DNA of 64,000 nt from Azonexus fungiphilus (lineage in GTDB: Bacteria > Pseudomonadota > Gammaproteobacteria > Burkholderiales > Rhodocyclaceae). Where the stretch lies: NCBI RefSeq assembly GCF_003634965.1, contig NZ_RBXP01000018.1:147333-211332 (forward strand). Direction: 5' to 3'. Below the pieces are notes generated by a model. The model worked only from the letters and a program-made list of their open reading frames with translations. It was not told where the DNA came from and ran no database searches. Of this stretch, positions 1 to 64,000 are shown piece by piece (the first letter of the stretch is position 1; the number at the start of each line of letters is the position of its first letter). The position numbers were made by a program, and so were the translations under genes.

Positions 1-1
1 C

Positions 2-550
2 CTGGCGCTCAACGCTGCTGTCGAGGCGGCGCGGGCCGGCGAACAGGGGCGCGGCTTCGCCGTCGTCGCCACCGAAGTGCGCAACCTGGCCCAGCGCAGC
101 GCTGCCGCAGCCAAGGAAATCAAGGGATTGATCTCGGACTCGGTCGGTCGCGTCGAAACCGGCAGCAAGCTGGTGAACCAGGCTGGCTCGACGATGACCG
201 AGATCATGACCAGCATCAAGCGGGTCGCCCGGATCGTCACCGATATCGCCGAGGCCAGTCGCGAACAGAGTGCCGGCATCGAGCAGGTCAGTCTGGCGGT
301 CAGCCAGATGGACGAAGTGACGCAGCAGAACGCCGCGCTCGTCGAGCAGGCGGCGGCTGCCGCTGAAAGTCTGGAGGAGCAGGCCGAGTCGATGGCCCGC
401 GCCGTTGCCGTATTCCGCCTTGCGGAAGCCCGCAGCCCCAGCCTGCCGCCGCCGGTCCAGCCGGCGCCGGCAATCGAACGGCGACCGCCGCCGCGTGAGC
501 GGATGCGCAGTCTGCCGACCAGCCTTGACGACGAATGGGAAGAGTTCTGA
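2..550 (+). CDS. Methyl-accepting chemotaxis protein, C-terminal part (5' end outside window)
   Basis: This is the cytoplasmic signalling end of a chemoreceptor. The frame is open from base 2, and the first 45 residues are the conserved hairpin tip ([20 protein letters not shown] followed by EVRNLAQRS) that contacts CheA and CheW/CheV. About 100 residues of helical methylation-bundle sequence follow, then a Pro/Ala/Arg-rich linker. The protein ends in DDEWEEF. The last five residues fit the xWxxF pentapeptide that tethers CheR in receptors such as Tar and Tsr. The cheR start lies 1 bp after the stop, so the pair is probably co-transcribed. The sensor domain and membrane segments are outside the window, so the ligand is unknown. 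Family assignment is secure. Confidence 0.95.
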
Positions 551-551
551 C

Positions 552-1457
552 ATGGCCCTTGATCCGAAACGTCCCCTGCCGCCAGTTGGCGGTCTGCGCA
601 CCGAACTGGGCAAGGTCCTGCCGCCCCGGGAGAGCACGATGCGCGAATTTCCCTTTTCCGACGCCGACTTCGAGCGAGTCCGCAAGCTGATCTACCAGCA
701 TGCAGGGATCTCGTTGTCGCCCGTCAAGAAGGACATGGTCTATTCGCGCCTGGCGCGTCGCCTGCGTGCACTCAACAAGGCCAGCTTCAGCGACTATCTG
801 GATAGCCTCGAGCGCAACGGCGGTGACGAGTGGGAGCGTTTCGTCAATTCTCTGACGACCAATCTCACCTCCTTCTTTCGCGAACCTCACCATTTTCCGA
901 TGCTTGCCGAACACCTGCGCAAGCTGGGTACGAAGCGGCCGGTGAAAATCTGGTGCTCGGCAGCGTCGACCGGAGAAGAGCCGTATTCGATTGCGATGAC
1001 GGTCGCCGAAACCTTCGGTAACGAGGTTTCGCACGTCAGCATCATTGCTTCCGATCTGGATACCAATGTTCTGGCAACAGCCCAGAAGGGCGTTTATGCA
1101 ATGGATCGGCTGGAAAAGATGTCACCGGAGCGGCTGCGCCGTTTCTTCCTGCGCGGTACCGGCAACCAGGACGGTTTCGCCGCGGTCCGGCCGGAACTTA
1201 AGCGACTGATCGAGTTCAAGCGAATCAACCTGCTCGATGCTTCCTACATGGTCAAGGGGCCGATCGATGTGATCTTCTGCCGCAACGTCATGATCTATTT
1301 CGACAAGCCGACCCAGTACAAGATCCTGTCCCGTTTCGCCCCGATGATGCAACCGGATGGCCTGCTTTTCGCCGGCCACTCGGAGAGCTTCCTGCATGCC
1401 GCCGATTTGTTCAAGTCGCTCGGTAAAACGGTATACGCCCTGTCCGGAACGCGCTGA
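552..1457 (+). CDS. cheR: CheR, chemoreceptor glutamate methyltransferase
   Basis: CheR transfers methyl groups from SAM to receptor glutamates during adaptation. The protein is 301 aa from ATG 552, which has GGAAGAG upstream; the frame is also open upstream, but into the MCP gene. An alternative ATG at 639 would give the usual family length of about 270 aa. The N-terminal helical domain begins near FPFSDADFERVRKLIYQHAG. The SAM-binding loop follows (WCSAASTGEEPYSIAM), then the FCRNVMIYF segment typical of CheR near the C-terminus. The preceding receptor ends in a CheR-docking pentapeptide. cheD and cheB follow in the same operon. Confidence 0.96.
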   Translation: MALDPKRPLPPVGGLRTELGKVLPPRESTMREFPFSDADFERVRKLIYQHAGISLSPVKKDMVYSRLARRLRALNKASFSDYLDSLERNGGDEWERFVNSLTTNLTSFFREPHHFPMLAEHLRKLGTKRPVKIWCSAASTGEEPYSIAMTVAETFGNEVSHVSIIASDLDTNVLATAQKGVYAMDRLEKMSPERLRRFFLRGTGNQDGFAAVRPELKRLIEFKRINLLDASYMVKGPIDVIFCRNVMIYFDKPTQYKILSRFAPMMQPDGLLFAGHSESFLHAADLFKSLGKTVYALSGTR

Positions 1458-1468
1458 AAAGGACACGC

Positions 1469-2077
1469 GTGCAGCACGCCTACGACGAAAATCTGGCTAC
1501 CAACAGGTATTTCGACCGCCATTTCTCGACCGAGGCGGCGAAGATCCTGCCTGGGGAATATTTCGTTTCCAGTCAGGGAATGCTGCTGGTCACCGTGCTC
1601 GGATCCTGCGTTGCCGCCTGCGTGCGCGACGTCGAAGCCGGCATCGGTGGCATGAACCATTTCATGCTGCCCGATGACGGGGGGCGCAGCGACACCGTCG
1701 GTACTTCGGCGCGCTACGGATCCTATGCCATGGAAGTGCTGATCAACCATCTCCTGAAGATGGGGGCGCGGCGCAACCGGCTTGAAGCGAAGGTGTTCGG
1801 TGGCGGTGCGGTGATGGCCAGTCTGGCGAGCAGCAATGTCGGTGTACGCAATGCGGAGTTCGTTCTCAACTACCTGAAGACCGAAAAGATTCCGGTGGTG
1901 GCCAAGGACTTGCTCGATTCCTATCCACGCAAGGTTTACTATTTTTCCGAAAGCGGCCGGGTATTGGTCAAGAAGCTGCACCGGGTCCATAACGAGACCC
2001 TGTTCAGCCGCGAGCGGGATTACAAGGCAAGACTCTCCGATGCCCCGATGGGTGGCGACGTCGAGTTGTTCATTTGA
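1469..2077 (+). CDS. cheD: CheD, chemoreceptor glutamine deamidase
   Basis: CheD deamidates receptor glutamines to methylatable glutamates. The 202-aa protein starts at GTG 1469 with AAGGA just upstream. The catalytic core is visible: LGSCVAACVRD holds the nucleophilic Cys, GGMNHFMLP holds the His, and the later FGGGAVM segment is also conserved in the family. In some bacteria CheD also binds CheC, but no CheC is seen here and the operon carries CheZ instead. Its position between cheR and cheB is a common arrangement and supports a role in receptor adaptation. Confidence 0.95.
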   Translation: MQHAYDENLATNRYFDRHFSTEAAKILPGEYFVSSQGMLLVTVLGSCVAACVRDVEAGIGGMNHFMLPDDGGRSDTVGTSARYGSYAMEVLINHLLKMGARRNRLEAKVFGGGAVMASLASSNVGVRNAEFVLNYLKTEKIPVVAKDLLDSYPRKVYYFSESGRVLVKKLHRVHNETLFSRERDYKARLSDAPMGGDVELFI

Positions 2078-2103
2078 TGGCTGGCTTCTTTCGGTAATGG
2101 AAC

Positions 2104-3177
2104 ATGAGTAAAGTCCGGGTTCTGATCGTTGATGATTCTGCCGTGATGCGCGGTCTGCTGACCGCGATGATCAATGGCTTCCCCGATCTCGAGGTTGTCG
2201 GCGCGGCACCGGATGCCCAGGTCGCGCGCGAGTTGATCAAGACGGTCAATCCCGATGTGCTGACGCTCGATGTACACATGCCGGGGATGGACGGGCTGGA
2301 ATTTCTCGACCGCCTGATGCGCCTGCGTCCGATGCCGGTCGTCATGGTCTCGTCGTATACCGGCGCGACTACCGAAACGACCCTGAAGGCGCTGGAACTG
2401 GGCGCCGTCGATTTCATAGGCAAGCCGCGGCCGGATGCGGCACATTCGATGGATAGCTATGCAGAAGAATTGGCAGACAAGATCCGGGCGGCACGCACCG
2501 CCCGGGTGCGTGGCCGTTCGCTTGCCCGCCCGCCGGTTGCACCGCCGGCCCCGCGTCCGGTGAGCCAGTCGGTGGCGGCGCCGACGACGACAGCGGCAAG
2601 TCCGCTGACCGGGAAGATCATCTTTCTGGGGGCGTCCACCGGGGGGACCGAGGCAATCAAGGAATTCCTCCTTGGCATCCCGGCAACCTGCCCGCCGATC
2701 CTGATCGTCCAGCACATGCCTGAATCGTTCACGCAATCGTTTGCCAAGCGCCTCGACGGTCTTTGTGCGCCGAGGGTGATCGAGGCCCAGGGCGGGGAGC
2801 GCGTCGAGGCGGGTACGGTCTACATCGCGCCGGGGCATTCCCACCTGCTGATCCGTCGTGCGCCGTCCGGCCTGCAGACCGAGTTGTCGGCTAGCGATCC
2901 GGTGAATCGACACCGCCCTTCGGTCGACGTCCTGTTCGACTCTGCGGCACAGGTGGTCGGGCGCCAGGCGGTCGGGGTGATCCTGACCGGCATGGGCAAG
3001 GACGGGGCGCAGGGGATGTTGCGGATGCGGCAGGCAGGGGCAAGGACTTTCGGGCAGGATGAGCAAAGTTGCGTCGTTTATGGCATGCCGCGCGAGGCTT
3101 TCCTGATCGGTGGCGTCGAGGAGCAGGCGCCGCTGGACGAGATTGCGCGCAAGGTCATGGCTGCAGCATCGCGTTGA
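2104..3177 (+). CDS. cheB: CheB, protein-glutamate methylesterase/deamidase response regulator
   Basis: CheB removes receptor methyl groups once it is phosphorylated by CheA. The 357-aa protein has an N-terminal receiver domain (residues about 1-120) with acidic residues VDDS, the phosphoacceptor Asp in [12 protein letters not shown], and a later Lys in GKPRP. A Pro/Ala-rich linker follows, then the C-terminal esterase domain. The Ser-His-Asp triad is visible in [17 protein letters not shown] and [11 protein letters not shown]. Length is normal for the family. It follows cheD by 26 bp, with only a weak ribosome-binding site (AATGGA). Confidence 0.97.
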
Positions 3178-3254
3178 TTATTTTTGGTCAGGGCTTGCTG
3201 GAAACGCTGAAAGTATTAAACTAACAACGGATTTGATATTTTTTAGGGATTGCG

Positions 3255-3560
3255 ATGCAGACAACCGTCAGGCAAGAGGCCGGAATGACGACGATCTCCT
3301 TGGTCGGGCGTTTCGATTTCAATACCCACCGGGATTTTCGTGCAGCTTATGAGCCGCTGATCGCCGACGACGCATGCCGCGCGATCACCGTCGATTTTTC
3401 CGGGGTGAATTACCTGGACAGTTCGGCGCTTGGCATGTTGCTGATGTTGCGCGACAAGATGGGCGGCTGCGGCAAGGATGTCGTGCTTAGCGGAGTACAG
3501 GGGAATGTCAGGCAAGTGCTCGAAATAGCGAATTTCAGCAAGCTGTTCAGGATCGTCTGA
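3255..3560 (+). CDS. STAS-domain protein (anti-sigma-factor-antagonist type)
   Basis: A 101-aa single-domain STAS protein of the SpoIIAA/RsbV class. These proteins bind anti-sigma or partner kinases and are switched by Ser phosphorylation. The conserved loop is present as YLDSSALGML (residues 53-62), and Ser56 follows Asp55 as in SpoIIAA. A good ribosome-binding site (AGGGA) precedes ATG 3255. It sits between cheB and the first cheV, with AT-rich spacers of about 77 and 120 bp on either side. It may therefore have its own promoter, although I could not define one. No matching anti-sigma kinase is in the window. STAS proteins near motility genes can influence c-di-GMP or sigma-factor signalling, but this function is inference. 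Confidence 0.85.
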   Translation: MQTTVRQEAGMTTISLVGRFDFNTHRDFRAAYEPLIADDACRAITVDFSGVNYLDSSALGMLLMLRDKMGGCGKDVVLSGVQGNVRQVLEIANFSKLFRIV

Positions 3561-3681
3561 CTTTCTGCCGGTCATCGATACGGTGACGCGGAGGCAGATG
3601 GCGGGTTTGGCCTAGGAATCGAATGCGTGTTAGCTTTGCCCGATAACGATATCGAGCTGCATCACAGGCGAGGGGATGGGA

Positions 3682-4653
3682 ATGTCGGAATTACTGAAAA
3701 ATATTGATGCAAGAACCAAGCTTGCGGGAACCAACAAGCTTGAAATTTTGCTTTTCTTCCTCGGTGTCGACCAGCGTACCGGGCGGCGTGAGACTTATGG
3801 CATCAATGTCTTCAAGGTGCGCGAGGTGATGCGTACCCCCGCGATCACGGCCGCGCCCGACATGCCTTCGTCGGTTGAGGGAATGGTCAGCCTGCGCGGT
3901 GCCCTGGTGCCGGTGATCGACCTGGCCAAATACTCTGGCATTACCGCCGAAACGCCGCGCGAGATCATGATCGTCACCGAGTACAACGGTCACACGCAAG
4001 GTTTTCTGGTCGAGGGGGTGGATACCATCCTGCGCCTGGACTGGAGCAAGATGCGGGTGCCCCCGGAAATGCTGACGGCACAGACGGGCGGGCTGGTTAC
4101 TGCGGTGACCGAGCTTGAGGACAATCGCCTGGTCATGATGATGGATGTCGAAAAGGTGCTGGCCGAGACGACCAGCATCGACAACGAGATCATGTTCCGC
4201 AGCGTCGTCACCGTCGATCGGCCCGATGTCACGGTCTTCTATTGCGACGATTCCAGTGTTGCCCGCAAGCAGATCGAGCGAACCCTCGAAGCGATGGGAG
4301 TCAAGGGAATTGCCGCGGTCAATGGTCGGCAGATGTGGGAAGAAATGGACAAGGTGGCGAATTACGCGAAGTCTGTCGGCAAGCCGGCTTCCTCGATCAT
4401 CAATCTGGTCCTCACCGACATCGAGATGCCGGAAATGGATGGCTATATCCTGACCAAGAAGATCAAGTCCGATCCGCGTTTTGCCAACATTCCGATCATC
4501 ATGCATTCGTCGCTGTCGGGTATGTCGAATCAGAAGCTTGGGCAGTCGGTCGGTGTCGACGAATACGTGCCCAAGTTCGAGCCGCAACGCCTTTCGGAAA
4601 CGCTTGCGCGTCGCCTCGGCGTGGACGCCGAGCAACTGGTGGCGAAGACCTGA
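3682..4653 (+). CDS. cheV: CheV-type coupling protein (CheW + receiver), first copy
   Basis: A 323-aa chemotaxis coupling protein. The N-terminal CheW-like domain (residues about 10-165) can link receptors to CheA, and a C-terminal receiver domain adds phosphorylation control. The receiver has the acidic pair FYCDDSS, the phosphoacceptor Asp in LTDIEMPEMDG, and a Lys in VPKFEP. I chose ATG 3682 because GAGGGG sits at correct spacing for it; the in-frame ATG 3676 directly abuts that site. It is a clear paralogue of the next gene. Both share DARTxLAGxNKxEILLF at the N-terminus and an unusually long receiver loop with DP RF before the HSSLS segment. No stand-alone CheW is in the window. Confidence 0.93.
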   Translation: MSELLKNIDARTKLAGTNKLEILLFFLGVDQRTGRRETYGINVFKVREVMRTPAITAAPDMPSSVEGMVSLRGALVPVIDLAKYSGITAETPREIMIVTEYNGHTQGFLVEGVDTILRLDWSKMRVPPEMLTAQTGGLVTAVTELEDNRLVMMMDVEKVLAETTSIDNEIMFRSVVTVDRPDVTVFYCDDSSVARKQIERTLEAMGVKGIAAVNGRQMWEEMDKVANYAKSVGKPASSIINLVLTDIEMPEMDGYILTKKIKSDPRFANIPIIMHSSLSGMSNQKLGQSVGVDEYVPKFEPQRLSETLARRLGVDAEQLVAKT

Positions 4654-4671
4654 GAGCCGGGGGAGAGAGAG

Positions 4672-5610
4672 ATGAATCTGGTTGAAAACAAGAATCTGCT
4701 CGATAGCGTCGATGCGAGAACCCGCCTGGCAGGCTCCAACAAGATGGAGATTCTGCTGTTCTCGCTCGGTACGCGCGAAATTTTCGGCATCAACGTGTTC
4801 AAGGTACGTGAAGTCGGCAGAACGCCTCACATCACCAAGACACCGAACATGCCGCGCGGCGTCGAGGGGCTGATATCCCTCCGCGGTAATGTCATTCCGG
4901 TGCTTTCGCTGGCTTCCTTCCTGCAACTCGAAGGTGTGCCCCCGGGGCTCGGCAAGACGATGATGGTCGCCGAGTACTCGAAACGCACCCTCGGTTTCCT
5001 GGTGCACGAAGTCGACCGCATCATCCGGGTGGACTGGGACCGTGTTAAGGCGCCGGAAAGCGTCCTGACGGCCAATCACGGCCTGATTACCGCAGTCATT
5101 GAACTGGAAGGTGGTGGTCTGGTTTCGATTCTCGATGTTGAACAGATTCTGGCCAACGCATTTGGCGAGGCGATGATCGTCGATATCCTGCCTGCCAGGG
5201 TCGACCCCGATACCAGCGTGTTTTTCGTTGACGACTCTGTGGTCGCACGGCGCAAGATTTCGGAAGTGCTCGACAAACTCGGTGTGCGTCACAAGCACGC
5301 AACCAACGGCATGGAGGCTTGGACCCGCTTGCAGGGCATTGCCGCGCACGCGCAACAGATCGGTACCAATCTGCGCGACGAGATTCGTCTGATCCTAGTC
5401 GACGCCGAAATGCCGGAAATGGACGGTTACGTACTGACCAAGAATATCAAGGCGGACCCGCGTTTCGAGGGCGTGCCCGTAGTCATGCATTCGTCGCTGT
5501 CTTCGGAGGCCAACCGGGCCATGGGAAAATCGGTGGGGGTCGATGCCTACGTGGCAAAATTTGATGCTGAAGCGCTGGCGGATACCTTGCGCCCGCTGAT
5601 TGAGCGATAA
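4672..5610 (+). CDS. cheV: CheV-type coupling protein (CheW + receiver), second copy
   Basis: A 312-aa paralogue of the preceding gene, 18 bp downstream behind a strong GGGGGAGAG ribosome-binding site. The CheW-like domain begins at DARTRLAGSNKMEILLF and includes REVGRTPHITKTPNMPRGVE. The receiver domain begins at VFFVDDSVVARRK, with the phosphoacceptor Asp in LVDAEMPEMDGY and a Lys in VAKFDA. The two copies differ most in surface loops of the CheW-like half, which suggests they serve different receptors or provide graded adaptation. CheV receiver phosphorylation is known in other bacteria to aid adaptation; the split of roles here is inference. Confidence 0.93.
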   Translation: MNLVENKNLLDSVDARTRLAGSNKMEILLFSLGTREIFGINVFKVREVGRTPHITKTPNMPRGVEGLISLRGNVIPVLSLASFLQLEGVPPGLGKTMMVAEYSKRTLGFLVHEVDRIIRVDWDRVKAPESVLTANHGLITAVIELEGGGLVSILDVEQILANAFGEAMIVDILPARVDPDTSVFFVDDSVVARRKISEVLDKLGVRHKHATNGMEAWTRLQGIAAHAQQIGTNLRDEIRLILVDAEMPEMDGYVLTKNIKADPRFEGVPVVMHSSLSSEANRAMGKSVGVDAYVAKFDAEALADTLRPLIER

Positions 5611-5634
5611 CGAAAAAATACACTGGAGTATTGC

Positions 5635-6030
5635 ATGGCTGCTGATCCGAAAACGAGGTTTCTGGTGGTGGATGATTTTTCCACCATGCGCCGCATTGTT
5701 CGCAACCTCTTGAAGGAGCTCGGTTTTACCAATGTCGATGAAGCCGAGGATGGGGCTATTGCCCTGCAGAAGTTGCAGGGCGGCGGTTTCGAATTTGTCG
5801 TCACTGACTGGAACATGCCGAACATGGACGGCCTGACCCTGTTGCAGACAATTCGCGCCACGCCGAACCTGAAGCATTTGCCGGTGTTGATGATCACGGC
5901 CGAGGCCAAGAAGGAGAACATCATCGCAGCCGCCCAGGCCGGTGCCAGTGGCTACATCGTCAAGCCGTTCACGGCAGGAACCCTGTCCGAGAAGCTGAAC
6001 AAGATTTTCGAGAAATACGGCCAGGCTTAA
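5635..6030 (+). CDS. cheY: CheY, flagellar-motor response regulator
   Basis: CheY carries the phosphoryl group from CheA to the flagellar switch proteins FliM and FliN. The 131-aa single-receiver protein has the acidic residues in [10 protein letters not shown], the phosphoacceptor Asp in [13 protein letters not shown], a Thr in MITAEAK, and the Lys in VKPFTA. It closely matches gamma/beta-proteobacterial CheY, including the WNMPNMDGL segment. It lies directly before cheZ and cheA, which supports its role as the motor-binding CheY. TGGAG provides the ribosome-binding site. Confidence 0.97.
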
Positions 6031-6040
6031 AGGGAAGATC

Positions 6041-6865
6041 ATGTCTGCAAGCAACGACTCCTCCGATCTCGAAGCCCTGTTCGATTCGATCGCTTCGGAT
6101 TACCAGCCGGCAACGCCAGCGGCCCCGGTGCCGCCGCCCGCCCCGGGAAAAAATGACGGCGACAACGATGAGCTGCAGGCCTTGTTCGACAGCGTTGCGG
6201 CCGAGAGTCCAGCCGCTGTCGCCGGTGGCGATCAGGTACAGGGCGATGCCTGGCCGCAGCAGGAAGCTGTCTTCAATCGCATCGGTCACATGGCGCGTAC
6301 CCTGCATGACACGCTGGGCCAGCTGGGCTATGACAAGCTGATCGAGAAGACTGTATCGGCACTGCCGGATGCCAAGGATCGCCTGGCCTATGTCGCCAAC
6401 CTGACCGAGCAGGCTGCCTGTCGGGTGCTCAATGCAACAGACATTGCCGGGCCGCTGGTCGACGATATTGCGGCCGGTTCGAAGCGGCTCGGTGATTCCT
6501 GGGATCGGGTGTTCGCCAACCAGATGTCGCCGGAAGAGTTCCGCAAGCTCGCCATTGAAACCCGGCAGTTTTTCAATCAGCAGCTGCCGGAAAAGACGCA
6601 GGCGACACATGCGCAACTGACCGAGATCATGATGGCGCAGGATTTTCAGGATCTGACCGGGCAGGTGATCAAGAAGATTGTCGTGCTGGCGCAGGAGCTT
6701 GAAAGTGGGTTGATGGGCTTGCTCATCGAGGTCTTGCCGGATGCCAAGCGGACCGAGGAAGTGACTAGCCTGATGAACGGGCCGGTCGTCAATGCACAGG
6801 GACGAACGGACGTGGTCGTCAATCAGGAGCAGGTCGATGACCTGCTCGACAGCCTCGGTTTCTGA
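6041..6865 (+). CDS. cheZ: CheZ, CheY-P phosphatase with extended N-terminus
   Basis: CheZ dephosphorylates CheY-P. At 274 aa it is longer than the E. coli protein (214 aa). The long helical hairpin spans roughly residues 75-240 and contains the catalytic-type segment MMAQDFQDLTGQVIKK, including the active Gln. The C-terminus QVDDLLDSLGF is the known CheY-binding peptide, essentially identical to the E. coli tail. The additional N-terminal part is Pro/Ala-rich and holds two copies of a similar short motif: DLEALFDSIAS at residues 9-19 and ELQALFDSVAA at residues 44-54. The gene starts 10 bp after cheY, with AGGGAAG upstream. Confidence 0.95.
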   Translation: MSASNDSSDLEALFDSIASDYQPATPAAPVPPPAPGKNDGDNDELQALFDSVAAESPAAVAGGDQVQGDAWPQQEAVFNRIGHMARTLHDTLGQLGYDKLIEKTVSALPDAKDRLAYVANLTEQAACRVLNATDIAGPLVDDIAAGSKRLGDSWDRVFANQMSPEEFRKLAIETRQFFNQQLPEKTQATHAQLTEIMMAQDFQDLTGQVIKKIVVLAQELESGLMGLLIEVLPDAKRTEEVTSLMNGPVVNAQGRTDVVVNQEQVDDLLDSLGF

Positions 6866-6877
6866 GGAGGAGCGAAA

Positions 6878-8776
6878 ATGAGTGACTTTTCGGGAATGGA
6901 AGATCTGCTGCAGGATTTCCTGCAGGAAGCCCATGATCTCTTGTCCGATGTCGATAACAAGCTTGTCGACCTGGAAAAGATGCCTGATGACAAAGGACTG
7001 CTGAACGATATTTTTCGCGGCTTCCATACCGTCAAAGGTGGTGCGGGCTTTCTCAATGCCAGCGAACTGGTCACGCTCTGCCACTTGACGGAGAATCTGT
7101 TCGATCGCTTGCGTAATGGCGAGCTCGAACTGACCGCCGAGTTGATGGATGTGATCATGGATGCCACCAAGGGCGTGCGTGAAATGTTTGGCGAACTGGG
7201 GCAGGGGGTTCAGCCCCAGCCGGCTGATCCGCACGTGATTGCGGCGCTGCAGGGCGCCCTGAACGGTGATCTTCACGCTGCCGCAGCGCCGGCCGTGGCC
7301 GCTGCGGCGCCAGTGCCGCCTTCCCCGCCTGTTTCGGGTGAGCCCGACTGGGCGAGCCTTCAGGCCGCAGTGACCGGAGAGGCGGCGCAGCCGGCTCAAG
7401 GTGAATTGATTACTCGTGCCGAAGCCGTTGCCGCTGCTCAGCCGGCTGCTGCGGTTGCCGTCCAGGCAGCGTCGGGCAAGGAGGCGCCTTCGCCTTTTGG
7501 TCGGCGAGCCAGCGACCGTCCTGCGGGGCAGCCGAGCAATGCGCGGCGGGCCGAGGAACGCGGGCGTGAGAACACCATTCGTGTCGATACCTCTCGCCTC
7601 GATCAGGTTCTCAACCTGTCGGGGGAAATCGGTCTGACCAAGAACCGCCTGACCAGCCTGCGCGCGGACATTCTTGCCGGCAAGAGCGATTCGGAGACCC
7701 TGCATGCCCTCGATCAGGCTGTGAGCCAACTCGATTTGCTGGTTTCCGACCTGCAGAATTCGGTGATGAAGACGCGGATGCAGCCGATCGGCCGGTTGTT
7801 CCAGAAGTATCCGCGGATCGCCCGCGATCTTGCGCGCCAGTTGGGCAAGGATGTTGAACTGGTCCTGGCCGGCGAAGAAACCGAAGTCGACAAGACGATG
7901 ATCGAGGATCTCGCCGATCCGTTGATCCACCTGATCCGTAATGCGGTCGATCACGGGGTTGAAATGCCCGAGGAGCGGGCTGCTGCCGGCAAGCCGGCAA
8001 AGAGCCTGGTTCGCCTCGAGGCGCGCCAGGAAGGTGATCACATCGTGCTGATCATTGCCGATGACGGCAAGGGGATGAGCGCCGAGCGGATTCGTGCCAA
8101 GGCTGTCGACAAGGGGCTGATTTCCGAGGAGGAGGCGAATACCCTCGATGAACGGCAGAGCCTGAATCTGATCTTCCTGCCCGGCTTCTCGACCAAGACG
8201 CAGATTTCCGACGTTTCCGGTCGTGGTGTCGGTATGGACGTCGTCAAGACCAACATCCAGAAGTTGAACGGTTCGGTCGAAATCCGCTCCGAACCGGGCA
8301 AGGGCTCGGTTTTCCTGATTTCCCTGCCGTTGACCCTGGCTATCCTGCCGGTTCTGTTGGTGCTGCTCGGCGACCAGCCGTTTGCGCTGCCGCTGTCGTT
8401 GGTTCGCGAAATCCTGCCAATTGACCAGCAGCGCATCCAGGAAGTTGGCGGTAAGGAAACGCTGGTTGTGCGTGGCGAAGTGCTGCCGGTGATTTCCCTG
8501 GCCAGATTGCTCGGGTGGCCGACCGATCGCTCGCCTGAATACGGGGTCTTCATGCAGACCGCCGAGCGCAGTTTCATCCTTGGCGTCGACAGTTTTGCCG
8601 GCCGCGACGACGCGGTCATCAAGTCACTCGAGGACTTCCGCCCGAAGGGTGTGGCGGGGGTGACGACCCTGTCGAACGGTCAGATCGTGCTGATTCTCGA
8701 CATGAAGGAGTTGTTGACCGATTTCGGTCAGCATGTCGACGCCGGTACCGCAATCAGGAATTTCGAGTTTTCCTGA
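6878..8776 (+). CDS. cheA: CheA, chemotaxis sensor histidine kinase
   Basis: CheA is the central kinase that phosphorylates CheY, CheB and probably the CheV receivers. The 632-aa protein has one N-terminal HPt domain with the phosphorylated His50 in FRGFHTVKGGAGF. An Ala/Pro-rich linker (about 125-225) follows where a P2 CheY-binding domain would lie, so a classical P2 is reduced or absent. Next come the dimerisation helices (TSRLDQVLNLSGEIGLTKNR), the ATPase with LIRNAVDHG, ADDGKGMS and GRGVGMDVV, and the C-terminal CheW-like regulatory domain. Ribosome-binding site GAGGAGG is strong. It is the last gene before a terminator. Confidence 0.97.
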   Translation: MSDFSGMEDLLQDFLQEAHDLLSDVDNKLVDLEKMPDDKGLLNDIFRGFHTVKGGAGFLNASELVTLCHLTENLFDRLRNGELELTAELMDVIMDATKGVREMFGELGQGVQPQPADPHVIAALQGALNGDLHAAAAPAVAAAAPVPPSPPVSGEPDWASLQAAVTGEAAQPAQGELITRAEAVAAAQPAAAVAVQAASGKEAPSPFGRRASDRPAGQPSNARRAEERGRENTIRVDTSRLDQVLNLSGEIGLTKNRLTSLRADILAGKSDSETLHALDQAVSQLDLLVSDLQNSVMKTRMQPIGRLFQKYPRIARDLARQLGKDVELVLAGEETEVDKTMIEDLADPLIHLIRNAVDHGVEMPEERAAAGKPAKSLVRLEARQEGDHIVLIIADDGKGMSAERIRAKAVDKGLISEEEANTLDERQSLNLIFLPGFSTKTQISDVSGRGVGMDVVKTNIQKLNGSVEIRSEPGKGSVFLISLPLTLAILPVLLVLLGDQPFALPLSLVREILPIDQQRIQEVGGKETLVVRGEVLPVISLARLLGWPTDRSPEYGVFMQTAERSFILGVDSFAGRDDAVIKSLEDFRPKGVAGVTTLSNGQIVLILDMKELLTDFGQHVDAGTAIRNFEFS

Positions 8777-8808
8777 CGTCACTTAATCCTTGTCGGTCAA
8801 CGAGTTAA

Positions 8809-8836
8809 CGAGGGGGCTTTGCCCCCTCGTTTTTTT
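8809..8836 (+). terminator. Intrinsic terminator after cheA
   Basis: A perfect 9-bp GC-rich stem (CGAGGGGGC paired with GCCCCCTCG) with a TTT loop is followed by seven T residues. It lies 32 bp after the cheA stop and closes the chemotaxis operon. The rest of the 8777-8961 gap is AT-rich and holds a TATAAT hexamer (8930-8935) ahead of flhB, but no convincing -35 partner. Confidence 0.93.
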
Positions 8837-8961
8837 ATGGGGTTTACCTGTCTGTCATTGGCTTGCGTCGTCTACCTAGAAACGGAGTAAAAAAACAACG
8901 CTACCTATTTAATTTTCTTGGTTTTTTTCTATAATAGCCACAACCAGTATAGATAACGGCC

Positions 8962-10095
8962 ATGGCTGAAGACAGCGATCTCGAGAAAACTGAAGAGCCT
9001 ACCGGCAGGCGAATCGAGCAGGCTCGGGAAAAGGGGCAGATTCCCCAGTCCCGAGAGCTCGGTACGTTCAGTGTCCTCATCGTCGCTGCCGTGACCCTTT
9101 GGATGATGGGCGGCTGGTTCATGGAGCGCACGCTGGACCTGACGCGTCGCGCTTTCGTCTTCGAGGCCAAGCACATGCACGAGCCGGCGCAGATGGTGCC
9201 GCGCCTGGCTGACATTTCTGCCGATGCGCTGTTCGTTTTTGCGCCCCTGTTTGCCTTGCTCGTGGTGGCGGCGATCATTCCGCCGTTCTTCCTCAACGCC
9301 TGGGTGTTCGCGCCCAGCGCATTGATGCCCGATCTCAAGCGGATGAATCCGCTTTCCGGCCTGGGGCGAATGTTTTCCTGGAATAGCTTGATGGAATTGG
9401 GCAAGGCCGTGCTCAAGGCAACCTTGGTCGGCGGTGTCGCCGCCTTGCTGATTGTCAATCAGCGCGACGAAATCTTCGGTCTGCTTGGTGAGCCGCTGGA
9501 AAGCGGTTTGGCACATGCGGGCCGGATGCTGCTGTTTTCTTTCCTGATGCTGGTGTTGACCTTGTTCCTGGTGGTTGCGGCCGATGTGCCCTTCCAGTTG
9601 TGGCATTACTACCACAAGCTCAAGATGACCAAGGAAGAGGTCAAGCAGGAAATGAAGGAAATGATGGGTGATCCGCACGTCAAGGGGCGGATTCGCAGTC
9701 TGCAGATGCAGGCTGCCCGCCGTCGCATGATGCAATCGGTGCCCCAGGCTGACGTCATCGTTACCAATCCGACCCACTATGCCGTCGCTTTGGCCTACAA
9801 GGCAGGCATGGCGGCTCCCCGGGTTGTTGCCAAGGGTACCGGGGTGATTGCCCTGAAAATCCGCGAACTGGGGGCCGAGCATGCGGTAACGACGCTCGAA
9901 GCGCCTCCGCTGGCGCGTGCACTCTACAAGCATGCGCCACTTGACAAGGAAATTCCGGCAGCGTTGTACAACGCCGTTGCCGAAGTCCTTGCCTATGTTT
10001 ATCAACTGGCGCAGTGGCGTCAGGTCGGCGGTGCTTATCCCGTGCCGCCCAGGCAACTGCCGGTGCCGCCTGAGCTTGTCCCGGAGGCTGCGTAA
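8962..10095 (+). CDS. flhB: FlhB, flagellar export gate and substrate-specificity switch protein
   Basis: An inner-membrane component of the flagellar type III export gate. It autocleaves and, with FliK, switches export from hook-type to filament-type substrates. The 377-aa protein starts with the typical EDSDLEKTEEPTGRRIEQAREKGQ and has four membrane segments between about residues 30 and 215. The autocleavage site NPTH is at residues 269-272 (TNPTHYAVALAY). The C-terminal tail is Pro-rich. It is the first gene of an flhB-flhA-flhF-flhG-fliA-motC-motD run. The 185-bp upstream gap makes it a likely operon start. Confidence 0.97.
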   Translation: MAEDSDLEKTEEPTGRRIEQAREKGQIPQSRELGTFSVLIVAAVTLWMMGGWFMERTLDLTRRAFVFEAKHMHEPAQMVPRLADISADALFVFAPLFALLVVAAIIPPFFLNAWVFAPSALMPDLKRMNPLSGLGRMFSWNSLMELGKAVLKATLVGGVAALLIVNQRDEIFGLLGEPLESGLAHAGRMLLFSFLMLVLTLFLVVAADVPFQLWHYYHKLKMTKEEVKQEMKEMMGDPHVKGRIRSLQMQAARRRMMQSVPQADVIVTNPTHYAVALAYKAGMAAPRVVAKGTGVIALKIRELGAEHAVTTLEAPPLARALYKHAPLDKEIPAALYNAVAEVLAYVYQLAQWRQVGGAYPVPPRQLPVPPELVPEAA

Positions 10096-12180
10096 ATGGC
10101 GGCCGGATCGATCGGGTTGCAGGGGCTGCTTGGGCGCTTGAACGTCATCCAGATGGCGTCGCCGGTGCTCATCATCATGGTTCTTTCCATGATGGTGCTG
10201 CCGCTGCCGCCTTTCCTGCTCGACCTTCTGTTCACGTTCAATATCGCAGTATCGGTGCTGATCCTGATGGTCGCGGTCAACACCAAAAAAACCCTGGATT
10301 TCTCGGTCTTCCCGACAGTGCTGCTGGTGACTACGCTGCTGCGCCTGTCGCTGAACGTGGCATCGACCCGTGTTGTCCTGCTCGAAGGGCATGGTGGCAC
10401 CGATGCGGCCGGCAAAGTGATCGAAGCCTTTGGGCATTTCCTGGTTGGTGGCAATTTCGCAGTCGGCATCATCGTTTTCCTGATTCTGGTGGTCATCAAT
10501 TTCATGGTCATCACCAAGGGGGCCGGGCGGGTTGCCGAAGTCTCGGCGCGCTTCACCCTCGACGCGATGCCGGGCAAGCAGATGGCGATCGATGCCGACC
10601 TCAATGCTGGGCTGATCGGCGAAGACGAAGCCCGCCAGCGTCGCCAGGATGTCGCGCGGGAGTCCGAGTTCTACGGTTCGATGGACGGTGCGTCGAAATT
10701 CGTTCGCGGCGATGCGATCGCCGGCATCATCATCACCTTGCTCAACATCTTCGGTGGCCTGATCGTTGGCATGGCCCAGCACGACATGTCGCTGGCCGAG
10801 GCTGGCCGAGTGTACACCTTGCTGGCCATCGGCGACGGCCTGGTTGCCCAGATTCCCGGTCTGGTCATCTCGATCGCAGCCGGCCTGGTGGTAACACGTG
10901 TTTCCGACGAACGTGACATGGGGCAACAGTTCGTTGCCCAGATTTTCAGTAATGCCCGGGTCCTTGGCATCACGGCCGGAATCATCGCGCTGATCGGCAT
11001 CATTCCCGGCATGCCCAACCTGGTTTTCCTGATGATCGGCGGTGGGTTGGCCTGGCTGACCTGGAAGCTGTCGCAGAAGCAGCAGCGTATCGTCAATACA
11101 CCGGTCAAGGTGGCACCGCCGCCGATGCCGGAGGCGGTGGATGCCAGTTGGAACGATGTCGCACCGCTCGACGTGCTCGGCCTGGAGGTTGGTTATCGCC
11201 TGATTCCGCTGGTGGACAAGAGCCAGGACGGCGAGTTGTTGCGCCGGATTCGCGGTATTCGCAAGAAATTCGCCCAGGAGGTCGGCTTCCTGGTTTCGCC
11301 GGTGCACATCCGCGACAACCTGGAATTGAAGCCGAATGCCTACCGCATCCTCCTGAAAGGGGTCGAGATCGGTGCCGGCGAAGCATTCTCCGGCCAGTTC
11401 CTGGCGATCAACCCGGGCCGAGTCGCCGGTACGTTGAACGGAGCCGTGACCAAGGATCCGGCCTTCGGTTTGCCGGCGGTGTGGATCGATATCGGGCAGC
11501 GCGACCAGGCTCAGGCTTACGGTTATACCGTCGTCGATGCCTCGACCGTGGTGGCGACTCACCTCAATCACCTGATCCTGACGCATGCCGGCGAACTGCT
11601 CGGTCGCCAGGAGGTGCAGCAGTTGCTCGATCATCTGGCCAAGGAAATGCCCAAGCTGGTCGAGGATCTGGTGCCCAAGATGCTGCCGCTCGGCAGTTTG
11701 CAGAAGGTGCTGCAGGGGTTGCTCGAGGAAGGGGTGCACATCCGCGACATGCGGACCATCATCGAGGCCGTGGCCGATCATGCCGCGCGTTCGCAAAACC
11801 CGGACGATCTCATCGTCCAGGTACGGATCTCGCTCGGCCGGGCGATTGTCCAGCAGCTTTTCCCGGGCTCAGGCGAAATGCAGGTCATGTCGCTCGACCC
11901 GACGCTCGAGCGTCTGCTCACCCAGGCGGTTGCCGGCGGCTCCGAAAACACCAGCTTCGAGCCGGGCCTGGCGGATACGCTGGTCCGCGAGACCGCAACC
12001 GCCAGCCAGCGCCAGGAAAGCCTCGGCTTGCCGCCGGTATTGCTGGTTCCGGCCAGCCTGCGCCTGCTCCTGTCCAGATTCCTGCGCCGCACCGTTCCCC
12101 AGTTGAAGGTGCTGTCGCACAACGAAGTTCCAGAAAATCGAATCATCAAGGTGACCTCGATCATCGGAGGTAGAACATGA
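10096..12180 (+). CDS. flhA: FlhA, flagellar export gate protein
   Basis: FlhA forms the nonameric ring of the export gate and docks chaperone-substrate complexes. Its 694 aa is normal family length. About eight N-terminal membrane helices (roughly residues 15-330) include the conserved cytosolic loop GRVAEVSARFTLDAMPGKQM, and a large cytoplasmic domain follows (LEVGYRLIPLVD onward). The start ATG directly follows the flhB stop, with GGAGG 13 bp upstream. The stop overlaps the flhF start by 4 bp, so translation is probably coupled. Confidence 0.98.
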   Translation: MAAGSIGLQGLLGRLNVIQMASPVLIIMVLSMMVLPLPPFLLDLLFTFNIAVSVLILMVAVNTKKTLDFSVFPTVLLVTTLLRLSLNVASTRVVLLEGHGGTDAAGKVIEAFGHFLVGGNFAVGIIVFLILVVINFMVITKGAGRVAEVSARFTLDAMPGKQMAIDADLNAGLIGEDEARQRRQDVARESEFYGSMDGASKFVRGDAIAGIIITLLNIFGGLIVGMAQHDMSLAEAGRVYTLLAIGDGLVAQIPGLVISIAAGLVVTRVSDERDMGQQFVAQIFSNARVLGITAGIIALIGIIPGMPNLVFLMIGGGLAWLTWKLSQKQQRIVNTPVKVAPPPMPEAVDASWNDVAPLDVLGLEVGYRLIPLVDKSQDGELLRRIRGIRKKFAQEVGFLVSPVHIRDNLELKPNAYRILLKGVEIGAGEAFSGQFLAINPGRVAGTLNGAVTKDPAFGLPAVWIDIGQRDQAQAYGYTVVDASTVVATHLNHLILTHAGELLGRQEVQQLLDHLAKEMPKLVEDLVPKMLPLGSLQKVLQGLLEEGVHIRDMRTIIEAVADHAARSQNPDDLIVQVRISLGRAIVQQLFPGSGEMQVMSLDPTLERLLTQAVAGGSENTSFEPGLADTLVRETATASQRQESLGLPPVLLVPASLRLLLSRFLRRTVPQLKVLSHNEVPENRIIKVTSIIGGRT

Positions 12181-13589
12181 ACGTCAGAAAATTCATTGCC
12201 GCCAACGCCCGGGATGCACTCCGGAAGGTCAAGGAAACCCTTGGCAACGATGCCATCATCCTGTCCAACCGTGGCGTGCCAGGCGGTGTCGAGATCATGG
12301 CCGTCGCGGCGCGTGACATGGCGATGATCGTGCCGACGCCAGCTGTCGATACGCCGCCGCCGGCGCCGATGCGTCCAGCCGAGAATGTCACGGTCGACGA
12401 CGATTACCGGGTACTTCTGAGCGCAGCCCGGGCGCGTGTCAGTGGCGGCAACCCGGTGCCCCAGGCGGCGCCTGCCCAGCGTCCGGCACCAGCGGTGCGG
12501 CCTGCGCCGCAGGTCAATGCCGGCATCCCGCGCACTGGTGCCTTGCGCAACCCTGAACTGGCGCGTCCTCAGCCTGCCGCGACTGCTCGTCCGGCGCCGG
12601 CGGCAACCCAGGCCGTGCCGCGCAAGAGCGAGGCCGAAGTGGTGCCGCAGGCGGTCATGGATGAAATCCGTTCGCTGCGCAAGATCGTTGAGCAGCATCT
12701 CGCCGGTTTCGCCTGGGGCGAGACGGCACGCTCCGAGCCGGTCAAGACGGAAGTGCTGCGGCAGATGCTCGACGCGGGTTTTTCGCCGCAACTCGCCCGC
12801 GACCTGCTGGCCGACCTGCCGACCGAGATGGATAGCATCCAGGCCATGGCCTGGGTCAAGGGGGCGGCGGATCGCTCCTTGCTGACCGTCGGCAGCGATG
12901 CCGATATCGTTGATCGCGGCGGCGTCTATGCACTGGTCGGCCCGACCGGTGTCGGCAAGACGACGACGACGGCCAAGCTGGCAGCGCGCTGCGTGCTGCG
13001 CCACGGTCCGAGCAAGGTGGCGCTGGTGACGACCGACGGCTACCGGATCGGTGCGCACGAGCAATTGCGCATCTACGGCCGCATTCTTGGCGTCTCCGTG
13101 TATCTGGTCAAGGACGCGCTCGAGTTGCGTCAGACCCTGGCCGAGTTGCAGCACAAGCACATGGTCCTGGTTGATACCATGGGCATGAGCCAGAAGGACA
13201 AGCTGGTTCCCGAAATGACCGACATGCTCGCCGGCTGCGATGTCCAGCGTTTGCTGCTGCTCTCGTCGACCTCGCGCGGTGACACCCTGGACGATGTCGT
13301 GCGGGCATACTCGGGCAGCAATCTTTCCGGCTGCATACTGACCAAGATCGATGAGGCGGCCAGCCTGGCGACACCGCTTGACGTGATCATGCGGCACGGC
13401 CTGCCGCTCTACTACGTTTCGAACGGTCAGCGCGTTCCGGAAGATCTGCATCTGCCGAATCGCGGCTATCTGTTGCATCGTGCCTTCAAGGACGTGCCGG
13501 AAAATTCGCCGCACAAGTACGACGGCGTCGAGCCTGGCCTGCTCATGGCCAACGCCGGCATGCTGGCGGCGGGAGGACGTCGTGGCTGA
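12177..13589 (+). CDS. flhF: FlhF, SRP-type GTPase for polar flagellum placement
   Basis: FlhF is an SRP-family GTPase that marks the pole for flagellar assembly. The 470-aa protein has the N-terminal MNVRKFIAANARDALRKVKE region that helps activate the GTPase, an Ala/Pro-rich linker (about 55-155), and the NG domain. The P-loop is GPTGVGKT at residues 255-262, followed by TTTAKLA, TTDGYRIGA, VDTMGMSQ (G3 region) and a TKIDEA guanine-specificity motif. Presence of flhF with flhG points to polar flagellation and argues for one or few polar flagella. Ribosome-binding site GGAGGT. Confidence 0.96.
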   Translation: MNVRKFIAANARDALRKVKETLGNDAIILSNRGVPGGVEIMAVAARDMAMIVPTPAVDTPPPAPMRPAENVTVDDDYRVLLSAARARVSGGNPVPQAAPAQRPAPAVRPAPQVNAGIPRTGALRNPELARPQPAATARPAPAATQAVPRKSEAEVVPQAVMDEIRSLRKIVEQHLAGFAWGETARSEPVKTEVLRQMLDAGFSPQLARDLLADLPTEMDSIQAMAWVKGAADRSLLTVGSDADIVDRGGVYALVGPTGVGKTTTTAKLAARCVLRHGPSKVALVTTDGYRIGAHEQLRIYGRILGVSVYLVKDALELRQTLAELQHKHMVLVDTMGMSQKDKLVPEMTDMLAGCDVQRLLLLSSTSRGDTLDDVVRAYSGSNLSGCILTKIDEAASLATPLDVIMRHGLPLYYVSNGQRVPEDLHLPNRGYLLHRAFKDVPENSPHKYDGVEPGLLMANAGMLAAGGRRG

Positions 13590-14469
13590 CTTCCGGGTGG
13601 ATCAGGCGGCCGGACTACGGCGCCTGCTCGGCGGCAGTGGTTTGCAAGTGATCACTTTCGTCGCCGGTTGCGAGGGCGTTGGGCGTAGCGTCACTGTTGC
13701 CAATCTTGGCGTTGCACTGGCGCGTCTCGGCAAGGAGGTGCTGATCATCGACGAGCATTCGCCGGGTGATGACATCGCCGCCGCATTCGGCCTGCAGGCG
13801 GGTTTCGATCTGCTCAACGTGGTGCAGCGGGAACTGCCGCTGTCGAAGGTTCTCCTGCGGCCGATGCATGGCTTGTCGATCCTGCCCGCGGCGCGCGCGG
13901 CAAGGAAGCTCGGGCGCCTGTCGCTGGCCCAGCAGCAAACGCTGGTTGATGCAATGTCGAGCCAGGAGCGGGCCATTGACGTGATTCTGGTCGACGCCAG
14001 CATGGCTCACCCTGCGGGGTTTTCGCCGTTCGGGCTGGTATCCCAGGAGACCGTTGTCGTCCTTTCGGGCAGCAGCGCCTCGATCACCGAAGCCTACGCG
14101 CTCGTCAAGAAGGTCAGTCATGCCTTCTCCCGTCGCCATTTCCGGATTCTGGTCAACAAGGTGCGCAGCCAGGCCGATGCCCGTTCGATCTACGAGAACA
14201 TTGCGCAGGTGGCGACACAAAGAGGTGTTGCCGTCCTCGATTACGCCGGTGCGATCCCCCTCGACGAATCGCTGCGCCTTGCCGGCCAGTTGTGTCGGCC
14301 GGTACTTTTCCAGGCGCCGGATTCCCCTTCGGCGATGGCGTTTCGCGACCTGGCCGCCGATCTGCAGTACTGGCAGCAGAGTCAGGGCGAGCAGGGCGGA
14401 GTCGAACATTTCCTGCAGCAACTGTTACACTTGAGCCAACGTATAACTCCAAACGTATTAAGGGCCTGA
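13582..14469 (+). CDS. flhG: FlhG/FleN-like MinD-family protein, degenerate P-loop
   Basis: A 295-aa member of the ParA/MinD family in the position of FlhG (FleN), which limits flagellar number. I chose GTG 13582 because GGGAGGA lies upstream and the in-frame upstream extension is inside flhF. The overall MinD-like pattern is clear (VTVANLGVALARLGKEVLIIDE, later RFRILVNKVRSQADARSIYENI-type C-terminal half). The P-loop reads GCEGVGRS instead of KGGVGKT/S. Both the signature Lys and the Walker A Lys are therefore replaced, by Cys and Arg. Either ATP use is altered or this is a beta-proteobacterial lineage variant. It lies between flhF and fliA and overlaps both. Confidence 0.88.
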   Translation: MADFRVDQAAGLRRLLGGSGLQVITFVAGCEGVGRSVTVANLGVALARLGKEVLIIDEHSPGDDIAAAFGLQAGFDLLNVVQRELPLSKVLLRPMHGLSILPAARAARKLGRLSLAQQQTLVDAMSSQERAIDVILVDASMAHPAGFSPFGLVSQETVVVLSGSSASITEAYALVKKVSHAFSRRHFRILVNKVRSQADARSIYENIAQVATQRGVAVLDYAGAIPLDESLRLAGQLCRPVLFQAPDSPSAMAFRDLAADLQYWQQSQGEQGGVEHFLQQLLHLSQRITPNVLRA

Positions 14470-15224
14470 TGTACACAGCAGCAGGGCAGCCAGACCGGAA
14501 CGAATTGGTTCAGCGCTTCTTGCCGCTGGTGAAGCGCGTCGCCTATCACCTGATGGCTCGGCTGCCGGCCAATGTTCAGTTCGAAGATCTCGTCCAGAAC
14601 GGCATGCTCGGTCTGCTCGATGCCATCGACCGCTTCGAGGAGGGGTTCGGCGCCCAGTTCGAAACCTACGCAACACAGCGTGTGCGGGGCGCCATGCTCG
14701 ATGGCCTGCGCGCCAATGACTGGCTGCCGCGCAACATGCGGCGCGAGTTGCGGCGGATCGAGCAGGCGATCAACCGACTCGAACATGCTCATGGTCGAGC
14801 TCCCTCCGAGCAGGAACTGGCCGATGCCCTGGAGATGTCGCTGGCCGACTACCAGAAGCTGTTGCAGGAAGCGCGCGGCCATCAACTGGTCTACTACGAG
14901 GACTTCGGCGGTGATGATGACGAGGACTTTCTCGAGCGCCATTTCATTGATGCCGAGGGCGATCCTGCGGGGATTCTCGAAGACAAGGACATCCGCCAGA
15001 ATCTGGTTGCGGCGATCGGGCGTCTCCCCGAGCGCGAGAAGCTGATGATGGCCCTGTACTACGAACAGGATTTGAATCTGCGCGAAATCGGCGAAGTCAT
15101 GGGGGTTACCGAGTCGCGTGTGTGCCAGTTGCACAGCCAGGCAATTGCCCGCCTGCGCGGCCAGCTGGTCGGCGATGTCAAGGCTGCTGCCGGCAAGCGC
15201 CGCAAGGGGAAGGCGCTTGGATAA
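14469..15224 (+). CDS. fliA: FliA, flagellar sigma factor sigma-28
   Basis: FliA directs RNA polymerase to late flagellar promoters and is held inactive by FlgM. The 251-aa protein has sigma region 2 (RVAYHLMARLPANVQFEDLVQNGMLGLLDA is shown in part; ATQRVRGAMLDGLR), region 3 (RRIEQAINRLE), and region 4 with the helix-turn-helix LNLREIGEVMGVTESRVCQL. ATG 14469 overlaps the flhG stop by one base, with AAGGG upstream; longer in-frame extensions run back into flhG. Three matching sigma-28 promoters occur later in the window (flgM, flgK, fliC). Confidence 0.97.
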   Translation: MYTAAGQPDRNELVQRFLPLVKRVAYHLMARLPANVQFEDLVQNGMLGLLDAIDRFEEGFGAQFETYATQRVRGAMLDGLRANDWLPRNMRRELRRIEQAINRLEHAHGRAPSEQELADALEMSLADYQKLLQEARGHQLVYYEDFGGDDDEDFLERHFIDAEGDPAGILEDKDIRQNLVAAIGRLPEREKLMMALYYEQDLNLREIGEVMGVTESRVCQLHSQAIARLRGQLVGDVKAAAGKRRKGKALG

Positions 15225-15957
15225 GATCAGCGTTGCCGGTCTGCTGCTTGGCCTGGTTGCCATCGTTGGTGGTCAGATGCTGGAGGGGGGGCATGTCAGC
15301 TCGCTGGTGCAGCCGACAGCGTTGCTGATCGTGTTTGGCGGCACCCTGGGGGCGGTCCTTCTGCAGAGCCCGTTTCACGTTTTCAAGCGTGGCTTGGCGA
15401 TGGCGCGCTGGGTCTGGGTGCCGCCGGTCATCGAGCAGAAGCGGGTCATCGACCAGATCATGCAATGGAGCCAGTTGTCCCGGCGCGAGGGCTTGCTGGC
15501 GCTGGAGAATTTCATTCCGGCGATCAAGGACGACTTCACCCGCAAGGGATTGCAACTCCTGGTTGACGGAGCCGACCCCGAGCGTATTCGTGATTTGCTT
15601 GAGGTCGATATCGACACTTTCGAGGAAGAGTGGCGTCAGTCGGCCAAAATATGGGAGTCTGCGGGCGGTTACTCACCGACGATCGGGATTCTCGGAGCGG
15701 TGATGGGGCTGATCCACGTCATGGAGAATCTCTCGGATCCGACCAAGCTCGGGCCCGGTATTGCCGTTGCCTTCGTGGCCACGATCTACGGCGTCGGCCT
15801 GGCCAATCTGATCTATCTGCCCATCGCTGGCAAGTTGAAGTACTACATTTCGCGGATGGTCGCTGCCCGCGAAATGATGGTCGACGGTCTCGTCGGGATT
15901 GCCGTCGGTGACAACCCGCGGATCATTGAAAGCCGGCTCAAGGGTTACCTGCGCTGA
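15217..15957 (+). CDS. motC: MotC, MotA-type flagellar stator proton-channel subunit
   Basis: A 246-aa MotA-family stator protein. The start is TTG 15217, just inside the end of fliA, with AAGGGGAAGG upstream; this gives the usual N-terminus LDKISVAGLLLGLVAIVGG. Two N-terminal membrane helices, a cytoplasmic domain with charged torque helices (RDLLEVDIDTFEEEW), and two C-terminal helices (GYSPTIGILGAVMGLI, then VAFVATIYGVGLANLI) are visible. Overlap with motD (stop/start share a base) indicates coupled expression. By sequence and neighbourhood it matches the MotCD stator pair of Pseudomonas-like bacteria. Another MotAB pair may exist elsewhere. Confidence 0.94.
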   Translation: MDKISVAGLLLGLVAIVGGQMLEGGHVSSLVQPTALLIVFGGTLGAVLLQSPFHVFKRGLAMARWVWVPPVIEQKRVIDQIMQWSQLSRREGLLALENFIPAIKDDFTRKGLQLLVDGADPERIRDLLEVDIDTFEEEWRQSAKIWESAGGYSPTIGILGAVMGLIHVMENLSDPTKLGPGIAVAFVATIYGVGLANLIYLPIAGKLKYYISRMVAAREMMVDGLVGIAVGDNPRIIESRLKGYLR

Positions 15958-16763
15958 TGGCTCGTCGCAGACGCCGGGAGGAGGAGCACGAAAACCACGA
16001 ACGCTGGCTCGTCTCCTACGCCGATTTCATCACCCTGCTGTTTGCTTTCTTCGTTGTCATGTACGCCATTTCCTCGGTCAACGAGGGGAAGTACAAGGTT
16101 TTGTCAGACTCGCTGGTCAACGCTTTCAAGAACACCACAGGCGCCAGTGGCGGCCAACCGATGGCGGTGATCCAGGGGGCTCCGATTTTGCCGCCGAAAC
16201 CGATTACCAAGCCGGACAGGGCCGCTGAGTCGGTGAAGCAGGACATTGCTCGGGTTGCCCAGCGGGAGAAGATGCGCGACGTCGCTGGTGAAATCATGCA
16301 AGCCTTGCAGCCGCTGGTTGCCCAGGGCAAGGTGCGTTTGCTGGAAACCAGCCGCGGTGTCACGATCGAGATCAACGACAGCATTCTCTTTTCGCTCGGC
16401 CAGGCGCGCCTGCAGACAGCGTCGATCAGTGCGCTACAGGCGGTGGCGACGGTACTGGCCGATTCGGATTTTCCGATCACCATCGAGGGGCATACCGATA
16501 ATGTCCCGATTGCGACGGCGCAATTTCCTTCGAACTGGGAGCTGTCGGCAATGCGGGCAACCACGGTGTTGCGCCTGTTCAACGACACTGGTGTCGGCGC
16601 GGAACGGCTGACCGCGATCGGCTACGGCGATACGCGCCCGGTGGAGACGAATACCACGGTGGAAGGCCGGGCGCGCAACCGTCGCGTCAGTATCCTGATT
16701 GACTCGGCTCGCCCCGAGGAGCCGACCGAATTGACCAGCCAGGCTTTGCAGTCGGTCAGGTAG
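15957..16763 (+). CDS. motD: MotD, MotB-type peptidoglycan-anchored stator subunit
   Basis: A 268-aa partner of MotC. One N-terminal membrane helix carries the proton-binding Asp in SYADFITLLFAFFVVMYA. A plug/linker region follows, then a C-terminal OmpA-like peptidoglycan-binding domain with IEGHTDNVPI, NWELSAMRATTVLR and GYGDTRPVETNTT. An Arg-rich cytoplasmic N-terminus (MARRRRREEE) is typical. It ends the flhB-motD run. The convergent flgN stop lies only 11 bp away, and no hairpin terminator is visible in that space. Confidence 0.95.
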   Translation: MARRRRREEEHENHERWLVSYADFITLLFAFFVVMYAISSVNEGKYKVLSDSLVNAFKNTTGASGGQPMAVIQGAPILPPKPITKPDRAAESVKQDIARVAQREKMRDVAGEIMQALQPLVAQGKVRLLETSRGVTIEINDSILFSLGQARLQTASISALQAVATVLADSDFPITIEGHTDNVPIATAQFPSNWELSAMRATTVLRLFNDTGVGAERLTAIGYGDTRPVETNTTVEGRARNRRVSILIDSARPEEPTELTSQALQSVR

Positions 16764-16774
16764 AGAGGGTGCGT

Positions 16775-17227
16775 TCAGGCAGAGTCGACGATGCGGCTGC
16801 CACTACCACTCGCAGCCTGGCCATTGGCGCCGTAAAGCGTTGCTTCCTTCTGGCGCTGGGTGAGAACGTCGATGGCTTCGGCGGTTTTCGCCAGGTGCAT
16901 GGCAACCAGTTCGCCGTTGGTCGCGTGCAGTGCTTTGGCGGTGCGGGCGAGGTCGATGATGCCATCCCACAGCGCGAGGCTGTAGTGTTCTTCGGGTTGG
17001 CCTTGCAGCCACGCCTGCATTGCCTGGCTGGTTGACATTCCGTTCATCGCCTGGCGACGCGCCTCTATGGCATTCAACTGTTCGACCAGTTCAAGTTTGC
17101 GGCTGACGATCGTTTCCAGTACATCGGCCTGTCCGGCAATTAATGCCTCTTGCTCCTCGCGCAGCAGTGCGACGAAGGCTTCAATCGCCGCCTTTTCAGT
17201 TTCGAGCAGGGACCGGAGTTGGCTCAT
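16775..17227 (-). CDS. flgN: FlgN, export chaperone for FlgK and FlgL
   Basis: A 150-aa mainly helical protein matching FlgN, the cytoplasmic chaperone of hook-filament junction proteins. The characteristic start is LRSLLETEKAAIEAFVALL, followed by a long coiled-coil-like stretch (ETIVSRKLELVEQLNAIEARR) and a C-terminal helix with LTQRQKEATLYGANGQ, the typical FlgK/L-binding end. Its start overlaps the flgM stop by one base, so flgM and flgN are coupled and share the sigma-28 promoter upstream of flgM. Confidence 0.9.
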   Translation of the reverse strand: MSQLRSLLETEKAAIEAFVALLREEQEALIAGQADVLETIVSRKLELVEQLNAIEARRQAMNGMSTSQAMQAWLQGQPEEHYSLALWDGIIDLARTAKALHATNGELVAMHLAKTAEAIDVLTQRQKEATLYGANGQAASGSGSRIVDSA

Positions 17228-17505
17228 CAGGCCTGACGCTGACTATTGACCAGGTCGCGCGCAGTCTCGAGCAGGCCGTCGGCAATCGCTTCCGGATTGA
17301 TCTGGAAGCGACCTTGCGCGATCGCATCCTTGATTTCCTTGATCTTTGTCGCGTTGACCGGTGGTGTTTCCGCTTTTTGCAGCGGTGCGGCGGAACTGCT
17401 CAGGCTGACTGATTCGGCTGCCTGACTGGTGTTTTCCGGCGCTCTCTGGGGCGTCGACGTGGGGCGCAACGGCGGGGCCTTGAAGGTCGAATTGTCGATT
17501 TTCAT
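17227..17505 (-). CDS. flgM: FlgM, anti-sigma-28 factor
   Basis: FlgM binds FliA until the hook is complete, then is exported. The 92-aa protein has the usual disordered, Ser/Pro-rich N-terminal half (MKIDNSTFKAPPLRP). The sigma-binding C-terminal half is VNATKIKEIKDAIAQGRFQI followed by NPEAIADGLLETARDL. A clear sigma-28 promoter precedes it (17540-17566), giving autoregulation typical of the FliA-FlgM circuit. Codon use resembles the neighbours. Confidence 0.93.
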   Translation of the reverse strand: MKIDNSTFKAPPLRPTSTPQRAPENTSQAAESVSLSSSAAPLQKAETPPVNATKIKEIKDAIAQGRFQINPEAIADGLLETARDLVNSQRQA

Positions 17506-17539
17506 GATGGGACTCGGATAACTTTAAGTGTTGTTCGTT

Positions 17540-17566
17540 ATTACGGCCGATGCGCCCCGAACTTTA
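17540..17566 (-). promoter_or_regulatory. Sigma-28 (FliA) promoter of flgM-flgN
   Basis: On the minus strand, -35 TAAAGTTC (17559-17566) is separated by 11 bp from -10 GCCGTAAT (17540-17547). The consensus is TAAAGTTT-N11-GCCGATAA. Seven of eight bases match at -35, and the GCCG core is intact at -10. The site lies 35 bp before the flgM start and next to the flgA stop. Confidence 0.85.
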
Positions 17567-17568
17567 GC

Positions 17569-18240
17569 TCAATTCTGCAGAAGAATGGAACCGTCTTCCT
17601 GGGCAATGCCACTGACGGTTTTGCCGGTCGGCATGCGGACCCGCACCAACTCGCCGCTGGCAGCGTTATTGATTGCCTTGCCGTCGGCCTTGACGGCAAA
17701 TCCGGGGCCTTGCGAGACGACGCGGACGTTTTGGCCCTGGCGGACCACCAGTGGTGCTTGCAACTGGTTGCTGCGCAACGGTTGGCCGGCGCCAACGGAG
17801 TTGCGCAGGACCTTGCCGACAGCCTGCTCGGGCGACAGCACGGTCCCGGCAGGTAGTCTGCCAAGGTCGCCGCGCTGCCTGTTCAGGTCGCCGGCTTGCA
17901 GCGTCCTGCCGGCAATCAGTGCGCGGCGCGTGGTGATGTATTCGGCGATCACCGAGATGCGGACCGGAACGAGAATGTTCCAGTTCGCGCCTTCAATGCA
18001 GCGGATGCCAACATGGATTCTGCCGATGCTGCGGGTGTTTGGCGGCGTGTATGCCTCGAGGCGGTTGCAGGAGGGGAGGTTGCTGCTGTCGACCGGATCG
18101 GCTTCGACGCTGATGTCGCCCTGCTGGCCGGCGGCAACCAGGCGAGCCTGCTGCTCGGCTGCGCTGCGGATGCCTTGCGAATCATCGGCCCAGAGCGTTC
18201 CGGCAGCAAAAAGCGAAAAGAGAATGCCGCGAATGATCAT
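17569..18240 (-). CDS. flgA: FlgA, periplasmic P-ring assembly chaperone
   Basis: FlgA helps FlgI assemble into the P ring. From ATG 18240 the protein is 223 aa with a signal peptide (MIIRGILFSLFAAGTLWA, cleavage probably before DDSQ). An upstream in-frame start at 18312 would bury that signal, so I reject it. The C-terminal SAF domain shows the conserved features YITTRRALIAGRTLQAGDL, GTVLSPEQAVGKVLRNSV, LRSNQLQAPLVVRQGQNVRV and GKAINNAASGELVRVRMPTG in sequence. It is divergent from flgB; the 91-bp gap holds candidate sigma-54 sites in both directions. Confidence 0.93.
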   Translation of the reverse strand: MIIRGILFSLFAAGTLWADDSQGIRSAAEQQARLVAAGQQGDISVEADPVDSSNLPSCNRLEAYTPPNTRSIGRIHVGIRCIEGANWNILVPVRISVIAEYITTRRALIAGRTLQAGDLNRQRGDLGRLPAGTVLSPEQAVGKVLRNSVGAGQPLRSNQLQAPLVVRQGQNVRVVSQGPGFAVKADGKAINNAASGELVRVRMPTGKTVSGIAQEDGSILLQN

Positions 18241-18268
18241 GAAGCAATTGTGCCCCATCCTTGGCGGC

Positions 18269-18284
18269 TGGCCAAACGATTGAT
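18269..18284 (+). promoter_or_regulatory. Candidate sigma-54 promoter of flgB operon
   Basis: The sequence TGGCCAAACGATTGAT has the -24 TGGC and -12 TTG elements at correct spacing, but Ala-type A replaces the C of the canonical TTGC. It lies about 48 bp before the flgB start. The fliF candidate shares the same unusual CGATTGAT half, which raises its credibility. A sigma-54 activator (FleR-like) is encoded in the window. Confidence 0.45.
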
Positions 18285-18295
18285 GGCATGAAGTC

Positions 18296-18311
18296 TGCTT
18301 TAGATACGCCA
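18296..18311 (-). promoter_or_regulatory. Candidate sigma-54 promoter of flgA
   Basis: On the minus strand, TGGCGTATCTAAAGCA has GG and GC ten bases apart and an intact TGGC at -24. The -12 element (AAAGC) is weak. It lies 56 bp before the flgA start, divergent from the flgB candidate. This call rests only on spacing and two short elements. Confidence 0.3.
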
Positions 18312-18331
18312 TCAGTTGATGGAGAGCGCAA

Positions 18332-18742
18332 ATGGCGGATATCGGAAATCATGTCGGGGTGTACAGCAAGGCGCTTGATTTGCGCGCGCAGCGGCACCAG
18401 ATGCTGGCCTCGAACATTGCAAATGCGGATACCCCGCATTACAAGGCGCGGGACTTCGATTTCCAGCAGGCAATGGCGACCGCGATGAGCGGTCGGGTTG
18501 GCGATGCGGCACTGCCGATGGCGACGACGGCGCGCGGCCATCTTGCCGGCAGTGGCGATAGTGGCGGCGTGCGCTTGCAATATCGCAGCGAGACCCAGTC
18601 GGCGGTCGATGGCAATACGGTCGATATGGACGTCGAACGGGCGCAGATTGCCGATAACGCAATCCAGTACCAGATTCTTACCCAGTTGATCGGCGACAAG
18701 TTCCGCGGCCTGCGTACCGCGATGAGTGGCACTCAGGGCTGA
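18332..18742 (+). CDS. flgB: FlgB, proximal rod protein
   Basis: FlgB is a rod subunit joining the MS ring (via FliE) to the distal rod. The 136-aa protein shows the rod-family N-terminal motif QRHQMLASNIANADTPHYKARDFDFQ in two parts (ASNIANADTPHYKARD is diagnostic) and the C-terminal helix VDMDVERAQIADNAIQYQIL. Ribosome-binding site GGAGAG. It opens the flgB-flgL operon, in which most genes are 8-25 bp apart. Confidence 0.96.
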   Translation: MADIGNHVGVYSKALDLRAQRHQMLASNIANADTPHYKARDFDFQQAMATAMSGRVGDAALPMATTARGHLAGSGDSGGVRLQYRSETQSAVDGNTVDMDVERAQIADNAIQYQILTQLIGDKFRGLRTAMSGTQG

Positions 18743-18754
18743 CAGGAGTAAAAC

Positions 18755-19171
18755 ATGAGTCTTTTCAACGTTTTCCAGGTTTCTTCCAGCGCGATGAGCG
18801 CGCAGTCGATGCGCTTGAACACGGTCGCTTCCAACCTCGCCAACGCTGACAGCATCACTTCGTCCGACGGGCAGCCCTATCGCGCCAAGCAGGTGGTCTT
18901 CGAGGCGACGCCAATGGGCGGGGCCGGGGAGATGTCCAAGGGGGTCAGGGTGCGGCAGATCGTCGATAGCGCTGCCCCGGCACGCATGGTCTATGACCCC
19001 AAGAACCCGGCGGCTGACGAAAAGGGCTATGTCGCCTTTTCCAACGTCGACGTGGTCGAGGAAATGACCAACATGATTTCCGCTTCGCGTTCCTACCAGA
19101 CCAACGTCGAAGTCATGAACACCGCCAAGAGCCTGATGCTGCGTACCCTGCAGATCGGCCAGCAAAGCTAA
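18755..19171 (+). CDS. flgC: FlgC, proximal rod protein
   Basis: A 138-aa rod subunit. It starts with the axial-protein motif [24 protein letters not shown] and contains [11 protein letters not shown]. The C-terminal [20 protein letters not shown] followed by [11 protein letters not shown] is typical of FlgC. Ribosome-binding site CAGGAG, 12 bp after flgB. Length matches the family. Confidence 0.97.
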
Positions 19172-19195
19172 CCGGATCATTCGAGGAGTCCAGCC

Positions 19196-19882
19196 ATGAC
19201 GACAGTCAATTCGACAACCAGCAAGACCGCAGAGGATGTGTACAACGCCGTCGGCGGTCGTAAGGAAACAAAAACCTCGGCCTCGACTGCCGAGGATCTC
19301 GAAAGCCGCTTCCTGACGCTGCTGATGACGCAGATCAAGAACCAGGATCCGCTCAATCCGCTGGACAACGCTCAGGTGACCAGCCAACTGGCGCAGCTGA
19401 ACATGGTGACAGGGATCGAGAGCCTGAACTCGACGATGACCAAGTTGCTCGATGGCTACGCCGAAGCCCAGGGCATGCAGGCGGCAGGAATGATCGGCAA
19501 AAATGTGATGGTTGCCGGCAATAACTTGCCGCTGGTCAGCAGCAAGGCCTACGCCAGCATCAACCTGGAAGGCAAGGCCGACAAGGTGACGGTGACGATC
19601 AAGGATTCCAGCGGCAAGACCGTGCAGACGCAGGAACTCGGCGAACAAGCTGCCGGACAGTTCTTCTTCGCTTGGGATGGCAAGGATGCCGAGGGCAATG
19701 TACTGAAGGACGGGATGTATACCTTCTCGGTCAAGGCCGCGACCCTGACCGGTACCGAGGTCAAGGCGACGACGTCGCAGATTGGCACGGTTTCTGCTGT
19801 TACACGAACCAGCAGTGGTTTCGTCCTGGATATGGGCGATTTGGGCGATGTCGCCTTCCAGGATGTGCAAAAGATTCTCTGA
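19196..19882 (+). CDS. flgD: FlgD, hook-capping (scaffold) protein
   Basis: FlgD caps the growing hook and guides FlgE polymerisation. The 228-aa protein has the conserved N-terminal export and capping region (FLTLLMTQIKNQDPLNPLDN then AQVTSQLAQLNMVTGIESLN) and a C-terminal FnIII/tudor-like part including FAWDGKDAEGNVLKDGMYTF. Length is normal. It lies between flgC and flgE as usual, with CGAGGAG as ribosome-binding site. Confidence 0.96.
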   Translation: MTTVNSTTSKTAEDVYNAVGGRKETKTSASTAEDLESRFLTLLMTQIKNQDPLNPLDNAQVTSQLAQLNMVTGIESLNSTMTKLLDGYAEAQGMQAAGMIGKNVMVAGNNLPLVSSKAYASINLEGKADKVTVTIKDSSGKTVQTQELGEQAAGQFFFAWDGKDAEGNVLKDGMYTFSVKAATLTGTEVKATTSQIGTVSAVTRTSSGFVLDMGDLGDVAFQDVQKIL

Positions 19883-19894
19883 GCGAGGTAGAAA

Positions 19895-21391
19895 ATGGCA
19901 TTCCAGCAAGCACTCAGCGGCCTGAACGTCGCCGGCAAGGCGATCGACGTGACCAGTCACAACATCGCCAACGCCAGCACGGTCGGCTACAAGGCGTCGT
20001 CTGCGCATTTTGCAGATGTGTACGCGGCCTCGCTGAACGGCTCCGGCGCCAGCCAGATCGGTATTGGTGTCAATCTGGCGGCGGTTCAGCAGCAGTTCAC
20101 CCAGGGCAACATCACCGCGACCAACAACCCGCTCGATATCTCGATCAACGGTGCCGGCTTCTTCCGCATGGACAGCAACGGCGCGGTGACCTTCACCCGT
20201 AGCGGCCAGTTCCACCTAGACAAGAGCGGCTACATCATCAACGACCAGAACATGCGCCTGACCGGCTATCCGGCGCAGGCTGGGATCGTCGTGCCGTCGA
20301 CACCGCAGCCGCTGCAGATTTCGGCGTCGGATCTGGCGCCGGTGGCGACCGGGACCAACGTCGCCAGCTCGTTCCGCGGCGTCAAGGCTAACGTCCAGCT
20401 CGATGCCCGTTCGACGACCCCGGAAGTGACTTGGGCTGACGCCGCGGTGCCGACCGGTGCGAATGTGGCTACCAATGTCACCGCCAACGGGGGCACTGCA
20501 GCGCAGGCGACGGCGGCGTCCACCGCCTATGATGCAGCGATCGCGGGTAGCCAGACCCAGGCGCAGGCCGCGCAGGCTGCTTACGACGCCGTGATCGCCG
20601 CCGGTGGTTCGGTGCTCTCGGCAACGGCGGCACGCACCGCCGGCATGAGTGGTGCCAATTACTCGCCGGACCCGCAGTCCTACAACTACTCGACGGCGCT
20701 GTCGATTTTCGACACACTGGGCAATGCCCACACGCTGACGATGTTCTTCGAGAAGACGACGGCTTCCGGTGAATGGGACGTGCACTTCACGGTCGACGGC
20801 ACCAGCAACGACTATGTCACGGTCACTCCTGCTGGCACGCTGACCTTCGATACCCTCGGCCAGATTGCCAGCGGCAACCCGATGAGCCTGCAGATCGACC
20901 TGAACAACGTGATGGGCGCGCTCGGCAAGACCAATGGCGCCGATCCGGTGATGAGCTTCGACATCGATTTCACCGGCACGACGCAGTTCGGCAATTCCTT
21001 CGGTACCAACCGCCTCGAGCAGGACGGCTATACCGCCGGCAACCTGATCGGCCTGTCGGTCGGCAGCGACGGCATCATCCTTGGTCGCTACAGCAACGGC
21101 CAGACTTTCGCCCAGGGCCAGGTGGTCCTGGCCAACTTCACCAATCCGAACGGCCTGCAGTCGCAGGGCAACAATCAATGGACCGAGAGTTCCGACTCCG
21201 GGCCGGCCCTGATCGGGGCGCCGAAGACCTCCAGCCTCGGCGTGCTGTCGTCATCGACGGTGGAAGAGTCGAACGTCGACCTGACCTCCGAACTGGTCAA
21301 CCTGATCACCAACCAGCGCAACTACCAGGCCAACGCCCAGTCGATCAAGACGCAGGATCAGGTCCTGCAGACCCTGGTCAACCTGCGCTGA
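19895..21391 (+). CDS. flgE: FlgE, flagellar hook protein with Ala-rich insertion
   Basis: FlgE forms the hook. At 498 aa it is longer than the enteric protein (about 400 aa). The N-terminal motif (MAFQQALSGLNVAGKAIDVT, SHNIANASTVGYKA) and the C-terminal DLTSELVNLITNQRNYQANA are standard. Between about residues 180 and 255 lies an Ala/Thr/Gly-rich, low-complexity insert with two similar units (TAYDAAIAGS and AAYDAVIAAG). It precedes the usual YNYSTALSIFDTLGNAH segment. The insert falls in the surface domain of the hook, so it probably extends an exposed loop rather than the axial core. Confidence 0.96.
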   Translation: MAFQQALSGLNVAGKAIDVTSHNIANASTVGYKASSAHFADVYAASLNGSGASQIGIGVNLAAVQQQFTQGNITATNNPLDISINGAGFFRMDSNGAVTFTRSGQFHLDKSGYIINDQNMRLTGYPAQAGIVVPSTPQPLQISASDLAPVATGTNVASSFRGVKANVQLDARSTTPEVTWADAAVPTGANVATNVTANGGTAAQATAASTAYDAAIAGSQTQAQAAQAAYDAVIAAGGSVLSATAARTAGMSGANYSPDPQSYNYSTALSIFDTLGNAHTLTMFFEKTTASGEWDVHFTVDGTSNDYVTVTPAGTLTFDTLGQIASGNPMSLQIDLNNVMGALGKTNGADPVMSFDIDFTGTTQFGNSFGTNRLEQDGYTAGNLIGLSVGSDGIILGRYSNGQTFAQGQVVLANFTNPNGLQSQGNNQWTESSDSGPALIGAPKTSSLGVLSSSTVEESNVDLTSELVNLITNQRNYQANAQSIKTQDQVLQTLVNLR

Positions 21392-21411
21392 GGCTGAACG
21401 GGTAAATCGCC

Positions 21412-22155
21412 ATGGACCGTCTGATCTATACCGCAATGACCGGCGCCAAGCATGCGTTCATGCAGCAGGCCGGTACTGCGAACAACCTGGCCAACGCCAG
21501 CACGATCGGATTCAAGGCCCAGGAGCACCGTTTCCGGGCGGTCGAGGTCCAGGGCGAAGGCATGCCGACGCGGGCTTTTGCGGTCGACGCCTCGGTGGCC
21601 GATGTTTTCGACGAAGGTCCGCTGATGTTCAGCGGGCGCAGTCTCGATGTCGCCGTCCAGGGGCGCGGCTGGCTGGCCGTCCGCCTGCCGGACGGCAGCG
21701 AGGCCTACACGCGGGCCGGCAGCCTCGATGCCGACGTCAATGGCGAACTGCGTACCAAGTCCGGTCATACGGTGCTTGGCGATGGCGGTCCGATCACCAT
21801 TCCGCCCGACAACAACGTCGAGATCGCTCCGGACGGTACCGTTTCGGTGATTTCGACCTTCGGCACGCCGAACAACGTCAATCCGGTCGGCCGGCTGAAG
21901 CTGGTCAATCCGCCGGAAGGCGATCTGGTGCGTGGCGCCGACGGGCTGTTCCGCATGCGTAACGGTCAACCGGCCCAGGTTGATGAAAATGTCCGGGTCG
22001 TGTCCGGCGCGCTGGAAGGCAGCAATGTCAATGTCACCGACGCGATGGTCAACCTGATCAGCCTGTCGCGCCAGTTCGAATTACAGATCAAGATGATGCA
22101 AACCGCGGATCAGAACGCCCAGCGTGCCGATCAGTTGTTGTCGCTCAATGGTTGA
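21412..22155 (+). CDS. flgF: FlgF, proximal rod protein
   Basis: A 247-aa rod subunit of the FlgE/F/G family. N-terminal MDRLIYTAMTGAKHAFMQQA with NNLANASTIGFKAQ, and the FlgF-type C-terminus GSNVNVTDAMVNLISLSRQF then ELQIKMMQTAD, are clear. The middle domain carries DVAVQGRGWLAVRLPDG, characteristic for rod proteins. It lies immediately before flgG, its distal partner. Confidence 0.96.
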   Translation: MDRLIYTAMTGAKHAFMQQAGTANNLANASTIGFKAQEHRFRAVEVQGEGMPTRAFAVDASVADVFDEGPLMFSGRSLDVAVQGRGWLAVRLPDGSEAYTRAGSLDADVNGELRTKSGHTVLGDGGPITIPPDNNVEIAPDGTVSVISTFGTPNNVNPVGRLKLVNPPEGDLVRGADGLFRMRNGQPAQVDENVRVVSGALEGSNVNVTDAMVNLISLSRQFELQIKMMQTADQNAQRADQLLSLNG

Positions 22156-22167
22156 TAGGAAAGAAAG

Positions 22168-22950
22168 ATGATCCGTTCCCTGTGGATTGCCCGTACCGGT
22201 CTCGATGCCCAGCAGACCCAGCTCGATGTGCTTTCGAACAACCTCGCCAACGTCAGCACCAACGGGTTCAAGCGGGCACGCGCGGTGTTCGAGGACTTGC
22301 TCTACCAGAACATCCGCCAGCCGGGCGCCCAGACCTCGCAGCAGACGCAGGTGCCGACCGGCCTGCAGATCGGTACCGGCGCCCGACCGGTGGCGACGGC
22401 ACGGATCTTCACCCAGGGCAACCTGCAGAAGACCGACAACCCGCTCGACGTCGCCATCAACGGCAACGGTTTCTTCCAGATACTGCTGCCCGACGGCACC
22501 ACGGGCTATACCCGCGACGGTTCCTTCCACAAGGACAACCAGGGTCAGATCGTCACCGCTGACGGTTATCCGCTGCAGCCGAACATCACCATTCCCGCCG
22601 ATGCCCTGACCATTTCGATCGGTACCGACGGCACCGTGTCGATCACCCAGCCCGGGTCGTCGGCAGTCACCGAGATCGGCACGATCCAGTTGGCGACCTT
22701 CGTCAATCCGGGCGGTCTGCAGAGCATCGGCCAGAACCTTTATCTGGAAACTGCAGCCAGCGGCGCGCCAACCCCGAACGCCCCGGGTGCCAACGGCGCT
22801 GGCATCGTCAACCAGCTCTATGTCGAGACGTCCAACGTCAATGTCGCCGAGGAGTTGGTGACGATGATCCAGACCCAGCGGGCCTACGAACTGAATTCCA
22901 AGGTGATCACGACGTCCGACGCGATGCTGGGACGCCTGACCCAGTTGTGA
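22168..22950 (+). CDS. flgG: FlgG, distal rod protein
   Basis: The distal rod protein, 260 aa as in most bacteria. It begins [20 protein letters not shown] with [20 protein letters not shown], followed by the FlgG-specific rod segment ([20 protein letters not shown]). It ends [20 protein letters not shown] with [11 protein letters not shown]. Ribosome-binding site AGGAAAG. Highly conserved, no irregularity seen. Confidence 0.98.
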
Positions 22951-22959
22951 GGTGAAATC

Positions 22960-23616
22960 ATGAAGCGCCTGATTCCGCTTGCCGCAATTTTCCTGGCCGC
23001 CTGCCATTCGGTGCCGCCGACCAATGTCCATCAGCCGATGACGATCCGGCCCGAGCCGAGGAATGTCGCGCCGGTCGCCAACGGCGCGATCTTCCAGGCG
23101 GTCGCCAGCCGGCCGCTGTTCGAGGATCGGCGCGCCCGTTTCGTCGGCGACACGATCACCGTCAAGATCACCGAGAATACCTCGGCCTCGAAGAAGGCCA
23201 GCAACAAGCTCGACCGCACCGGTTCGCAGACCGCCTCGATCAGCGCCTTCGCCGGCTTGCCAGTGAGCGGCCTCAGCGGGCTCGACATCTCCGGGCGCAG
23301 TGCCAACAACTTCAGCGGCAAGGGCGAGGCGGCAAACAATGCCGTTTTCAGCGGCAACCTGACGGTGACGGTGATCGACGTGCTGCCCAACGGCAACCTG
23401 CTGGTTTCCGGTGAAAAGCAGATCGCCATCGGCGACGAGCAGGAATACATCCGGATTTCCGGTGTGGTGAACCCGGCTTTCGTCGATTTCTCGAATACCG
23501 TCGATTCGGCCAAGATTGCCGATGCGCGCATCGAATACAAGTCGTCCGGACAGATTGCCGATGGCCAGGTGATGGGATGGCTGGCACGTTTCTTTCTTAG
23601 TGTTCTTCCGTTCTAG
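22960..23616 (+). CDS. flgH: FlgH, outer-membrane L-ring lipoprotein
   Basis: FlgH forms the L ring that lets the rod pass the outer membrane. The 218-aa protein begins with a lipoprotein signal (MKRLIPLAAIFLAAC, acylated Cys15). The family core includes LFEDRRARFVGDTITVKITE and, at the end, NLLVSGEKQIAIGDEQEYIR with SGVVNPAFVDFSNTVDSAKI. It sits between flgG and flgI and implies a Gram-negative cell envelope. Confidence 0.97.
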   Translation: MKRLIPLAAIFLAACHSVPPTNVHQPMTIRPEPRNVAPVANGAIFQAVASRPLFEDRRARFVGDTITVKITENTSASKKASNKLDRTGSQTASISAFAGLPVSGLSGLDISGRSANNFSGKGEAANNAVFSGNLTVTVIDVLPNGNLLVSGEKQIAIGDEQEYIRISGVVNPAFVDFSNTVDSAKIADARIEYKSSGQIADGQVMGWLARFFLSVLPF

Positions 23617-23640
23617 TCACTGTTTCACGGAAGGCCGCTC

Positions 23641-24735
23641 ATGAAAACCTCGTCCGGCGCAAGAAAATCGATCGTCGTCGCCTTGCTCGCCTGCTGCCTG
23701 GGGCCGTTGTCGATGGCACCGGCAATGGCCGAGCGGGTCAAGGATCTGGCCACGCTGCAAGGCGTGCGCAACAACCAGCTGATCGGTTACGGCCTGGTCG
23801 TCGGCCTCGACGGGACCGGCGACCAGACGACGCAGACGCCGTTCACGACGCAGGCGATCGGCAACATGCTGTCGCAGATGGGGGTCAACCTGACTGCCGA
23901 ACAGGCGGCCAAGCTGCAACTCAAGAACGTCGCCGCGGTGATGGTCACCGCCAGCCTGGCGCCGTTTGCCAAACCGGGTCAGGCGCTCGACGTCACCGTT
24001 TCCTCGATGGGCAATGCCAAGAGCCTGCGCGGTGGCACGCTGCTGCTGACGCCGCTCAAGGGGGCCGACGGGCAGATCTACGGGATGGCCCAGGGCAGCG
24101 TGATGGTCGGCGGCGTCAGCGGCGGTGCCGGCGGCGCCAGTGTCACGGTCAACCACCTTTCGGCGGGCAGAATCCCCGGTGGCGCCACCGTCGAGCGCGC
24201 AGTCGCGACGGCGCTCGGACAGGGCGGTTTCGTCTACTACGAGCTGGCCGAATCCGACTTCGGCACGGCCACCAACATGGTCGATGCGATCAACCGCAAC
24301 ATGGGCGCAGGCACCGCGCAGGCCATCGATGGCCGCCGTATCGCCCTGCGCGCGCCGGAATCGGCCGATGCGCGGGTCAGCTTCCTTGGCCGCGTCGAGA
24401 ATATCGAAGTGCGCGCGGCAACTGCCCAGGCGCGGGTTGTCGTCAATCCGCGCACCGGTTCGGTGGTGATGAACCAGCGCGTCTCGCTGCAGCCCTGCGC
24501 GGTCGCCCACGGCAACCTGTCGGTGGTTGTCGATGCCGGCCAGGCCGGCGGTCCAGGACCGGATGTCCAGGTCAAGCAGGATGCCGGCAGCCTGGTCAGC
24601 GTCAAGGCCGGCGCCAACCTGGCGGATGTCGTCAAGGCGTTGAATTCGCTGGGTGCCAACCCGATGGATTTGCTTGCCATCCTTCAAGCGATGAAGGCGG
24701 CCGGCGCCCTGCGCGCCGAACTCGACGTCATCTGA
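23641..24735 (+). CDS. flgI: FlgI, periplasmic P-ring protein
   Basis: FlgI forms the peptidoglycan-level P ring. The 364-aa precursor has a signal peptide ending near PAMA (residue about 30), then the diagnostic ERVKDLATLQGVRNNQLIGY and GLVVGLDGTGDQT. The C-terminus DVVKALNSLGANPMDLLAIL with QAMKAAGALRAELDVI is typical. FlgA, encoded divergently upstream, is its assembly chaperone. Confidence 0.98.
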   Translation: MKTSSGARKSIVVALLACCLGPLSMAPAMAERVKDLATLQGVRNNQLIGYGLVVGLDGTGDQTTQTPFTTQAIGNMLSQMGVNLTAEQAAKLQLKNVAAVMVTASLAPFAKPGQALDVTVSSMGNAKSLRGGTLLLTPLKGADGQIYGMAQGSVMVGGVSGGAGGASVTVNHLSAGRIPGGATVERAVATALGQGGFVYYELAESDFGTATNMVDAINRNMGAGTAQAIDGRRIALRAPESADARVSFLGRVENIEVRAATAQARVVVNPRTGSVVMNQRVSLQPCAVAHGNLSVVVDAGQAGGPGPDVQVKQDAGSLVSVKAGANLADVVKALNSLGANPMDLLAILQAMKAAGALRAELDVI

Positions 24736-24743
24736 GCCCGGCG

Positions 24744-25718
24744 ATGACGGTAAAGATCCAGAACACGCCCAACCGGGCCGCGTTCGATGTACAGTCCTCG
24801 CAGGACCTGCGCAGCCAGTTCAAGAAGGACCCGCAAGCCGGTCTGAAGTCGGCGGCCCAGCAATTCGAGACGCTGTTCCTGCAGATGGTGCTGAAGAGCA
24901 TGCGCGATACCGTTCCCAGCGACGGCTTGATGCATAGCGACCAGACCCGGTTCTACAACAGCCTGCTCGACCAGCAGATGGCCCAGAACCTTGCGACTTC
25001 CGGCAAGGGCGTCGGTTTCGCCCGCCTGATCGAGCAGCAACTCGGGCAGTACCTGGCCGGCGAGCAAACCGCCGGCGAAAGCGACGACCTGTCGGCAATC
25101 CTTGCCGGCAAGAATCCGCAATCCTTGCCGCCGGCCGGCGTCCTGCGCTATCAGCAGGTGCCTGGCAGCCTGCCGACCTCGGCCGATTATGCAGCCCGTG
25201 CCCAGATCGCCGCCACCGGCACGAGTGGTAGTACCAGCGAGGCTCCGGCGTCGGCCAAGGCTTTCGTCAACCAGGTCTGGCCGCATGCGGTCGAAGCATC
25301 ACGGTCGACCGGCATTTCGCCGCAATTTCTGGTCGCCCATTCGGCGCTGGAAAGCGGCTGGGGCAAGAGCGAGATTCGGCGCGGCGATGGTTCGAGTTCG
25401 CACAACCTGTTCGGCATCAAGGCCGGCAAGGGGTGGACCGGTGACACGGTCGACGCGGTGACCACCGAATACGTCGACGGCAAGCCGGTGCAGACCGTCG
25501 AGAAGTTCCGTGCCTACGCTTCCTACGGCGAGGCCTTCCAGGATTACGCCAACTTGCTGCGCAACAATCCACGCTACAGCGGGGTGATCGGTTCGCAGGA
25601 TGGCATGGAGTTTGCACGGCGATTGCAGAAAGCGGGCTACGCCACCGATCCGGCGTACGCGGAGAAACTGGGCGGCATCATCAACGGCCCGACCCTGCGT
25701 CAGGCACTGATCGGCTGA
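24744..25718 (+). CDS. flgJ: FlgJ, rod cap with muralytic domain
   Basis: A dual-domain 324-aa protein. The N-terminal half (about 1-105) is the rod-capping domain (QFETLFLQMVLKSMRDTVPS then DGLMHSDQTRFYNSLLDQQM). The C-terminal half (about 160-320) is a glucosaminidase/peptidoglycan hydrolase that opens the cell wall for the rod. The latter shows GISPQFLVAHSALESGWGKS with the catalytic Glu, and HNLFGIKAG. The two-domain form is usual in beta- and gamma-proteobacteria. Confidence 0.96.
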   Translation: MTVKIQNTPNRAAFDVQSSQDLRSQFKKDPQAGLKSAAQQFETLFLQMVLKSMRDTVPSDGLMHSDQTRFYNSLLDQQMAQNLATSGKGVGFARLIEQQLGQYLAGEQTAGESDDLSAILAGKNPQSLPPAGVLRYQQVPGSLPTSADYAARAQIAATGTSGSTSEAPASAKAFVNQVWPHAVEASRSTGISPQFLVAHSALESGWGKSEIRRGDGSSSHNLFGIKAGKGWTGDTVDAVTTEYVDGKPVQTVEKFRAYASYGEAFQDYANLLRNNPRYSGVIGSQDGMEFARRLQKAGYATDPAYAEKLGGIINGPTLRQALIG

Positions 25719-25726
25719 TTTCCGCC

Positions 25727-25753
25727 TCAATTTTTCGGCCGAGCGGCCGTAAA
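25727..25753 (+). promoter_or_regulatory. Sigma-28 (FliA) promoter of flgK-flgL
   Basis: -35 TCAATTTT (25727-25734), 11-bp spacer, -10 GCCGTAAA (25746-25753). Each box matches six of eight consensus bases, and the spacing is exact. It lies 18 bp before flgK, in the only sizeable gap in the late flg operon. A late promoter at flgKL is known in enteric bacteria, so position supports the call. Confidence 0.65.
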
Positions 25754-25771
25754 CCCCCATAGAGGTGAATC

Positions 25772-27772
25772 ATGGGTACAGGACTTATCAGCATCGGCAT
25801 TACCGGCATCCGGGCGGCACAGCTCGGCTTGCTGGCGACCGAGCACAACATCGTCAATGCCGATACCCCGGGCTATTCCCGGCAAAGCACCGTGCAGGCG
25901 ACGAACAGCGCGATCACCACCGGCTCGGGGTCGATCGGCCAGGGGGTGAATGTCGTCACCATCAAGCGTCAGTACGACGCCTACCTGACCGGTCAGGTCA
26001 ATACGGCGCAGACCCAGGTCAGCAACCTGAGCACGCTGGCCAGCCAGCTTTCGCAGATCGACGTCATGCTCGCCGATCCGGATGCCGGCCTGTCGCCTGC
26101 GCTGCAGAGCTTCTTCGCCGGGGTCCAGCAGGTTTCCTCGAATCCCTCTTCCCTGCCGGCACGCCAGTCGATGATGACCTCGGCGCAGACCCTGGTCACC
26201 CGCTTCAACAACCTCGATGCCCGCCTGACCGAAATCGGCGACCAGCTCAATGGCCGGATCACCAGCGCCGTCGCCGACATCAACTCCTACGCCAGCCAGA
26301 TCGCCGATCTCAACCAGCGCATCGTGCTCGCCCAATCGGGTTACGCGCAGTCGCCGAACGATCTGCTCGATCAGCGCGACCAGCTGGTCAACGAGCTGAA
26401 CAAGCTGATCAAGGTCAATACCAGCACCAATGGTGACGGCAGCTTCAATGTTTTCATCGGCTCCGGCCAGCAATTGGTGATCGGTGGCAAGACCGTAGAA
26501 ATGACTGCGCAGGCCTCGAGCAGCGATCTGACCCGGATTGCGATCGGGCTGAAGACGGCCGGTGGCGTTCAGGAATTGCCGGATTCCCTGATCATCGGCG
26601 GCGAACTTGGTGGCCTGGTGAGTTTTCGCAGCCAGTCGCTTGACGCCGCGGTCAACGAACTCGGCCGGGTGGCCGCCTCGCTGGCGCTGACTTTCAACGC
26701 ACAGTACAGCCTGGGCATGGACCTGAGTGGCCGAGTTGCCGGCGATGTCGGTTTTGTCGGCGAGCTGTTCAAGATTCCGACGCCATCGGTCGTGCCGAAT
26801 GCCAAGAATGAAGGTGCCGGTAGTCTCAGCGCCACATTTCTGGCGCCGACAGCGCCGACCGCACCGGACTACACCGGCAATTTTTCGACCAGCATCACCA
26901 CCAGCAACTACCAGGTCACCTTCGGTGCTGGCGGCAGCTACACCGTCACCCGCCAGAACGACAAGGCCGTCGTTGCCAGCGGAACCGGGCCGGGGGCGGT
27001 CAGTTTCGATGGACTGTCGCTGAACATCGCCGCGGTCGGGGCGCCCGGTGACCGCTTCATGCTCGAACCGGTCGCCGATGTGGCGAAGAACATCAGCGTC
27101 GATACCAAGGTCGTCGCCGACCCGCGCCTGATCAATGCGGCAGCCCCGGTCAGAACGACCAAGAATGTCGCCAACACCGGCGCCATGGTCATGTCCCAGG
27201 GCGTGGTCGGGGTCGGCTATTCGATTGCCGACCTGCCGCAAACGCTGACCGCCACGGCGACTCACCTGACCGGGCTGGCCGGCACCTGGACGGTCAAGTA
27301 TTCGGATGGCAGTACCGCCACCGGGACCGGCAACATTCCGCTGACCAGCGGAACAGCAACGTTGGCCGGCATTTCGCGGAACGGCATGTCGTTCACGATT
27401 ACCGGCCAGCCGGCTGCCGGCGACACTTTCGTCATCGAGCGCAATCAGAATGGTGTCCAGGATGGCCGCAATGCCCTGTTGTTTGCCGCGCTGCAGACGG
27501 CCAACACGACCAATGGTGGCACAGCCACCTACCAGACTTCCTATGCCCGGCTGGTTGCCGACAACGGTATCCGGACCCGCGAAGCCCAGGTCCGGCTCGA
27601 GGCCCAGGAAGCTGTTCTGGCACAGGCGCAGAATTCACGCGATGCCCTCTCGGCGGTCAACCTCGACGAGGAGGCCGCCAACCTGATCAAGTACCAGCAG
27701 GCCTATCAGGCTGCCGCCAAGATCATGGAAGTCGGCAACACCTTGTTCGACACCTTGCTGTCGATCCGCTAA
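25772..27772 (+). CDS. flgK: FlgK, hook-filament junction protein 1
   Basis: FlgK joins hook and filament. At 666 aa it is longer than the enteric form (about 550). The N-terminus LISIGITGIRAAQLGLLATE with HNIVNADTPGYSRQSTVQA and the C-terminus AVNLDEEAANLIKYQQAYQA with AAKIMEVGNTLFDTLLSI are diagnostic. The central region (about 330-560) is expanded and Thr/Ala/Gly-rich and contains two similar folds with TGQPAAGDTFVIE-like and GAPGDRFMLEPV-like ends. FlgN (16775-17227) is its likely chaperone. Confidence 0.96.
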   Translation: MGTGLISIGITGIRAAQLGLLATEHNIVNADTPGYSRQSTVQATNSAITTGSGSIGQGVNVVTIKRQYDAYLTGQVNTAQTQVSNLSTLASQLSQIDVMLADPDAGLSPALQSFFAGVQQVSSNPSSLPARQSMMTSAQTLVTRFNNLDARLTEIGDQLNGRITSAVADINSYASQIADLNQRIVLAQSGYAQSPNDLLDQRDQLVNELNKLIKVNTSTNGDGSFNVFIGSGQQLVIGGKTVEMTAQASSSDLTRIAIGLKTAGGVQELPDSLIIGGELGGLVSFRSQSLDAAVNELGRVAASLALTFNAQYSLGMDLSGRVAGDVGFVGELFKIPTPSVVPNAKNEGAGSLSATFLAPTAPTAPDYTGNFSTSITTSNYQVTFGAGGSYTVTRQNDKAVVASGTGPGAVSFDGLSLNIAAVGAPGDRFMLEPVADVAKNISVDTKVVADPRLINAAAPVRTTKNVANTGAMVMSQGVVGVGYSIADLPQTLTATATHLTGLAGTWTVKYSDGSTATGTGNIPLTSGTATLAGISRNGMSFTITGQPAAGDTFVIERNQNGVQDGRNALLFAALQTANTTNGGTATYQTSYARLVADNGIRTREAQVRLEAQEAVLAQAQNSRDALSAVNLDEEAANLIKYQQAYQAAAKIMEVGNTLFDTLLSIR

Positions 27773-27784
27773 AGGAGATTCATC

Positions 27785-28765
27785 ATGCGCGTCAGTACCT
27801 CAATGATGTACAACTCCGGCTTGCGGGGCATATTGAACCTGCAATCCGAGTTGTATAAGGCGCAGAATCAGCTGTCTACCGGGCGGCGAATCCTGACGCC
27901 GGCTGACGATCCGATCGGTGCTTCCGAAGCGCTTGAGGTGTCGCAGTCGCAAGGGGTCAACAAGCAGTTCATCAACAACCAGAGCGATGCGGCAGTACAG
28001 CTGACCTTGGCCGAGTCGATCGTCGGCAGCGTTGGCGATACCCTGATCCGGGTTGCCGAACTGGCGACTCAGGCCGGCAACCAGATGTACGACGCAGCAC
28101 AGCGCGGGATGGTCGCCGCCGAACTGAAACTGCACCTGCAGACGCTGGTCGGGCTGGCGAACACCCAGGATGGTACCGGACTGCACATTTTTGCCGGGAC
28201 CAAGGCCCGTGAGGAGCCATTTGCCGTCAATCCGGCGGCAACGCCGCCGGCTACCGGTGCGACGGTGCCGGCCTACGGGCTGAGCAACACCCATGTCACC
28301 TACTCCGGCGATGCCGGGGTGCCGACCCTGCAGGTTTCAGCTTCGAAGACGATGGCGGTGTCGGAAAGCGGTATGGAAGTCTTCATGCAGGTGCGCGATG
28401 CCCAGGGCAATGTCGTTGGGCAGAGCATGTTCGATACGGTCAAGAACCTGATCGACCTGGTCGACCCATCGAGCGGGATGACGTTCACTACTGCCGAACT
28501 CGACCAGATGAAGACCAAGGTGCAGGCGACCATCGATCACGTGGCCAATGTCCGGGCCACGCTCGGCGCCCGCCTCAACGCGGTAGACGGCTTGAAGACG
28601 ACGGCGTCCGACATCAACTATCTCTACGATGTCCGTCTGTCCGAACTGCAGGATCTCGACTATGCGGAGGCGATTTCCCGTTATACCCGCTACCAGACGC
28701 AGCTCGAGGCGACCCAGCTGACCTTCAAGCAGACCAGTCAACTCAGCCTGTTCAGCATCCTGTGA
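27785..28765 (+). CDS. flgL: FlgL, hook-filament junction protein 3
   Basis: A 326-aa flagellin-like junction protein. The N-terminus RVSTSMMYNSGLRGILNLQS with QLSTGRRILTPADDPIGASE, and the C-terminus EAISRYTRYQTQLEATQLTF, are typical of FlgL. Ribosome-binding site AAAGGAG, 12 bp after flgK. Its stop overlaps the start of the small lipoprotein gene that follows. Confidence 0.96.
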   Translation: MRVSTSMMYNSGLRGILNLQSELYKAQNQLSTGRRILTPADDPIGASEALEVSQSQGVNKQFINNQSDAAVQLTLAESIVGSVGDTLIRVAELATQAGNQMYDAAQRGMVAAELKLHLQTLVGLANTQDGTGLHIFAGTKAREEPFAVNPAATPPATGATVPAYGLSNTHVTYSGDAGVPTLQVSASKTMAVSESGMEVFMQVRDAQGNVVGQSMFDTVKNLIDLVDPSSGMTFTTAELDQMKTKVQATIDHVANVRATLGARLNAVDGLKTTASDINYLYDVRLSELQDLDYAEAISRYTRYQTQLEATQLTFKQTSQLSLFSIL

Positions 28766-29208
28766 AAACGAGGCTGATCATTTCCCTGTGCGCGGTGGCG
28801 CTGCTGTCCGCCGGCTGCAAGTCGAGCGGCACCGGTGGCTTCAGCCTGGTGACCAACAGCAAGCTGGCGCTCGGCACGGCGGCCGGGGCTGCGCTGGCGA
28901 TCCACCTGATCTACGACCCTCTCGCGCCGAACTGGGAAATCGAGGAAACGCGCCTGAGCGACGACAGTTACCAGCTGTCGATGAAGATGAAGCGTTTTCA
29001 CACCGGCGGTGCCGGCGAGGCGCTGCAACTGCTCAAGCGGCGGGCGCTCCAGTTGCAGCAGGAGCAGGGGTTCGCCGGTTACCAGATCGCCAGTTACAGC
29101 GAAGGCGTCGATTCGCAGACCCTGTCCACGCGGCGGGTGGCGGAAGGCACGCTACGCTTCGTCCGTCATGAAGTGGCCGACTCGTTCGCACTCAACGGTA
29201 GTTACTGA
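28762..29208 (+). CDS. Small predicted lipoprotein of unknown function in the flg operon
   Basis: A 148-aa protein starting at GTG 28762, overlapping the flgL stop by 4 bp. It has a lipoprotein signal with lipobox LSAGC (Cys near residue 19), a short Gly/Ala-rich segment (LALGTAAGAALAIHLIY), and a mixed-charge domain ending in LRFVRHEVADSFALNGSY. I do not recognise the family. Coupled translation with flgL suggests a motility-linked or envelope role. The stop codon overlaps the convergent fliR stop by a few bases, so the two operons end on one another with no separate terminator. Confidence 0.8.
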   Translation: MKTRLIISLCAVALLSAGCKSSGTGGFSLVTNSKLALGTAAGAALAIHLIYDPLAPNWEIEETRLSDDSYQLSMKMKRFHTGGAGEALQLLKRRALQLQQEQGFAGYQIASYSEGVDSQTLSTRRVAEGTLRFVRHEVADSFALNGSY

Positions 29209-29987
29209 CCGGCACTGACGGCGAAACCGAGCATCGCGCGCAGGGCGTGGTCGTAAAGGGCCTGCAGCGGTACGGCCAGGTAGTTGAGGCTGAGTCCGAT
29301 GGCGACGAAGCCACCGATCAGCGTCAACGGGAAACCCAGTGCAAACAGGTTCAACTGCGGTGCCGCCTTGGTCAGTACGCCAAGTGCGATGTTGGTGATC
29401 ATCAGCGCCACCAGGACCGGCAGTGCGAGCAGCAGGCCGGCCGAGAAGATCTTGCTGCCCAGTTCGGCGATGTTGCGCCAGCTGTTCGGCGACAGCGCCT
29501 CGGGGCCGACCGGGATTGCGTGGAAGCTCTGCGCCAGCGTCGAGATGTAGAGCAGGTGGCCGTCGAGAGCCATGAACAGGAGCAGTGCCAGGAGGCCGAT
29601 GAATTCGGCGAGCACCGGTGTCTGGGCGCCTTCCAGCGGGTCGTAGAAAGTTGCAAAACCGAGGCCCATCTGGAAGCCGATGTAGGTCCCGGCCATGTCG
29701 ACGGCCGCGAAGACGACGCGGGCGGCGAAGCCCATCGCGATGCCGATCAGCATCTGCTGGCCGAGTATCCACAATCCGGCCAGCGACGCCGGCTGGACTG
29801 AGGGCATCGGCGGTAACGCCGGGGCGATCGCGATGGCGATGGCCAGGCCGAGCACCAGTCGCGTCTGACGGGGGATGCCGGCGGTACTCCACAGCGGCGC
29901 AGTTGCCACCAGGCCGAGGATGCGGGCCAGCGGGAAGGCGTAGAACGCGATCCAGGCGTCGATCTGGGCCGTCGTCAGGCTGAACAT
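29202..29987 (-). CDS. fliR: FliR, flagellar export gate protein
   Basis: A 261-aa polytopic membrane protein of the export gate core (FliP5-FliQ4-FliR1). It begins LTTAQIDAWIAFYAFPLARI and has about six membrane helices, with the conserved EFIGLLALLLFMALDGHLLY and the LALPVLVALMITNIALGVLT helix. It is the last gene of the fliF-fliR operon and lies 1 bp after fliQ. Length is normal. Confidence 0.96.
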   Translation of the reverse strand: MFSLTTAQIDAWIAFYAFPLARILGLVATAPLWSTAGIPRQTRLVLGLAIAIAIAPALPPMPSVQPASLAGLWILGQQMLIGIAMGFAARVVFAAVDMAGTYIGFQMGLGFATFYDPLEGAQTPVLAEFIGLLALLLFMALDGHLLYISTLAQSFHAIPVGPEALSPNSWRNIAELGSKIFSAGLLLALPVLVALMITNIALGVLTKAAPQLNLFALGFPLTLIGGFVAIGLSLNYLAVPLQALYDHALRAMLGFAVSAGQ

Positions 29988-29988
29988 C

Positions 29989-30258
29989 TCAGCCGATCAG
30001 CTGCGGGATGCTGCCGAACAGGCGCTGGATGTAGTCGATCATGTACTGCAGCATCCACGGGCCGAGCAGGATCAGCACCAGGAAGATCGCCACCAGCTTG
30101 GGCACGAACTGCAGCGTCGCCTCGTTGATCTGCGTCGCCGCCTGGAAGATGCTGACGACCAGGCCGACCGCGAGAGCGGCGATGAGCATCGGCGCCGACA
30201 TCATCAGCGTTGCCTCGATGGCCTGGCGGCCGATTTCCATCACGGTGCCCGGCGTCAT
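29989..30258 (-). CDS. fliQ: FliQ, flagellar export gate protein
   Basis: An 89-aa protein with two membrane helices, the normal size for FliQ. It has the conserved start MTPGTVMEIGRQAIEATLMM, then AALAVGLVVSIFQAATQINE and the second helix with KLVAIFLVLILLGPWML. The start overlaps the end of fliP by 4 bp, consistent with coupled translation of gate subunits. Confidence 0.97.
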   Translation of the reverse strand: MTPGTVMEIGRQAIEATLMMSAPMLIAALAVGLVVSIFQAATQINEATLQFVPKLVAIFLVLILLGPWMLQYMIDYIQRLFGSIPQLIG

Positions 30259-30998
30259 ATGTTGAAGCTCTGAACCAGCGAGCCGATGATCAGGTGCCAG
30301 CCGTCGACGAGGACGAAGAGCATCAGCTTGAACGGCAGCGCGACCATGATCGGCGACATCATCATCATCCCCATCGACATCAGGATGCTGGCGACGACCA
30401 TGTCGATGATCAGGAAGGGAATGAAGAGGACGAAGCCGATCTGGAATGCGGTCTTCAGTTCGCTAATGACGAAGGACGGAATCAGGATGCGCAGCGGCAC
30501 ATCTTCCGGCTTCTCGATGCTGGTGATCCGGGCGACACCGGCAAACATGGCGATGTCGGCCTCGCGGGTATGCTTGAGCATGAAGGCACGCAGCGGCTCG
30601 ACTGCGCGCTCGCCGGCCTGCATCACGTTGAGGCGGTTTTCCGAGAGCGGCACGTAGGCCTCGCTGTAGATCCGGTCAATCGTCGGCGACATGATGAAGA
30701 AGGTCAGGAACAGCGCCAGGCCGACGATGATCTGGTTCGGTGGCGCCGTTTGCGTGCCCATCGCGTGGCGCAGCAGCGAGAGGACGATGACGATGCGGGT
30801 GAAGCTGGTCATCATCAGGATCGCTGCCGGGATGAAGGTCATCGCCGTGAGCAGCAGCAGCGTCTGGATGGTCAGGCTGTAGGTCGTGCCGCCACCGCCC
30901 GCCGGCGTGCTGGTCAGCGCCGGCAGGCCGGCGCTCTGGGCAAGAACCTGGCCGGCCAGGGGCAACAGCGCCAGTGCCAGGAAAAGCTTATTGCGCAC
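30255..30998 (-). CDS. fliP: FliP, flagellar export gate protein
   Basis: A 247-aa export gate subunit. I chose GTG 30998, which gives a signal peptide-like start (VRNKLFLALALLPLAGQVLA); the frame is open further upstream, but into fliO. The conserved family blocks are LLLLTAMTFIPAAILMMTSF, TRIVIVLSLLRHAMGTQ and FVISELKTAFQIGFVLFIPF followed by LIIDMVVASILMSMGMMM. The start overlaps the fliO end by 11 bp. Confidence 0.96.
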   Translation of the reverse strand: MRNKLFLALALLPLAGQVLAQSAGLPALTSTPAGGGGTTYSLTIQTLLLLTAMTFIPAAILMMTSFTRIVIVLSLLRHAMGTQTAPPNQIIVGLALFLTFFIMSPTIDRIYSEAYVPLSENRLNVMQAGERAVEPLRAFMLKHTREADIAMFAGVARITSIEKPEDVPLRILIPSFVISELKTAFQIGFVLFIPFLIIDMVVASILMSMGMMMMSPIMVALPFKLMLFVLVDGWHLIIGSLVQSFNI

Positions 30999-31404
30999 CT
31001 TGCCCCCGTTCGCGGATCGTCTGCAGCCAGTCGGCGAAGGCCGGCAAGGCACCTTCGGCAGCGTTGCCGGCGGTTGGCGTGCTGCCCTTGGGCAGGGTAT
31101 GCAGGGTGCGGATCTGGCCGGGGACGATGCCGATCACCAGCCACTGTTCCTCGACCTCGACCAGCACGATGCGCTCCTTGGGGCCGAGGGCAATGCCGCT
31201 GATCACGCGCAGGTTGCCCTGGCCGAAGCGCTTGCCGCCGGATACCTTGCGCGCCGCCCAGGTGGCGGCGAAGAGCAGGCCGACGATGAGCAGCAGCGCA
31301 AAAGTGGCCTGCAGGTAGGTGCCGGCCCCGATACCGGGGGCGGCGGCGTCGGCGGCCAGCGCGGTCGACGGCAGCAGGGCGGAAATGAGGATGGTGCGCA
31401 GCAC
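30988..31404 (-). CDS. fliO: FliO, flagellar export gate assembly protein
   Basis: A 138-aa protein from GTG 31404, with one membrane helix (TYLQATFALLLIVGLLFAAT) followed by a basic cytoplasmic region (ARKVSGGKRFGQGNLRVISG) and the typical FliO segment ALGPKERIVLVEVEEQWLVI. A TTG at 31491, 6 bp after fliN, would add 29 residues that look less like a FliO. FliO helps assemble the FliP ring. The start is uncertain because neither candidate has a good ribosome-binding site. Confidence 0.88.
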   Translation of the reverse strand: MLRTILISALLPSTALAADAAAPGIGAGTYLQATFALLLIVGLLFAATWAARKVSGGKRFGQGNLRVISGIALGPKERIVLVEVEEQWLVIGIVPGQIRTLHTLPKGSTPTAGNAAEGALPAFADWLQTIRERGQGAQ

Positions 31405-31497
31405 TTGGCGAAAACTGCAGGATGGGAAGTGCGCTATCTTAACCCAAACGCCGGGCAGTGCATTCTTGCGGTCGACGCCCGGAAATGACAAAAAATG

Positions 31498-31941
31498 CTA
31501 GCGGTTGATTTTGCGCATGCGCTCCGACGGCGTGATGATGTCGGTCAGGCGGATGCCGAACTTGTCGTTGACGACGACGACCTCGCCCTGGGCAATCAGC
31601 GTGCCGTTGACCAGCACATCCATCGGCTCGCCGGCCATTGCGTCAAGTTCGACGACCGAGCCGTGGGCCAGTTGCAGCAGGTTCTTGATGGTGATCTTGG
31701 TGCGACCGAGTTCGACGGTGATCTGGACCGGAATGTCGAGGATCATGTCGAGTTCGTTCATCACCCCGCCGGCTGCCGCCGGCCCGCCGAACGACGGGAA
31801 GATGTCGGCCGGCTGGTGGGCGGCGGGCGTTCCCATGCCGACCTCGCTCGGCGCCTGTTCGGCCATGGCGGCGGCCCAGTCGTCCTCGCTGATCTGCTCT
31901 TCGGTGGCTGTGCTCTCGGTGTTTTCCATTTCGTCAGACAT
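31498..31941 (-). CDS. fliN: FliN, flagellar switch protein
   Basis: A 147-aa C-ring protein. From ATG 31941 the N-terminus is acidic and disordered (MSDEMENTES...). The SpoA-type domain follows: LDMILDIPVQITVELGRTKI then LLQLAHGSVVELDAMAGEPM and VNGTLIAQGEVVVVNDKFGI. The start overlaps the fliM stop by 8 bp, so the upstream in-frame extension is not used. FliN takes part in the switch and in export through FliH binding. Confidence 0.96.
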   Translation of the reverse strand: MSDEMENTESTATEEQISEDDWAAAMAEQAPSEVGMGTPAAHQPADIFPSFGGPAAAGGVMNELDMILDIPVQITVELGRTKITIKNLLQLAHGSVVELDAMAGEPMDVLVNGTLIAQGEVVVVNDKFGIRLTDIITPSERMRKINR

Positions 31942-32950
31942 TCTTTTCTCCCAGGAGGGGCTCGCCGTTGCTGCTTTCCGGCGGTGTCGCGATGAAGCGC
32001 TCGACCCGCAGCGCATACTGGCCGCTCTGCTGGCCGTAGGTGCACTCCATCAACGGCACGTTGTCGACCAGCGCCTCGATCCGGGGCGGGATGTTGATGG
32101 GGATCACGTCGCCCGGCTTGAGCTTGAGGATGTCGCGCAGCGACACCTTGCCCGAGCCCAACTGGGCGACGACTTCGACTTCCGCGCCCTGCAACTGTTT
32201 GCGCAGGGTACCGATCCAGCGTTTGTCGGTGGATAGCTGGTCGCTCTGCATCGTGCTGTAGAGCAGGTCGCGGATCGGCTCGAGCATCGAATACGGGAAA
32301 CAGATGTGCATGTCGGCGGTGGCGCCACCGAATTCCAGGGTAAACGACGTCGAGACGACGATTTCCGAGGGGGTGGCGATGTTCGCGAACTGCGAGTTCA
32401 TTTCCGAGCGGATGTACTCGAAATGAATGTCGTACACCGGCTTCCAGGATTTCGAGTACTCGCCGAAAACGACCCCGAGCAAGCCCTGGATGATGCGCTG
32501 CTCGGTGGCGGTGAAGTCCCGCCCCTCGACCCGCGTGTGGAAGCGCCCGTCGCCGCCGAACATGTTGTCGACGACGAGGAAGACCAGGTTCGGGTCGAAG
32601 ACGAACAGCGCCGTGCCGCGCAGCGGCTTGGCTGCGACCAGGTTGAGGTTGGTCGGGACCACCAGGTTGCGGATGAATTCGCTGTATTTCTGGACGCGGA
32701 TCGGGCCGACCGAGATCTCCGCGTTGCGATGCATGTAGTTGAACAGGCCGATGCGCAGATAGCGCGCAAAGCGTTCGTTGACCAGTTCGAGGGTCGGCAT
32801 CCGGCCGCGTACGATGCGTTCCTGGGTGCCCAGGTTGTACGCACGGATGCCGGCATCGTCACCGCCCTCGGATTCCGGCTCGTCAGTCTCCCCGGTGACG
32901 CCCTTGAGCAGGGCATCAACCTCGTCCTGGGAAAGAAAGTCGCCGGCCAT
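31934..32950 (-). CDS. fliM: FliM, flagellar switch protein
   Basis: FliM is the CheY-P receiver of the C ring. The 338-aa protein has the CheY-binding N-terminal peptide FLSQDEVDALLKGVTGE, the middle CheC-like domain (RIVRGRMPTLELVNERFARY) with the GGxG-type element NMFGGDGRF, and a C-terminal SpoA domain. CheY from this window is its likely ligand. It lies 6 bp downstream of fliL. Confidence 0.97.
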   Translation of the reverse strand: MAGDFLSQDEVDALLKGVTGETDEPESEGGDDAGIRAYNLGTQERIVRGRMPTLELVNERFARYLRIGLFNYMHRNAEISVGPIRVQKYSEFIRNLVVPTNLNLVAAKPLRGTALFVFDPNLVFLVVDNMFGGDGRFHTRVEGRDFTATEQRIIQGLLGVVFGEYSKSWKPVYDIHFEYIRSEMNSQFANIATPSEIVVSTSFTLEFGGATADMHICFPYSMLEPIRDLLYSTMQSDQLSTDKRWIGTLRKQLQGAEVEVVAQLGSGKVSLRDILKLKPGDVIPINIPPRIEALVDNVPLMECTYGQQSGQYALRVERFIATPPESSNGEPLLGEKNV

Positions 32951-32956
32951 GGCTCC

Positions 32957-33523
32957 TTACTGGATGATGAAGGAGGTGAACAGCACGGACACCACCGGGC
33001 CTTCCGGCAGCACGATCTCGCCGCGCTTGTTCTTGGTCGGCGGCTCGATCGCGGCGTTGATCTCGCCCTGGATTTCGCTGGCCAGCTTTTCCTTGCCTTC
33101 CTTCGGCTGCAGATCCGAGGCCTTCTTGCTCGACAGCAGCAGGGTCACGTTGTTGCGGATGCGGGGCATCATCGCGGTCAGCATGGCTTGCGATTCAGGA
33201 GTGTCGAGCTCGACCGAGACGGCCACCTGGAGATACTGGTCGCCGGTTTCCGGGACCAGGTTCACGGTGAACGGGTCGAGATTGATGAAGGTCGGCGGTA
33301 CCGATTTGTCCTTCTTCTTGGCCGGCTTCTTCTTGACGGTTTCCTCGGCCACTTCCTCGTCGTCGAGATCCTCGCCGTCGTGCTTGCTGCCCATCAACAG
33401 GAAGGCCGCAGCGGCGGCGCCGACGAGCAGGACGACGACCAGGACGATGATGATCAGCAGCTTCTTGCTCTTTTTCGGTGGGGCTTCCGCCCCTTCTTCG
33501 GCAGGCTTTGCGTCCTTGGCCAT
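32957..33523 (-). CDS. fliL: FliL, stator-associated basal-body protein
   Basis: A 188-aa single-pass inner-membrane protein. A Lys/Pro-rich cytoplasmic N-terminus precedes the helix LLIIIVLVVVLLVGAAAAAF. The periplasmic domain has TFINLDPFTVNLVPETGDQY and QVAVSVELDTPESQAMLTAM, and ends PVVSVLFTSFIIQ. A charged linker rich in Asp/Glu and then Lys lies between helix and domain and is longer than usual. FliL supports stator ring function. Confidence 0.95.
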   Translation of the reverse strand: MAKDAKPAEEGAEAPPKKSKKLLIIIVLVVVLLVGAAAAAFLLMGSKHDGEDLDDEEVAEETVKKKPAKKKDKSVPPTFINLDPFTVNLVPETGDQYLQVAVSVELDTPESQAMLTAMMPRIRNNVTLLLSSKKASDLQPKEGKEKLASEIQGEINAAIEPPTKNKRGEIVLPEGPVVSVLFTSFIIQ

Positions 33524-33547
33524 GCTTCTCCCTCTCTAGTTCGGTGT

Positions 33548-34573
33548 TCAGGCAAACAGGTCAACCATTCCTCTGCCGCGCTGGGCAGGGAGGACTGTGC
33601 TGCCAGTCTCCACGTGCGTGTCGGCCGAAAGTATAGCGTCTTCGTTGAAGCTGCGGGGCGTCTCGCCGAACTGGCCGGACGATTGCTGCTGCGCCTGCTG
33701 CTGTTGTTGCGCCTGCGAACCGACGTTCGACTGGCCGAGGTTGATGCCGGCGCCGGAGAGCATTTCGCGCAGGCGCGGCATCGCGTCTTCGAGCGCCTGA
33801 CGGACTTCCTGGTGGGCGCTGACGAAATGTGCCGTCATCTGGTCGCCGTTCAGGCTGATGTTGATCTGGATCGGGCCGAGTTGTGCCGGCGTGATGTTGA
33901 TCTGGGCGTTCTGGACATCACCGCGAGCCAGCCAGACGACCTTCTCGCCCAGTTGCTGGGCCCAGCGCGGATCGTGCAGCGGCGTCGCGATGCTGGGCTG
34001 GGCGTCGCTGCGGGCGGTCGTCTGCGTCCGCTCCTGGGCGGCCAGCGCATTGGCGAAGTGGCCGGGGGTGACGATTTCGGTTTCGCCGGCAAGTTTTGCC
34101 GCCTCGCCGTTGCCGGTCAGCGGATCGGCGGCAACCTGCTGACGCTGGCCGAGGAGGTTGAGGACCGTTGGCGCCTGTTGCCGGCTGCCGTCGCCGACGG
34201 TCAGTCCGCCGCTGCCGGCAGCGCGGCCGATGTCGGCGGTGTTGCCGGCTTCGCTGGCCGGCTTGGCCGCCGCATGCGCGGCCAGCGCGTCGAACAGCGC
34301 GATGGCATCGAGCGGTGCCTCGTCACTGTCTTCTTCGCCCTGGCTGGCAATGCTGTCGCCGGCAGCGTCCTTGCCCGGCAGGCCGGAGATGGCGAGCGAG
34401 ATCGGATTGCTGCCGTTCTGCAGGAACTGACTGAGGTCGCTCACCTGGCCCGCCAGCAAGGCGGCAAACTCGGCGGCTGCTCCGGTCGTGGTGCCGGCAC
34501 TGCTTGCACTGCCGGAAGCGGCGGCGTTGCCGCTGGGTGCAAGTGCGGCGGCGGTAGTGACGGTGATGCCCAT
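33548..34573 (-). CDS. fliK: FliK, hook-length control protein
   Basis: A 341-aa exported molecular ruler. The N-terminal two thirds is Ala/Gly/Ser/Thr-rich and poorly conserved, as usual. The Flg_hook C-terminal domain (about 205-300) has WAQQLGEKVVWLARGDVQNA, QINITPAQLGPIQINISLNG and the helix HQEVRQALEDAMPRLREML, followed by a Gln-rich tail. It acts with FlhB to switch substrate specificity. A second FliK-like gene occurs at 44467-45552. Confidence 0.93.
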   Translation of the reverse strand: MGITVTTAAALAPSGNAAASGSASSAGTTTGAAAEFAALLAGQVSDLSQFLQNGSNPISLAISGLPGKDAAGDSIASQGEEDSDEAPLDAIALFDALAAHAAAKPASEAGNTADIGRAAGSGGLTVGDGSRQQAPTVLNLLGQRQQVAADPLTGNGEAAKLAGETEIVTPGHFANALAAQERTQTTARSDAQPSIATPLHDPRWAQQLGEKVVWLARGDVQNAQINITPAQLGPIQINISLNGDQMTAHFVSAHQEVRQALEDAMPRLREMLSGAGINLGQSNVGSQAQQQQQAQQQSSGQFGETPRSFNEDAILSADTHVETGSTVLPAQRGRGMVDLFA

Positions 34574-34630
34574 GTTGATTCCTGGAAGAAAATGACCTGC
34601 CAGCGTTAAAGCAAGTGGCGTGCCCAGTTC

Positions 34631-35086
34631 TCAGTCGTCTGCTTTGGTATCGCCGCGGGCGTATTTCCGGGCCGAGAATTCGTCGAGGATTTTCTGCGCC
34701 CGCTTTTCCTCGAGCTGCCTTTCCCGGGTTTCATGGCGCACCGCCAGGGTGTCGATGGCCTTCAGTCGGGTATTTTGCTCCTTCCAGTGCTGTTGACCGT
34801 GACTGGTGTTGCTTTCGCTCTGCCGGACCACCGCCGTCTGCTGGCCGATGGCCTCGTCGATGCGGGCGAGGAAGTCCTGGTAGTTGGCCAGCACCGGCCG
34901 GGTCATGCCCTGGGCAATGGCGTCGCGCAGGCGGTCGGCGTATTCGGCGCGGTACTGCTCGAGCATCTGCAGCCGGCTCCTGGCATTCTGTTCGGCGGCG
35001 ATCAGCTGGCCGAGCTGACGCGTTGCCTCGTCGGCCCGGTTCTGCATCAGTTCGAGCAGCGGCTGCAGCGAAAAAGGCTGGCTCAT
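34631..35086 (-). CDS. fliJ: FliJ, export chaperone-escort coiled-coil protein
   Basis: A 151-aa almost wholly helical protein, typical of FliJ, which stalks into the FliI ATPase ring and connects it to FlhA. It starts SQPFSLQPLLELMQNRADEA and shows long heptad-like stretches with the family's ENARSRLQMLEQYRAEYADR-like segment. The order fliI-fliJ-fliK is classical. The gene ends 58 bp before the fliK start. Confidence 0.93.
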   Translation of the reverse strand: MSQPFSLQPLLELMQNRADEATRQLGQLIAAEQNARSRLQMLEQYRAEYADRLRDAIAQGMTRPVLANYQDFLARIDEAIGQQTAVVRQSESNTSHGQQHWKEQNTRLKAIDTLAVRHETRERQLEEKRAQKILDEFSARKYARGDTKADD

Positions 35087-35092
35087 GGCTTA

Positions 35093-36508
35093 TCAGCTGA
35101 ACAGCGTGGCCAAGTGACCGATGCTCGTCGGGAAGTCGGACTTCTCATCGAGCTTTTGCTGGAGAAAGGCCTCCATCCGCGGGTACATGGCGATCGACTG
35201 GTCGAGCACCGGATCGGAGCCGGGGGCGTAGGCGCCGACCGCGATCAGGTCGCGCGAGCGCTGGTAGCGCGAGAACAGCACCTTGAAACGGCGGATCTGG
35301 TCGAGCTGGGTGTTCTCGATCAGGTTGACCATCGCCCGGCTGATCGATTGCTCGATGTCGATCGCCGGATAGTGGCCGGCGTCGGCGAGGGCACGGGTGA
35401 GCACGATGTGGCCGTCGAGGATGGCGCGGGCCGAATCGGCGATCGGGTCCTGCTGGTCGTCGCCTTCGGCGAGCACGGTATAGAAGGCGGTGATCGAACC
35501 GCCACCCTCGGGTCCGTTGCCGGCGCGCTCGACCAGTTGCGGCAGGCGGGCGAAGACCGACGGCGGATAGCCGCGGGTGGCCGGCGGTTCGCCGATGGCC
35601 AGGGCGATTTCGCGTTGCGCCATGGCGTAGCGGGTGAGCGAATCCATGATCAGCAGGACTTGCTTGCCCTGGTCGCGGAAGTATTCGGCGATCGTCGTGG
35701 CGTAGGCGGCGCCCTGCAGCCGCATCAGCGGGCCGGTATCGGCCGGGGCGGCGACGACGACGGCGCGACGCATGCCCTCGTCGCCGAGGATGTGCTCGAT
35801 GAACTCCTTGACCTCGCGGCCGCGTTCACCGATCAGCCCGACGACGATGACCTCGGCTTCGGTATAGCGCGCCATCATGCCGAGCAGTACCGACTTGCCG
35901 ACGCCGGAGCCGGCGAACAGGCCCATCCGCTGGCCGCGGCCGACGGTGAGCAGCGAGTTGATGGCACGGATGCCGACGTCCAGCGGCTGTTCGATCGCTG
36001 CCCGGCTCATCGGGTTGATCGGGCGGCTCTGCAGCGGCCGCGCCTGGGCCGCACGCAGCGGTCCCTTGTTGTCGAGCGGACGGCCGACGCCGTCGAGAAC
36101 GCGGCCGAGCAGTTCGTCGCCGACCGGTACCTGCTTCGCCCGGTCGATGGCCCGCCGTTTCTGGTGACCCGGCTGGTCCACCTGGGGCGGCGGACTGGGG
36201 GCGTCGAAGGGCACGACGCGGGCGCCGGGGGCAAGTCCGTACACCTCGTCGGACGGCATCAGGTAGAGCTTCTCGCCGGCGAAGCCGACGACTTCGGCCT
36301 CGACCGGCGCACCGCTGGCCGGGTGGATGCGACAGGTGCTGCCGAGCGGCAGCTTCAGCCCGGAAGCTTCCATGACCAGGCCGTTGATCCGCGTCAGTCG
36401 TCCGCTCGGCCAGATCGGCTGGGCGTTGCTGGCGGCATCGCCGCAGCCCTGCAGGAAGCGTTGCCAGCGCTCGAGGTGGGGGATCGGCGGAATCAGCGGA
36501 TCTGCCAT
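35093..36508 (-). CDS. fliI: FliI, flagellum-specific ATPase
   Basis: The export ATPase, 471 aa. Walker A is GSGVGKS at residues 200-206 ([20 protein letters not shown]). Other conserved blocks are [18 protein letters not shown], the Walker [41 protein letters not shown] and [20 protein letters not shown]. The N-terminal about 25 residues mediate FliH binding. The start overlaps the fliH end by 16 bp. Confidence 0.98.
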
Positions 36509-37203
36509 TGCTCGGGATCGACGCCGATGGCTTCGAGCACTCGTTGCCAGCGGGTTTCCAGGCGGGCGTCGATTTCGCTGTTGCCGGACTTGAGAATGCA
36601 GCCGCCAGGCGTCAGGGCGCTGTCGGCGACCAGATGGATGGTGCCCTGGGTACCGAGTTCGCCAAGGCCTTCGCGCAGGCTGTCGACGTCGTCGGGATGG
36701 GCGTGCAGGCTGATGTTGCCGTGGTGCAGCGGCAGTGCCTGCATGGCTTCGCGGATCACCGGCAGGAGCAGTTCACGGCGCGTGCGCAAGGTGCTGCCGA
36801 TGACCAGCGAGGCGACCTCCAGGGCGAGGTCGAGCGCCTGTTCGGCAATGACCTGGTCGAAAGCCGCCAGCGCTTCCCGGAATCCGACGGTCAACGCCGC
36901 CAGACGGGCGATTTCCAGTTCGCGCTCGGCCTGCATCGCAGCGGCTGCCGCCTGCCGTCCTTCTTCGAGGCCGGCCAGGTAGCCTTCCTGGCGGGCCTGT
37001 TCGTGGATCTGCTCGATGTCGTCGGCGGTCGGCAGGGTCAGCGGGCCACTGACCGGCTCGCCGGCCGCTTCGTCAACCACCGGCGGTGTTTCGACAGGGA
37101 GGTCGACGGGGGGAGCCGCTGCCTCGGTGGCTGGTTCGTCGAAGGCATTGGCCTGCCAGCGCTGGTAGGCGGCCAGCTGTTCCTTGGGGATGACACCGGA
37201 CAT
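36493..37203 (-). CDS. fliH: FliH, negative regulator of FliI
   Basis: A 236-aa protein with an acidic and Pro-rich N-terminal half and the helical C-terminal FliH domain. Conserved elements are [40 protein letters not shown] and, near the C-terminus, [20 protein letters not shown]. The GxxxG-type pattern ([10 protein letters not shown]) is typical of the FliH coiled coil. It binds FliI and FliN to deliver export cargo. Confidence 0.94.
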
Positions 37204-37207
37204 GGAA

Positions 37208-38206
37208 TCAGATCATCTGTTCGCCGCCGGCACCGCCGAGGACGATCTGGCCTTCGTCGGCCAGGCGGCGGACGATCTTGAGGATTTCCTTCTGCTCCGC
37301 CTCGACTTCCGAGAGGCGGACCGGGCCCTTCGATTCCAGGTCCTCGCGCAGCATTTCGGCCGCCCGTTGCGACATGTTCTTGAAGATCTTCTCGCGCAGC
37401 TCGGGCGAGGCGCCTTTCAGGGCGAGAACCAGCGAGTCCGACTGGACTTCGCGCATGATCATCTGGATCGAGCGGTCGTCGATCTCGAGCAGGTTCTCGA
37501 AGACGAACATCTCGTCGAGAATCTTCTGCGCCAGGTCGGGGTCGTATTCGCGGATCGCGTCGACCACCGAGGTTTCGTTGGCCGTGCCGATGAAGTTGAG
37601 GATCTCGGCGACCGTCCGCACGCCGCCCATGGCGGTCCGCTTGATGCTGGTCGAGCCGGAGAGGATGCGCAGCATCGCCTCGTTGAGTTCGCGCAGCGCT
37701 GCCGGCTGAATGCCCTCGAGCGTGGCGATGCGCAGGACCACGTCGTTGCGCAGGCGCTCGGTGAAGTGGTTGAGGATTTCGCTGGCGTGATCGTGCTCGA
37801 GGTGCACCAGAATGGTGGCGATGATCTGCGGGTGCTCGTTCTTGATCAGGTCGGCGACCGTCTGCGCGTCCATCCACTTGAGCCCCTCGATGCCCGAGGT
37901 TTCGCCGCCCTGAAGGATGCGCGAGATCAGGTTGGAGGCCTTGTCGTCGCCAAGCGCCTTGGTCAGCACTGAACGGATGTAGTTGTCGGTATCGACATGT
38001 ACCGCCGAATGCTCTTCGGCGTTCTTGTGGAATTCGTCGAGCACCGATTCGACGGTCGTCCGCGGCACCGTCTTCAAGGCCGCCATGGCGTGGCCGAGTT
38101 TCTGCACCTCGCGCGGTCCGAGGTGCTTGAGCACTTCGGCGGCGTGGTCTTCGCCGAGCGCGATGAGCAGCGTCGCGCTCTTTTCCAGTCCGTCTTCAGC
38201 TGGCAT
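37208..38206 (-). CDS. fliG: FliG, flagellar switch torque protein
   Basis: FliG is the C-ring torque-generating subunit. The 332-aa protein shows the three FliG domains: the N-terminal LLIALGEDHAAEVLKHLGPR-type region, the middle EHPQIIATILVHLEHDHASE with the EHPQ motif, and the C-terminal FVFENLLEIDDRSIQMIMRE with charged residues that meet the stator (SDSLVLALKGASPELREKIF). It overlaps fliF by 11 bp, the usual coupling of these two. Confidence 0.97.
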   Translation of the reverse strand: MPAEDGLEKSATLLIALGEDHAAEVLKHLGPREVQKLGHAMAALKTVPRTTVESVLDEFHKNAEEHSAVHVDTDNYIRSVLTKALGDDKASNLISRILQGGETSGIEGLKWMDAQTVADLIKNEHPQIIATILVHLEHDHASEILNHFTERLRNDVVLRIATLEGIQPAALRELNEAMLRILSGSTSIKRTAMGGVRTVAEILNFIGTANETSVVDAIREYDPDLAQKILDEMFVFENLLEIDDRSIQMIMREVQSDSLVLALKGASPELREKIFKNMSQRAAEMLREDLESKGPVRLSEVEAEQKEILKIVRRLADEGQIVLGGAGGEQMI

Positions 38207-39953
38207 TGCCGCCCATCCATTCCTTGATGATGTTGGCTACCGCCTTCGGATCGGCCTGCGCGAGATCGCGCGCCTTCTGGACCTTGGCGGCATAGTGGTC
38301 GATCTGCACGTTGTCCTGGATTTCCTCGCCGTCCTCGCCGATCACGGCGACATGACCGGCAGCGCCGGCGACGCCGCCGGGCGTGTCGAAGTCATCCTCG
38401 GACGCCGGGGCCGGGAACATCGTCTTCAGCGACGGCTGGATCACCTTGAAGTAGAGGAAGGCGATGATCGCGGTGATCAGCAGGTACTTGACCAGTTCCT
38501 TGATGTAGGAAACGTTCTCCGGATCCTTCCAGGCCGGCAGGCTGATGTCTTCCTTCTCGGTGCCGGCGAAGGGCGCGTTGGCGACCGAGATCGAGTCGCC
38601 GCGCTCCTGGCTGAAGCCCATGGCCTCGCGGACGAGGTCGTTGATCTGCTTCATCTCGGCCTCGGCCAGCGGCTTGTTGACCTCCTTGCCGCTCTTGGCG
38701 TCGATTTCCTTGCGGTGGTTGACGACGACCGCCGCCGTCAGCCGGCGGATCGCACCCATGCCCTGCTTGGTATGGCGGATCGTGCGGTCGACCTCGTAGT
38801 TGATCGTCGAGTTCTTGCTGGTGTTGATCGGTTGGCCGGCGGCGTTGAGCGGTGCGGTGACACCGGCGGCGTCGATGCGTCCCTGGATGTTGCCGGGCTG
38901 ATTGGCGCCGGTCGCCGGGGGGCCGCCGGTGGCGGGCACGGTCAGCGGGGCGGTTGCCGGTACCGGCGGCTGGTTGGTCAGCGCACCGGGGACGCCGCCG
39001 GTCGCCTGATTGACACTGGCCGTCTCGTTGTTCTGCTGGCTGCGGATGACGCTGGCTTCCTGGGCGGCGTTCGGGCGGAAGGTCTCAGCCGTCTGCTCGC
39101 TTTGCGAGAAGTCGATGTCGGCGGCGATCTGGACCTTGAAGTTGTCGCTGCCCAGGACCGGCTTCAGGATCTGTTCGATGCGCCCGATGATGCCGTTCTC
39201 GATCTCGCGGACGTATTTCAGCTGGGTGGCGTCGAGTCCGGCCTCGGTCAGCTTGTTCTTCAGCGTCGACAGCAGCGCGCCGTTCTGGTCGATGATGCTG
39301 ACGTTGCTCGACTGCAACTGCGGCACGCTCGACGAGATCAGGTGGGTGATGCCGGCGACCTGCGCGCCATCGAGCGCGCGTCCCGGGTAGAGGTTGAGCA
39401 TCACCGAGGCGGTCGGCTTCTGCTCTTCGCGCACGAACACCGACGGCTTGGGAATCGCCAGATGCACGCGCGCTGCCTCGACCGCACCGATCGACATGAT
39501 CGTCCGCGCCAGTTCGCCTTCGAGCCCGCGCTGGTAATTGACCTGCTCGGCGAACTGGCTGATGCCGAACTTCTGGTTCTCCATCAGCTCGAAACCGACC
39601 ATGCCGCCGCGCGGCAGTCCTTGTGACGCAAGCTTCAGGCGGACTTCATGGACGCGCTCGTTGGGCACCATGATGGCGCCGTTGTTCGACATCCGGTGCG
39701 GGATGTTCTGCTGTTCGAGGATGGCAATGATGCTGCCGCCGTCCTTCTCGCTCAGGTTCGAGAACAGGACCTTGTAGTCGGGCTGCCGGCTCCACAGGAT
39801 GGAGCCGACGATGACCGCGACGATCGCGGCGATGGCCACGATGAGGCCCACCTTCTGTTGCCCGCTCAGGCGATTGAAGGCCTCGCGCAGGCGATCCACC
39901 TGGTTTTCAGGTGGTGCGATTCCTGCTGTGGTTTCGGTGCTAGCTGCCATCAA
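38196..39953 (-). CDS. fliF: FliF, MS-ring protein
   Basis: FliF forms the MS ring in the inner membrane. The 585-aa protein has an N-terminal membrane helix (KVGLIVAIAAIVAVIVGSIL), ring-building motifs (PDYKVLFSNLSEKDGGSIIA; FGISQFAEQVNYQRGLEGEL; ARVHLAIPKPSVFVREEQKP), a Pro/Ala-rich periplasmic insert near 330-400, and a second helix (KYLLITAIIAFLYFKVIQPS). The C-terminal cytoplasmic end binds FliG. It opens the 10.7-kb fliFGHIJKLMNOPQR operon. Confidence 0.97.
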   Translation of the reverse strand: MMAASTETTAGIAPPENQVDRLREAFNRLSGQQKVGLIVAIAAIVAVIVGSILWSRQPDYKVLFSNLSEKDGGSIIAILEQQNIPHRMSNNGAIMVPNERVHEVRLKLASQGLPRGGMVGFELMENQKFGISQFAEQVNYQRGLEGELARTIMSIGAVEAARVHLAIPKPSVFVREEQKPTASVMLNLYPGRALDGAQVAGITHLISSSVPQLQSSNVSIIDQNGALLSTLKNKLTEAGLDATQLKYVREIENGIIGRIEQILKPVLGSDNFKVQIAADIDFSQSEQTAETFRPNAAQEASVIRSQQNNETASVNQATGGVPGALTNQPPVPATAPLTVPATGGPPATGANQPGNIQGRIDAAGVTAPLNAAGQPINTSKNSTINYEVDRTIRHTKQGMGAIRRLTAAVVVNHRKEIDAKSGKEVNKPLAEAEMKQINDLVREAMGFSQERGDSISVANAPFAGTEKEDISLPAWKDPENVSYIKELVKYLLITAIIAFLYFKVIQPSLKTMFPAPASEDDFDTPGGVAGAAGHVAVIGEDGEEIQDNVQIDHYAAKVQKARDLAQADPKAVANIIKEWMGGNAS

Positions 39954-39985
39954 ATGCCGGTTCGATCAGGGGAAACAGAAGAAGA

Positions 39986-40001
39986 ATCAATCGGGAAGCC
40001 A
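39986..40001 (-). promoter_or_regulatory. Candidate sigma-54 promoter of the fliF-fliR operon
   Basis: On the minus strand, TGGCTTCCCGATTGAT has -24 TGGC and -12 TTG at correct spacing, with A in place of the last C of TTGC. It is 33 bp before the fliF ATG. The second half CGATTGAT matches the flgB candidate exactly, suggesting a shared local variant of the -12 element. Confidence 0.5.
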
Positions 40002-40038
40002 AATTTTCCTAGAAATATTCTACTATTACCCGCGCTGA

Positions 40039-41241
40039 ATGCACCCTAAGTTTTTAATGACAAAATCCCCGCCGCCAGAGCCAGACCACGCCGCCGCCGA
40101 CAAGGCGGCCGAGTTGCAACGGGCGTTCGCGATGTTCAACCAGGTCTCGGCCGACCTGACGCGAGCCTACGAAGCACTGCAACAGCGGGTGGCGTCGCTG
40201 ACCGAGGAACTGGCCGTGGCCAACGGCGAACTGCGCCGCCAGTACCGTGAAAAGGAAGCCCTGTCCGAGCGTCTGTCGTCGCTGCTCGACGCCTTGCCGG
40301 CCGGTGTCGTCCTGCTCGATTCGGCAGCCCGGGTGAGCGCGGTCAATCCGGTGGCGATGGCGATGTTCGGGGCGCAGGCGGTTGGCCAGCACTGGGGCGA
40401 TGTCGTCGCGCGCAGCCTGGAGCCAACCCTGACGGTTGGGGAGTGGCGCCTTGGCGAGGCCTGGCTGTCGATGGCCGAAAGCGTCCTGCCGTCGGGGGAT
40501 GGCAAGATCCTGGTGATTCACGACGTGACCTCGGCGCAGCGGATGAAGGAAGAGCTCGAGCGCAGCCAGCGCCTGGCGGCGATGGGTGAAATGGCTGCCT
40601 CGCTGGCGCATCAGCTGCGCACGCCGCTGGCGGCGGCGCTGCTCTATGCGTCGAACCTGGGGCAGCCGGGGATGAGCGAGGAGGCGCGGGCGAAATTCTC
40701 CGACAAGGCGACCGGGCAGTTGCGCCGACTCGAGCGCCTGATCCAGGATGTGCTGCTTTTCGCCCGTGGCGAAAGCATCGGTCGCGACGTGATTCCGGCC
40801 GCCGAACTGTTCGCCGAGGCGGCGCAGACGATGGAGCCGCTGATGCGCGAGCACGCGATCGAGTTCTCCACGGTCGACGGCTGTGCCGGGGCAAAAATCG
40901 TCGGTAGCCGCAAGGCCTTGTCGGGCGCCTTGCTCAATCTGCTGGAGAACGCCCTGCAGGCAACCCCGGCAGGCGGCAAAATTTGCCTGACCGGCAAAAT
41001 CTGCAGCGATTTCCTGAGTCTCTCAGTGCGCGACAGCGGCCCCGGCGTCGCGCCGGAAAAGCGTGATCGCATCTTCGAGCCGTTCTACACCACCAAAGGG
41101 CAGGGGACCGGCCTCGGCTTGGCGATCGCCCTCGGCGTTGCCCGGGCGCACGGCGGGACCATAGAAATTTCGACGGCGGCCAGCGAAGGCGCCGAATTTG
41201 TCATGACGCTGCCGATCGCGGCGGCGCAAAACGAAGGTTGA
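40039..41241 (+). CDS. fleS: FleS/FlrB-like flagellar sensor histidine kinase
   Basis: A 400-aa soluble histidine kinase, the usual partner of the FleR/FlrC activator. No membrane segment is seen. An N-terminal coiled coil (about 20-80) leads into a PAS-like region (LLDALPAGVVLLDSAARVSA). The phospho-acceptor is His191 in SLAHQLRTPLAAAL. The ATPase part has LLNLLENALQATP, RDSGPGVAPEK and GTGLGLAIALGVARAHGG. ATG 40057 is an alternative start. It is divergent from fliF and 4 bp upstream of its regulator gene. The symbol is given by position and domain pattern. Confidence 0.9.
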   Translation: MHPKFLMTKSPPPEPDHAAADKAAELQRAFAMFNQVSADLTRAYEALQQRVASLTEELAVANGELRRQYREKEALSERLSSLLDALPAGVVLLDSAARVSAVNPVAMAMFGAQAVGQHWGDVVARSLEPTLTVGEWRLGEAWLSMAESVLPSGDGKILVIHDVTSAQRMKEELERSQRLAAMGEMAASLAHQLRTPLAAALLYASNLGQPGMSEEARAKFSDKATGQLRRLERLIQDVLLFARGESIGRDVIPAAELFAEAAQTMEPLMREHAIEFSTVDGCAGAKIVGSRKALSGALLNLLENALQATPAGGKICLTGKICSDFLSLSVRDSGPGVAPEKRDRIFEPFYTTKGQGTGLGLAIALGVARAHGGTIEISTAASEGAEFVMTLPIAAAQNEG

Positions 41242-41245
41242 TGCA

Positions 41246-42598
41246 ATGAGCGAACACAGCTTGCCGGTTCTCGTGGTCGAGGATGATCCCAGCTTGCGCG
41301 AGGCGATCGGCGACACCCTCGAGCTGGCCGGGCGTCCCTACGTGGCCGTCGATGGCGGCGAGGCGGCCCTGCAGGCGCTGGCCGGGCAGGCGTTCTCGAT
41401 CGTCGTCAGCGATGTGCGCATGATGCCGATGGATGGCATCACCCTGCTCAAGGAAATCCGTGCCCGCCTGCCGCATCTGCCGGTGGTCCTGATGACGGCC
41501 TATGCCGAGGTCGACAAGGCGGTCGATGCGATGCGTTCCGGTGCCTGCGACTTCCTGCTCAAGCCGTTCGAACCGCAGGCCCTGCTCGGTCACATCAACA
41601 AGTACGAACTGGCGGCGGCGCGCGATGACGGCGGCGTCGTCGCCGAGGATGCTGCCAGCCGCGATCTTTTCGCCATGGCCAGACGCGTTGCCCAGACCGA
41701 TGCGACGGTTCTGCTGACGGGCGAATCTGGTGTTGGCAAGGAAGTGGTCGCTCGCTTCATTCACCGGAACTCGGCCCGCCGGGAGGCTCCGTTCGTCGCC
41801 ATCAACTGCGCGGCAATCCCCGACAGCCTGCTCGAGGCGACCCTGTTCGGCTACGAGAAGGGCGCCTTCACCGGGGCCCAGCAGGCCCAGGCCGGCAAGT
41901 TCGAGCAGGCGCAGGACGGTACGCTGCTGCTCGACGAGGTCACTGAAATGCCGATGGGGCTGCAGGCCAAGTTGCTGCGCGTGCTCCAGGAGCGGGAGGT
42001 CGAGCGGGTGGGGGGCAAGAAACCGGTGGCGCTGAACATCCGCATCGTCGCCACCTCCAATCGCGACATGGCCGAGGCGGTTGCGCGCGGGGTTTTCCGC
42101 GAGGACCTGTTCTATCGCCTGAACGTCTTCCCGGTGGCAATTCCGGCCCTGCGCGAACGGCCGCTCGACATCGTGCCGATTGCCCGCCATTTCATCGCCG
42201 AGCACGGTGCCCGTTTCGGTCGTCCTTCGATGCAGCTGTCTTCTGCGGCGGAGCGTGCGCTTACATCGCACGCCTGGCCCGGCAACGTTCGCGAACTGGA
42301 AAACGTCGTCCAGCGAGCCTTGATCCTGGCGCCCGGCGAACGCATCGAGCCCGAGCATCTCAATCTTGCCGCCCAGCCGGTTGCCCGCCCGGCCAGCCCG
42401 CCGCCGGCAACGCTGACGGTCAACGACAAAAAAGGCGATAATCTCAACATCCGGGATCTGGAGCGCGAGCACATCCTGCAGACGCTGGCCGAGGTCGGTG
42501 GCTCGCGCAAGCTGGCGATCGAACGCCTGGGGATTTCCGAGCGGACGTTGCGCTACAAGTTGCAGCAGTATCGCGAGGAAGGTCATTACAGCGATTGA
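41246..42598 (+). CDS. fleR: FleR/FlrC-like sigma-54-dependent flagellar activator
   Basis: A 450-aa NtrC-type regulator that activates sigma-54 promoters. It has a receiver with phospho-acceptor Asp56 (VVSDVRMMPMDG), an AAA+ domain with Walker A GESGVGKE (159-166) and the sigma-54 contact loop GAFTGA (206-211), and a C-terminal Fis-type helix-turn-helix (GGSRKLAIERLGISERTLRY). The kinase gene directly upstream is its likely partner. The fliE promoter immediately downstream is an excellent sigma-54 site and a probable target. Confidence 0.94.
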   Translation: MSEHSLPVLVVEDDPSLREAIGDTLELAGRPYVAVDGGEAALQALAGQAFSIVVSDVRMMPMDGITLLKEIRARLPHLPVVLMTAYAEVDKAVDAMRSGACDFLLKPFEPQALLGHINKYELAAARDDGGVVAEDAASRDLFAMARRVAQTDATVLLTGESGVGKEVVARFIHRNSARREAPFVAINCAAIPDSLLEATLFGYEKGAFTGAQQAQAGKFEQAQDGTLLLDEVTEMPMGLQAKLLRVLQEREVERVGGKKPVALNIRIVATSNRDMAEAVARGVFREDLFYRLNVFPVAIPALRERPLDIVPIARHFIAEHGARFGRPSMQLSSAAERALTSHAWPGNVRELENVVQRALILAPGERIEPEHLNLAAQPVARPASPPPATLTVNDKKGDNLNIRDLEREHILQTLAEVGGSRKLAIERLGISERTLRYKLQQYREEGHYSD

Positions 42599-42601
42599 TG
42601 C

Positions 42602-42617
42602 TGGCCCGCTTATTGCT
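42602..42617 (+). promoter_or_regulatory. Sigma-54 promoter of fliE
   Basis: TGGCCCGCTTATTGCT matches the consensus TGGCACG-N4-TTGCW at all key bases; GG and GC are exactly 10 bp apart. The predicted start of transcription is near 42628, 18 bp before the fliE ATG. It overlaps the end of the activator operon (stop at 42598). Confidence 0.88.
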
Positions 42618-42645
42618 GTGAATTGCTCGGTTGAAGGAGTCGAAC

Positions 42646-42969
42646 ATGGACACCAAGGGTATCGAACAAATGTTGAGCGTGCTGCGGACGACCGCAGCGC
42701 AGGCGTCGGGCAAGCCGGCGGAGTCGGCTGCGGGCGCGGCCGGCGTGACGGATTTTTCCGAGGTGTTGAAGAACTCGATCGACAAGGTCAACCAGACGCA
42801 GCAATCGGCCAACCAGATGGCGGAAAAACTTGCCGCCGGCGATACCAGCCAGAATCTTCACGAAGTGATGATCGCGCTGCAGACGGCCAGTGTCTCGTTC
42901 CAGGAAATGGTTCAGGTCCGCAACAAGCTGGTTACCGCCTATCAGGACATGATGAACATGCAGGTTTGA
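42646..42969 (+). CDS. fliE: FliE, MS ring-rod junction protein
   Basis: FliE links the MS ring to the rod. From ATG 42646 (ribosome-binding site GAAGGAG) it is 107 aa, the usual length. Typical features are DFSEVLKNSIDKVNQTQQSA, then DTSQNLHEVMIALQTASVSF and the C-terminus VQVRNKLVTAYQDMMNMQV. Its placement next to fleSR and apart from fliF is common in bacteria with FleQ/FleR-like cascades. It is converged upon by the small membrane-protein gene downstream. Confidence 0.96.
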   Translation: MDTKGIEQMLSVLRTTAAQASGKPAESAAGAAGVTDFSEVLKNSIDKVNQTQQSANQMAEKLAAGDTSQNLHEVMIALQTASVSFQEMVQVRNKLVTAYQDMMNMQV

Positions 42970-42979
42970 CGCTGACGCG

Positions 42980-43276
42980 TCAGGCCAGGTATTTCTCTGC
43001 CGCTTCGCGCTGCGCCTGACGCAGCGCTTCCTGCTTGAGGCGGCGTTCCTCTTCCCGTTTCTCGATTTCCGCCTGACGTGCGCGGCGCTGTTCGGCGCGC
43101 CGTGCGGCGAGTTGCCGTCCATGGTGGATGGTGCGGCTGGCGAAGATCGCCAGGCCGAGGACCAGCGCACCGAGCAGGCCCTTTTCCAGCGGATTGTCGA
43201 GCAGGACGACGATCATCACGATGCCGAGGATGAGTTCGATCCAGAAATGTTGAAACTGTATGCTGCTGGGTTGCAT
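42980..43276 (-). CDS. Small membrane protein with charged coiled-coil tail, unknown function
   Basis: A 98-aa protein. The N-terminal half has two hydrophobic segments (FWIELILGIVMIVVLLDNPL and LLGALVLGLAIFAS). The C-terminal half (about 50-98) is a strongly basic and acidic Ala/Arg/Glu-rich helix (RRAEQRRARQAEIEKREEER) likely to form a coiled coil in the cytoplasm. I do not recognise the family. It is convergent with fliE, 10 bp apart, with a 12-bp palindrome (CTGACGCGTCAG, 42972-42983) across the junction. The same-strand upstream gene is the YcgR-like one; a 98-bp gap with a long inverted repeat separates them. Confidence 0.75.
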   Translation of the reverse strand: MQPSSIQFQHFWIELILGIVMIVVLLDNPLEKGLLGALVLGLAIFASRTIHHGRQLAARRAEQRRARQAEIEKREEERRLKQEALRQAQREAAEKYLA

Positions 43277-43313
43277 GCCGGATAAAGCGCGTCCAAGGTT
43301 GGGCCGGAATTGT

Positions 43314-43362
43314 AATGACTGGCCGCGGCCTTGCCAAGAATGGCCGGCCGGCGGCGGTCATT
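43314..43362. repeat. GC-rich inverted repeat between ycgR-like gene and small membrane protein
   Basis: AATGAC at 43314-43319 pairs with GTCATT at 43357-43362. Inside, TGGCCGCGGCC and GGCCGGCGGCG can continue the stem with mismatches. It lies in the 98-bp gap downstream of the YcgR-like gene, where it could act as a terminator or RNA-stabilising hairpin. There is no clear run of T on either side. Confidence 0.55.
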
Positions 43363-43374
43363 GCGGCATGTCGG

Positions 43375-44166
43375 TCAGCTGAGCCCGCTCTCGCGGGATT
43401 TCCGCTCGCGTTCGAGGCGGGTGATGTAGCGTTCGATCAGGGTCAGGCGCGTCCCCGGCAGGTTGACGAACTCGCAGCCGAGGCGCAGTTGCTGCTCGCC
43501 GGCTGCGCTTTCGCAGCGGGAAATCTCGCGCACCCGCAGGTTTACCGAGAGAACGCTTTCGCCGGGAATGTCCAGGCGGCAGTCGGCGAAAAGTTCGCCG
43601 AGCGAGAATTTGTCGGCCTGGGCGATCGGGCCGGTCATGCAGAGCCCGCCGCCGCTGATGTCGAACAGAGGAAAATCGAAGGCTTCGGCGCGGCCGTCGG
43701 CATGCACGCGGGCCAACTTGCAGCGTAGCGGCGGCAGGCGCGGGGTTTCGATCCGGAAGAATTCGCGACGCTGCAGGCGCAGCATGCTTGCCGGCAGGGC
43801 GGTTGCGAGGGCCGTCTGTTGATCGTGCCGTTGCTGGCTCAGGGGGCCGAGGCGCAGCTGGATCTTGACCCGGTCGACCAGGGTCGACAGCGTCGTCTGT
43901 TCCGCCTTGAGTGCTGCTTCGAGCTGTTCCGGCCGGCCGGGAAGGTCGAGCAAAATCTGCTTTTTTTCGGTGTCGACCGCCAGAACGGTGCTGAGAAAGA
44001 ACTGGCGCCCGGCGTCCAGATAGAGCGTGACGAAATTGCGCTGTTCCTGAAGCGCGCGCAGGTGACGCTGGATTTCCAGCGGATTGGCGACGATGTACTG
44101 GCCGTAGTTTTCCGGCTGGTCGATTTCGAATACCGGAACGGAGATTTCTTCAGAGGCTGCGGTCAT
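43375..44166 (-). CDS. ycgR: YcgR-like flagellar brake protein (PilZ domain)
   Basis: A 263-aa two-domain protein. The N-terminal YcgR domain (PENYGQYIVANPLEIQRHLR; LYLDAGRQFFLSTVLAVDTE) is followed by a C-terminal PilZ c-di-GMP-binding domain. The ligand motif is present as RREFFR and, after about 30 residues, DISGGG. On c-di-GMP binding, YcgR proteins slow or bias the flagellar motor, so this gene couples second-messenger level to swimming. It lies downstream of flhX-like and fliK-like genes on the same strand. The symbol is by domain architecture. Confidence 0.9.
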   Translation of the reverse strand: MTAASEEISVPVFEIDQPENYGQYIVANPLEIQRHLRALQEQRNFVTLYLDAGRQFFLSTVLAVDTEKKQILLDLPGRPEQLEAALKAEQTTLSTLVDRVKIQLRLGPLSQQRHDQQTALATALPASMLRLQRREFFRIETPRLPPLRCKLARVHADGRAEAFDFPLFDISGGGLCMTGPIAQADKFSLGELFADCRLDIPGESVLSVNLRVREISRCESAAGEQQLRLGCEFVNLPGTRLTLIERYITRLERERKSRESGLS

Positions 44167-44192
44167 GGCCTGGGCAATGGCGGTGCTTGGGT

Positions 44193-44489
44193 TTATCGGG
44201 GCGGCGTCGCCGTAGGCTCGCCCTGTTCGATGCGATAGAGCCAGGCCAGTAATTCGGCGACGGCCATGTATAACTGCGGGGGAATGTGTTCGTCAATGTC
44301 GACCTGGGTGAGCAAGGCCACCAGTTCCGGTGACTCATGCACGAAAACTCCGTGTTCGCGGGCCTTGGCGATGATTTCCTCGGCAATCAGCCCCTTGCCC
44401 TTGGCAACCACCCGCGGCGCGGCGTCGGTCTGCCGGTAGGCGAGAGCGATCGCTTCACGCGCCGGATCATTCTGTTTCGGCGGCTTCAT
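44193..44489 (-). CDS. Stand-alone FlhB C-terminal domain-like protein (FlhX type)
   Basis: A 98-aa soluble protein that aligns with the cytoplasmic C-terminal domain of FlhB downstream of its autocleavage site. EAIALAYRQTDAAPRVVAKG here corresponds to YAVALAYKAGMAAPRVVAKG of the full FlhB at 8962-10095. The NPTH cleavage motif is replaced by NDPA, and there is no membrane part. The end IPPQLYMAVAELLAWLYRI also follows FlhB. It overlaps the second fliK-like gene by 23 bp. Such FlhX proteins can substitute for cleaved FlhB in some bacteria; a role here in export switching is inference. Confidence 0.88.
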   Translation of the reverse strand: MKPPKQNDPAREAIALAYRQTDAAPRVVAKGKGLIAEEIIAKAREHGVFVHESPELVALLTQVDIDEHIPPQLYMAVAELLAWLYRIEQGEPTATPPR

Positions 44490-45552
44490 GGTCGATCAGG
44501 ATCTGGCGCAGGTTCAGTCCGGCTGCCTGCAACTGGGCCTGCAGCGCGGGCAGGGCGTGGCGCAACCGGGCTTCGCTGGCGTCCGAGCCCGAAATGATGC
44601 GGATGCCCAGTTCGCCGCCGGGCTGCAGGTGCAGACGGGCGTCGATGTCGCCCAGTTGCGGCAGTTGCAGGCGCAGCCGGGTGTGCCAGCGGGCGCTGGC
44701 TTCATCGCCGACCAACTGACGGTCTTCCGGGTTCTCGCCGATTTCCCACCACATCTTCTGGCCTGGCCAGATCTGGCCTTGCCAGGCGAAATTCTGGCTA
44801 GCCAGGCCGTCGAGCTGCTGTTGCACGAGCGGCGCAATATCTCGGGGAATGCCGCCGGCCTGGGCTGCCGGCATGCCGGCAGCCTCGCGCGCGGTCGTTG
44901 CCTGGCTGTTGCTCGGCGGGTTGGTCGCCGCTGTCATTTCGGCCGGCAGCTTGCCCTGAGGTTCCTGGCGTAACTGTTCGGTCGGCAACTGGCCGGCGAC
45001 CCAGCGTGCCTGGTGGGCTTCGTAGAACATCCCGCTCTGGCTGAGCGCCTGCTTGAGCACCGGGGCCAGGTCGGCGCCGTCCTTGGGCATGCTGGCGACA
45101 ATCGCCTGGTTACCGTTGAGCGGTGCTGCCGGAGCCCGCTTGCCTTCGCCATCGATCCCCTGCATCAGGTCGCCGATCAGCTTGCCAGCGGAACTCAGGG
45201 AGGTTGCCACTGACGGATCTGCCGTCTTCGCCTGGGCATCGGTGCGGTTGGCGACAAAAGCCAGGGTCAGCTTGCCGTCGCTTTCCGCAACTTCAAGTTC
45301 GAGGCTGTCCCCGGGCTTGGCCGAGAACGGCAGCGCCAGTGTCACGTCGCGCTGGCCGACCAGCGCACGATAGCTGCCGTTCGGCAGCAAGGCCTGGATC
45401 TCGGCAAATATCCTTTGCCCCGGGACCAGGTTGCTGAGAATGTCGGTGATGCGCTGGCTTGGCGCTACCGGCTGGGTTTGCTGTGACTGATGGGCGCTCG
45501 ATGCGTCGGCGAGGGTGGTGCGCAGCGTGCTGGCAACATCCGGCGGAATCAT
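44467..45552 (-). CDS. Second FliK-like (Flg_hook domain) protein
   Basis: A 361-aa protein with a long variable region and a C-terminal Flg_hook-like domain (about 255-350): WQGQIWPGQKMWWEIGENPE, RLRLQLPQLGDIDARLHLQP and the helix HALPALQAQLQAAGLNLRQI. An N-terminal segment LVPGQRIFAEIQALLPNGSY resembles the beta-domain seen in other long FliK-like proteins. The true fliK is at 33548-34573, so this is a paralogue. Tight coupling to the FlhX-like gene downstream and the fliT-like gene upstream (4-bp overlap) places it in the filament-assembly cluster. Confidence 0.85.
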   Translation of the reverse strand: MIPPDVASTLRTTLADASSAHQSQQTQPVAPSQRITDILSNLVPGQRIFAEIQALLPNGSYRALVGQRDVTLALPFSAKPGDSLELEVAESDGKLTLAFVANRTDAQAKTADPSVATSLSSAGKLIGDLMQGIDGEGKRAPAAPLNGNQAIVASMPKDGADLAPVLKQALSQSGMFYEAHQARWVAGQLPTEQLRQEPQGKLPAEMTAATNPPSNSQATTAREAAGMPAAQAGGIPRDIAPLVQQQLDGLASQNFAWQGQIWPGQKMWWEIGENPEDRQLVGDEASARWHTRLRLQLPQLGDIDARLHLQPGGELGIRIISGSDASEARLRHALPALQAQLQAAGLNLRQILIDHEAAETE

Positions 45553-45830
45553 GCTTTGACGGCGGTTTGTGCGGTCGTCGCGAGCGCGTTAACGAGCGGT
45601 GCGATCTGTTCCTTGCGTTGGGTGCAGGCGGCAATCGCCCGCCCGAGCTTTTGCAGAAGCGCCTCGATCTGCTTCCTCTGAGCGGCATCGCTGCTTGAGC
45701 GCGCAGCGGTCAGGGCCTGCAGCAGCGAGGGTTCGAGGTCAGGGAGGCGATCCCAGTCGCCATGCTCGAGCGTCGCCAGAAGGGTGTCGAGTTGCTGGTC
45801 CAGCGCTTGCAGGCTGCGTTCCGTCGGCAT
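45549..45830 (-). CDS. fliT: FliT-like filament-cap chaperone
   Basis: A 93-aa helical protein from ATG 45830. It lies between fliS and the second fliK-like gene, the standard position of fliT. Residue pattern is consistent with a small helical chaperone: ALDQQLDTLLATLEHGDWDR, then QRKQIEALLQKLGRAIAACT. Sequence identity to enteric FliT is low, as it is across this family, so the name rests mainly on position, size and helix content. A longer start at 45896 would run into fliS. Confidence 0.7.
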   Translation of the reverse strand: MPTERSLQALDQQLDTLLATLEHGDWDRLPDLEPSLLQALTAARSSSDAAQRKQIEALLQKLGRAIAACTQRKEQIAPLVNALATTAQTAVKA

Positions 45831-45843
45831 CTTGCTTTGCCGT

Positions 45844-46251
45844 TCAGAGGCCGCCGGGACCCTGGCGCAGGCTTTCGCCCATCTCGCGCCAGGCACCGGA
45901 GATTTCGCCGAGCAGTTTCTGCACTTCGCGAATGGCAGCAGCGTCCCGGTGTACGTTTGCGTAGATCAGGCGCGAAACCATGTACTCGTAAAGCGCTTTC
46001 AGATTCTGGGCGAGCTCGCCGCCTTCCTCGACATTCAGGCTGGCGGAGAGCCCGCTCAGGATGATGTCGATCGCCTTCATCAGGGCGTCGGAGCGCCCCT
46101 GGATATCGTTGGCTTCAAGGCAGACGAGCGCTTGATGCATGGCGGTCTCGGCACCGTCGAACAAGAGGATGATGAGGCGATGCGGATCAGCGCCGCGGAT
46201 TTCGGACTCGAGATCAACCTGCCGATAGGCAGCGATTGGATTTGAAAACAT
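45844..46251 (-). CDS. fliS: FliS, flagellin export chaperone
   Basis: A 135-aa four-helix chaperone that keeps flagellin monomeric before export. Typical FliS features: AAYRQVDLESEIRGADPHRL, ILLFDGAETAMHQALVCLEA, DIILSGLSASLNVEEGGELA and QNLKALYEYMVSRLIYANVH. It follows fliD on the same strand at 39 bp. Length is as expected. Its client is probably the short flagellin at 48134-48790. Confidence 0.97.
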   Translation of the reverse strand: MFSNPIAAYRQVDLESEIRGADPHRLIILLFDGAETAMHQALVCLEANDIQGRSDALMKAIDIILSGLSASLNVEEGGELAQNLKALYEYMVSRLIYANVHRDAAAIREVQKLLGEISGAWREMGESLRQGPGGL

Positions 46252-46290
46252 TGGGTCTTCGGAAACGGTTTTCCTGAATGGCCGGCAAGT

Positions 46291-47631
46291 TTAACTGAGG
46301 CCTGCCAGTGTCTGCGTCAGGTAGCTGCTGGTAGTCTGCATCGAACTCACGTATTTGTCGAGGGCGGTGAATTGCGCCTTGTAGCGTTTCTCGACCAGCG
46401 CGATGCGGGCTTCCAGCGATTCCTTGTTCACGTTGAAGCGGGTGATTGCACTGTTCATCGTCTCCAGCTTGTTGGCGACGATGCCGCCGCTCGCCTGCAT
46501 GGTTTCGATGGCGGAGTTGAATTCCTTGCCATAAGCCTGCAGCAGGTTGGTCACCGCGGTCGGGGAATTGCTCAGGGCAGCCTGGAGCTTGGTCTTGTCG
46601 AAGGTCAGTTGTCCCGATTGCTGGATGACCACGCCGATTTCCGAGAGCGACTTCAGGCTGTTCGAGGCCAGGTCGCTCGGCGTTGTCGTGCGTGAACTGC
46701 CAAGCACGCTCAAGACCGAGCGGGCCGAGGCATCGCCGTTGAACAGCCCCGCAGTCTTGGCCGTGGCGTCGTAGTTGCTGTTCGACTTGATCATCGTCGC
46801 GACAGCGTTGTAGGCATCGACGAAGCTCTGGACCGCCTTGGCAATGGTATCCGGGTCGTTCTTGACCGTGATCGTCGAGGTGCCGGTCTTGCTCGCCGTC
46901 AGGTTGAGCCCGGTGATCGCGTTGGTGAAAGTATTCGTCGACGAACTCACCTCGATGCCGTCGATCTTCATGATCGCACTCTGGGCCGAACTGCGCAGCA
47001 GGCCGGTGGTGGTTTCGTCGAAGGCAAGCGCGCCGGCACCCGAAACGGTGGCCGTCGACGTCATCGAGAATCCCTTGCCGTCGCCGGATTCATTGCCGGT
47101 GAAGACCATTCGTTGGGTGCCGTCGGAGCCGGTCACGACGGTCGCCGTCAGGCCAATCTTGGCTTCGTTGATCTTGGCGCTGACTTGCTGCAACGTGTAA
47201 GGGCCGGGGGCGTCGAGAACGATGGCCGGCTTGGCTTCGCCGCCGACGGTAAAGTTCAGCTCTCCCGCGCTGACGGTCGCACCAGCGGCATAGGCCGCCG
47301 AAAAGCTCTTTTGCGCACTGGCCAGTTGCGTCACTTCCATCGTGTACGAACCGACCGCGGCATTGAAGTTGGCGGTGGCGCTGACGATGGTCGCGTCGCT
47401 TGAAGAGGCGCTCGTGGCCGAAAGCCGCGACGGGTACTGGAGGGTTTCCGCGGCAGTCTGCAGCGCGTCCAGCTTGCTGTTCAGCGTCCCGTACAGCGAT
47501 ATCTTGCTGTTGGTGGACGATATCCGGCTTTCCAGCGTGGTGATCGGGGTGCGCTCGGCAGCAATGATCTTGCTGAGCATGCCCTGAAGGTCTACGCCGG
47601 TGCCGATACCAAGTGAGCTTACGCTGGCCAT
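46291..47631 (-). CDS. fliD: FliD, filament cap protein
   Basis: FliD caps the filament tip and drives flagellin polymerisation. The 446-aa protein starts ASVSSLGIGTGVDLQGMLSK, has the central surface domains with FTGNESGDGKGF, and ends in a helix typical of the family (ARIALVEKRYKAQFTALDKY then VSSMQTTSSYLTQTLAGL). It lies 24 bp after flaG. No anomalies. Confidence 0.97.
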   Translation of the reverse strand: MASVSSLGIGTGVDLQGMLSKIIAAERTPITTLESRISSTNSKISLYGTLNSKLDALQTAAETLQYPSRLSATSASSSDATIVSATANFNAAVGSYTMEVTQLASAQKSFSAAYAAGATVSAGELNFTVGGEAKPAIVLDAPGPYTLQQVSAKINEAKIGLTATVVTGSDGTQRMVFTGNESGDGKGFSMTSTATVSGAGALAFDETTTGLLRSSAQSAIMKIDGIEVSSSTNTFTNAITGLNLTASKTGTSTITVKNDPDTIAKAVQSFVDAYNAVATMIKSNSNYDATAKTAGLFNGDASARSVLSVLGSSRTTTPSDLASNSLKSLSEIGVVIQQSGQLTFDKTKLQAALSNSPTAVTNLLQAYGKEFNSAIETMQASGGIVANKLETMNSAITRFNVNKESLEARIALVEKRYKAQFTALDKYVSSMQTTSSYLTQTLAGLS

Positions 47632-47655
47632 GATGAAATCCTTCCGTGTGCGTTC

Positions 47656-48057
47656 TTAAGCCTTGTCTTTTATCAGCAGGCCCTGCAGCTTGTCCAGTGC
47701 TTGCGCCAAAGCCACCGCTTCTTCCGAAGGCATCTGGCGAATCACTTCATTGGAATTGCGGTCGACAATCTTGACCACGCGGATGCCCGACGCTTCGTCG
47801 ACCGAGAAGTTGATTTCGGACTGATTCGCGGCAACGAACTTGGTCAGACGGTTGACTGCTTCGTCCACGTCCTGGCGGCTGGGTTGCGGGGATTGTACCG
47901 AGTTGCCTTCGCTACGCGCCTGTGGCGAGCTGACACCCTGAGACGGAGGCGAGACGTTTCCGCTTTTCGCCGGCGAATTGCCGGGGCGGGCGATTTGCTG
48001 CACGCTTTCTGCACGCGGGGCAGTGGTGCCGGTGACGCCCATGGAATCGATAGACAT
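47656..48057 (-). CDS. flaG: FlaG-family protein
   Basis: A 133-aa FlaG protein. The N-terminal half is disordered and Ser/Pro/Gln-rich; the C-terminal half has the conserved FlaG domain (INFSVDEASGIRVVKIVDRN, SNEVIRQMPSEEAVALAQAL). FlaG proteins influence filament length in Pseudomonas and Campylobacter. The gene lies 76 bp after the flagellin gene, beyond a hairpin that may reduce read-through. Confidence 0.93.
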   Translation of the reverse strand: MSIDSMGVTGTTAPRAESVQQIARPGNSPAKSGNVSPPSQGVSSPQARSEGNSVQSPQPSRQDVDEAVNRLTKFVAANQSEINFSVDEASGIRVVKIVDRNSNEVIRQMPSEEAVALAQALDKLQGLLIKDKA

Positions 48058-48075
48058 TTTCTACTCCTGACGAAC

Positions 48076-48111
48076 AAAGGTGCGGGGGCTTGTTCAAGCC
48101 GCCGCACCTTT
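48076..48111 (-). terminator. Hairpin terminator between fliC and flaG
   Basis: A 17-bp stem (AAAGGTGCGGCGGCTTG against CAAGCCCCCGCACCTTT on the minus strand) with one mismatch and a 2-base loop lies 22 bp after the flagellin stop. The T-rich tail is short (TTTG), so termination may be partial, letting some transcription continue to flaG-fliD-fliS. Confidence 0.7.
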
Positions 48112-48133
48112 TCCGAAGATCGGGTTTTGCCGG

Positions 48134-48790
48134 TTAGCGCAGCAGCGACAGCACGTTCTGCGGCAGGGCGTTGGCTTGCGCGATCATCGCCGTACCAGCC
48201 TGCTGGAGAACCTGGAAGCGCGACAGGCGGGAGGTTTCTTCAGCGAAGTCGGCGTCCATGATCCGGCTGCGGGCGGCTTGCTGGTTTTCGTAGCTGACGC
48301 GCAACGCCTGGATCTTGTATTCCTGGTTGTTCATCGTCGCACCGGCAGAGGCGCGGGAGTTCGAGACGCTGGTCAGCATCGCCGCATCGGCCGTCGAGGT
48401 GACGGTAACCGAGGTGAATGAACCGCCCTTGGCCACGGCGTCCGTCTGGATCGCGTTGGCGTTGGTGACCAGTTGCGCGATTTCGGCATCGCCGCCACCC
48501 ATCTTGGTCAGTTCGATGATGCGGGTGACGATGTCGCCAACCACGGACAGGGCGCCGTCACCGATCTGAGCAGCGGAAATTGCATCGGCAGCCTGACGGA
48601 TTTCAACGGCGGTAACGCGAGCCGAGGATTCCTTCTGCATGCCGGTGGCCAGGCCGGAGGCATCGTCCTTGGCCGAGTTGACCCGCAGACCCGAGGACAG
48701 GCGCTCGATCGCGGAGCTGAGACCGAGGGAGTTCTTCGCCAGATTGCGCTGAGCATTGAGCGAATAGGTGTTGGTGTTAATCTGAGTCAT
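48134..48790 (-). CDS. fliC: Flagellin, minimal-length form
   Basis: The filament subunit, only 218 aa, much smaller than common flagellins (about 270-500 aa). The N-terminal D0/D1 part shows [40 protein letters not shown] and [19 protein letters not shown]. The C-terminal part shows [40 protein letters not shown] and [20 protein letters not shown]. Between them is only a short Ser/Thr-rich segment (about residues 118-145), so no D2/D3 outer domain exists. Ribosome-binding site AGGAG precedes ATG. A strong sigma-28 promoter lies 97-123 bp upstream. Confidence 0.96.
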
Positions 48791-48886
48791 TTTGCATCTC
48801 CTGATGAGTTAGTACCGGGTACCGCAATCCAGATCTCTTCCTGTCGCTGTCCCAATTGTGCGGCGATTACTTCGCTGACAAGTTCA

Positions 48887-48913
48887 TTTACGACGCCTCC
48901 GGAAATAACTTTA
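48887..48913 (-). promoter_or_regulatory. Sigma-28 (FliA) promoter of flagellin gene
   Basis: On the minus strand, -35 TAAAGTTA (48906-48913) and -10 GTCGTAAA (48887-48894) are 11 bp apart. The -35 matches seven of eight consensus bases. The predicted leader is about 90 nt. The site lies in the 153-bp gap between the glycosyltransferase gene and fliC, so fliC is transcribed independently of the glycan operon. Confidence 0.87.
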
Positions 48914-48943
48914 GCCTGTTTGTGTGTATTTATCTTTTTTTGC

Positions 48944-51900
48944 TCAGACCGGCAGATGCGCCAGCAACCAATCGTCGAGATGGTCTTCGAGAATGTAATG
49001 GCGGAGGACCCATTCACGCATCGCCAACCCTTCCCGTTCACGGGCATCCGCATCGTGGATGCGCTCGCGCAGCGCATCGATCCATTCCGTCGGACGGTTC
49101 CTGACGCGGCAGGCCGGGCTGTTGCGATAGGGGTCGATATCGGTGCATACGACCGGGATGCCGAGAATTCCGTACTCGAGCAGACGGAGATTGCTCTTGG
49201 CGCGATTGAAGGGAGTTTCGGCGAGAGGGGCGACGGCAATGTCGAAGTTCAGCGATGCCAGGTAAGCCGGGTAATCGGCGAAACCGACCAGCGGATGGTA
49301 CTCGGCCAGCAGCGGGCGGATCGACTCCGGGCACATGCCCATGAAAACCCAGTCGGCGTCGGCACTGGTTGCCTTGATGATTTCCTCGAGCAGCAGCAGG
49401 TCGTCCTGGTGCGTGGTGCCACCCGCCCAGCCGATTCGCGGCTTCCTGCCGGTACGTTTGGCGCTGCTGAGCGGCAGCCAGAGCGCCTGCTCGAGGCGGT
49501 TGGGGACGACCTTGATGTCCTTGATGTGATGGCTGTGGTAATCGGCCAGATAGTCGGTAGACACGATCAGGCGGTCGCACAGGGCCAGAGAATGCCGGAT
49601 GCGCTCTGCCGGGTTGGGCGGGTTGGTGGCGCGTAGTGGATTGCTTTCCGCCAAGCCGGTGACCAGGTCGTCCAGTGTCTGGATGACGAAGGGACGGGCG
49701 GCGATCCGGCGAATGTCCTGCAGTTCCTGCAGGCAGGAATTGCCGAGATAGTTCTGGACGACCAGAACGTCGGGCGCCAGCCTGAGCAGTTCGGCCGGAT
49801 GGGCTGGCCGGTAGGCGCCCTGGTCCCAGACGCAGCGCTGGATCTGTCCCTTGGCATGCAATGCGTCGAGCGGTGCCGTTACCCGGTAGTAGCCCTGGCC
49901 GTTGGTGACCGGGCGGGCGAGTATGCGCAGCTTAAGGCTGGGGACAATGTGCCAGGGCGGCAGGAGTTCGGTTTCCAGCCCGGGAATGCGCCCGGTCAGC
50001 GAGAGATTGGGGTTCCAGAAGGGATCGGACGCTGCCTCCGGGTACCAGCGGTCGATGAAGGCGTCGCGCGCGGCGTACTGCGCCAGCTGCTTGCGCGCCA
50101 GGACTTCCGGGCGCTCCGGCAGCGGGCCGGTGGCTGGCGGCTGGTAGACGATGTTGGACAGTGGCTGGTAGATCAGTCGTTCGCCCTGTGCGCGTAGCCT
50201 GAGCCCGAGGTCGGCGGCTGACAGATCGGCCACGATGGCGCCGTCGTCGATGCCGCCAGCCTGCAGGTAGCTGCTCTTGCGAACCAGGAAGCCGCCTTTC
50301 GGGAGGGTGCCGAGATCCCGTGTCGTGCGCAGCCAGTTGAGTGGGACGCTGGTGCCGTACTTGACCCGGCCCCGGTAAGGGGCGTCGAGCAGGCCGTTCA
50401 GGCCGAGTACCGGGCCAGCACTGTTGATCAGCGAGGTGCCGGGCTGGATTTGACAGGGCACGACCGCACCGATGCCGGATTGCAGGGCATTGCGGATCAG
50501 CTCTTCGAGCCAGCTGTCCTGGACGATCTGCACTTCTTCGTCGAGGAACGCCAGGAATTCACCGTTCGCCGCCTGGGCCGCCAGATTGCAGAGCGTGGCA
50601 TGACTTTGCGCTGCCGGCGGCGAGAGCAACTCGATACGGACCCCGGGGGTTGCCTGTCGGCGTTCGATTTCGGCGAGCAGGTCCGGGTCGGTGTTGCCGT
50701 CCGGCTTGCAGACGATGATGTCGAATGCCGGATAGCGGGTGTAGCGCTGGATGGTTTCGAGGCAGCGGGCGATGCTCGAATGCAGAACGTCGCTGGCCGA
50801 GATCACGATGATGGTGACGCTCGGTGCTGCGCTCAGCGGGTAGCGGATGTGCCAGCCCTGCGTGCCGCTGTCGAGGACTTCGGCGGCGATGCCTTGTCCG
50901 CGCAGATGGGCCAGGACTGCGCTGCGGCATGCCTGGCCGTGCTCGGGGGCATTGTGCGGATGGCTGATCAGGATGTCGGCAATGTGGCCGAGCGAGTCCC
51001 AGGCGTCGATGGCGGCGATCGCCAGGAGCTTGTCGAACCACGGGCAAGGCGAATCGTGGCGCACCTCGGCGGCAAGCCAGAGGGCCCGGCGCACGCAGAG
51101 CGGTCCGGCCAGGTCGCTTTCGAGCAGCGCGGCCCGGTTGACCCCGGGTTTGAGGCGCGGGTTGGCGCGGCTGCCGGACTCGTCGTAGCAGTCGTCGTCG
51201 ACGAAGAAGGCGGCGTGTTCGGTGTTGCTCGCTGCGGTTCTGGCGATCCGCCAGAGATAGAGCGGGTCGGGACGGCTGCCGACGGGCAGTTCGATGACCC
51301 AGTCGTACTCGCTGCTTTCGACCAGCTGCCGGGTCAAGGCGGCGAGGTCGGCTGTTTCGGCAACGGTATGCCAGCCGATGCAGGGAATGTCGGCGAGGCC
51401 TTCGGGAGCCGGCAGCGGCGTCAGGATGTCGAGGTGCCAGCCGGCATGGATTTGCTCGCCCAGCGCGTCGAGCGTGCTGGCCAGGCCGGCACCGTCATCG
51501 GCAGCGACCCGGACGATGATCTGGAAGGCGGCCTGGTCGCCCTCGCGATTGAGGACGGCCGGTGCGCTTTGGGCGACCAGCATGGCGCGGCGGTCGAGCC
51601 AGCGCAGGTAGTCGTCGTCGCGGCAACTGCTCCGGGTGGTTCCCGGCTGGCGCTGGACTGCGGCGAGCATCCCGGGCGACTGCAGGGTGATCGCGCACAG
51701 CCCGGATTCGGCGTAGGCCTCGCGGAACTGTTCGGCAGCGGCCGGACGATCCGCCAGCGGCAGGCTCCACAGTGCCTGCATTTCATTGCGCAGCGGCTTG
51801 CCGTGCTGCCGGAACTGCTCGGCCTTGCGATACACGGTCTCCACCATCGCCTGGGTCAGCGCCCAGGACTGGTCGCGCGCCGCCTCGTGGGCAGCCGGAA

Positions 51901-52729
51901 TCCAGCGCAGGCTCTGGCGTGCCCGGGCAAGGGCGTCGCTTTCGCCATAGACGGCCAGGCCGGGAATGCGGTGGTGCGGGTCGCCGTCGGGCAGCGGCAG
52001 GTAGTCGCTGCGAACCAGCAGCACCGGGCAGCCGCAGGCCAGCGCCTCGCTGATGATGCCGGAGGGCTCGTAGCAGTACAGCACCTTGCTGCGCCGGAGG
52101 ATGTTGGCGATTTCCTGCGGCGTGCGCTTGACCTCCTGGCCGAGGCTGACCAGTTGCTCGTGCTCGGGCAGCAGCGGGCGCTGGCCGAGGAAGTACTTGT
52201 TGGCGTAGTAGCACTCGAGGGTGCGCGCCGCGTCGTCCGGGTTGTCGTCGTTGTGGAAGACGCTTTCGTCGACCGGGTGGATGAACAGCGGCTGGCCGCT
52301 CATCTGCGGCGGCAGGCACCAGGCTTCGTAATAGAAGATCAGGTCTTCCGGCTCGAAGTCGATGTCCTTGCCCAGGTGGCCGGGGACGTTGAGCAGCCAG
52401 CGGGCGATCAGCGGCGTGTTGGCCGGATTGTCGGAGACCACCTCGGGATAAAGGGTGACCGGTGTCTGGCCGGCCAGGAAGTGTTCTTCCAGTCGCTTCA
52501 GGGTGAGCACCGGGGTGCGCAGTCGCGGCGAAGTGACCTGGGTGCCGACCAGGTAGGCCTCCTCGCCCATTTCGTTGAGGATGTGGCAGAGGTAGTGCAG
52601 CACGCGGATGCCGCCGGAACTGTCGCGGTAATCGGGGGCGTGGATGTAGAACGGCACGTTGCTGCGCTCGTTGATCGAGCGCGGGCGCTTGGCGGCGGGG
52701 CAGAACGTGGCGTGATGGTGATCGGTCAT
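48944..52729 (-). CDS. Large multidomain glycosyltransferase (GT4-like, GT2-like, GT4-like)
   Basis: A 1261-aa cytoplasmic protein with several transferase-like parts. Residues about 25-330 resemble a GT4-type enzyme (SSGGIRVLHYLCHILNEMGE; PSGIISEALACGCPVLLVRS). Residues about 400-600 look like half of a GT2 domain (FFVDDDCYDESGSRANPRLK). Residues about 635-860 are a second GT2-like domain, with FLDEEVQIVQDSW where DxD is expected and AADLGLRLRAQG where an acidic catalytic pair is usual. Residues about 930-1261 form another GT4-like part (RIGWAGGTTHQDD; NLRLLEYGILGIPVVCTDID). It is the last glycan gene before fliC and is a candidate for assembling or attaching the glycan. The substrate is unknown. 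Confidence 0.88.
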   Translation of the reverse strand: MTDHHHATFCPAAKRPRSINERSNVPFYIHAPDYRDSSGGIRVLHYLCHILNEMGEEAYLVGTQVTSPRLRTPVLTLKRLEEHFLAGQTPVTLYPEVVSDNPANTPLIARWLLNVPGHLGKDIDFEPEDLIFYYEAWCLPPQMSGQPLFIHPVDESVFHNDDNPDDAARTLECYYANKYFLGQRPLLPEHEQLVSLGQEVKRTPQEIANILRRSKVLYCYEPSGIISEALACGCPVLLVRSDYLPLPDGDPHHRIPGLAVYGESDALARARQSLRWIPAAHEAARDQSWALTQAMVETVYRKAEQFRQHGKPLRNEMQALWSLPLADRPAAAEQFREAYAESGLCAITLQSPGMLAAVQRQPGTTRSSCRDDDYLRWLDRRAMLVAQSAPAVLNREGDQAAFQIIVRVAADDGAGLASTLDALGEQIHAGWHLDILTPLPAPEGLADIPCIGWHTVAETADLAALTRQLVESSEYDWVIELPVGSRPDPLYLWRIARTAASNTEHAAFFVDDDCYDESGSRANPRLKPGVNRAALLESDLAGPLCVRRALWLAAEVRHDSPCPWFDKLLAIAAIDAWDSLGHIADILISHPHNAPEHGQACRSAVLAHLRGQGIAAEVLDSGTQGWHIRYPLSAAPSVTIIVISASDVLHSSIARCLETIQRYTRYPAFDIIVCKPDGNTDPDLLAEIERRQATPGVRIELLSPPAAQSHATLCNLAAQAANGEFLAFLDEEVQIVQDSWLEELIRNALQSGIGAVVPCQIQPGTSLINSAGPVLGLNGLLDAPYRGRVKYGTSVPLNWLRTTRDLGTLPKGGFLVRKSSYLQAGGIDDGAIVADLSAADLGLRLRAQGERLIYQPLSNIVYQPPATGPLPERPEVLARKQLAQYAARDAFIDRWYPEAASDPFWNPNLSLTGRIPGLETELLPPWHIVPSLKLRILARPVTNGQGYYRVTAPLDALHAKGQIQRCVWDQGAYRPAHPAELLRLAPDVLVVQNYLGNSCLQELQDIRRIAARPFVIQTLDDLVTGLAESNPLRATNPPNPAERIRHSLALCDRLIVSTDYLADYHSHHIKDIKVVPNRLEQALWLPLSSAKRTGRKPRIGWAGGTTHQDDLLLLEEIIKATSADADWVFMGMCPESIRPLLAEYHPLVGFADYPAYLASLNFDIAVAPLAETPFNRAKSNLRLLEYGILGIPVVCTDIDPYRNSPACRVRNRPTEWIDALRERIHDADAREREGLAMREWVLRHYILEDHLDDWLLAHLPV

Positions 52730-52783
52730 GAGGGTTTTCGCGGCGGGGCGTTGGTCGGTCGGCGATTCGGTTTTCGGGGTTTT

Positions 52784-53719
52784 CTACCCGTCGACCGTGA
52801 ACCTGCGGATCTGCGCCTGGTGGCGGCTGGCGTGCAGGAAGAAGAAGTTGGTTTCGACGGTTTCCTCTGTCATCCGGGTAAACGGGAGCAGCTTGCTGCC
52901 GTCGCTGGTGAAGGCGCGGTAGCCGTGGCCGGCGAGCAGCTCGAAGATCTCGTTCGGGTCGTAGCCGTACTTGGCCGACCACTTGCGCAGGATTTCGGCG
53001 AGGATGATCGGCTGGTGCCGGGCCAGGGTTTCCGCGGCGCCCTGGAAAACGCGCAGCTCGGCGCCTTCGACGTCGCACTTGATGAAGTCGGGCGGCGCCA
53101 GGCGATGCTCGGCGACGTAGTCGTCGAGGCGGTGCAGCTGGCACTCGACTTCGCTGACGTCCGGGCGGCCCGTCAGGTTAACGCCGGAAGCGTTGCCCGA
53201 GCAGGCTTCGTAGAAATAGAAGGTGTGCGCGCCGCGGCGCTCGGCGAGCGCGACGTGGTGGGTGCGGATGTTGGTGAAGCGGTTGAGCGCGATGTTGCCG
53301 GTCAGGTGCTGATAGGTTGACGGGATCGGCTCGAAGCACTCGAAGCTGGCATGGCGGTAGGTGGCGGCCAGATTCAGCGAATGCCAGCCGATGTTGGCGC
53401 CGATGTCGTAGAAGTGGCGGCAGCCTTCGAACAGCTTGAACATCATGCGCGACTCGCGCGGCTCGAAGTCGTTGAAGTTGAAGGTCTCGACCGGCGGCGA
53501 GCGGTGGTCGCCCGGCTGGTAGCGGATGCGCACGCCGGTGCTGCGGGTCGTGAACACGACGCCGGACGCGTCGATGCTGATCTCGCGGATGTCGGTCTCC
53601 GGCAACAGGGTGGCGTACTCGAACAGCTGCCGGTGGTAATCCTGGTAGGCCTGTTCGATGTACCGGGGTTTGTCGACCTGCCCGGCGGCGAAGTCGCTCC
53701 TGAGTTGCGCCAGCTTCAT
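52784..53719 (-). CDS. FkbM-family SAM-dependent methyltransferase
   Basis: A 311-aa methyltransferase, likely an O-methylase acting on a sugar. From ATG 53719 (overlapping the epimerase stop by 4 bp), the SAM motif is FYDIGANIGWHSLNLA (residues 103-118). Then come FECFEPIPSTYQHLTGNIAL, KCDVEGAELRVFQGA and IILAEILRKWS, all typical of the FkbM fold. The N-terminal 80 residues are specific to this subgroup. FkbM-family enzymes are frequent in surface-polysaccharide and flagellin-modification loci. Longer in-frame extensions run back into the neighbouring gene and are rejected. Confidence 0.9.
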   Translation of the reverse strand: MKLAQLRSDFAAGQVDKPRYIEQAYQDYHRQLFEYATLLPETDIREISIDASGVVFTTRSTGVRIRYQPGDHRSPPVETFNFNDFEPRESRMMFKLFEGCRHFYDIGANIGWHSLNLAATYRHASFECFEPIPSTYQHLTGNIALNRFTNIRTHHVALAERRGAHTFYFYEACSGNASGVNLTGRPDVSEVECQLHRLDDYVAEHRLAPPDFIKCDVEGAELRVFQGAAETLARHQPIILAEILRKWSAKYGYDPNEIFELLAGHGYRAFTSDGSKLLPFTRMTEETVETNFFFLHASRHQAQIRRFTVDG

Positions 53720-54771
53720 TGGATGCATTCCTGATAGTGTCGGATCGTTCTTTGGAATCCCGCGAGCGGGTCTATTGTCATTTCCCAGCCCAGCGCACGC
53801 AACTGGTCGACCGAGGCGTCGGTGCTTTTGAAATTCACCCGGGTCATCGCCTGGGCCGGGCTGGTCTGGCGCTCGACCTGGCCGAGCGGCCGGGGCAGCG
53901 CGCGGTCGTTGAGCAGCGTGGCCAGCTCGAGGATGCTGATCGGTGCCGGCGAGGCGACGTTGAGGACGGCGCCGGGCGCGGCCTTGGCCAGCGCGACGAG
54001 CAGGCCGCGGACGAAGTCGGCGACGTAGAGGAAATTGCGGACGGCGCTGCCGTCGCTGGTCAGGCGGATCGGTTCGCCGGCCAGCAGCGCCCGGACGAAA
54101 TCGGCGTAGGAGCGGCCGTCGTCGAGCTCGAAACCCGGCCCGTAGGTGATCGACGGGCGCAGGATCAGGACCGGGATGCCGTATTGCTGCTGGTAGGCGA
54201 GGCAGAGCATTTCGCCGAAGCGCTTCGATTCGAGATAGCAGTTGCCGAGTTCGGTGCAGCTCAGCGGGCCATACTCGGATTCGCTCGACGGCCGTTGTTC
54301 GTCCGGGATGAAGCCGGTGACGCCGGTGGTGCTGAGATAGACGAAGCGGCACGCGGGATTGCGCCGCCGCAGCTGTTCGAGCAGCGCCTGTGTGAGGATC
54401 GCGTTCGGCGTCAGCACGTCGACCGGCGAGCCGGCGAAGTGCTTCGGGCTGGCCCGGCTGGCGCAGTGCAGGACGAGGTCGAAATCGGCGGCGGCGAGCG
54501 CGGTGGCGGCATCCTCGTCGACGGCGAAGCGGCACGGCAGGCTGGCGTGCTCGGGAAACTTTTCCTGCAGGCGGCGCGGGTTGCGCAGATGGGCGGTGAG
54601 CTCGCAGCGCAGGTGGCCGCCGGCGATCAGGAAGCAGAGGAAGTGCACCAGATACCAGCCGATCTGGCCGCTGGCGCCGGTGACGTAGATCCGCCGGCCC
54701 TGCAGCGGCTGGTAGAGCGACTCGACCGCGGCGAGGGCGGCGAAGTCTTCGCGCATCGGTGTCGTGATCAT
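53716..54771 (-). CDS. NAD-dependent sugar epimerase/dehydratase
   Basis: A 351-aa extended short-chain dehydrogenase. It has the nucleotide-binding motif TGASGQIG (31-38), a conserved Ser/Thr-rich strand VYLSTTGVTGF, and the catalytic pair Tyr179/Lys183 in CYLESKRFGE. It also has RPSITYGPGFELDDGRS, and later FLYVADFVRGL and VLNVASPAPISI. This suggests an active NDP-sugar epimerase, dehydratase or reductase of the GalE/WcaG type. It lies between the FkbM methyltransferase and a degenerate epimerase, with overlaps of 4 bp to both. Substrate unknown. Confidence 0.9.
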   Translation of the reverse strand: MITTPMREDFAALAAVESLYQPLQGRRIYVTGASGQIGWYLVHFLCFLIAGGHLRCELTAHLRNPRRLQEKFPEHASLPCRFAVDEDAATALAAADFDLVLHCASRASPKHFAGSPVDVLTPNAILTQALLEQLRRRNPACRFVYLSTTGVTGFIPDEQRPSSESEYGPLSCTELGNCYLESKRFGEMLCLAYQQQYGIPVLILRPSITYGPGFELDDGRSYADFVRALLAGEPIRLTSDGSAVRNFLYVADFVRGLLVALAKAAPGAVLNVASPAPISILELATLLNDRALPRPLGQVERQTSPAQAMTRVNFKSTDASVDQLRALGWEMTIDPLAGFQRTIRHYQECIQ

Positions 54772-55685
54772 CGGCGGTTGATTGCCTGCGCGTGCTGCAG
54801 CAGGGCGTCCTGGCGGAGGGCGTCGACGTCGATCGTCGCGATGTTTTCGGTGTAGTGGCGGATCAGCTTGCGGATCGAGATGTCGATCGGTGAAAAATCG
54901 AGATTTTCGAGGGTCGACCGTAAACGTCCGTTGTCGCCGGTGTAGGGGCGGCCCAGGCCGGGCGTCGCGATCGTGTAGCCGCGGTCGATGCCGAGGTTCA
55001 GGTCGACCAGTTCGACGATCCGCGACAGCCTGACCGATTCGTCCGGGGTGACGTTGAACTCACCCTGGCGGACGTTGCCGTCGATCAGGCGGTCGACGAT
55101 CGCGCAGAAATCCTCGACGTCGAGGTAGTCGTAGAGCGCGTCGCGGATCAGGGTGATCTCGAGGCCGGCCAGCCGCTTGGCGATGGTGTTCGAGATGAAC
55201 TTGTAGCGGTAGTCCTCGTGCCGGCCGAAGATGCCGAACAGGCGCAGCGTGACGACGTCCTCGAGGTGCCGGGCATGGCTGGCGATGACGAATTTCGAGA
55301 AACCCTGGCTGTCGCTCGGGATGTGCTGGCCGAGGTAGTCCTCGCGCATGTTCTCGACCCAGTTGTCGCGGTTGTAGCTCGAGCCGCTGCACAGCGTGTA
55401 CAGGAGGGCGCCGGCCGGGCGGTGGCGGACGAGGTTGAAGAACATGCGCAGGTTCTGCTCGCAGACGTCGCTGTCGTAGCCCTTGCCGACCGTGTTCGAG
55501 GTCGCCGAGTGGATGATCAGGTCGGGCTGCGTCGCCGCCAGGCAGGCGGCGACCTGGCCGCTGTCGGTCAGGTCGAGTTCGGCCTGGCCCGGACTGAACA
55601 GCGTGAAATCCGGGCGTCGCGCCAGCGACTCGCGCAGGTTGCGGCCGACGAAGCCTTCGCCGCCGGTCAGGAGGATACGTTTCAT
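54768..55685 (-). CDS. SDR-family sugar epimerase-like protein with altered active site
   Basis: A 305-aa extended-SDR protein. The NAD-binding motif TGGEGFVG (7-14) is intact. In the catalytic YxxxK position the sequence is SQGFSK (residues 126-131), so Gln127 replaces Tyr while Lys131 remains. The paralogue at 59889-60728 has YGISK at the same place. The two share TLRLFGIFGRHEDYRYKFIS/NLRVFGIFGEHEDHSRRFIS. Either the fold works as a binding or partner protein, or chemistry uses another residue. It overlaps the neighbouring epimerase gene by 4 bp and lies 1 bp after the B12-type radical SAM gene. Confidence 0.87.
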   Translation of the reverse strand: MKRILLTGGEGFVGRNLRESLARRPDFTLFSPGQAELDLTDSGQVAACLAATQPDLIIHSATSNTVGKGYDSDVCEQNLRMFFNLVRHRPAGALLYTLCSGSSYNRDNWVENMREDYLGQHIPSDSQGFSKFVIASHARHLEDVVTLRLFGIFGRHEDYRYKFISNTIAKRLAGLEITLIRDALYDYLDVEDFCAIVDRLIDGNVRQGEFNVTPDESVRLSRIVELVDLNLGIDRGYTIATPGLGRPYTGDNGRLRSTLENLDFSPIDISIRKLIRHYTENIATIDVDALRQDALLQHAQAINRR

Positions 55686-55686
55686 G

Positions 55687-57396
55687 TCAGTGCAGCCACT
55701 TTCCCTCGATGGTCGGGATGATCTCGCCGGTCGTCGCCGGCACTTTCAGGTCCATGATTGCCAGGAATCTGTCCCAGCCGCCAGAGATCCGGTATTCGTG
55801 ACATTTTTCCAGGTGCGCGGCGGCGCCTTCGGCGTCGCCTTCCTTCATGCGCACGTAGCCGAGGCAGAGGTTGGCCATCAGGTGGTCGGGTCGCAGGTTG
55901 AGCACGTTGCGGAAGCCGGCGGCGGCGGTGGCCAGGCGGCCCAGTCGCAGGTCGCTGTTGTAGAGGAAGTTCAGTTCCAGATTGAAGACGTACTGCATGT
56001 CCTGGATGTAGTCGGCGCTGAAGTCCGGGGTGTTGATGACGGCGGTCCGGTAGTCGGCGCCGAGCACATTGCCGGAAATGTAACCCTTTTCCGAGGCGAT
56101 CTTGTGGATTTCGCTGCCGACCACCGGACTGGCGCAGACCACGTGATACCAGTTGGCCGGGATCGTGCGCAGGTTCAGCCGCGCCTCCTCGATGTCCTGG
56201 CGGGTTTCGCCGGGCAGGCCGATGAGCACGTTGGCGTTGGTGTAGATGTCGAGCTTGCGGCAATCCTCGGTGACCTGGCGGGAAATGCTCATCTTCAGCG
56301 GCTTCTTCATCTGGTGCTTGAGGACCTTCTCGCTGCCGCTCTCGAGCGGCAGCACCAGCTGGTTGACGCCGGCCCGCTTGAACGCCGACAGCGTCTCGTG
56401 ATCGAGCGAATAGAGCGTCAGGCCGTTCTGGAAGATGGCGTTGAGCTTCTCCTGCTCGATGAAGCCGAGGATCGTCAGCACCCGTGCCTTGTCGGCCATG
56501 AAGTGGTCGTCCTGGAAGATCAGCGTTTGCGCGCCATAGTCCTTGACCAGCCGGCGGATGTCGGCGAACACCCGGTCGGTCGAGTGATAGCGCATCTTCC
56601 GCCCGTGCACCTGGTGCGAGGCGCAGAAGGTGCAGTGGAAGGGACAGCCGCGTGAAGTCATGATGTGGTAGCCGGTGCTGTCCGAATGCGCCGCATAGGA
56701 GGTCATCACCGGATTCAGGCTGTGCCGGCCGTGGTCGCACAGCGCGTAGTCGTAGAACGGGATTTCGTCGAGGTCGACGATGAAGTCGTGTTTCGGGATG
56801 AAGAAATCTTCCAGCTTGCGCGCGGTGATCCATGATTCGGATCGTTCAACGTATTCCTGCGGCGATTCGGCTTCGATCAATCCCAGCATCGGCTTTTCGC
56901 CTTCGCCGAAACAGAGGGCGTCGAAATAAGCGAAACCGCCGGTCTGGTGGATGTGCTGATAGGAGTTGGTCGGGATATTGCCGCCGCCGACCAGAAAGGA
57001 GTCCGGCCAGAGTTCCTTGACGGCTGCGCCGAGTTCGATGAAGTTCTGGTAGGACGGGCTGAACAGGCTGGAGATGCCGATGATGTCCGGGCTGAAGTCG
57101 GCGACGAAATGCTCGGCCAGGTATTTTCTGGCGAAGCTGGCGAAATCGGGGTAGTCGAACTCGTCGAGTGCGCTGACCTCGACGTTGAAGTCCACCAGCC
57201 GGATATCGAGGCTGTAGTGTTTTTTCAGGTAGGCGGACATCGACAGCAGGCCGAGCGGCAGGTCGGTGGCCAGGCTGTTGACGATGCGTCCGTTCTTGAT
57301 CACGGTGCGCGCGTTCTTCGGCGGCGAAACGTAAGACTCGTACGAGATGTGGACGGGTACGAGGAAGAGCATTTTCTTTTTGGGTTCTTTGACCAT
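55687..57396 (-). CDS. B12-binding radical SAM enzyme with TPR-like C-terminus
   Basis: A 569-aa enzyme from ATG 57396. Residues about 8-180 form a cobalamin-binding Rossmann-type domain (IIGISSLFSPSYQNFIEL; LVGGGNIPTNS; CFGEGEKPML). A radical SAM domain follows, with cluster Cys251, Cys255 and Cys258 (SRGCPFHCTFCASHQ), FQDDHFMADK and an Elp3-like LVLPLESGSEKVLKH with VLIGLPGETRQDIEEA. The C-terminal 70 residues carry a TPR-like repeat (NLRPDHLMANLCLGYVRMKE). Members of this class often add methyl groups at unactivated carbon or phosphorus. A longer start at 57441 is possible but gives a poor N-terminus. Confidence 0.9.
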   Translation of the reverse strand: MVKEPKKKMLFLVPVHISYESYVSPPKNARTVIKNGRIVNSLATDLPLGLLSMSAYLKKHYSLDIRLVDFNVEVSALDEFDYPDFASFARKYLAEHFVADFSPDIIGISSLFSPSYQNFIELGAAVKELWPDSFLVGGGNIPTNSYQHIHQTGGFAYFDALCFGEGEKPMLGLIEAESPQEYVERSESWITARKLEDFFIPKHDFIVDLDEIPFYDYALCDHGRHSLNPVMTSYAAHSDSTGYHIMTSRGCPFHCTFCASHQVHGRKMRYHSTDRVFADIRRLVKDYGAQTLIFQDDHFMADKARVLTILGFIEQEKLNAIFQNGLTLYSLDHETLSAFKRAGVNQLVLPLESGSEKVLKHQMKKPLKMSISRQVTEDCRKLDIYTNANVLIGLPGETRQDIEEARLNLRTIPANWYHVVCASPVVGSEIHKIASEKGYISGNVLGADYRTAVINTPDFSADYIQDMQYVFNLELNFLYNSDLRLGRLATAAAGFRNVLNLRPDHLMANLCLGYVRMKEGDAEGAAAHLEKCHEYRISGGWDRFLAIMDLKVPATTGEIIPTIEGKWLH

Positions 57397-57466
57397 TTGG
57401 GGCTCCTGTTGGTGTCTGGGCTGTTGTTGTCTGTGGCGCAATGGTCGTTTGCCGTGTCTCCGGCAA

Positions 57467-58585
57467 TCACTCTGTGGGGGGGAATTGCTCCGCGTGGTAG
57501 TGGATCGGTAGCGCCCGGATCCGGCTGATGACCTCCTTGGGGTAGATGCCGGGGACCATCACCAGGATCACGTCGATGCCGCAAGCGGGATCGAGGAGGA
57601 TTTCCGGCGGCCTGATCCTGAGGTGTGATATCGGCGAAAACTTGTCGTGCTTGAATTTGGCCGAGTCGATGATGCTGTCGATCAGCCGGTGATCGGCCAG
57701 CGAGATCAGCGCCAGCGTCCGGTGCCCGGCCCCCCAGACGGCGATCCGTTTGCCTTCGCCGGCCAGGCTGCGCAGCCTGGCGTTGAAGCGCTCGACCAGG
57801 CCGTCGAGCGCCTGCTTGCTGCTGGCGATGGCGCCGCGCGGGCGCTTCTGGGCGACGATCTGGATGTCGTACTGGTTGTTGATGATCTGGCACTCGAGCA
57901 GCGTGAAGCCGGTCAGGCGCAGCGCGGTTTCCAGGCTTTCGGCGGTGAAGTAGAGCAGGTGGTCGGCGACGAATTCGTGCGCTGACTGGCTGTCGAGCAG
58001 GAAATCGAGGTTGGGCACGGTGAGCAGCAGGCGGCCGTCGTCGGCCAGCAGCGCATGGCATTTCTGCAGGAAGGCACGGGCGTCGGGCTGGTGCTCGAGG
58101 TAGTTGAACGAGACCAGCAGGTCGTGGCGGCCGTGGTGTTCGGCACCGAGGTCGAGCAGGTAGGTGTCGCTGACGCCCTCGGGCAGCGGCGTGGCGGCAG
58201 CGAATTCGATGCCGCTGGCGGCGAACCCGGCCTCGCGCAGGAGCGGCAGGTTGTCGCCGCCGGCGCAGCCGATCTCGAAGGCGCTGGCGCGCTCGCCGAA
58301 GCTGGCACGGAGTTGCCGGAAGAGGGTCAGCCGCTGCTCGCGGACGACCGGCGACAGCGAGGCGGCGGTGATCACCTGGCGGTAGTAGTCGACCGCCTCG
58401 TTGCGCAGTTGCGTCAGCCCGCAGTCCGGGCATTCGGCGACTTCGAGCACGATGCCGCGATCGTCGGCGAATTCCTCGGGCGTCGGGTAATACTGCGCCG
58501 CCTTCGGAAACGGGCCGATGGCGACGACGTCGTCGGCGCTCAGCGGGGCGCGGCAGAGGCGGCAGGTGAAGGGCGTGGCGGTCAT
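57467..58585 (-). CDS. SAM-dependent C-methyltransferase for nucleotide sugars (zinc type)
   Basis: A 372-aa methyltransferase with the three-part layout of sugar C-methyltransferases (TylC3/NovU class). The N-terminal zinc site is Cys8, Cys11, Cys52 and Cys55 (FTCRLCR; ECPDCGL). The central SAM domain has FEIGCAGGDNLPLL (103-116) and FNYLEHQPDAR. The C-terminal Rossmann-like domain has KRIAVWGAGHRTLALISL and MVPGIYPKEVISRI. It probably methylates a 4-keto nucleotide sugar at carbon, forming a branched sugar. It overlaps the following radical SAM gene by 4 bp. A 70-bp spacer lies on its downstream side. Confidence 0.9.
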   Translation of the reverse strand: MTATPFTCRLCRAPLSADDVVAIGPFPKAAQYYPTPEEFADDRGIVLEVAECPDCGLTQLRNEAVDYYRQVITAASLSPVVREQRLTLFRQLRASFGERASAFEIGCAGGDNLPLLREAGFAASGIEFAAATPLPEGVSDTYLLDLGAEHHGRHDLLVSFNYLEHQPDARAFLQKCHALLADDGRLLLTVPNLDFLLDSQSAHEFVADHLLYFTAESLETALRLTGFTLLECQIINNQYDIQIVAQKRPRGAIASSKQALDGLVERFNARLRSLAGEGKRIAVWGAGHRTLALISLADHRLIDSIIDSAKFKHDKFSPISHLRIRPPEILLDPACGIDVILVMVPGIYPKEVISRIRALPIHYHAEQFPPTE

Positions 58586-59892
58586 GCGTCGGGGGCCAGG
58601 TCGAAACTGGGTTTGCTGGCGGCCACCGCTTCCCAGCGGCTGCGGTTGAGGCCGAGGTTGTAGGCGGGCAGGCCGTGTTTGACGCAGGTCTGGCAGATGC
58701 CGGCCTGCGCCTTGCCCTGGCCGATCTGCGCCTTGCTGGCGGTGAGGAAGTTGGCGGCGACGATGTTGGGGCCGCGATTGAAGGTGGTACAGCAGATCGG
58801 CACGCTGAGGTCCCAGTTGATGATCGTCTGGTTGGCCAGGAAAGGGCAGTCGGCCGGGGAAATCGACGGATTTTCACGGTCGACCGTGCGCGAAGCCGAA
58901 ATTCCCTCCTCGACGCTGACCAGGAGCTTCGGCTCAAGCGCCAGCGTGCTCGGACTGGGGCGGCCTTCGAGCTTGTCGATGACGCGTTCGAGCGGCATCA
59001 CCAGGGCGAAGGTGGTGGACAGGAAGAAGCCGAGTTCGGCACACAGCTCACGCATCTTCTGCAGGTTGCGGCCGTTGTTGTTGTTGTACAGGTGGTAGTT
59101 CACATCGACGACGGTGTCGAGCCGGTACTTGTCGATGTAGTACCTGAGTCTGAGCAGGTTGGAGCGGACCAGATGAATGTTGCCGCCGCCGTGCGTGTCG
59201 TTGTAGGCCTCCGGGTAATAGCCGGAGAGCGAGACCTTGAGGTATTCCGGGTTGTGCTGCATGACCTTGTGCAGCAGCGCCTCGTTCTTGATCGACAGGT
59301 TGCTCGACAGGGCGGCGGCGATGCCGTGACGGTGCAGGTAGTCGACCATCTCCGGCAGCGCCGGGTTGAGGAAGGGCTCGCCCCAGCTGTAGAGGCTGAT
59401 GTGGGTGACCAGGTCGTTCTCGGCGACGATTTTGTCGATGACCTGACGATAGGTCTCGAAACTCATCTGCCCGCGCGCGTACTTCTCGCCGCCGGCGCCG
59501 TGGGCGCAGGAGAGGCACTTGAGGTTGCAGGTGCCCATCACGTCGACGGTGTAGAACAGGTCGCAATAGCCCGAGTAGTTGATGAAGCTGTCGGCCGGGA
59601 AACCGTAGCCGAGGAGCTGGCGGTTGATTTCCGCTTCCTTGGTCGAGGCGGCGACGACGATCTTCAGCCCCGGGTGCTGCGCTCGCAGCGCCGGCAGTTC
59701 GGCTGGCGGGTGGCAGGGCAGGCCGGCGATGCGCTGGCCGGCGAAGGCCGGGTCGGAATCGATGAAGCCGAGTACCGCGATGCCGTGGGTGCGGCACAGC
59801 CGGACCAGGCCGAGGCCGGTCATGCGGGCGCCCCAGATCAGTACCGGGACGTCGGCGAGCTGGGCCAGCAGGTCGGCCTGGCGGGTGTTCAT
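58582..59892 (-). CDS. Rossmann-like domain fused to radical SAM/SPASM enzyme
   Basis: A 436-aa fusion. Residues 1-105 form a small nucleotide- or sugar-binding-like Rossmann domain (VLIWGARMTGLGLVRLCRTH; FIDSDPAFAG), similar in style to the C-terminal domain of the adjacent C-methyltransferase. Radical SAM cluster Cys122, Cys126 and Cys129 follow (MGTCNLKCLSCAHGAGGEK), with SLYSWGEPFLNP. A SPASM-type C-terminal region has CPFLANQTIINWDLSVPICC and CQTCVKHGLP. SPASM domains hold additional iron-sulfur clusters. Substrate is unknown; the fused Rossmann domain suggests a nucleotide-linked or small glycan substrate. Confidence 0.86.
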   Translation of the reverse strand: MNTRQADLLAQLADVPVLIWGARMTGLGLVRLCRTHGIAVLGFIDSDPAFAGQRIAGLPCHPPAELPALRAQHPGLKIVVAASTKEAEINRQLLGYGFPADSFINYSGYCDLFYTVDVMGTCNLKCLSCAHGAGGEKYARGQMSFETYRQVIDKIVAENDLVTHISLYSWGEPFLNPALPEMVDYLHRHGIAAALSSNLSIKNEALLHKVMQHNPEYLKVSLSGYYPEAYNDTHGGGNIHLVRSNLLRLRYYIDKYRLDTVVDVNYHLYNNNNGRNLQKMRELCAELGFFLSTTFALVMPLERVIDKLEGRPSPSTLALEPKLLVSVEEGISASRTVDRENPSISPADCPFLANQTIINWDLSVPICCTTFNRGPNIVAANFLTASKAQIGQGKAQAGICQTCVKHGLPAYNLGLNRSRWEAVAASKPSFDLAPDA

Positions 59893-60728
59893 GTCACCCT
59901 GCCGGCGGCGAATTCGGCTTCGTACCAGGCGAACAGCCGGCGTACCGAGGCTTCCATCGGCGTGAAGTCAAAGCCGCCGATGGCTTCGAGCAGTCGCCGG
60001 TTGTCGCCGGTGTACACCGAGTTGATTTCGCCATTGACCACGGTCAACGCGTTTTCGCGGCCACTTTCGCGGTCGATGATGGTGGCCAGGTCGACCAGGC
60101 TGCGGGGGATCGAGGTGCACACGTTGTACGACTTGAAGGCCGTCGGCAGCGTCAGGAAGCGTTCGGCGATGCGGGCGAAGTCCTGGATGTCGAGGTAATC
60201 GAACACCGAATTGCGGTTGACCGTGATCGTCCGGTTGCGGATCGAGGCGCAGATGTTGTTCGAGATGAAGCGACGGCTATGGTCCTCGTGCTCGCCGAAG
60301 ATGCCGAACACCCGCAGGTTCACGAAATCGTGCGGCGAGCGCTCGATGTCGCGGGCGATGCAGAACTTGGAAATGCCGTAGGTGTCGCCGGGAATGTTGC
60401 TGCCGAAATAGTCCTCGGCCATCATCGGCTTGTAGTACGGGATCGCGTATTCGGCGCCGGAACCGATGTTGAGCAGGCGGCCGAACAGGCCGGCGCAGCG
60501 TTCCAGGTTGAAATGGATGTGCAGGTTGGTTTCGACCGACTGGATGTTGATCGCACTGTTGATCACGACATCGGGGCGGTGTTCGCGCAGCCAGGATTCG
60601 ACCGCGCCCTGGTCGAGCAGGTTGAGTTCGGCGCGGCGCGGCGCGAGCACGGTGTAGGGGCGGGTCGCCAGGTAGGCGGTGAGGCCGCGGCCGATGAAGC
60701 CGTTGCCGCCAAGGACGAGGATCTTCAT
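59889..60728 (-). CDS. NAD-dependent sugar epimerase
   Basis: A 279-aa extended-SDR enzyme from ATG 60728, which overlaps the preceding radical SAM stop by one base. It has GGNGFIG (7-13), the catalytic Tyr117 and Lys121 (DTYGISKFCIAR), RVFGIFGEHEDHSRRF and FDYLDIQDFARIAERF. The end overlaps the following radical SAM fusion gene by 4 bp. It is a paralogue of the epimerase-like protein at 54768-55685, but with an intact active site. Likely works on an NDP-sugar in this pathway; the exact reaction is not evident. Confidence 0.9.
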   Translation of the reverse strand: MKILVLGGNGFIGRGLTAYLATRPYTVLAPRRAELNLLDQGAVESWLREHRPDVVINSAINIQSVETNLHIHFNLERCAGLFGRLLNIGSGAEYAIPYYKPMMAEDYFGSNIPGDTYGISKFCIARDIERSPHDFVNLRVFGIFGEHEDHSRRFISNNICASIRNRTITVNRNSVFDYLDIQDFARIAERFLTLPTAFKSYNVCTSIPRSLVDLATIIDRESGRENALTVVNGEINSVYTGDNRRLLEAIGGFDFTPMEASVRRLFAWYEAEFAAGRVT

Positions 60729-61807
60729 CAGCGCGACACCTCGGCGAGCAGCGGGCGGATCTTGTCGAGCAGGACGGCCTTGTGCGGGTCGAGGTCTTCC
60801 TCGACGCAGACCACCGGCGCCGTGCAGTTCTTGCAGAAATTGATGTCGCAACGCTTGCCTTCGAGCATGGCGACCTGCAGGGCGCGCAGCTGCTGGCCGT
60901 TCCAGATGTCCTTGACCGACATCTGCTCGACGTTGCCGATGACGACCTTGCGTGGCCAGTCGAGCGTGCACGGGCTGGTCGTGCCGTCGCAGTTGAAATG
61001 CAGGTACATGAAGATGAACGGGCAGACATCCTTGTCGGCCTTGACCTTCTGCGCGTACATGCCGGTTTCGCTGACCTGGTTCTGCTTGTCGAGCTGGACC
61101 TCGGCCCACTGCGGGACGACCTTCTCGATGAAGATCTCGTCGCAGATGTTGCCGAAGGTGTCGAAGAAGTAATTGCGCTCGGCCTCGTCGAGGACGAACT
61201 TGTGCAGGATGTCGCGTGACAGGGCGCTGGTCTGGTCGGCGATCTTGACGTAGATCTTGCAGTCGCCGCGGATCGAGTACAGGTGCCTGACGCCTTCGAC
61301 AATCGCCGCGAAGCTCTGCTTGACCCCGGCCACCTGGCGGTAGCGCTCGTCCGACAGGCCTTCGAGCGAGATGTTGATGCGCTGCAGGCCGCTGTCGATC
61401 AGCGCCTGGTTGAGCACCGGTTCGAGCTGCGAGGCGTTGGTGAACAATTCGACGATCTCGGCGGTGCCGCTGTCGCGGGCGTAGCGGATCATCGCTGGCA
61501 GGTCGGGGTGCAGGGTCGGTTCGCCGTGGTTGCCGATCTTGATCTTCTTGATTTTCCGGTCGAAGGCCTTGAGGTCGTCGACGATCTTCCTGAACAGTTC
61601 GAGCGACATCATGCCGCGCTTCAGGCCGACCGCCTTCATTGCCTGGCTGTCGGCCTGGAAGCAGAAGCTGCACTTGTAGTTGCAGACGCTGCAGACGTCG
61701 ATATGCACCGAGAACGGCGTGCTCAGCGGGACCTGGTCTTCCAGCGGCACCTTGGCCGCGGAATGGATGCGCGGCTGGATGACGGCGGCGATGTTTTTCT
61801 CTGTCAC
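60728..61807 (-). CDS. Radical SAM/SPASM enzyme
   Basis: A 359-aa radical SAM protein. Cluster Cys42, Cys46 and Cys49 (VCNYKCSFCFQ), then KIGNHGEPTLHPDLPAMIRY and FTNASQLEPVLN. The C-terminal SPASM-like region contains CPFIFMYLHFNCDGTTSPCT, VIGNVEQMSVKDIWNGQQLR and CDINFCKNCTAPVVC. This arrangement resembles anaerobic enzymes acting on sugars, peptides or side chains. Gene order between the aldolase and an epimerase suggests a step in monosaccharide synthesis. It differs in sequence from the fused radical SAM protein at 58582-59892. Confidence 0.88.
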   Translation of the reverse strand: MTEKNIAAVIQPRIHSAAKVPLEDQVPLSTPFSVHIDVCSVCNYKCSFCFQADSQAMKAVGLKRGMMSLELFRKIVDDLKAFDRKIKKIKIGNHGEPTLHPDLPAMIRYARDSGTAEIVELFTNASQLEPVLNQALIDSGLQRINISLEGLSDERYRQVAGVKQSFAAIVEGVRHLYSIRGDCKIYVKIADQTSALSRDILHKFVLDEAERNYFFDTFGNICDEIFIEKVVPQWAEVQLDKQNQVSETGMYAQKVKADKDVCPFIFMYLHFNCDGTTSPCTLDWPRKVVIGNVEQMSVKDIWNGQQLRALQVAMLEGKRCDINFCKNCTAPVVCVEEDLDPHKAVLLDKIRPLLAEVSR

Positions 61808-61831
61808 GGCGATTGCCTTTTGCGGGGTGAT

Positions 61832-62641
61832 TCAGTGATGGGGGACGTTTTCGGACAGCACCTGCCAGCGCTTTTCCAGCATTTCGATGCGGGCGTTGTC
61901 CTCGCGGTGAATGAAGCCGTGGTAGTCGCGTTTGTTCTGCAGCCAGAGCAGCTCGAAATGCACGGCGACGCGCAGGCCTTCGTGCATCTCGGCGATATCG
62001 AGCGCGTTGGCGCCGAAGATCACCTTGCGCGTCTCGAAGCGGGTCAGGTGGCTGTTGCGGATGTCGGCCAGGAAAGGCAGCGCGTCGGCCGAGACGCCAC
62101 CGCCGACGACCAGGTCGAGGCCCTTGTCGCGGCACTGGCGGGCGGCCTCGTGACAGAACTCGGACATCCCGGGCGAGTTGACCGCATCGCGGCCCCAGCC
62201 CATCGAGCCGACGAAGTCGACGCGGCCGAAGACAATCCCGGCCAGACCGCCGGCAACCGCCATGCTGGCCATTTCCGGCAGCGAGCTGAAGGTCGTCCGC
62301 GTTTCCAGGTTGAACAGGAAATCGGTGTCCTGCTGCTCGTCCTGCGAATAGACGTGGTCCTTGGCGTGGATGAACTTGCTCAGCGCGTACGGGGTTTCGA
62401 CCATCGGCGCGATGATGTATTCGACGCCGAACTGCTTGCTCTCGATCAGGTCGCGCATCGCTTCGCAGCCGCCGACCTTGAGCCCGATCTTGAGATCGGC
62501 CTTGCGGGCGATTTCCATCAGGCGCAGCAGTTCGTCCACACGCGTTCCTTCGGCCTCGAATTCGGCTTTGACGGCAACGCAGCCGTATTCGTTCTTGAGC
62601 GTCTTGAGAAGACTCAGCATCTTGCGTTCGCAATTATTCAT
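61832..62641 (-). CDS. HpcH/HpaI-type aldolase/citrate lyase family protein
   Basis: A 269-aa TIM-barrel protein of the class II pyruvate aldolase/citrate-lyase group. The N-terminal region [20 protein letters not shown] is followed by [38 protein letters not shown] with the metal-site Glu, and [14 protein letters not shown] with the typical RxDF metal-binding motif. I chose ATG 62641 over TTG 62659. It overlaps the phosphatase gene by 8 bp. Such enzymes condense pyruvate or PEP-derived units with aldehydes; here it could make a ketose-acid precursor. The substrate is inference. Confidence 0.82.
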
Positions 62642-63296
62642 GGTGTGGCCTTTGCTCAATCGTGGATAACAGGTTGAAGATTTCCGCGTGATGCCGGAAC
62701 GTCAGTGTACAGGTGGATTTCCGGACGCCGTCGTCGTAGCCGCCGGCGAAGAAGGCGAAATCCGCGCCGCCGGCTTCGGCCAGCGCCTGGTCGACCCGGC
62801 TGTCGCCGACCACCAGGCTTTCGCCGGGGCGACTGCCGAGCGCGGCCAGGCAGGCCTGCAGGTTGTCCGGATGCGGCTTGGCGGTGGGCAGGTCGTGGCC
62901 GGCGCAGACCGCCGAAAAGTATTCGCCGAGGCCGGTTTCAGCGAGGACCTTCTCCGCCAGCGGGCGCGGCTTGTTGGTGCACAGGCCCAGGCGGGTGCCC
63001 GCTGCGCGCAGCCGGGCCAGGGTCTCGCGGACCGCCGGGTAGAGCGTCGCCGGGTCGGTCGGCAGGGCCTGGTAGCGGGCGCGGAAACGTTCGAGGAAGG
63101 GCTGTGCCTCGGACTCGGGGATGTCGAGAGCAGCAGCCACCATCGCCTTGCCGCCGACGCTCAGCCAGGGCAGGTAGTCGGCGCGCGCCAGCGGCGGCAG
63201 TGCCTGCTCGGCGCGCAGGCCGTTGAGCAGTGCGGCGACGGTCGCGGCGCTGTCGACCAGGGTGCCGTCGAGGTCGTAGACAATCGTTGAGTACAT
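62634..63296 (-). CDS. HAD-family phosphatase (phosphoglycolate phosphatase-like)
   Basis: A 220-aa HAD hydrolase. Motif I is DLDGTLVDS near residue 9, motif II is LCTNK, the motif III Lys is in AKPHPDN, and motif IV is [19 protein letters not shown]. It has a helical cap between motifs I and II, as in Gph. It is encoded between the TPP enzyme and the aldolase, and overlaps the aldolase start by 8 bp. It is likely to dephosphorylate a sugar-phosphate intermediate, as KdsC-like HAD enzymes do in keto-sugar acid pathways. Generic housekeeping phosphoglycolate phosphatase is less likely in this context. Confidence 0.87.
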
Positions 63297-63306
63297 GGTG
63301 GGTGTT

Positions 63307-64000
63307 TCAGCCGTCGAGGCGGTTCGCTGCCAGTTCTGCTCGTTCCAGGAAGGGCGACATGTCGTCCAGTGCTGGTGTACTCATCGACCCATCCGGCAGT
63401 TTTCTTGAGGCCAGTTTCGGAGAAAAGGCCTGGGCCGGGTCGACGACGACCTCGATCAGTGCCGGCCCGGGGCCCGCCAGCAGGGCTGAGGTCTCTGCCG
63501 CCTGCCAGCTGTCGGCGCTGTCCACCCGGCGGGCAGGAATGCCGAGGGCGCCGGCGAGGGCGACGAAGTCGGGCAGGCTGACGCCATCGTCGGGGCCGAT
63601 GCCGAACATGTTGTCCTGGAAGTAGGCGGCCTGGGTCTGGCGGATCGAGTGATAGCCGGCGTTGTTGAGGACGATGACCTTGACCGGCAGGCGGTAGCCG
63701 ACCAGGGTTTGCAGTTCCTGCAGGTTCATCATCAGGCTGCCGTCGCCGGCCAGGCAGATCACCGGCTGGCGGTCGCGGGCGATGCAGGCGCCGATGGCCG
63801 CCGGCAGGTCATAGCCCATCGAGGCGTCGCCGGAGTTGGTGAACAGCCTTTGTCCGGCCTGCAGCCGGGCCGCCTGGAAACCCATCACGCAGGCCGAGCC
63901 GTTGCCGGTGACGACCACGGCGTTGCGGTCCAGTCCGGCGAACAGCAGTTCGATGAAGTGGTAGGGGTTGAGCGGTCGGTCCGACGTTCGTTGCGTGGCG
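63307..64000 (-). CDS. Thiamine pyrophosphate-dependent enzyme, C-terminal part (5' end outside window)
   Basis: The C-terminal half of an acetolactate synthase-like TPP enzyme; the frame is open to the window edge. It shows GNGSACVMGFQAA, YDLPAAIGACIARD, the TPP-binding motif AGDGSLMMNLQELQTL with NNAGYHSIRQTQ (GDGS followed by NN about 27 residues on), and LIEVVVDPAQAFSPK. Genes of this class in glycan loci often decarboxylate 2-oxo acids or carry out ketol transfers. It is the first gene of the visible glycan operon, 10 bp before the phosphatase. N-terminal domains and substrate cannot be judged. Confidence 0.9.
   Translation of the reverse strand, partial: ATQRTSDRPLNPYHFIELLFAGLDRNAVVVTGNGSACVMGFQAARLQAGQRLFTNSGDASMGYDLPAAIGACIARDRQPVICLAGDGSLMMNLQELQTLVGYRLPVKVIVLNNAGYHSIRQTQAAYFQDNMFGIGPDDGVSLPDFVALAGALGIPARRVDSADSWQAAETSALLAGPGPALIEVVVDPAQAFSPKLASRKLPDGSMSTPALDDMSPFLERAELAANRLDG

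Follow-up and report, generated by a model that had tools for sequence, protein, structure and literature searches.

What sugar would be built by an operon rich in radical SAM enzymes that ends at a flagellin gene, and what would carry it? In the 64-kb stretch of the Azonexus fungiphilus genome analyzed here (the window), the locus is probably a flagellin glycosylation island with a variant C4-branched sugar pathway, in which an aldolase-fold enzyme and a phosphatase would feed a ThDP-dependent step and radical SAM enzymes would tailor the product.

Gene content of the locus

The operon lies on the minus strand, with intergenic gaps of -26 to +70 bp. It enters the window with the C-terminal part of a JanthE/ErwE/YerE-like ThDP enzyme (63307 to 64000; Pfam TPP C domain), followed by a HAD-family phosphatase (62634 to 63296; Pfam HAD_2, 101.8 bits), an HpcH/HpaI-fold enzyme, ALD (61832 to 62659; a weak Pfam match, 26.8 bits against a cutoff of 25), the radical SAM/SPASM enzyme SPASM1 (60728 to 61807; Pfam, CxxxCxxC at residue 42), and SDR1, of the NAD-dependent epimerase/reductase fold (59892 to 60728; Pfam, YxxxK motif). 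Next come a second radical SAM enzyme, rSAM2 (58582 to 59892; Pfam Radical_SAM, 30.2 bits against 29.5; CxxxCxxC at residue 122), a zinc-type C-methyltransferase, CMT (57467 to 58585; Pfam Methyltransf_23 and _14 above and _13 below cutoff; paired CxxC), and a B12-binding-type radical SAM enzyme, B12rSAM (55687 to 57396; Pfam B12-binding, 45.0 bits, and Radical_SAM, 64.5 bits). SDR2 has an epimerase fold (54768 to 55685; Pfam) with Gln at the usual catalytic Tyr position, and SDR3 an epimerase/reductase fold (53716 to 54771; Pfam Epimerase, 134.7 bits). The run closes with an FkbM-family methyltransferase (52784 to 53728; Pfam and NCBIfam above cutoff) and a 1,261-aa multidomain glycosyltransferase, GT (48944 to 52729), whose GT2-like part exceeds the Pfam cutoff (27.6 bits against 23.3) and whose GT4-like part falls just under it. 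The same-strand gene fliC, encoding a flagellin of 218 aa (48134 to 48790; Flagellin_N and Flagellin_C, alignment), follows at a distance of 153 bp and is preceded by a candidate sigma28-like promoter site (48887 to 48913, minus strand; TAAAGTT and a CGT-like box).

Pfam and NCBIfam recovered on this strand every gene named in the initial annotation, which counted eleven while listing twelve. ORF calls were mechanical, with uncertain start codons, and ORFs with no match in the reference set may be false. A tRNA scan of the window found none.

A CDP-sugar framework upstream

The window cuts the gene run, and the contig continues for 8 kb past its edge. Beyond position 64000 we found the rest of the ThDP gene (619 aa in all, starting outside the window at C7:212498, or L003:7499) and, upstream of it, GGDEF, RfbF, RfbG, and RfbH genes with overlaps of 4 to 7 bp. 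The three Rfb proteins, which together mark the CDP-3,6-dideoxyhexose pathway, matched their equivalog profiles at 466 bits (cutoff, 300), 463 bits (278), and 717 bits (423), respectively; their predicted product is CDP-4-keto-3,6-dideoxyglucose. In RfbH, which has an aminotransferase fold, His replaces the Lys and Cys residues form a cluster; we take both to be marks of a PLP/[2Fe-2S] 3-dehydratase. Its equivalog match argues against an aminotransferase. Given the fold of RfbH, the earlier statement that no aminotransferase is present fails formally. An E3-type reductase serving RfbH (RfbI/AscD/DdhD) was absent from the operon.

The NeuB-family synthase had no match in the whole genome, which is listed as 99.99% complete. 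Thus, a nonulosonic acid route was rejected, and the initial annotation was right, genome-wide, about the absence of NeuB and in placing the locus outside the pseudaminic and legionaminic acid pathways. It missed the CDP framework because the diagnostic genes lie beyond position 64000. The unusual branched, perhaps C-methylated sugar that it proposed gains support, with the correction that the framework is the known combination of CDP-3,6-dideoxyhexose and a YerE-like ThDP enzyme.

All three Pfam TPP domains (N, M, and C) were found in the ThDP enzyme, along with the catalytic Glu, an HHEQ motif, and a GDG...N motif with GDG at residue 474. Its best PDB match was 8rph (419 bits), nearly double the score of the best acetolactate synthase (223 bits), which argues against an acetolactate synthase identity. 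The entry 5ahk, presumably the YerE of P. protegens, matched no better than acetolactate synthase (211 bits). The structure 8rph is that of JanthE, a YerE-like sugar-branching enzyme (PMC12188165). Taken together, RfbFGH and a ThDP enzyme nearest to JanthE point to a C4-branched sugar of the ErwE/caryophyllose type, to which radical SAM tailoring would be added.

Association with flagellin

GT homologues lie no more than 16 kb from flagellin in 19 of 20 further genomes from the host's taxonomic family. One of the 19 (G707) is counted on an 82-aa piece of flagellin where its contig ends, and some of the GT matches (G712, G703) cover only an N-terminal part. Operons with the large GT ended at fliC in four of four genomes (the window, L009, L010, and L011). 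Both patterns favor flagellin as the likely acceptor, as first proposed. The TAAAGTT and CGT-like boxes precede fliC at the same spacing in all four, and a sigma28-like score of at least 9 of 12 also occurred in 87 of 2,000 random 160-base stretches. The ThDP gene was rejected as a marker of flagellin islands, since few of the family's ThDP genes (5 of 19 among the flagellin matches listed, a lower bound) lay within about 25 kb of flagellin; the large GT is the better mark.

L009, L010, and L011 share this gene content and gene order at 55 to 93% protein identity (48 to 49% for GT), and the gene run is thus not a product of chance. The co-occurrence with flagellin that the initial annotation proposed as a check was seen in five of seven module loci: the window, these three, and L012, where about 9 kb of one contig separates the module from flagellin (L008, a 4.7-kb contig, was excluded from the seven). 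Only two loci, rather than most, were away from flagellin. No flagellin was present in the 59 kb of contig read for the G692 module (L122), and the only match on the contig of the Jezberella module (L019) was about 310 kb distant. Hence, the sugar would not be strictly flagellin-specific, whereas the window-type operon probably is.

Sugar islands are swapped at this site. In congener G218, a pseudaminic acid island (PseB, PseC, PseF, and Pse methylase above cutoff) occupies the same GGDEF-fliC position, and a second congener has another CDP-sugar island there. Sugar genes and a GT adjoining a flagellin gene, conserved or exchanged at the site, are the pattern of a flagellin island. The fliC product was modeled as all-helical (mean pLDDT, 79). 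Flagellin lengths were compared among ORFs of 200 to 330 aa, which leaves out the longer flagellins of the family. The idea that the sugar requires a short flagellin partner was weakened because the L012 module adjoins a flagellin of 589 aa.

It is unlikely that the operon instead makes a sugar for LPS, capsule, or a secreted protein and is near fliC by location only. This explanation would suit the G692 module (L122/L124), which lies near GT47 and NUDIX genes, a GT10-like gene (below cutoff), and a type I secretion system accompanied by an RTX/PPC protein, and the Jezberella module, which is beside an ABC transporter, GT10, and a GNT-I-like gene. It would also suit the clusters of ALD with a DHQ-synthase-like gene in genomes with no flagellin match (G101, G304, and G305). 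YerE-like products in print are mainly LPS or lipooligosaccharide sugars, the structure being unknown for most such clusters (PMC12247030, in part). However, Pfam found no flippase, polymerase, or ligase family among the operon proteins, and hydrophobic peaks were borderline and confined to rSAM2 and CMT. The position of the GT family, the five module loci at flagellin, and the congeners with other islands, one of them pseudaminic, at the same site likewise argue for flagellin.

Proposed supply of the branch donor

The AlphaFold model of ALD (pLDDT, 90.5) best matched HpaI/HpcH aldolases in Foldseek (TM, 0.53 to 0.57), with pyruvate kinases close behind; the fold matches were 12 to 15% identical, and a sequence search of ALD against solved structures gave no match. 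All 17 homologues keep E119 and D148, presumably the metal ligands by comparison with HpcH; the model is a TIM barrel with the Glu and Asp of HpcH/HpaI enzymes. By eye, the alignment has no obvious Arg at the position of R70, the pyruvate-binding Arg of HpaI; R146, near D148, is invariant. The weak match to HpcH/HpaI and the lack of an obvious counterpart to R70 count against the pathway proposed below.

All of 19 ALD loci had one and only one of two partners, a HAD phosphatase gene or a DHQ-synthase-like gene, with the HAD homologue in exactly the nine that lack the latter. Phosphatases and DHQ-synthase-like enzymes both remove phosphate. The ThDP gene accompanied ALD in 17 of the 19 (three at only 32 to 34% identity); the other two were a 4.7-kb contig and a stretch ending inside rfbH. 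Within the host's family, a NeuB-family synthase replaced ALD in 12 of 19 ThDP loci, and the tree requires at least three changes of partner. Against the proposal, three loci (G704, G747, and G763) had neither in the stretch read, which was uncut beside the gene. When the family is restricted to the 17 loci at 40% identity or more, ALD or NeuB was beside the ThDP gene in 14; of the other three, G717 and G691 are truncated by contig ends and G763 has neither. Truncation also affects L040 and several other loci of the family, and the loci are mutually related, so the counts are not of independent events. A plasmid search gave three ALD records (30 to 58% identity). The alternation of HAD with the DHQ-synthase-like gene and the swap of ALD for NeuB fit the supply of a 3-deoxy-2-keto acid for the branch. 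This genomic context suggests that the ThDP enzyme may use hydroxylated 2-keto acids longer than C4 as donors.

A short-branched, yersiniose-like sugar, for which the ThDP enzyme would transfer acetyl from pyruvate while ALD and HAD serve another step, appears quite unlikely. Pyruvate is also a substrate of JanthE (PMC12188165) and is used by YerE, whose donors are restricted to it and 2-oxobutyrate (PMC12247030, in part). The presence of ALD or NeuB in 14 of 17 family loci, and an enzyme far nearer JanthE than 5ahk, speak against it.

Putative tailoring enzymes

SPASM1 is 65 to 99% identical in the other module loci, and when 369 genomes of the class were searched, a single match appeared outside its own genome. 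Pfam found no SPASM match in rSAM2, whose N-terminal stretch looks Rossmann-like by eye and whose C terminus contains Cys; its CxxxCxxC is conserved in seven of seven aligned rows. The unusual Gln of SDR2 occurs in four of four orthologues aligned (the L122 copy was outside the alignment). B12rSAM matched no NCBIfam equivalog at cutoff; its B12-binding and radical SAM domains are those of B12 radical SAM C-methyltransferases, and it may transfer methyl groups. PADLOC matches to the radical SAM genes were weak and partial, and a defense role was discarded.

Peptide maturation is a common role of SPASM proteins, and weak NCBIfam matches include maturases. Nevertheless, it is very improbable that these enzymes act on flagellin residues, as does the [4Fe-4S] flagellin lysine methyltransferase FliB (PMC8598068, in part), or on another peptide rather than on the sugar, since SPASM1, rSAM2, SDR1, and CMT remain with RfbFGH, ThDP, HAD, and ALD away from flagellin in L019 and L122.

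Proposed pathway

For the C4-branched sugar favored here, RfbF, RfbG, and RfbH would form CDP-4-keto-3,6-dideoxyglucose. ALD would join pyruvate to a phosphorylated aldehyde, and the HAD phosphatase would dephosphorylate the aldol product to a free 3-deoxy-2-keto acid. The ThDP enzyme would then decarboxylate this acid and add the acyl carbanion to the C4 ketone, leaving a tertiary carbon that bears a long, hydroxylated branch, by the logic of ErwE and caryophyllose. In an order that we can only infer, the SDR, radical SAM, C-methyltransferase, and B12-type radical SAM enzymes may reduce, isomerize, and/or C-methylate the sugar. In the cytoplasm, the large GT would attach the sugar to Ser/Thr residues of the short flagellin; FkbM would methylate the sugar.

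Comparison with known systems

The erwiniose and caryophyllose pathways (ErwE, MMAR_2332) and JanthE likewise have a CDP-4-keto-3,6-dideoxyhexose acceptor and a YerE-like ThDP enzyme; the substrates of ErwE are 4-hydroxy-2-oxo acids, and by analogy the likeness would extend to a hydroxylated 2-keto acid donor (PMC12247030, in part). Erwiniose and caryophyllose are LPS or lipooligosaccharide sugars, whereas this operon is at fliC and adds the radical SAM/SPASM, second radical SAM, and B12 radical SAM enzymes and the zinc C-methyltransferase. The yersiniose A pathway (DdhA-D, YerE, and YerF) shares the first three enzymes and C4 branching by a ThDP enzyme but differs in its donors, for which the operon has the proposed ALD/HAD supply and a ThDP enzyme nearer JanthE.

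Flagellin islands of Enterobacteriaceae and Geobacillus likewise have variable sugar genes, FkbM, and glycosyltransferases adjoining flagellin genes, and the type 23 island of Enterobacteriaceae has CDP-4-keto-6-deoxyglucose genes (PMC4875605, in part). Term searches found radical SAM, aldolase, or thiamine in the main text of neither PMC4875605 nor PMC5109656, and a literature search combining flagellin, rfbH, and yersiniose topics found no paper. Compared with pseudaminic acid islands such as that of G218, this operon, in a genome with no NeuB, has CDP-hexose chemistry instead. Judged from sequence, the framework of CDP-3,6-dideoxyhexose and YerE-like enzyme is of a known type; the putative radical SAM tailoring and the fliC site are the added variation.

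More tentatively, the loci may reflect a modular keto-acid donor pathway. Interchangeable synthases (HpcH/HpaI type with pyruvate or NeuB type with PEP) and phosphate-removing steps (phosphatase or DHQ-synthase-like) would feed a YerE-like enzyme, radical SAM enzymes would edit the branch, and a long-branched tertiary-carbon sugar would reach the flagellum. If so, the DHQ-synthase version would yield the 3,7-dideoxy-heptulosonate needed by caryophyllose. The ALD/NeuB and HAD/DHQ-synthase-like swaps make this a concrete, testable proposal for the origin of long branches. Such a pathway would be a general way of making branched sugars with over 10 carbons, and the module is a possible source of tertiary-alcohol-forming enzymes.

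Branched tertiary sugars have been described chiefly in LPS and lipooligosaccharides (PMC12247030, in part). To our knowledge, no long-branched tertiary-carbon sugar has been described on a protein filament; this one would be the first. The island would bring radical SAM and B12 chemistry into flagellin glycosylation, and the radical enzymes in the gene set suggest new chemistry. In congeners the site is occupied by entirely different sugar pathways, an exchange that would let one flagellum gain a different coat.

Organization of the gene unit

Profile searches recovered the minus-strand gene run at 48944 to 64000 as first described, except that the eleven genes of the initial annotation were miscounted: its list contains 12. 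Past 64000, where the initial annotation pointed for its continuation, the contig of this 3.55-Mb genome (window, C7:147333-211332) runs 8 kb further and holds the rest of the ThDP (sugar-branching enzyme) gene, 619 aa in full. This gene is preceded by RfbH, RfbG, RfbF and a GGDEF diguanylate cyclase, linked by 4- to 7-bp overlaps. The order of the unit is GGDEF-rfbF-rfbG-rfbH-TPP-HAD-ALD-SPASM1-SDR1-rSAM2-CMT-B12rSAM-SDR2-SDR3-fkbM-GT, where TPP is the ThDP gene, HAD a phosphatase, ALD a proposed aldolase, CMT a C-methyltransferase and GT a 1,261-aa glycosyltransferase (48944-52729, minus strand). Intergenic gaps are at most 70 bp within the unit, and 153 bp separate GT from fliC. Because a sigma28-like site upstream of fliC (score 9/12, reached or exceeded by 87 of 2,000 random stretches) recurs in four genomes, fliC is probably transcribed from a promoter of its own. 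The GGDEF gene (10640-12403 of the full locus, L003) forms the upstream border of the island, with a 4-bp overlap with rfbF; it also adjoins very different islands of relatives (L009-L011, L112, L114, L117, L118, and L121).

A predicted branched CDP-sugar core with radical SAM enzymes

RfbF, RfbG and RfbH exceeded the NCBIfam equivalog cutoffs. RfbH, the only one in the genome (two further matches are distant), has His in place of Lys and a Cys cluster, the marks of the E1 dehydratase. Against solved structures, the ThDP enzyme scored 419 bits with JanthE, up to 223 with acetolactate synthases and 211 with 5ahk. According to PMC12247030, YerE takes the acetaldehyde unit from pyruvate and attaches it to CDP-4-keto-3,6-dideoxyglucose, ErwE forms erwiniose from hydroxylated 2-keto acids and the same acceptor, and MMAR_2332 is the enzyme for caryophyllose. 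The sugar initially proposed as unusual and branched thus belongs to a recognized type.

Seven loci share RfbFGH, ThDP, HAD, ALD, SPASM1, SDR1, rSAM2 and CMT: the window, L009 to L012, L019 (Jezberella) and L122 (G692). Their ThDP enzymes group in a single clade (support, 100/99), and a short contig, L008, carries part of the set. B12rSAM, SDR2 and SDR3 also occur in five of the seven (the window, L009, L010, L011, and L122); since their order differs in L122, at 37 to 70% identity, shared function, beyond recent descent alone, looks to be what keeps them together. SPASM1, rSAM2 and B12rSAM all retain their radical SAM motifs, and our guess is that this set might deoxygenate, epimerize or C-methylate the branch. 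Related SPASM1/B12rSAM pairs (30 to 37%) accompany RfbF and RfbH in the flagellin islands of G111 and G730. SDR2 (54768-55685) has Gln at the position of the catalytic Tyr of SDR1 in all four orthologues aligned, and so may be a pseudo-enzyme or use another mechanism.

Proposed source of the branch

The ALD model is a TIM barrel (pLDDT, 90.5) nearest in fold to HpaI/HpcH aldolases, with pyruvate kinases a close second. E119 and D148 are invariant among 17 homologues; sequence similarity to HpaI/HpcH is low, with no obvious counterpart of the Arg that binds pyruvate in HpaI. We examined 19 ALD loci (the window unit, 14 named loci, three genomes of the order, and G692). Seventeen contain a ThDP gene, which in L013, L018 and L041 is only 32 to 34% identical; the two that do not are L008, a 4.7-kb contig, and L040, where the stretch ends inside rfbH. 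RfbF and RfbG are likewise found in 17, being absent from L008 and L039. HAD occurs in 9 loci and a DHQ-synthase-like gene in 10 (Pfam check on three of the proteins), never both and never neither. Since both enzymes remove phosphate, the simplest reading is that the aldol product of ALD would be phosphorylated.

The DHQ-synthase-type clusters, which combine ALD, a short SDR and the DHQ-synthase-like gene (L013-L018, L020, and L039-L041), are hosted by Thermomonas, Polaromonas, Ramlibacter, Bradyrhizobium, Acidocella, Rhizobium and three further genomes. Nine of the 10 have a ThDP gene, nine RfbF and RfbG, and five an SDR3-like gene. They could encode a caryophyllose-type pathway. The structure of caryophyllose offers a test of this reasoning: it is 3,6-dideoxy-4-C-(1,3,4,5-tetrahydroxyhexyl)-xylo-hexose (PMC5706390); working back from this structure, the donor acid would be 3,7-dideoxy-2-heptulosonate. 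The route we infer, for the sister clusters and not for the window, would comprise a DAHP-like aldol step, a DHQ-synthase-like elimination of phosphate that stops short of ring closure, and a single reduction.

A ThDP match was found in 19 of 121 genomes of the family, beside a NeuB-family gene in 12, ALD in 2 and neither in 5, of which G717 and G691 are cut at contig ends. All 12 NeuB-family genes exceed the Pfam NeuB cutoff. Their position next to YerE-like ThDP genes (L118, L119, L121, L128-L132, L134-L136, and L139) suggests that some NeuB proteins supply branched-sugar synthesis, not nonulosonic acids. A whole-genome search found no NeuB-family gene in the window's own genome. In a tree rooted on one acetolactate synthase, G704, G747 and G763 (neither partner) fall outside the remaining ThDP enzymes, and at least three partner changes are required. 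L128 (G740) carries the DHQ-synthase-like/short-SDR/SDR3/ThDP set known from the loci of Polaromonas and Bradyrhizobium, except that NeuB takes the place of ALD. Because of these swaps, we read ALD and NeuB as two interchangeable makers of a 3-deoxy-2-keto acid donor for the ThDP enzyme.

Association with flagellin

The proposed co-occurrence with flagellin genes held in most module loci. GT-bearing operons end at fliC-flaG-fliD-fliS in four of four genomes (the window, L009/L036, L010/L037, and L011/L038), and the module stands at flagellin in five of seven loci. In L012, it lies about 9 kb from fliC-flaG-fliD-fliS on the same strand and contig, together with other glycosyltransferase genes. 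Among 61 genomes of the family, 21 (this one among them) encode a member of the GT family, and flagellin lies within 16 kb of GT in 19 of the 20 others (G707 counted through an 82-aa flagellin fragment at a contig end; the GT of G708 stands at a contig end). By contrast, at least 5 of the 19 ThDP genes are within about 25 kb of flagellin, among flagellins listed. One relative (L077, from 2747, plus strand) has a 2,936-aa open frame including the glycosyltransferase ahead of its flagellin genes.

Between GGDEF and fliC, the congener G218 carries PseB, PseC, a Pse-associated methylase and PseF, all over cutoff, plus a candidate NeuB-like frame; the congener G111 has RfbF, RfbG and RfbH with SPASM1-like and B12rSAM-like genes. 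By gene content, the site is a swappable glycan island. Profile searches found no flippase, polymerase or ligase families among the operon proteins, and a hydropathy scan gave borderline peaks in rSAM2 and CMT only.

The sugar chemistry as such is not confined to flagellin, since its genes also occur without flagellin nearby. The neighbours of L122 include a type I secretion system together with GT47 and GT10-like genes, and the 59 kb of its contig read contain no flagellin; the only flagellin match on the L019 contig is about 310 kb from the module; and DHQ-synthase-type ALD clusters occur in G101, G304 and G305 without a flagellin match. In L122 and L124 (G692:C69), the reordered module has this secretion system and an RTX/PPC/DUF4214 protein nearby; the acceptor there may thus be a secreted protein.

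The window flagellin (48134-48790, minus strand) has 218 aa, and those of three relatives have 227 to 229 (L036:4372-5061, L037:4404-5090, and L038:8327-9010). Nine other small family flagellins (262 to 310 aa) keep a segment ahead of the C-terminal helix that these short flagellins lack and that is likely the D1 beta-hairpin; the window flagellin is predicted to be all helical. The flagellin of Bacillus cereus (two proteins, 249 and 273 aa), with D0 and D1 only, is termed the smallest in PMC5895748. L012, with its related module, has a 589-aa flagellin.

Variable flagellin islands are described in PMC4875605 and PMC5109656, and a term search of the main texts found no mention of radical SAM, aldolase or thiamine. 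In the literature searched, we found no paper that combines four of the subjects flagellin, glycosylation, rfbH, CDP-glucose, branched-chain sugar and yersiniose; because many subscription papers lay outside the search, we make no claim to priority on the ThDP part. We conclude that the operon is a real, conserved, predicted flagellin glycosylation island, whose product is most likely a long-branched, radical-SAM-edited CDP-sugar. It would thus join two known kinds, the flagellin glycosylation island and the long-branched CDP-sugar pathway, in a new variant.
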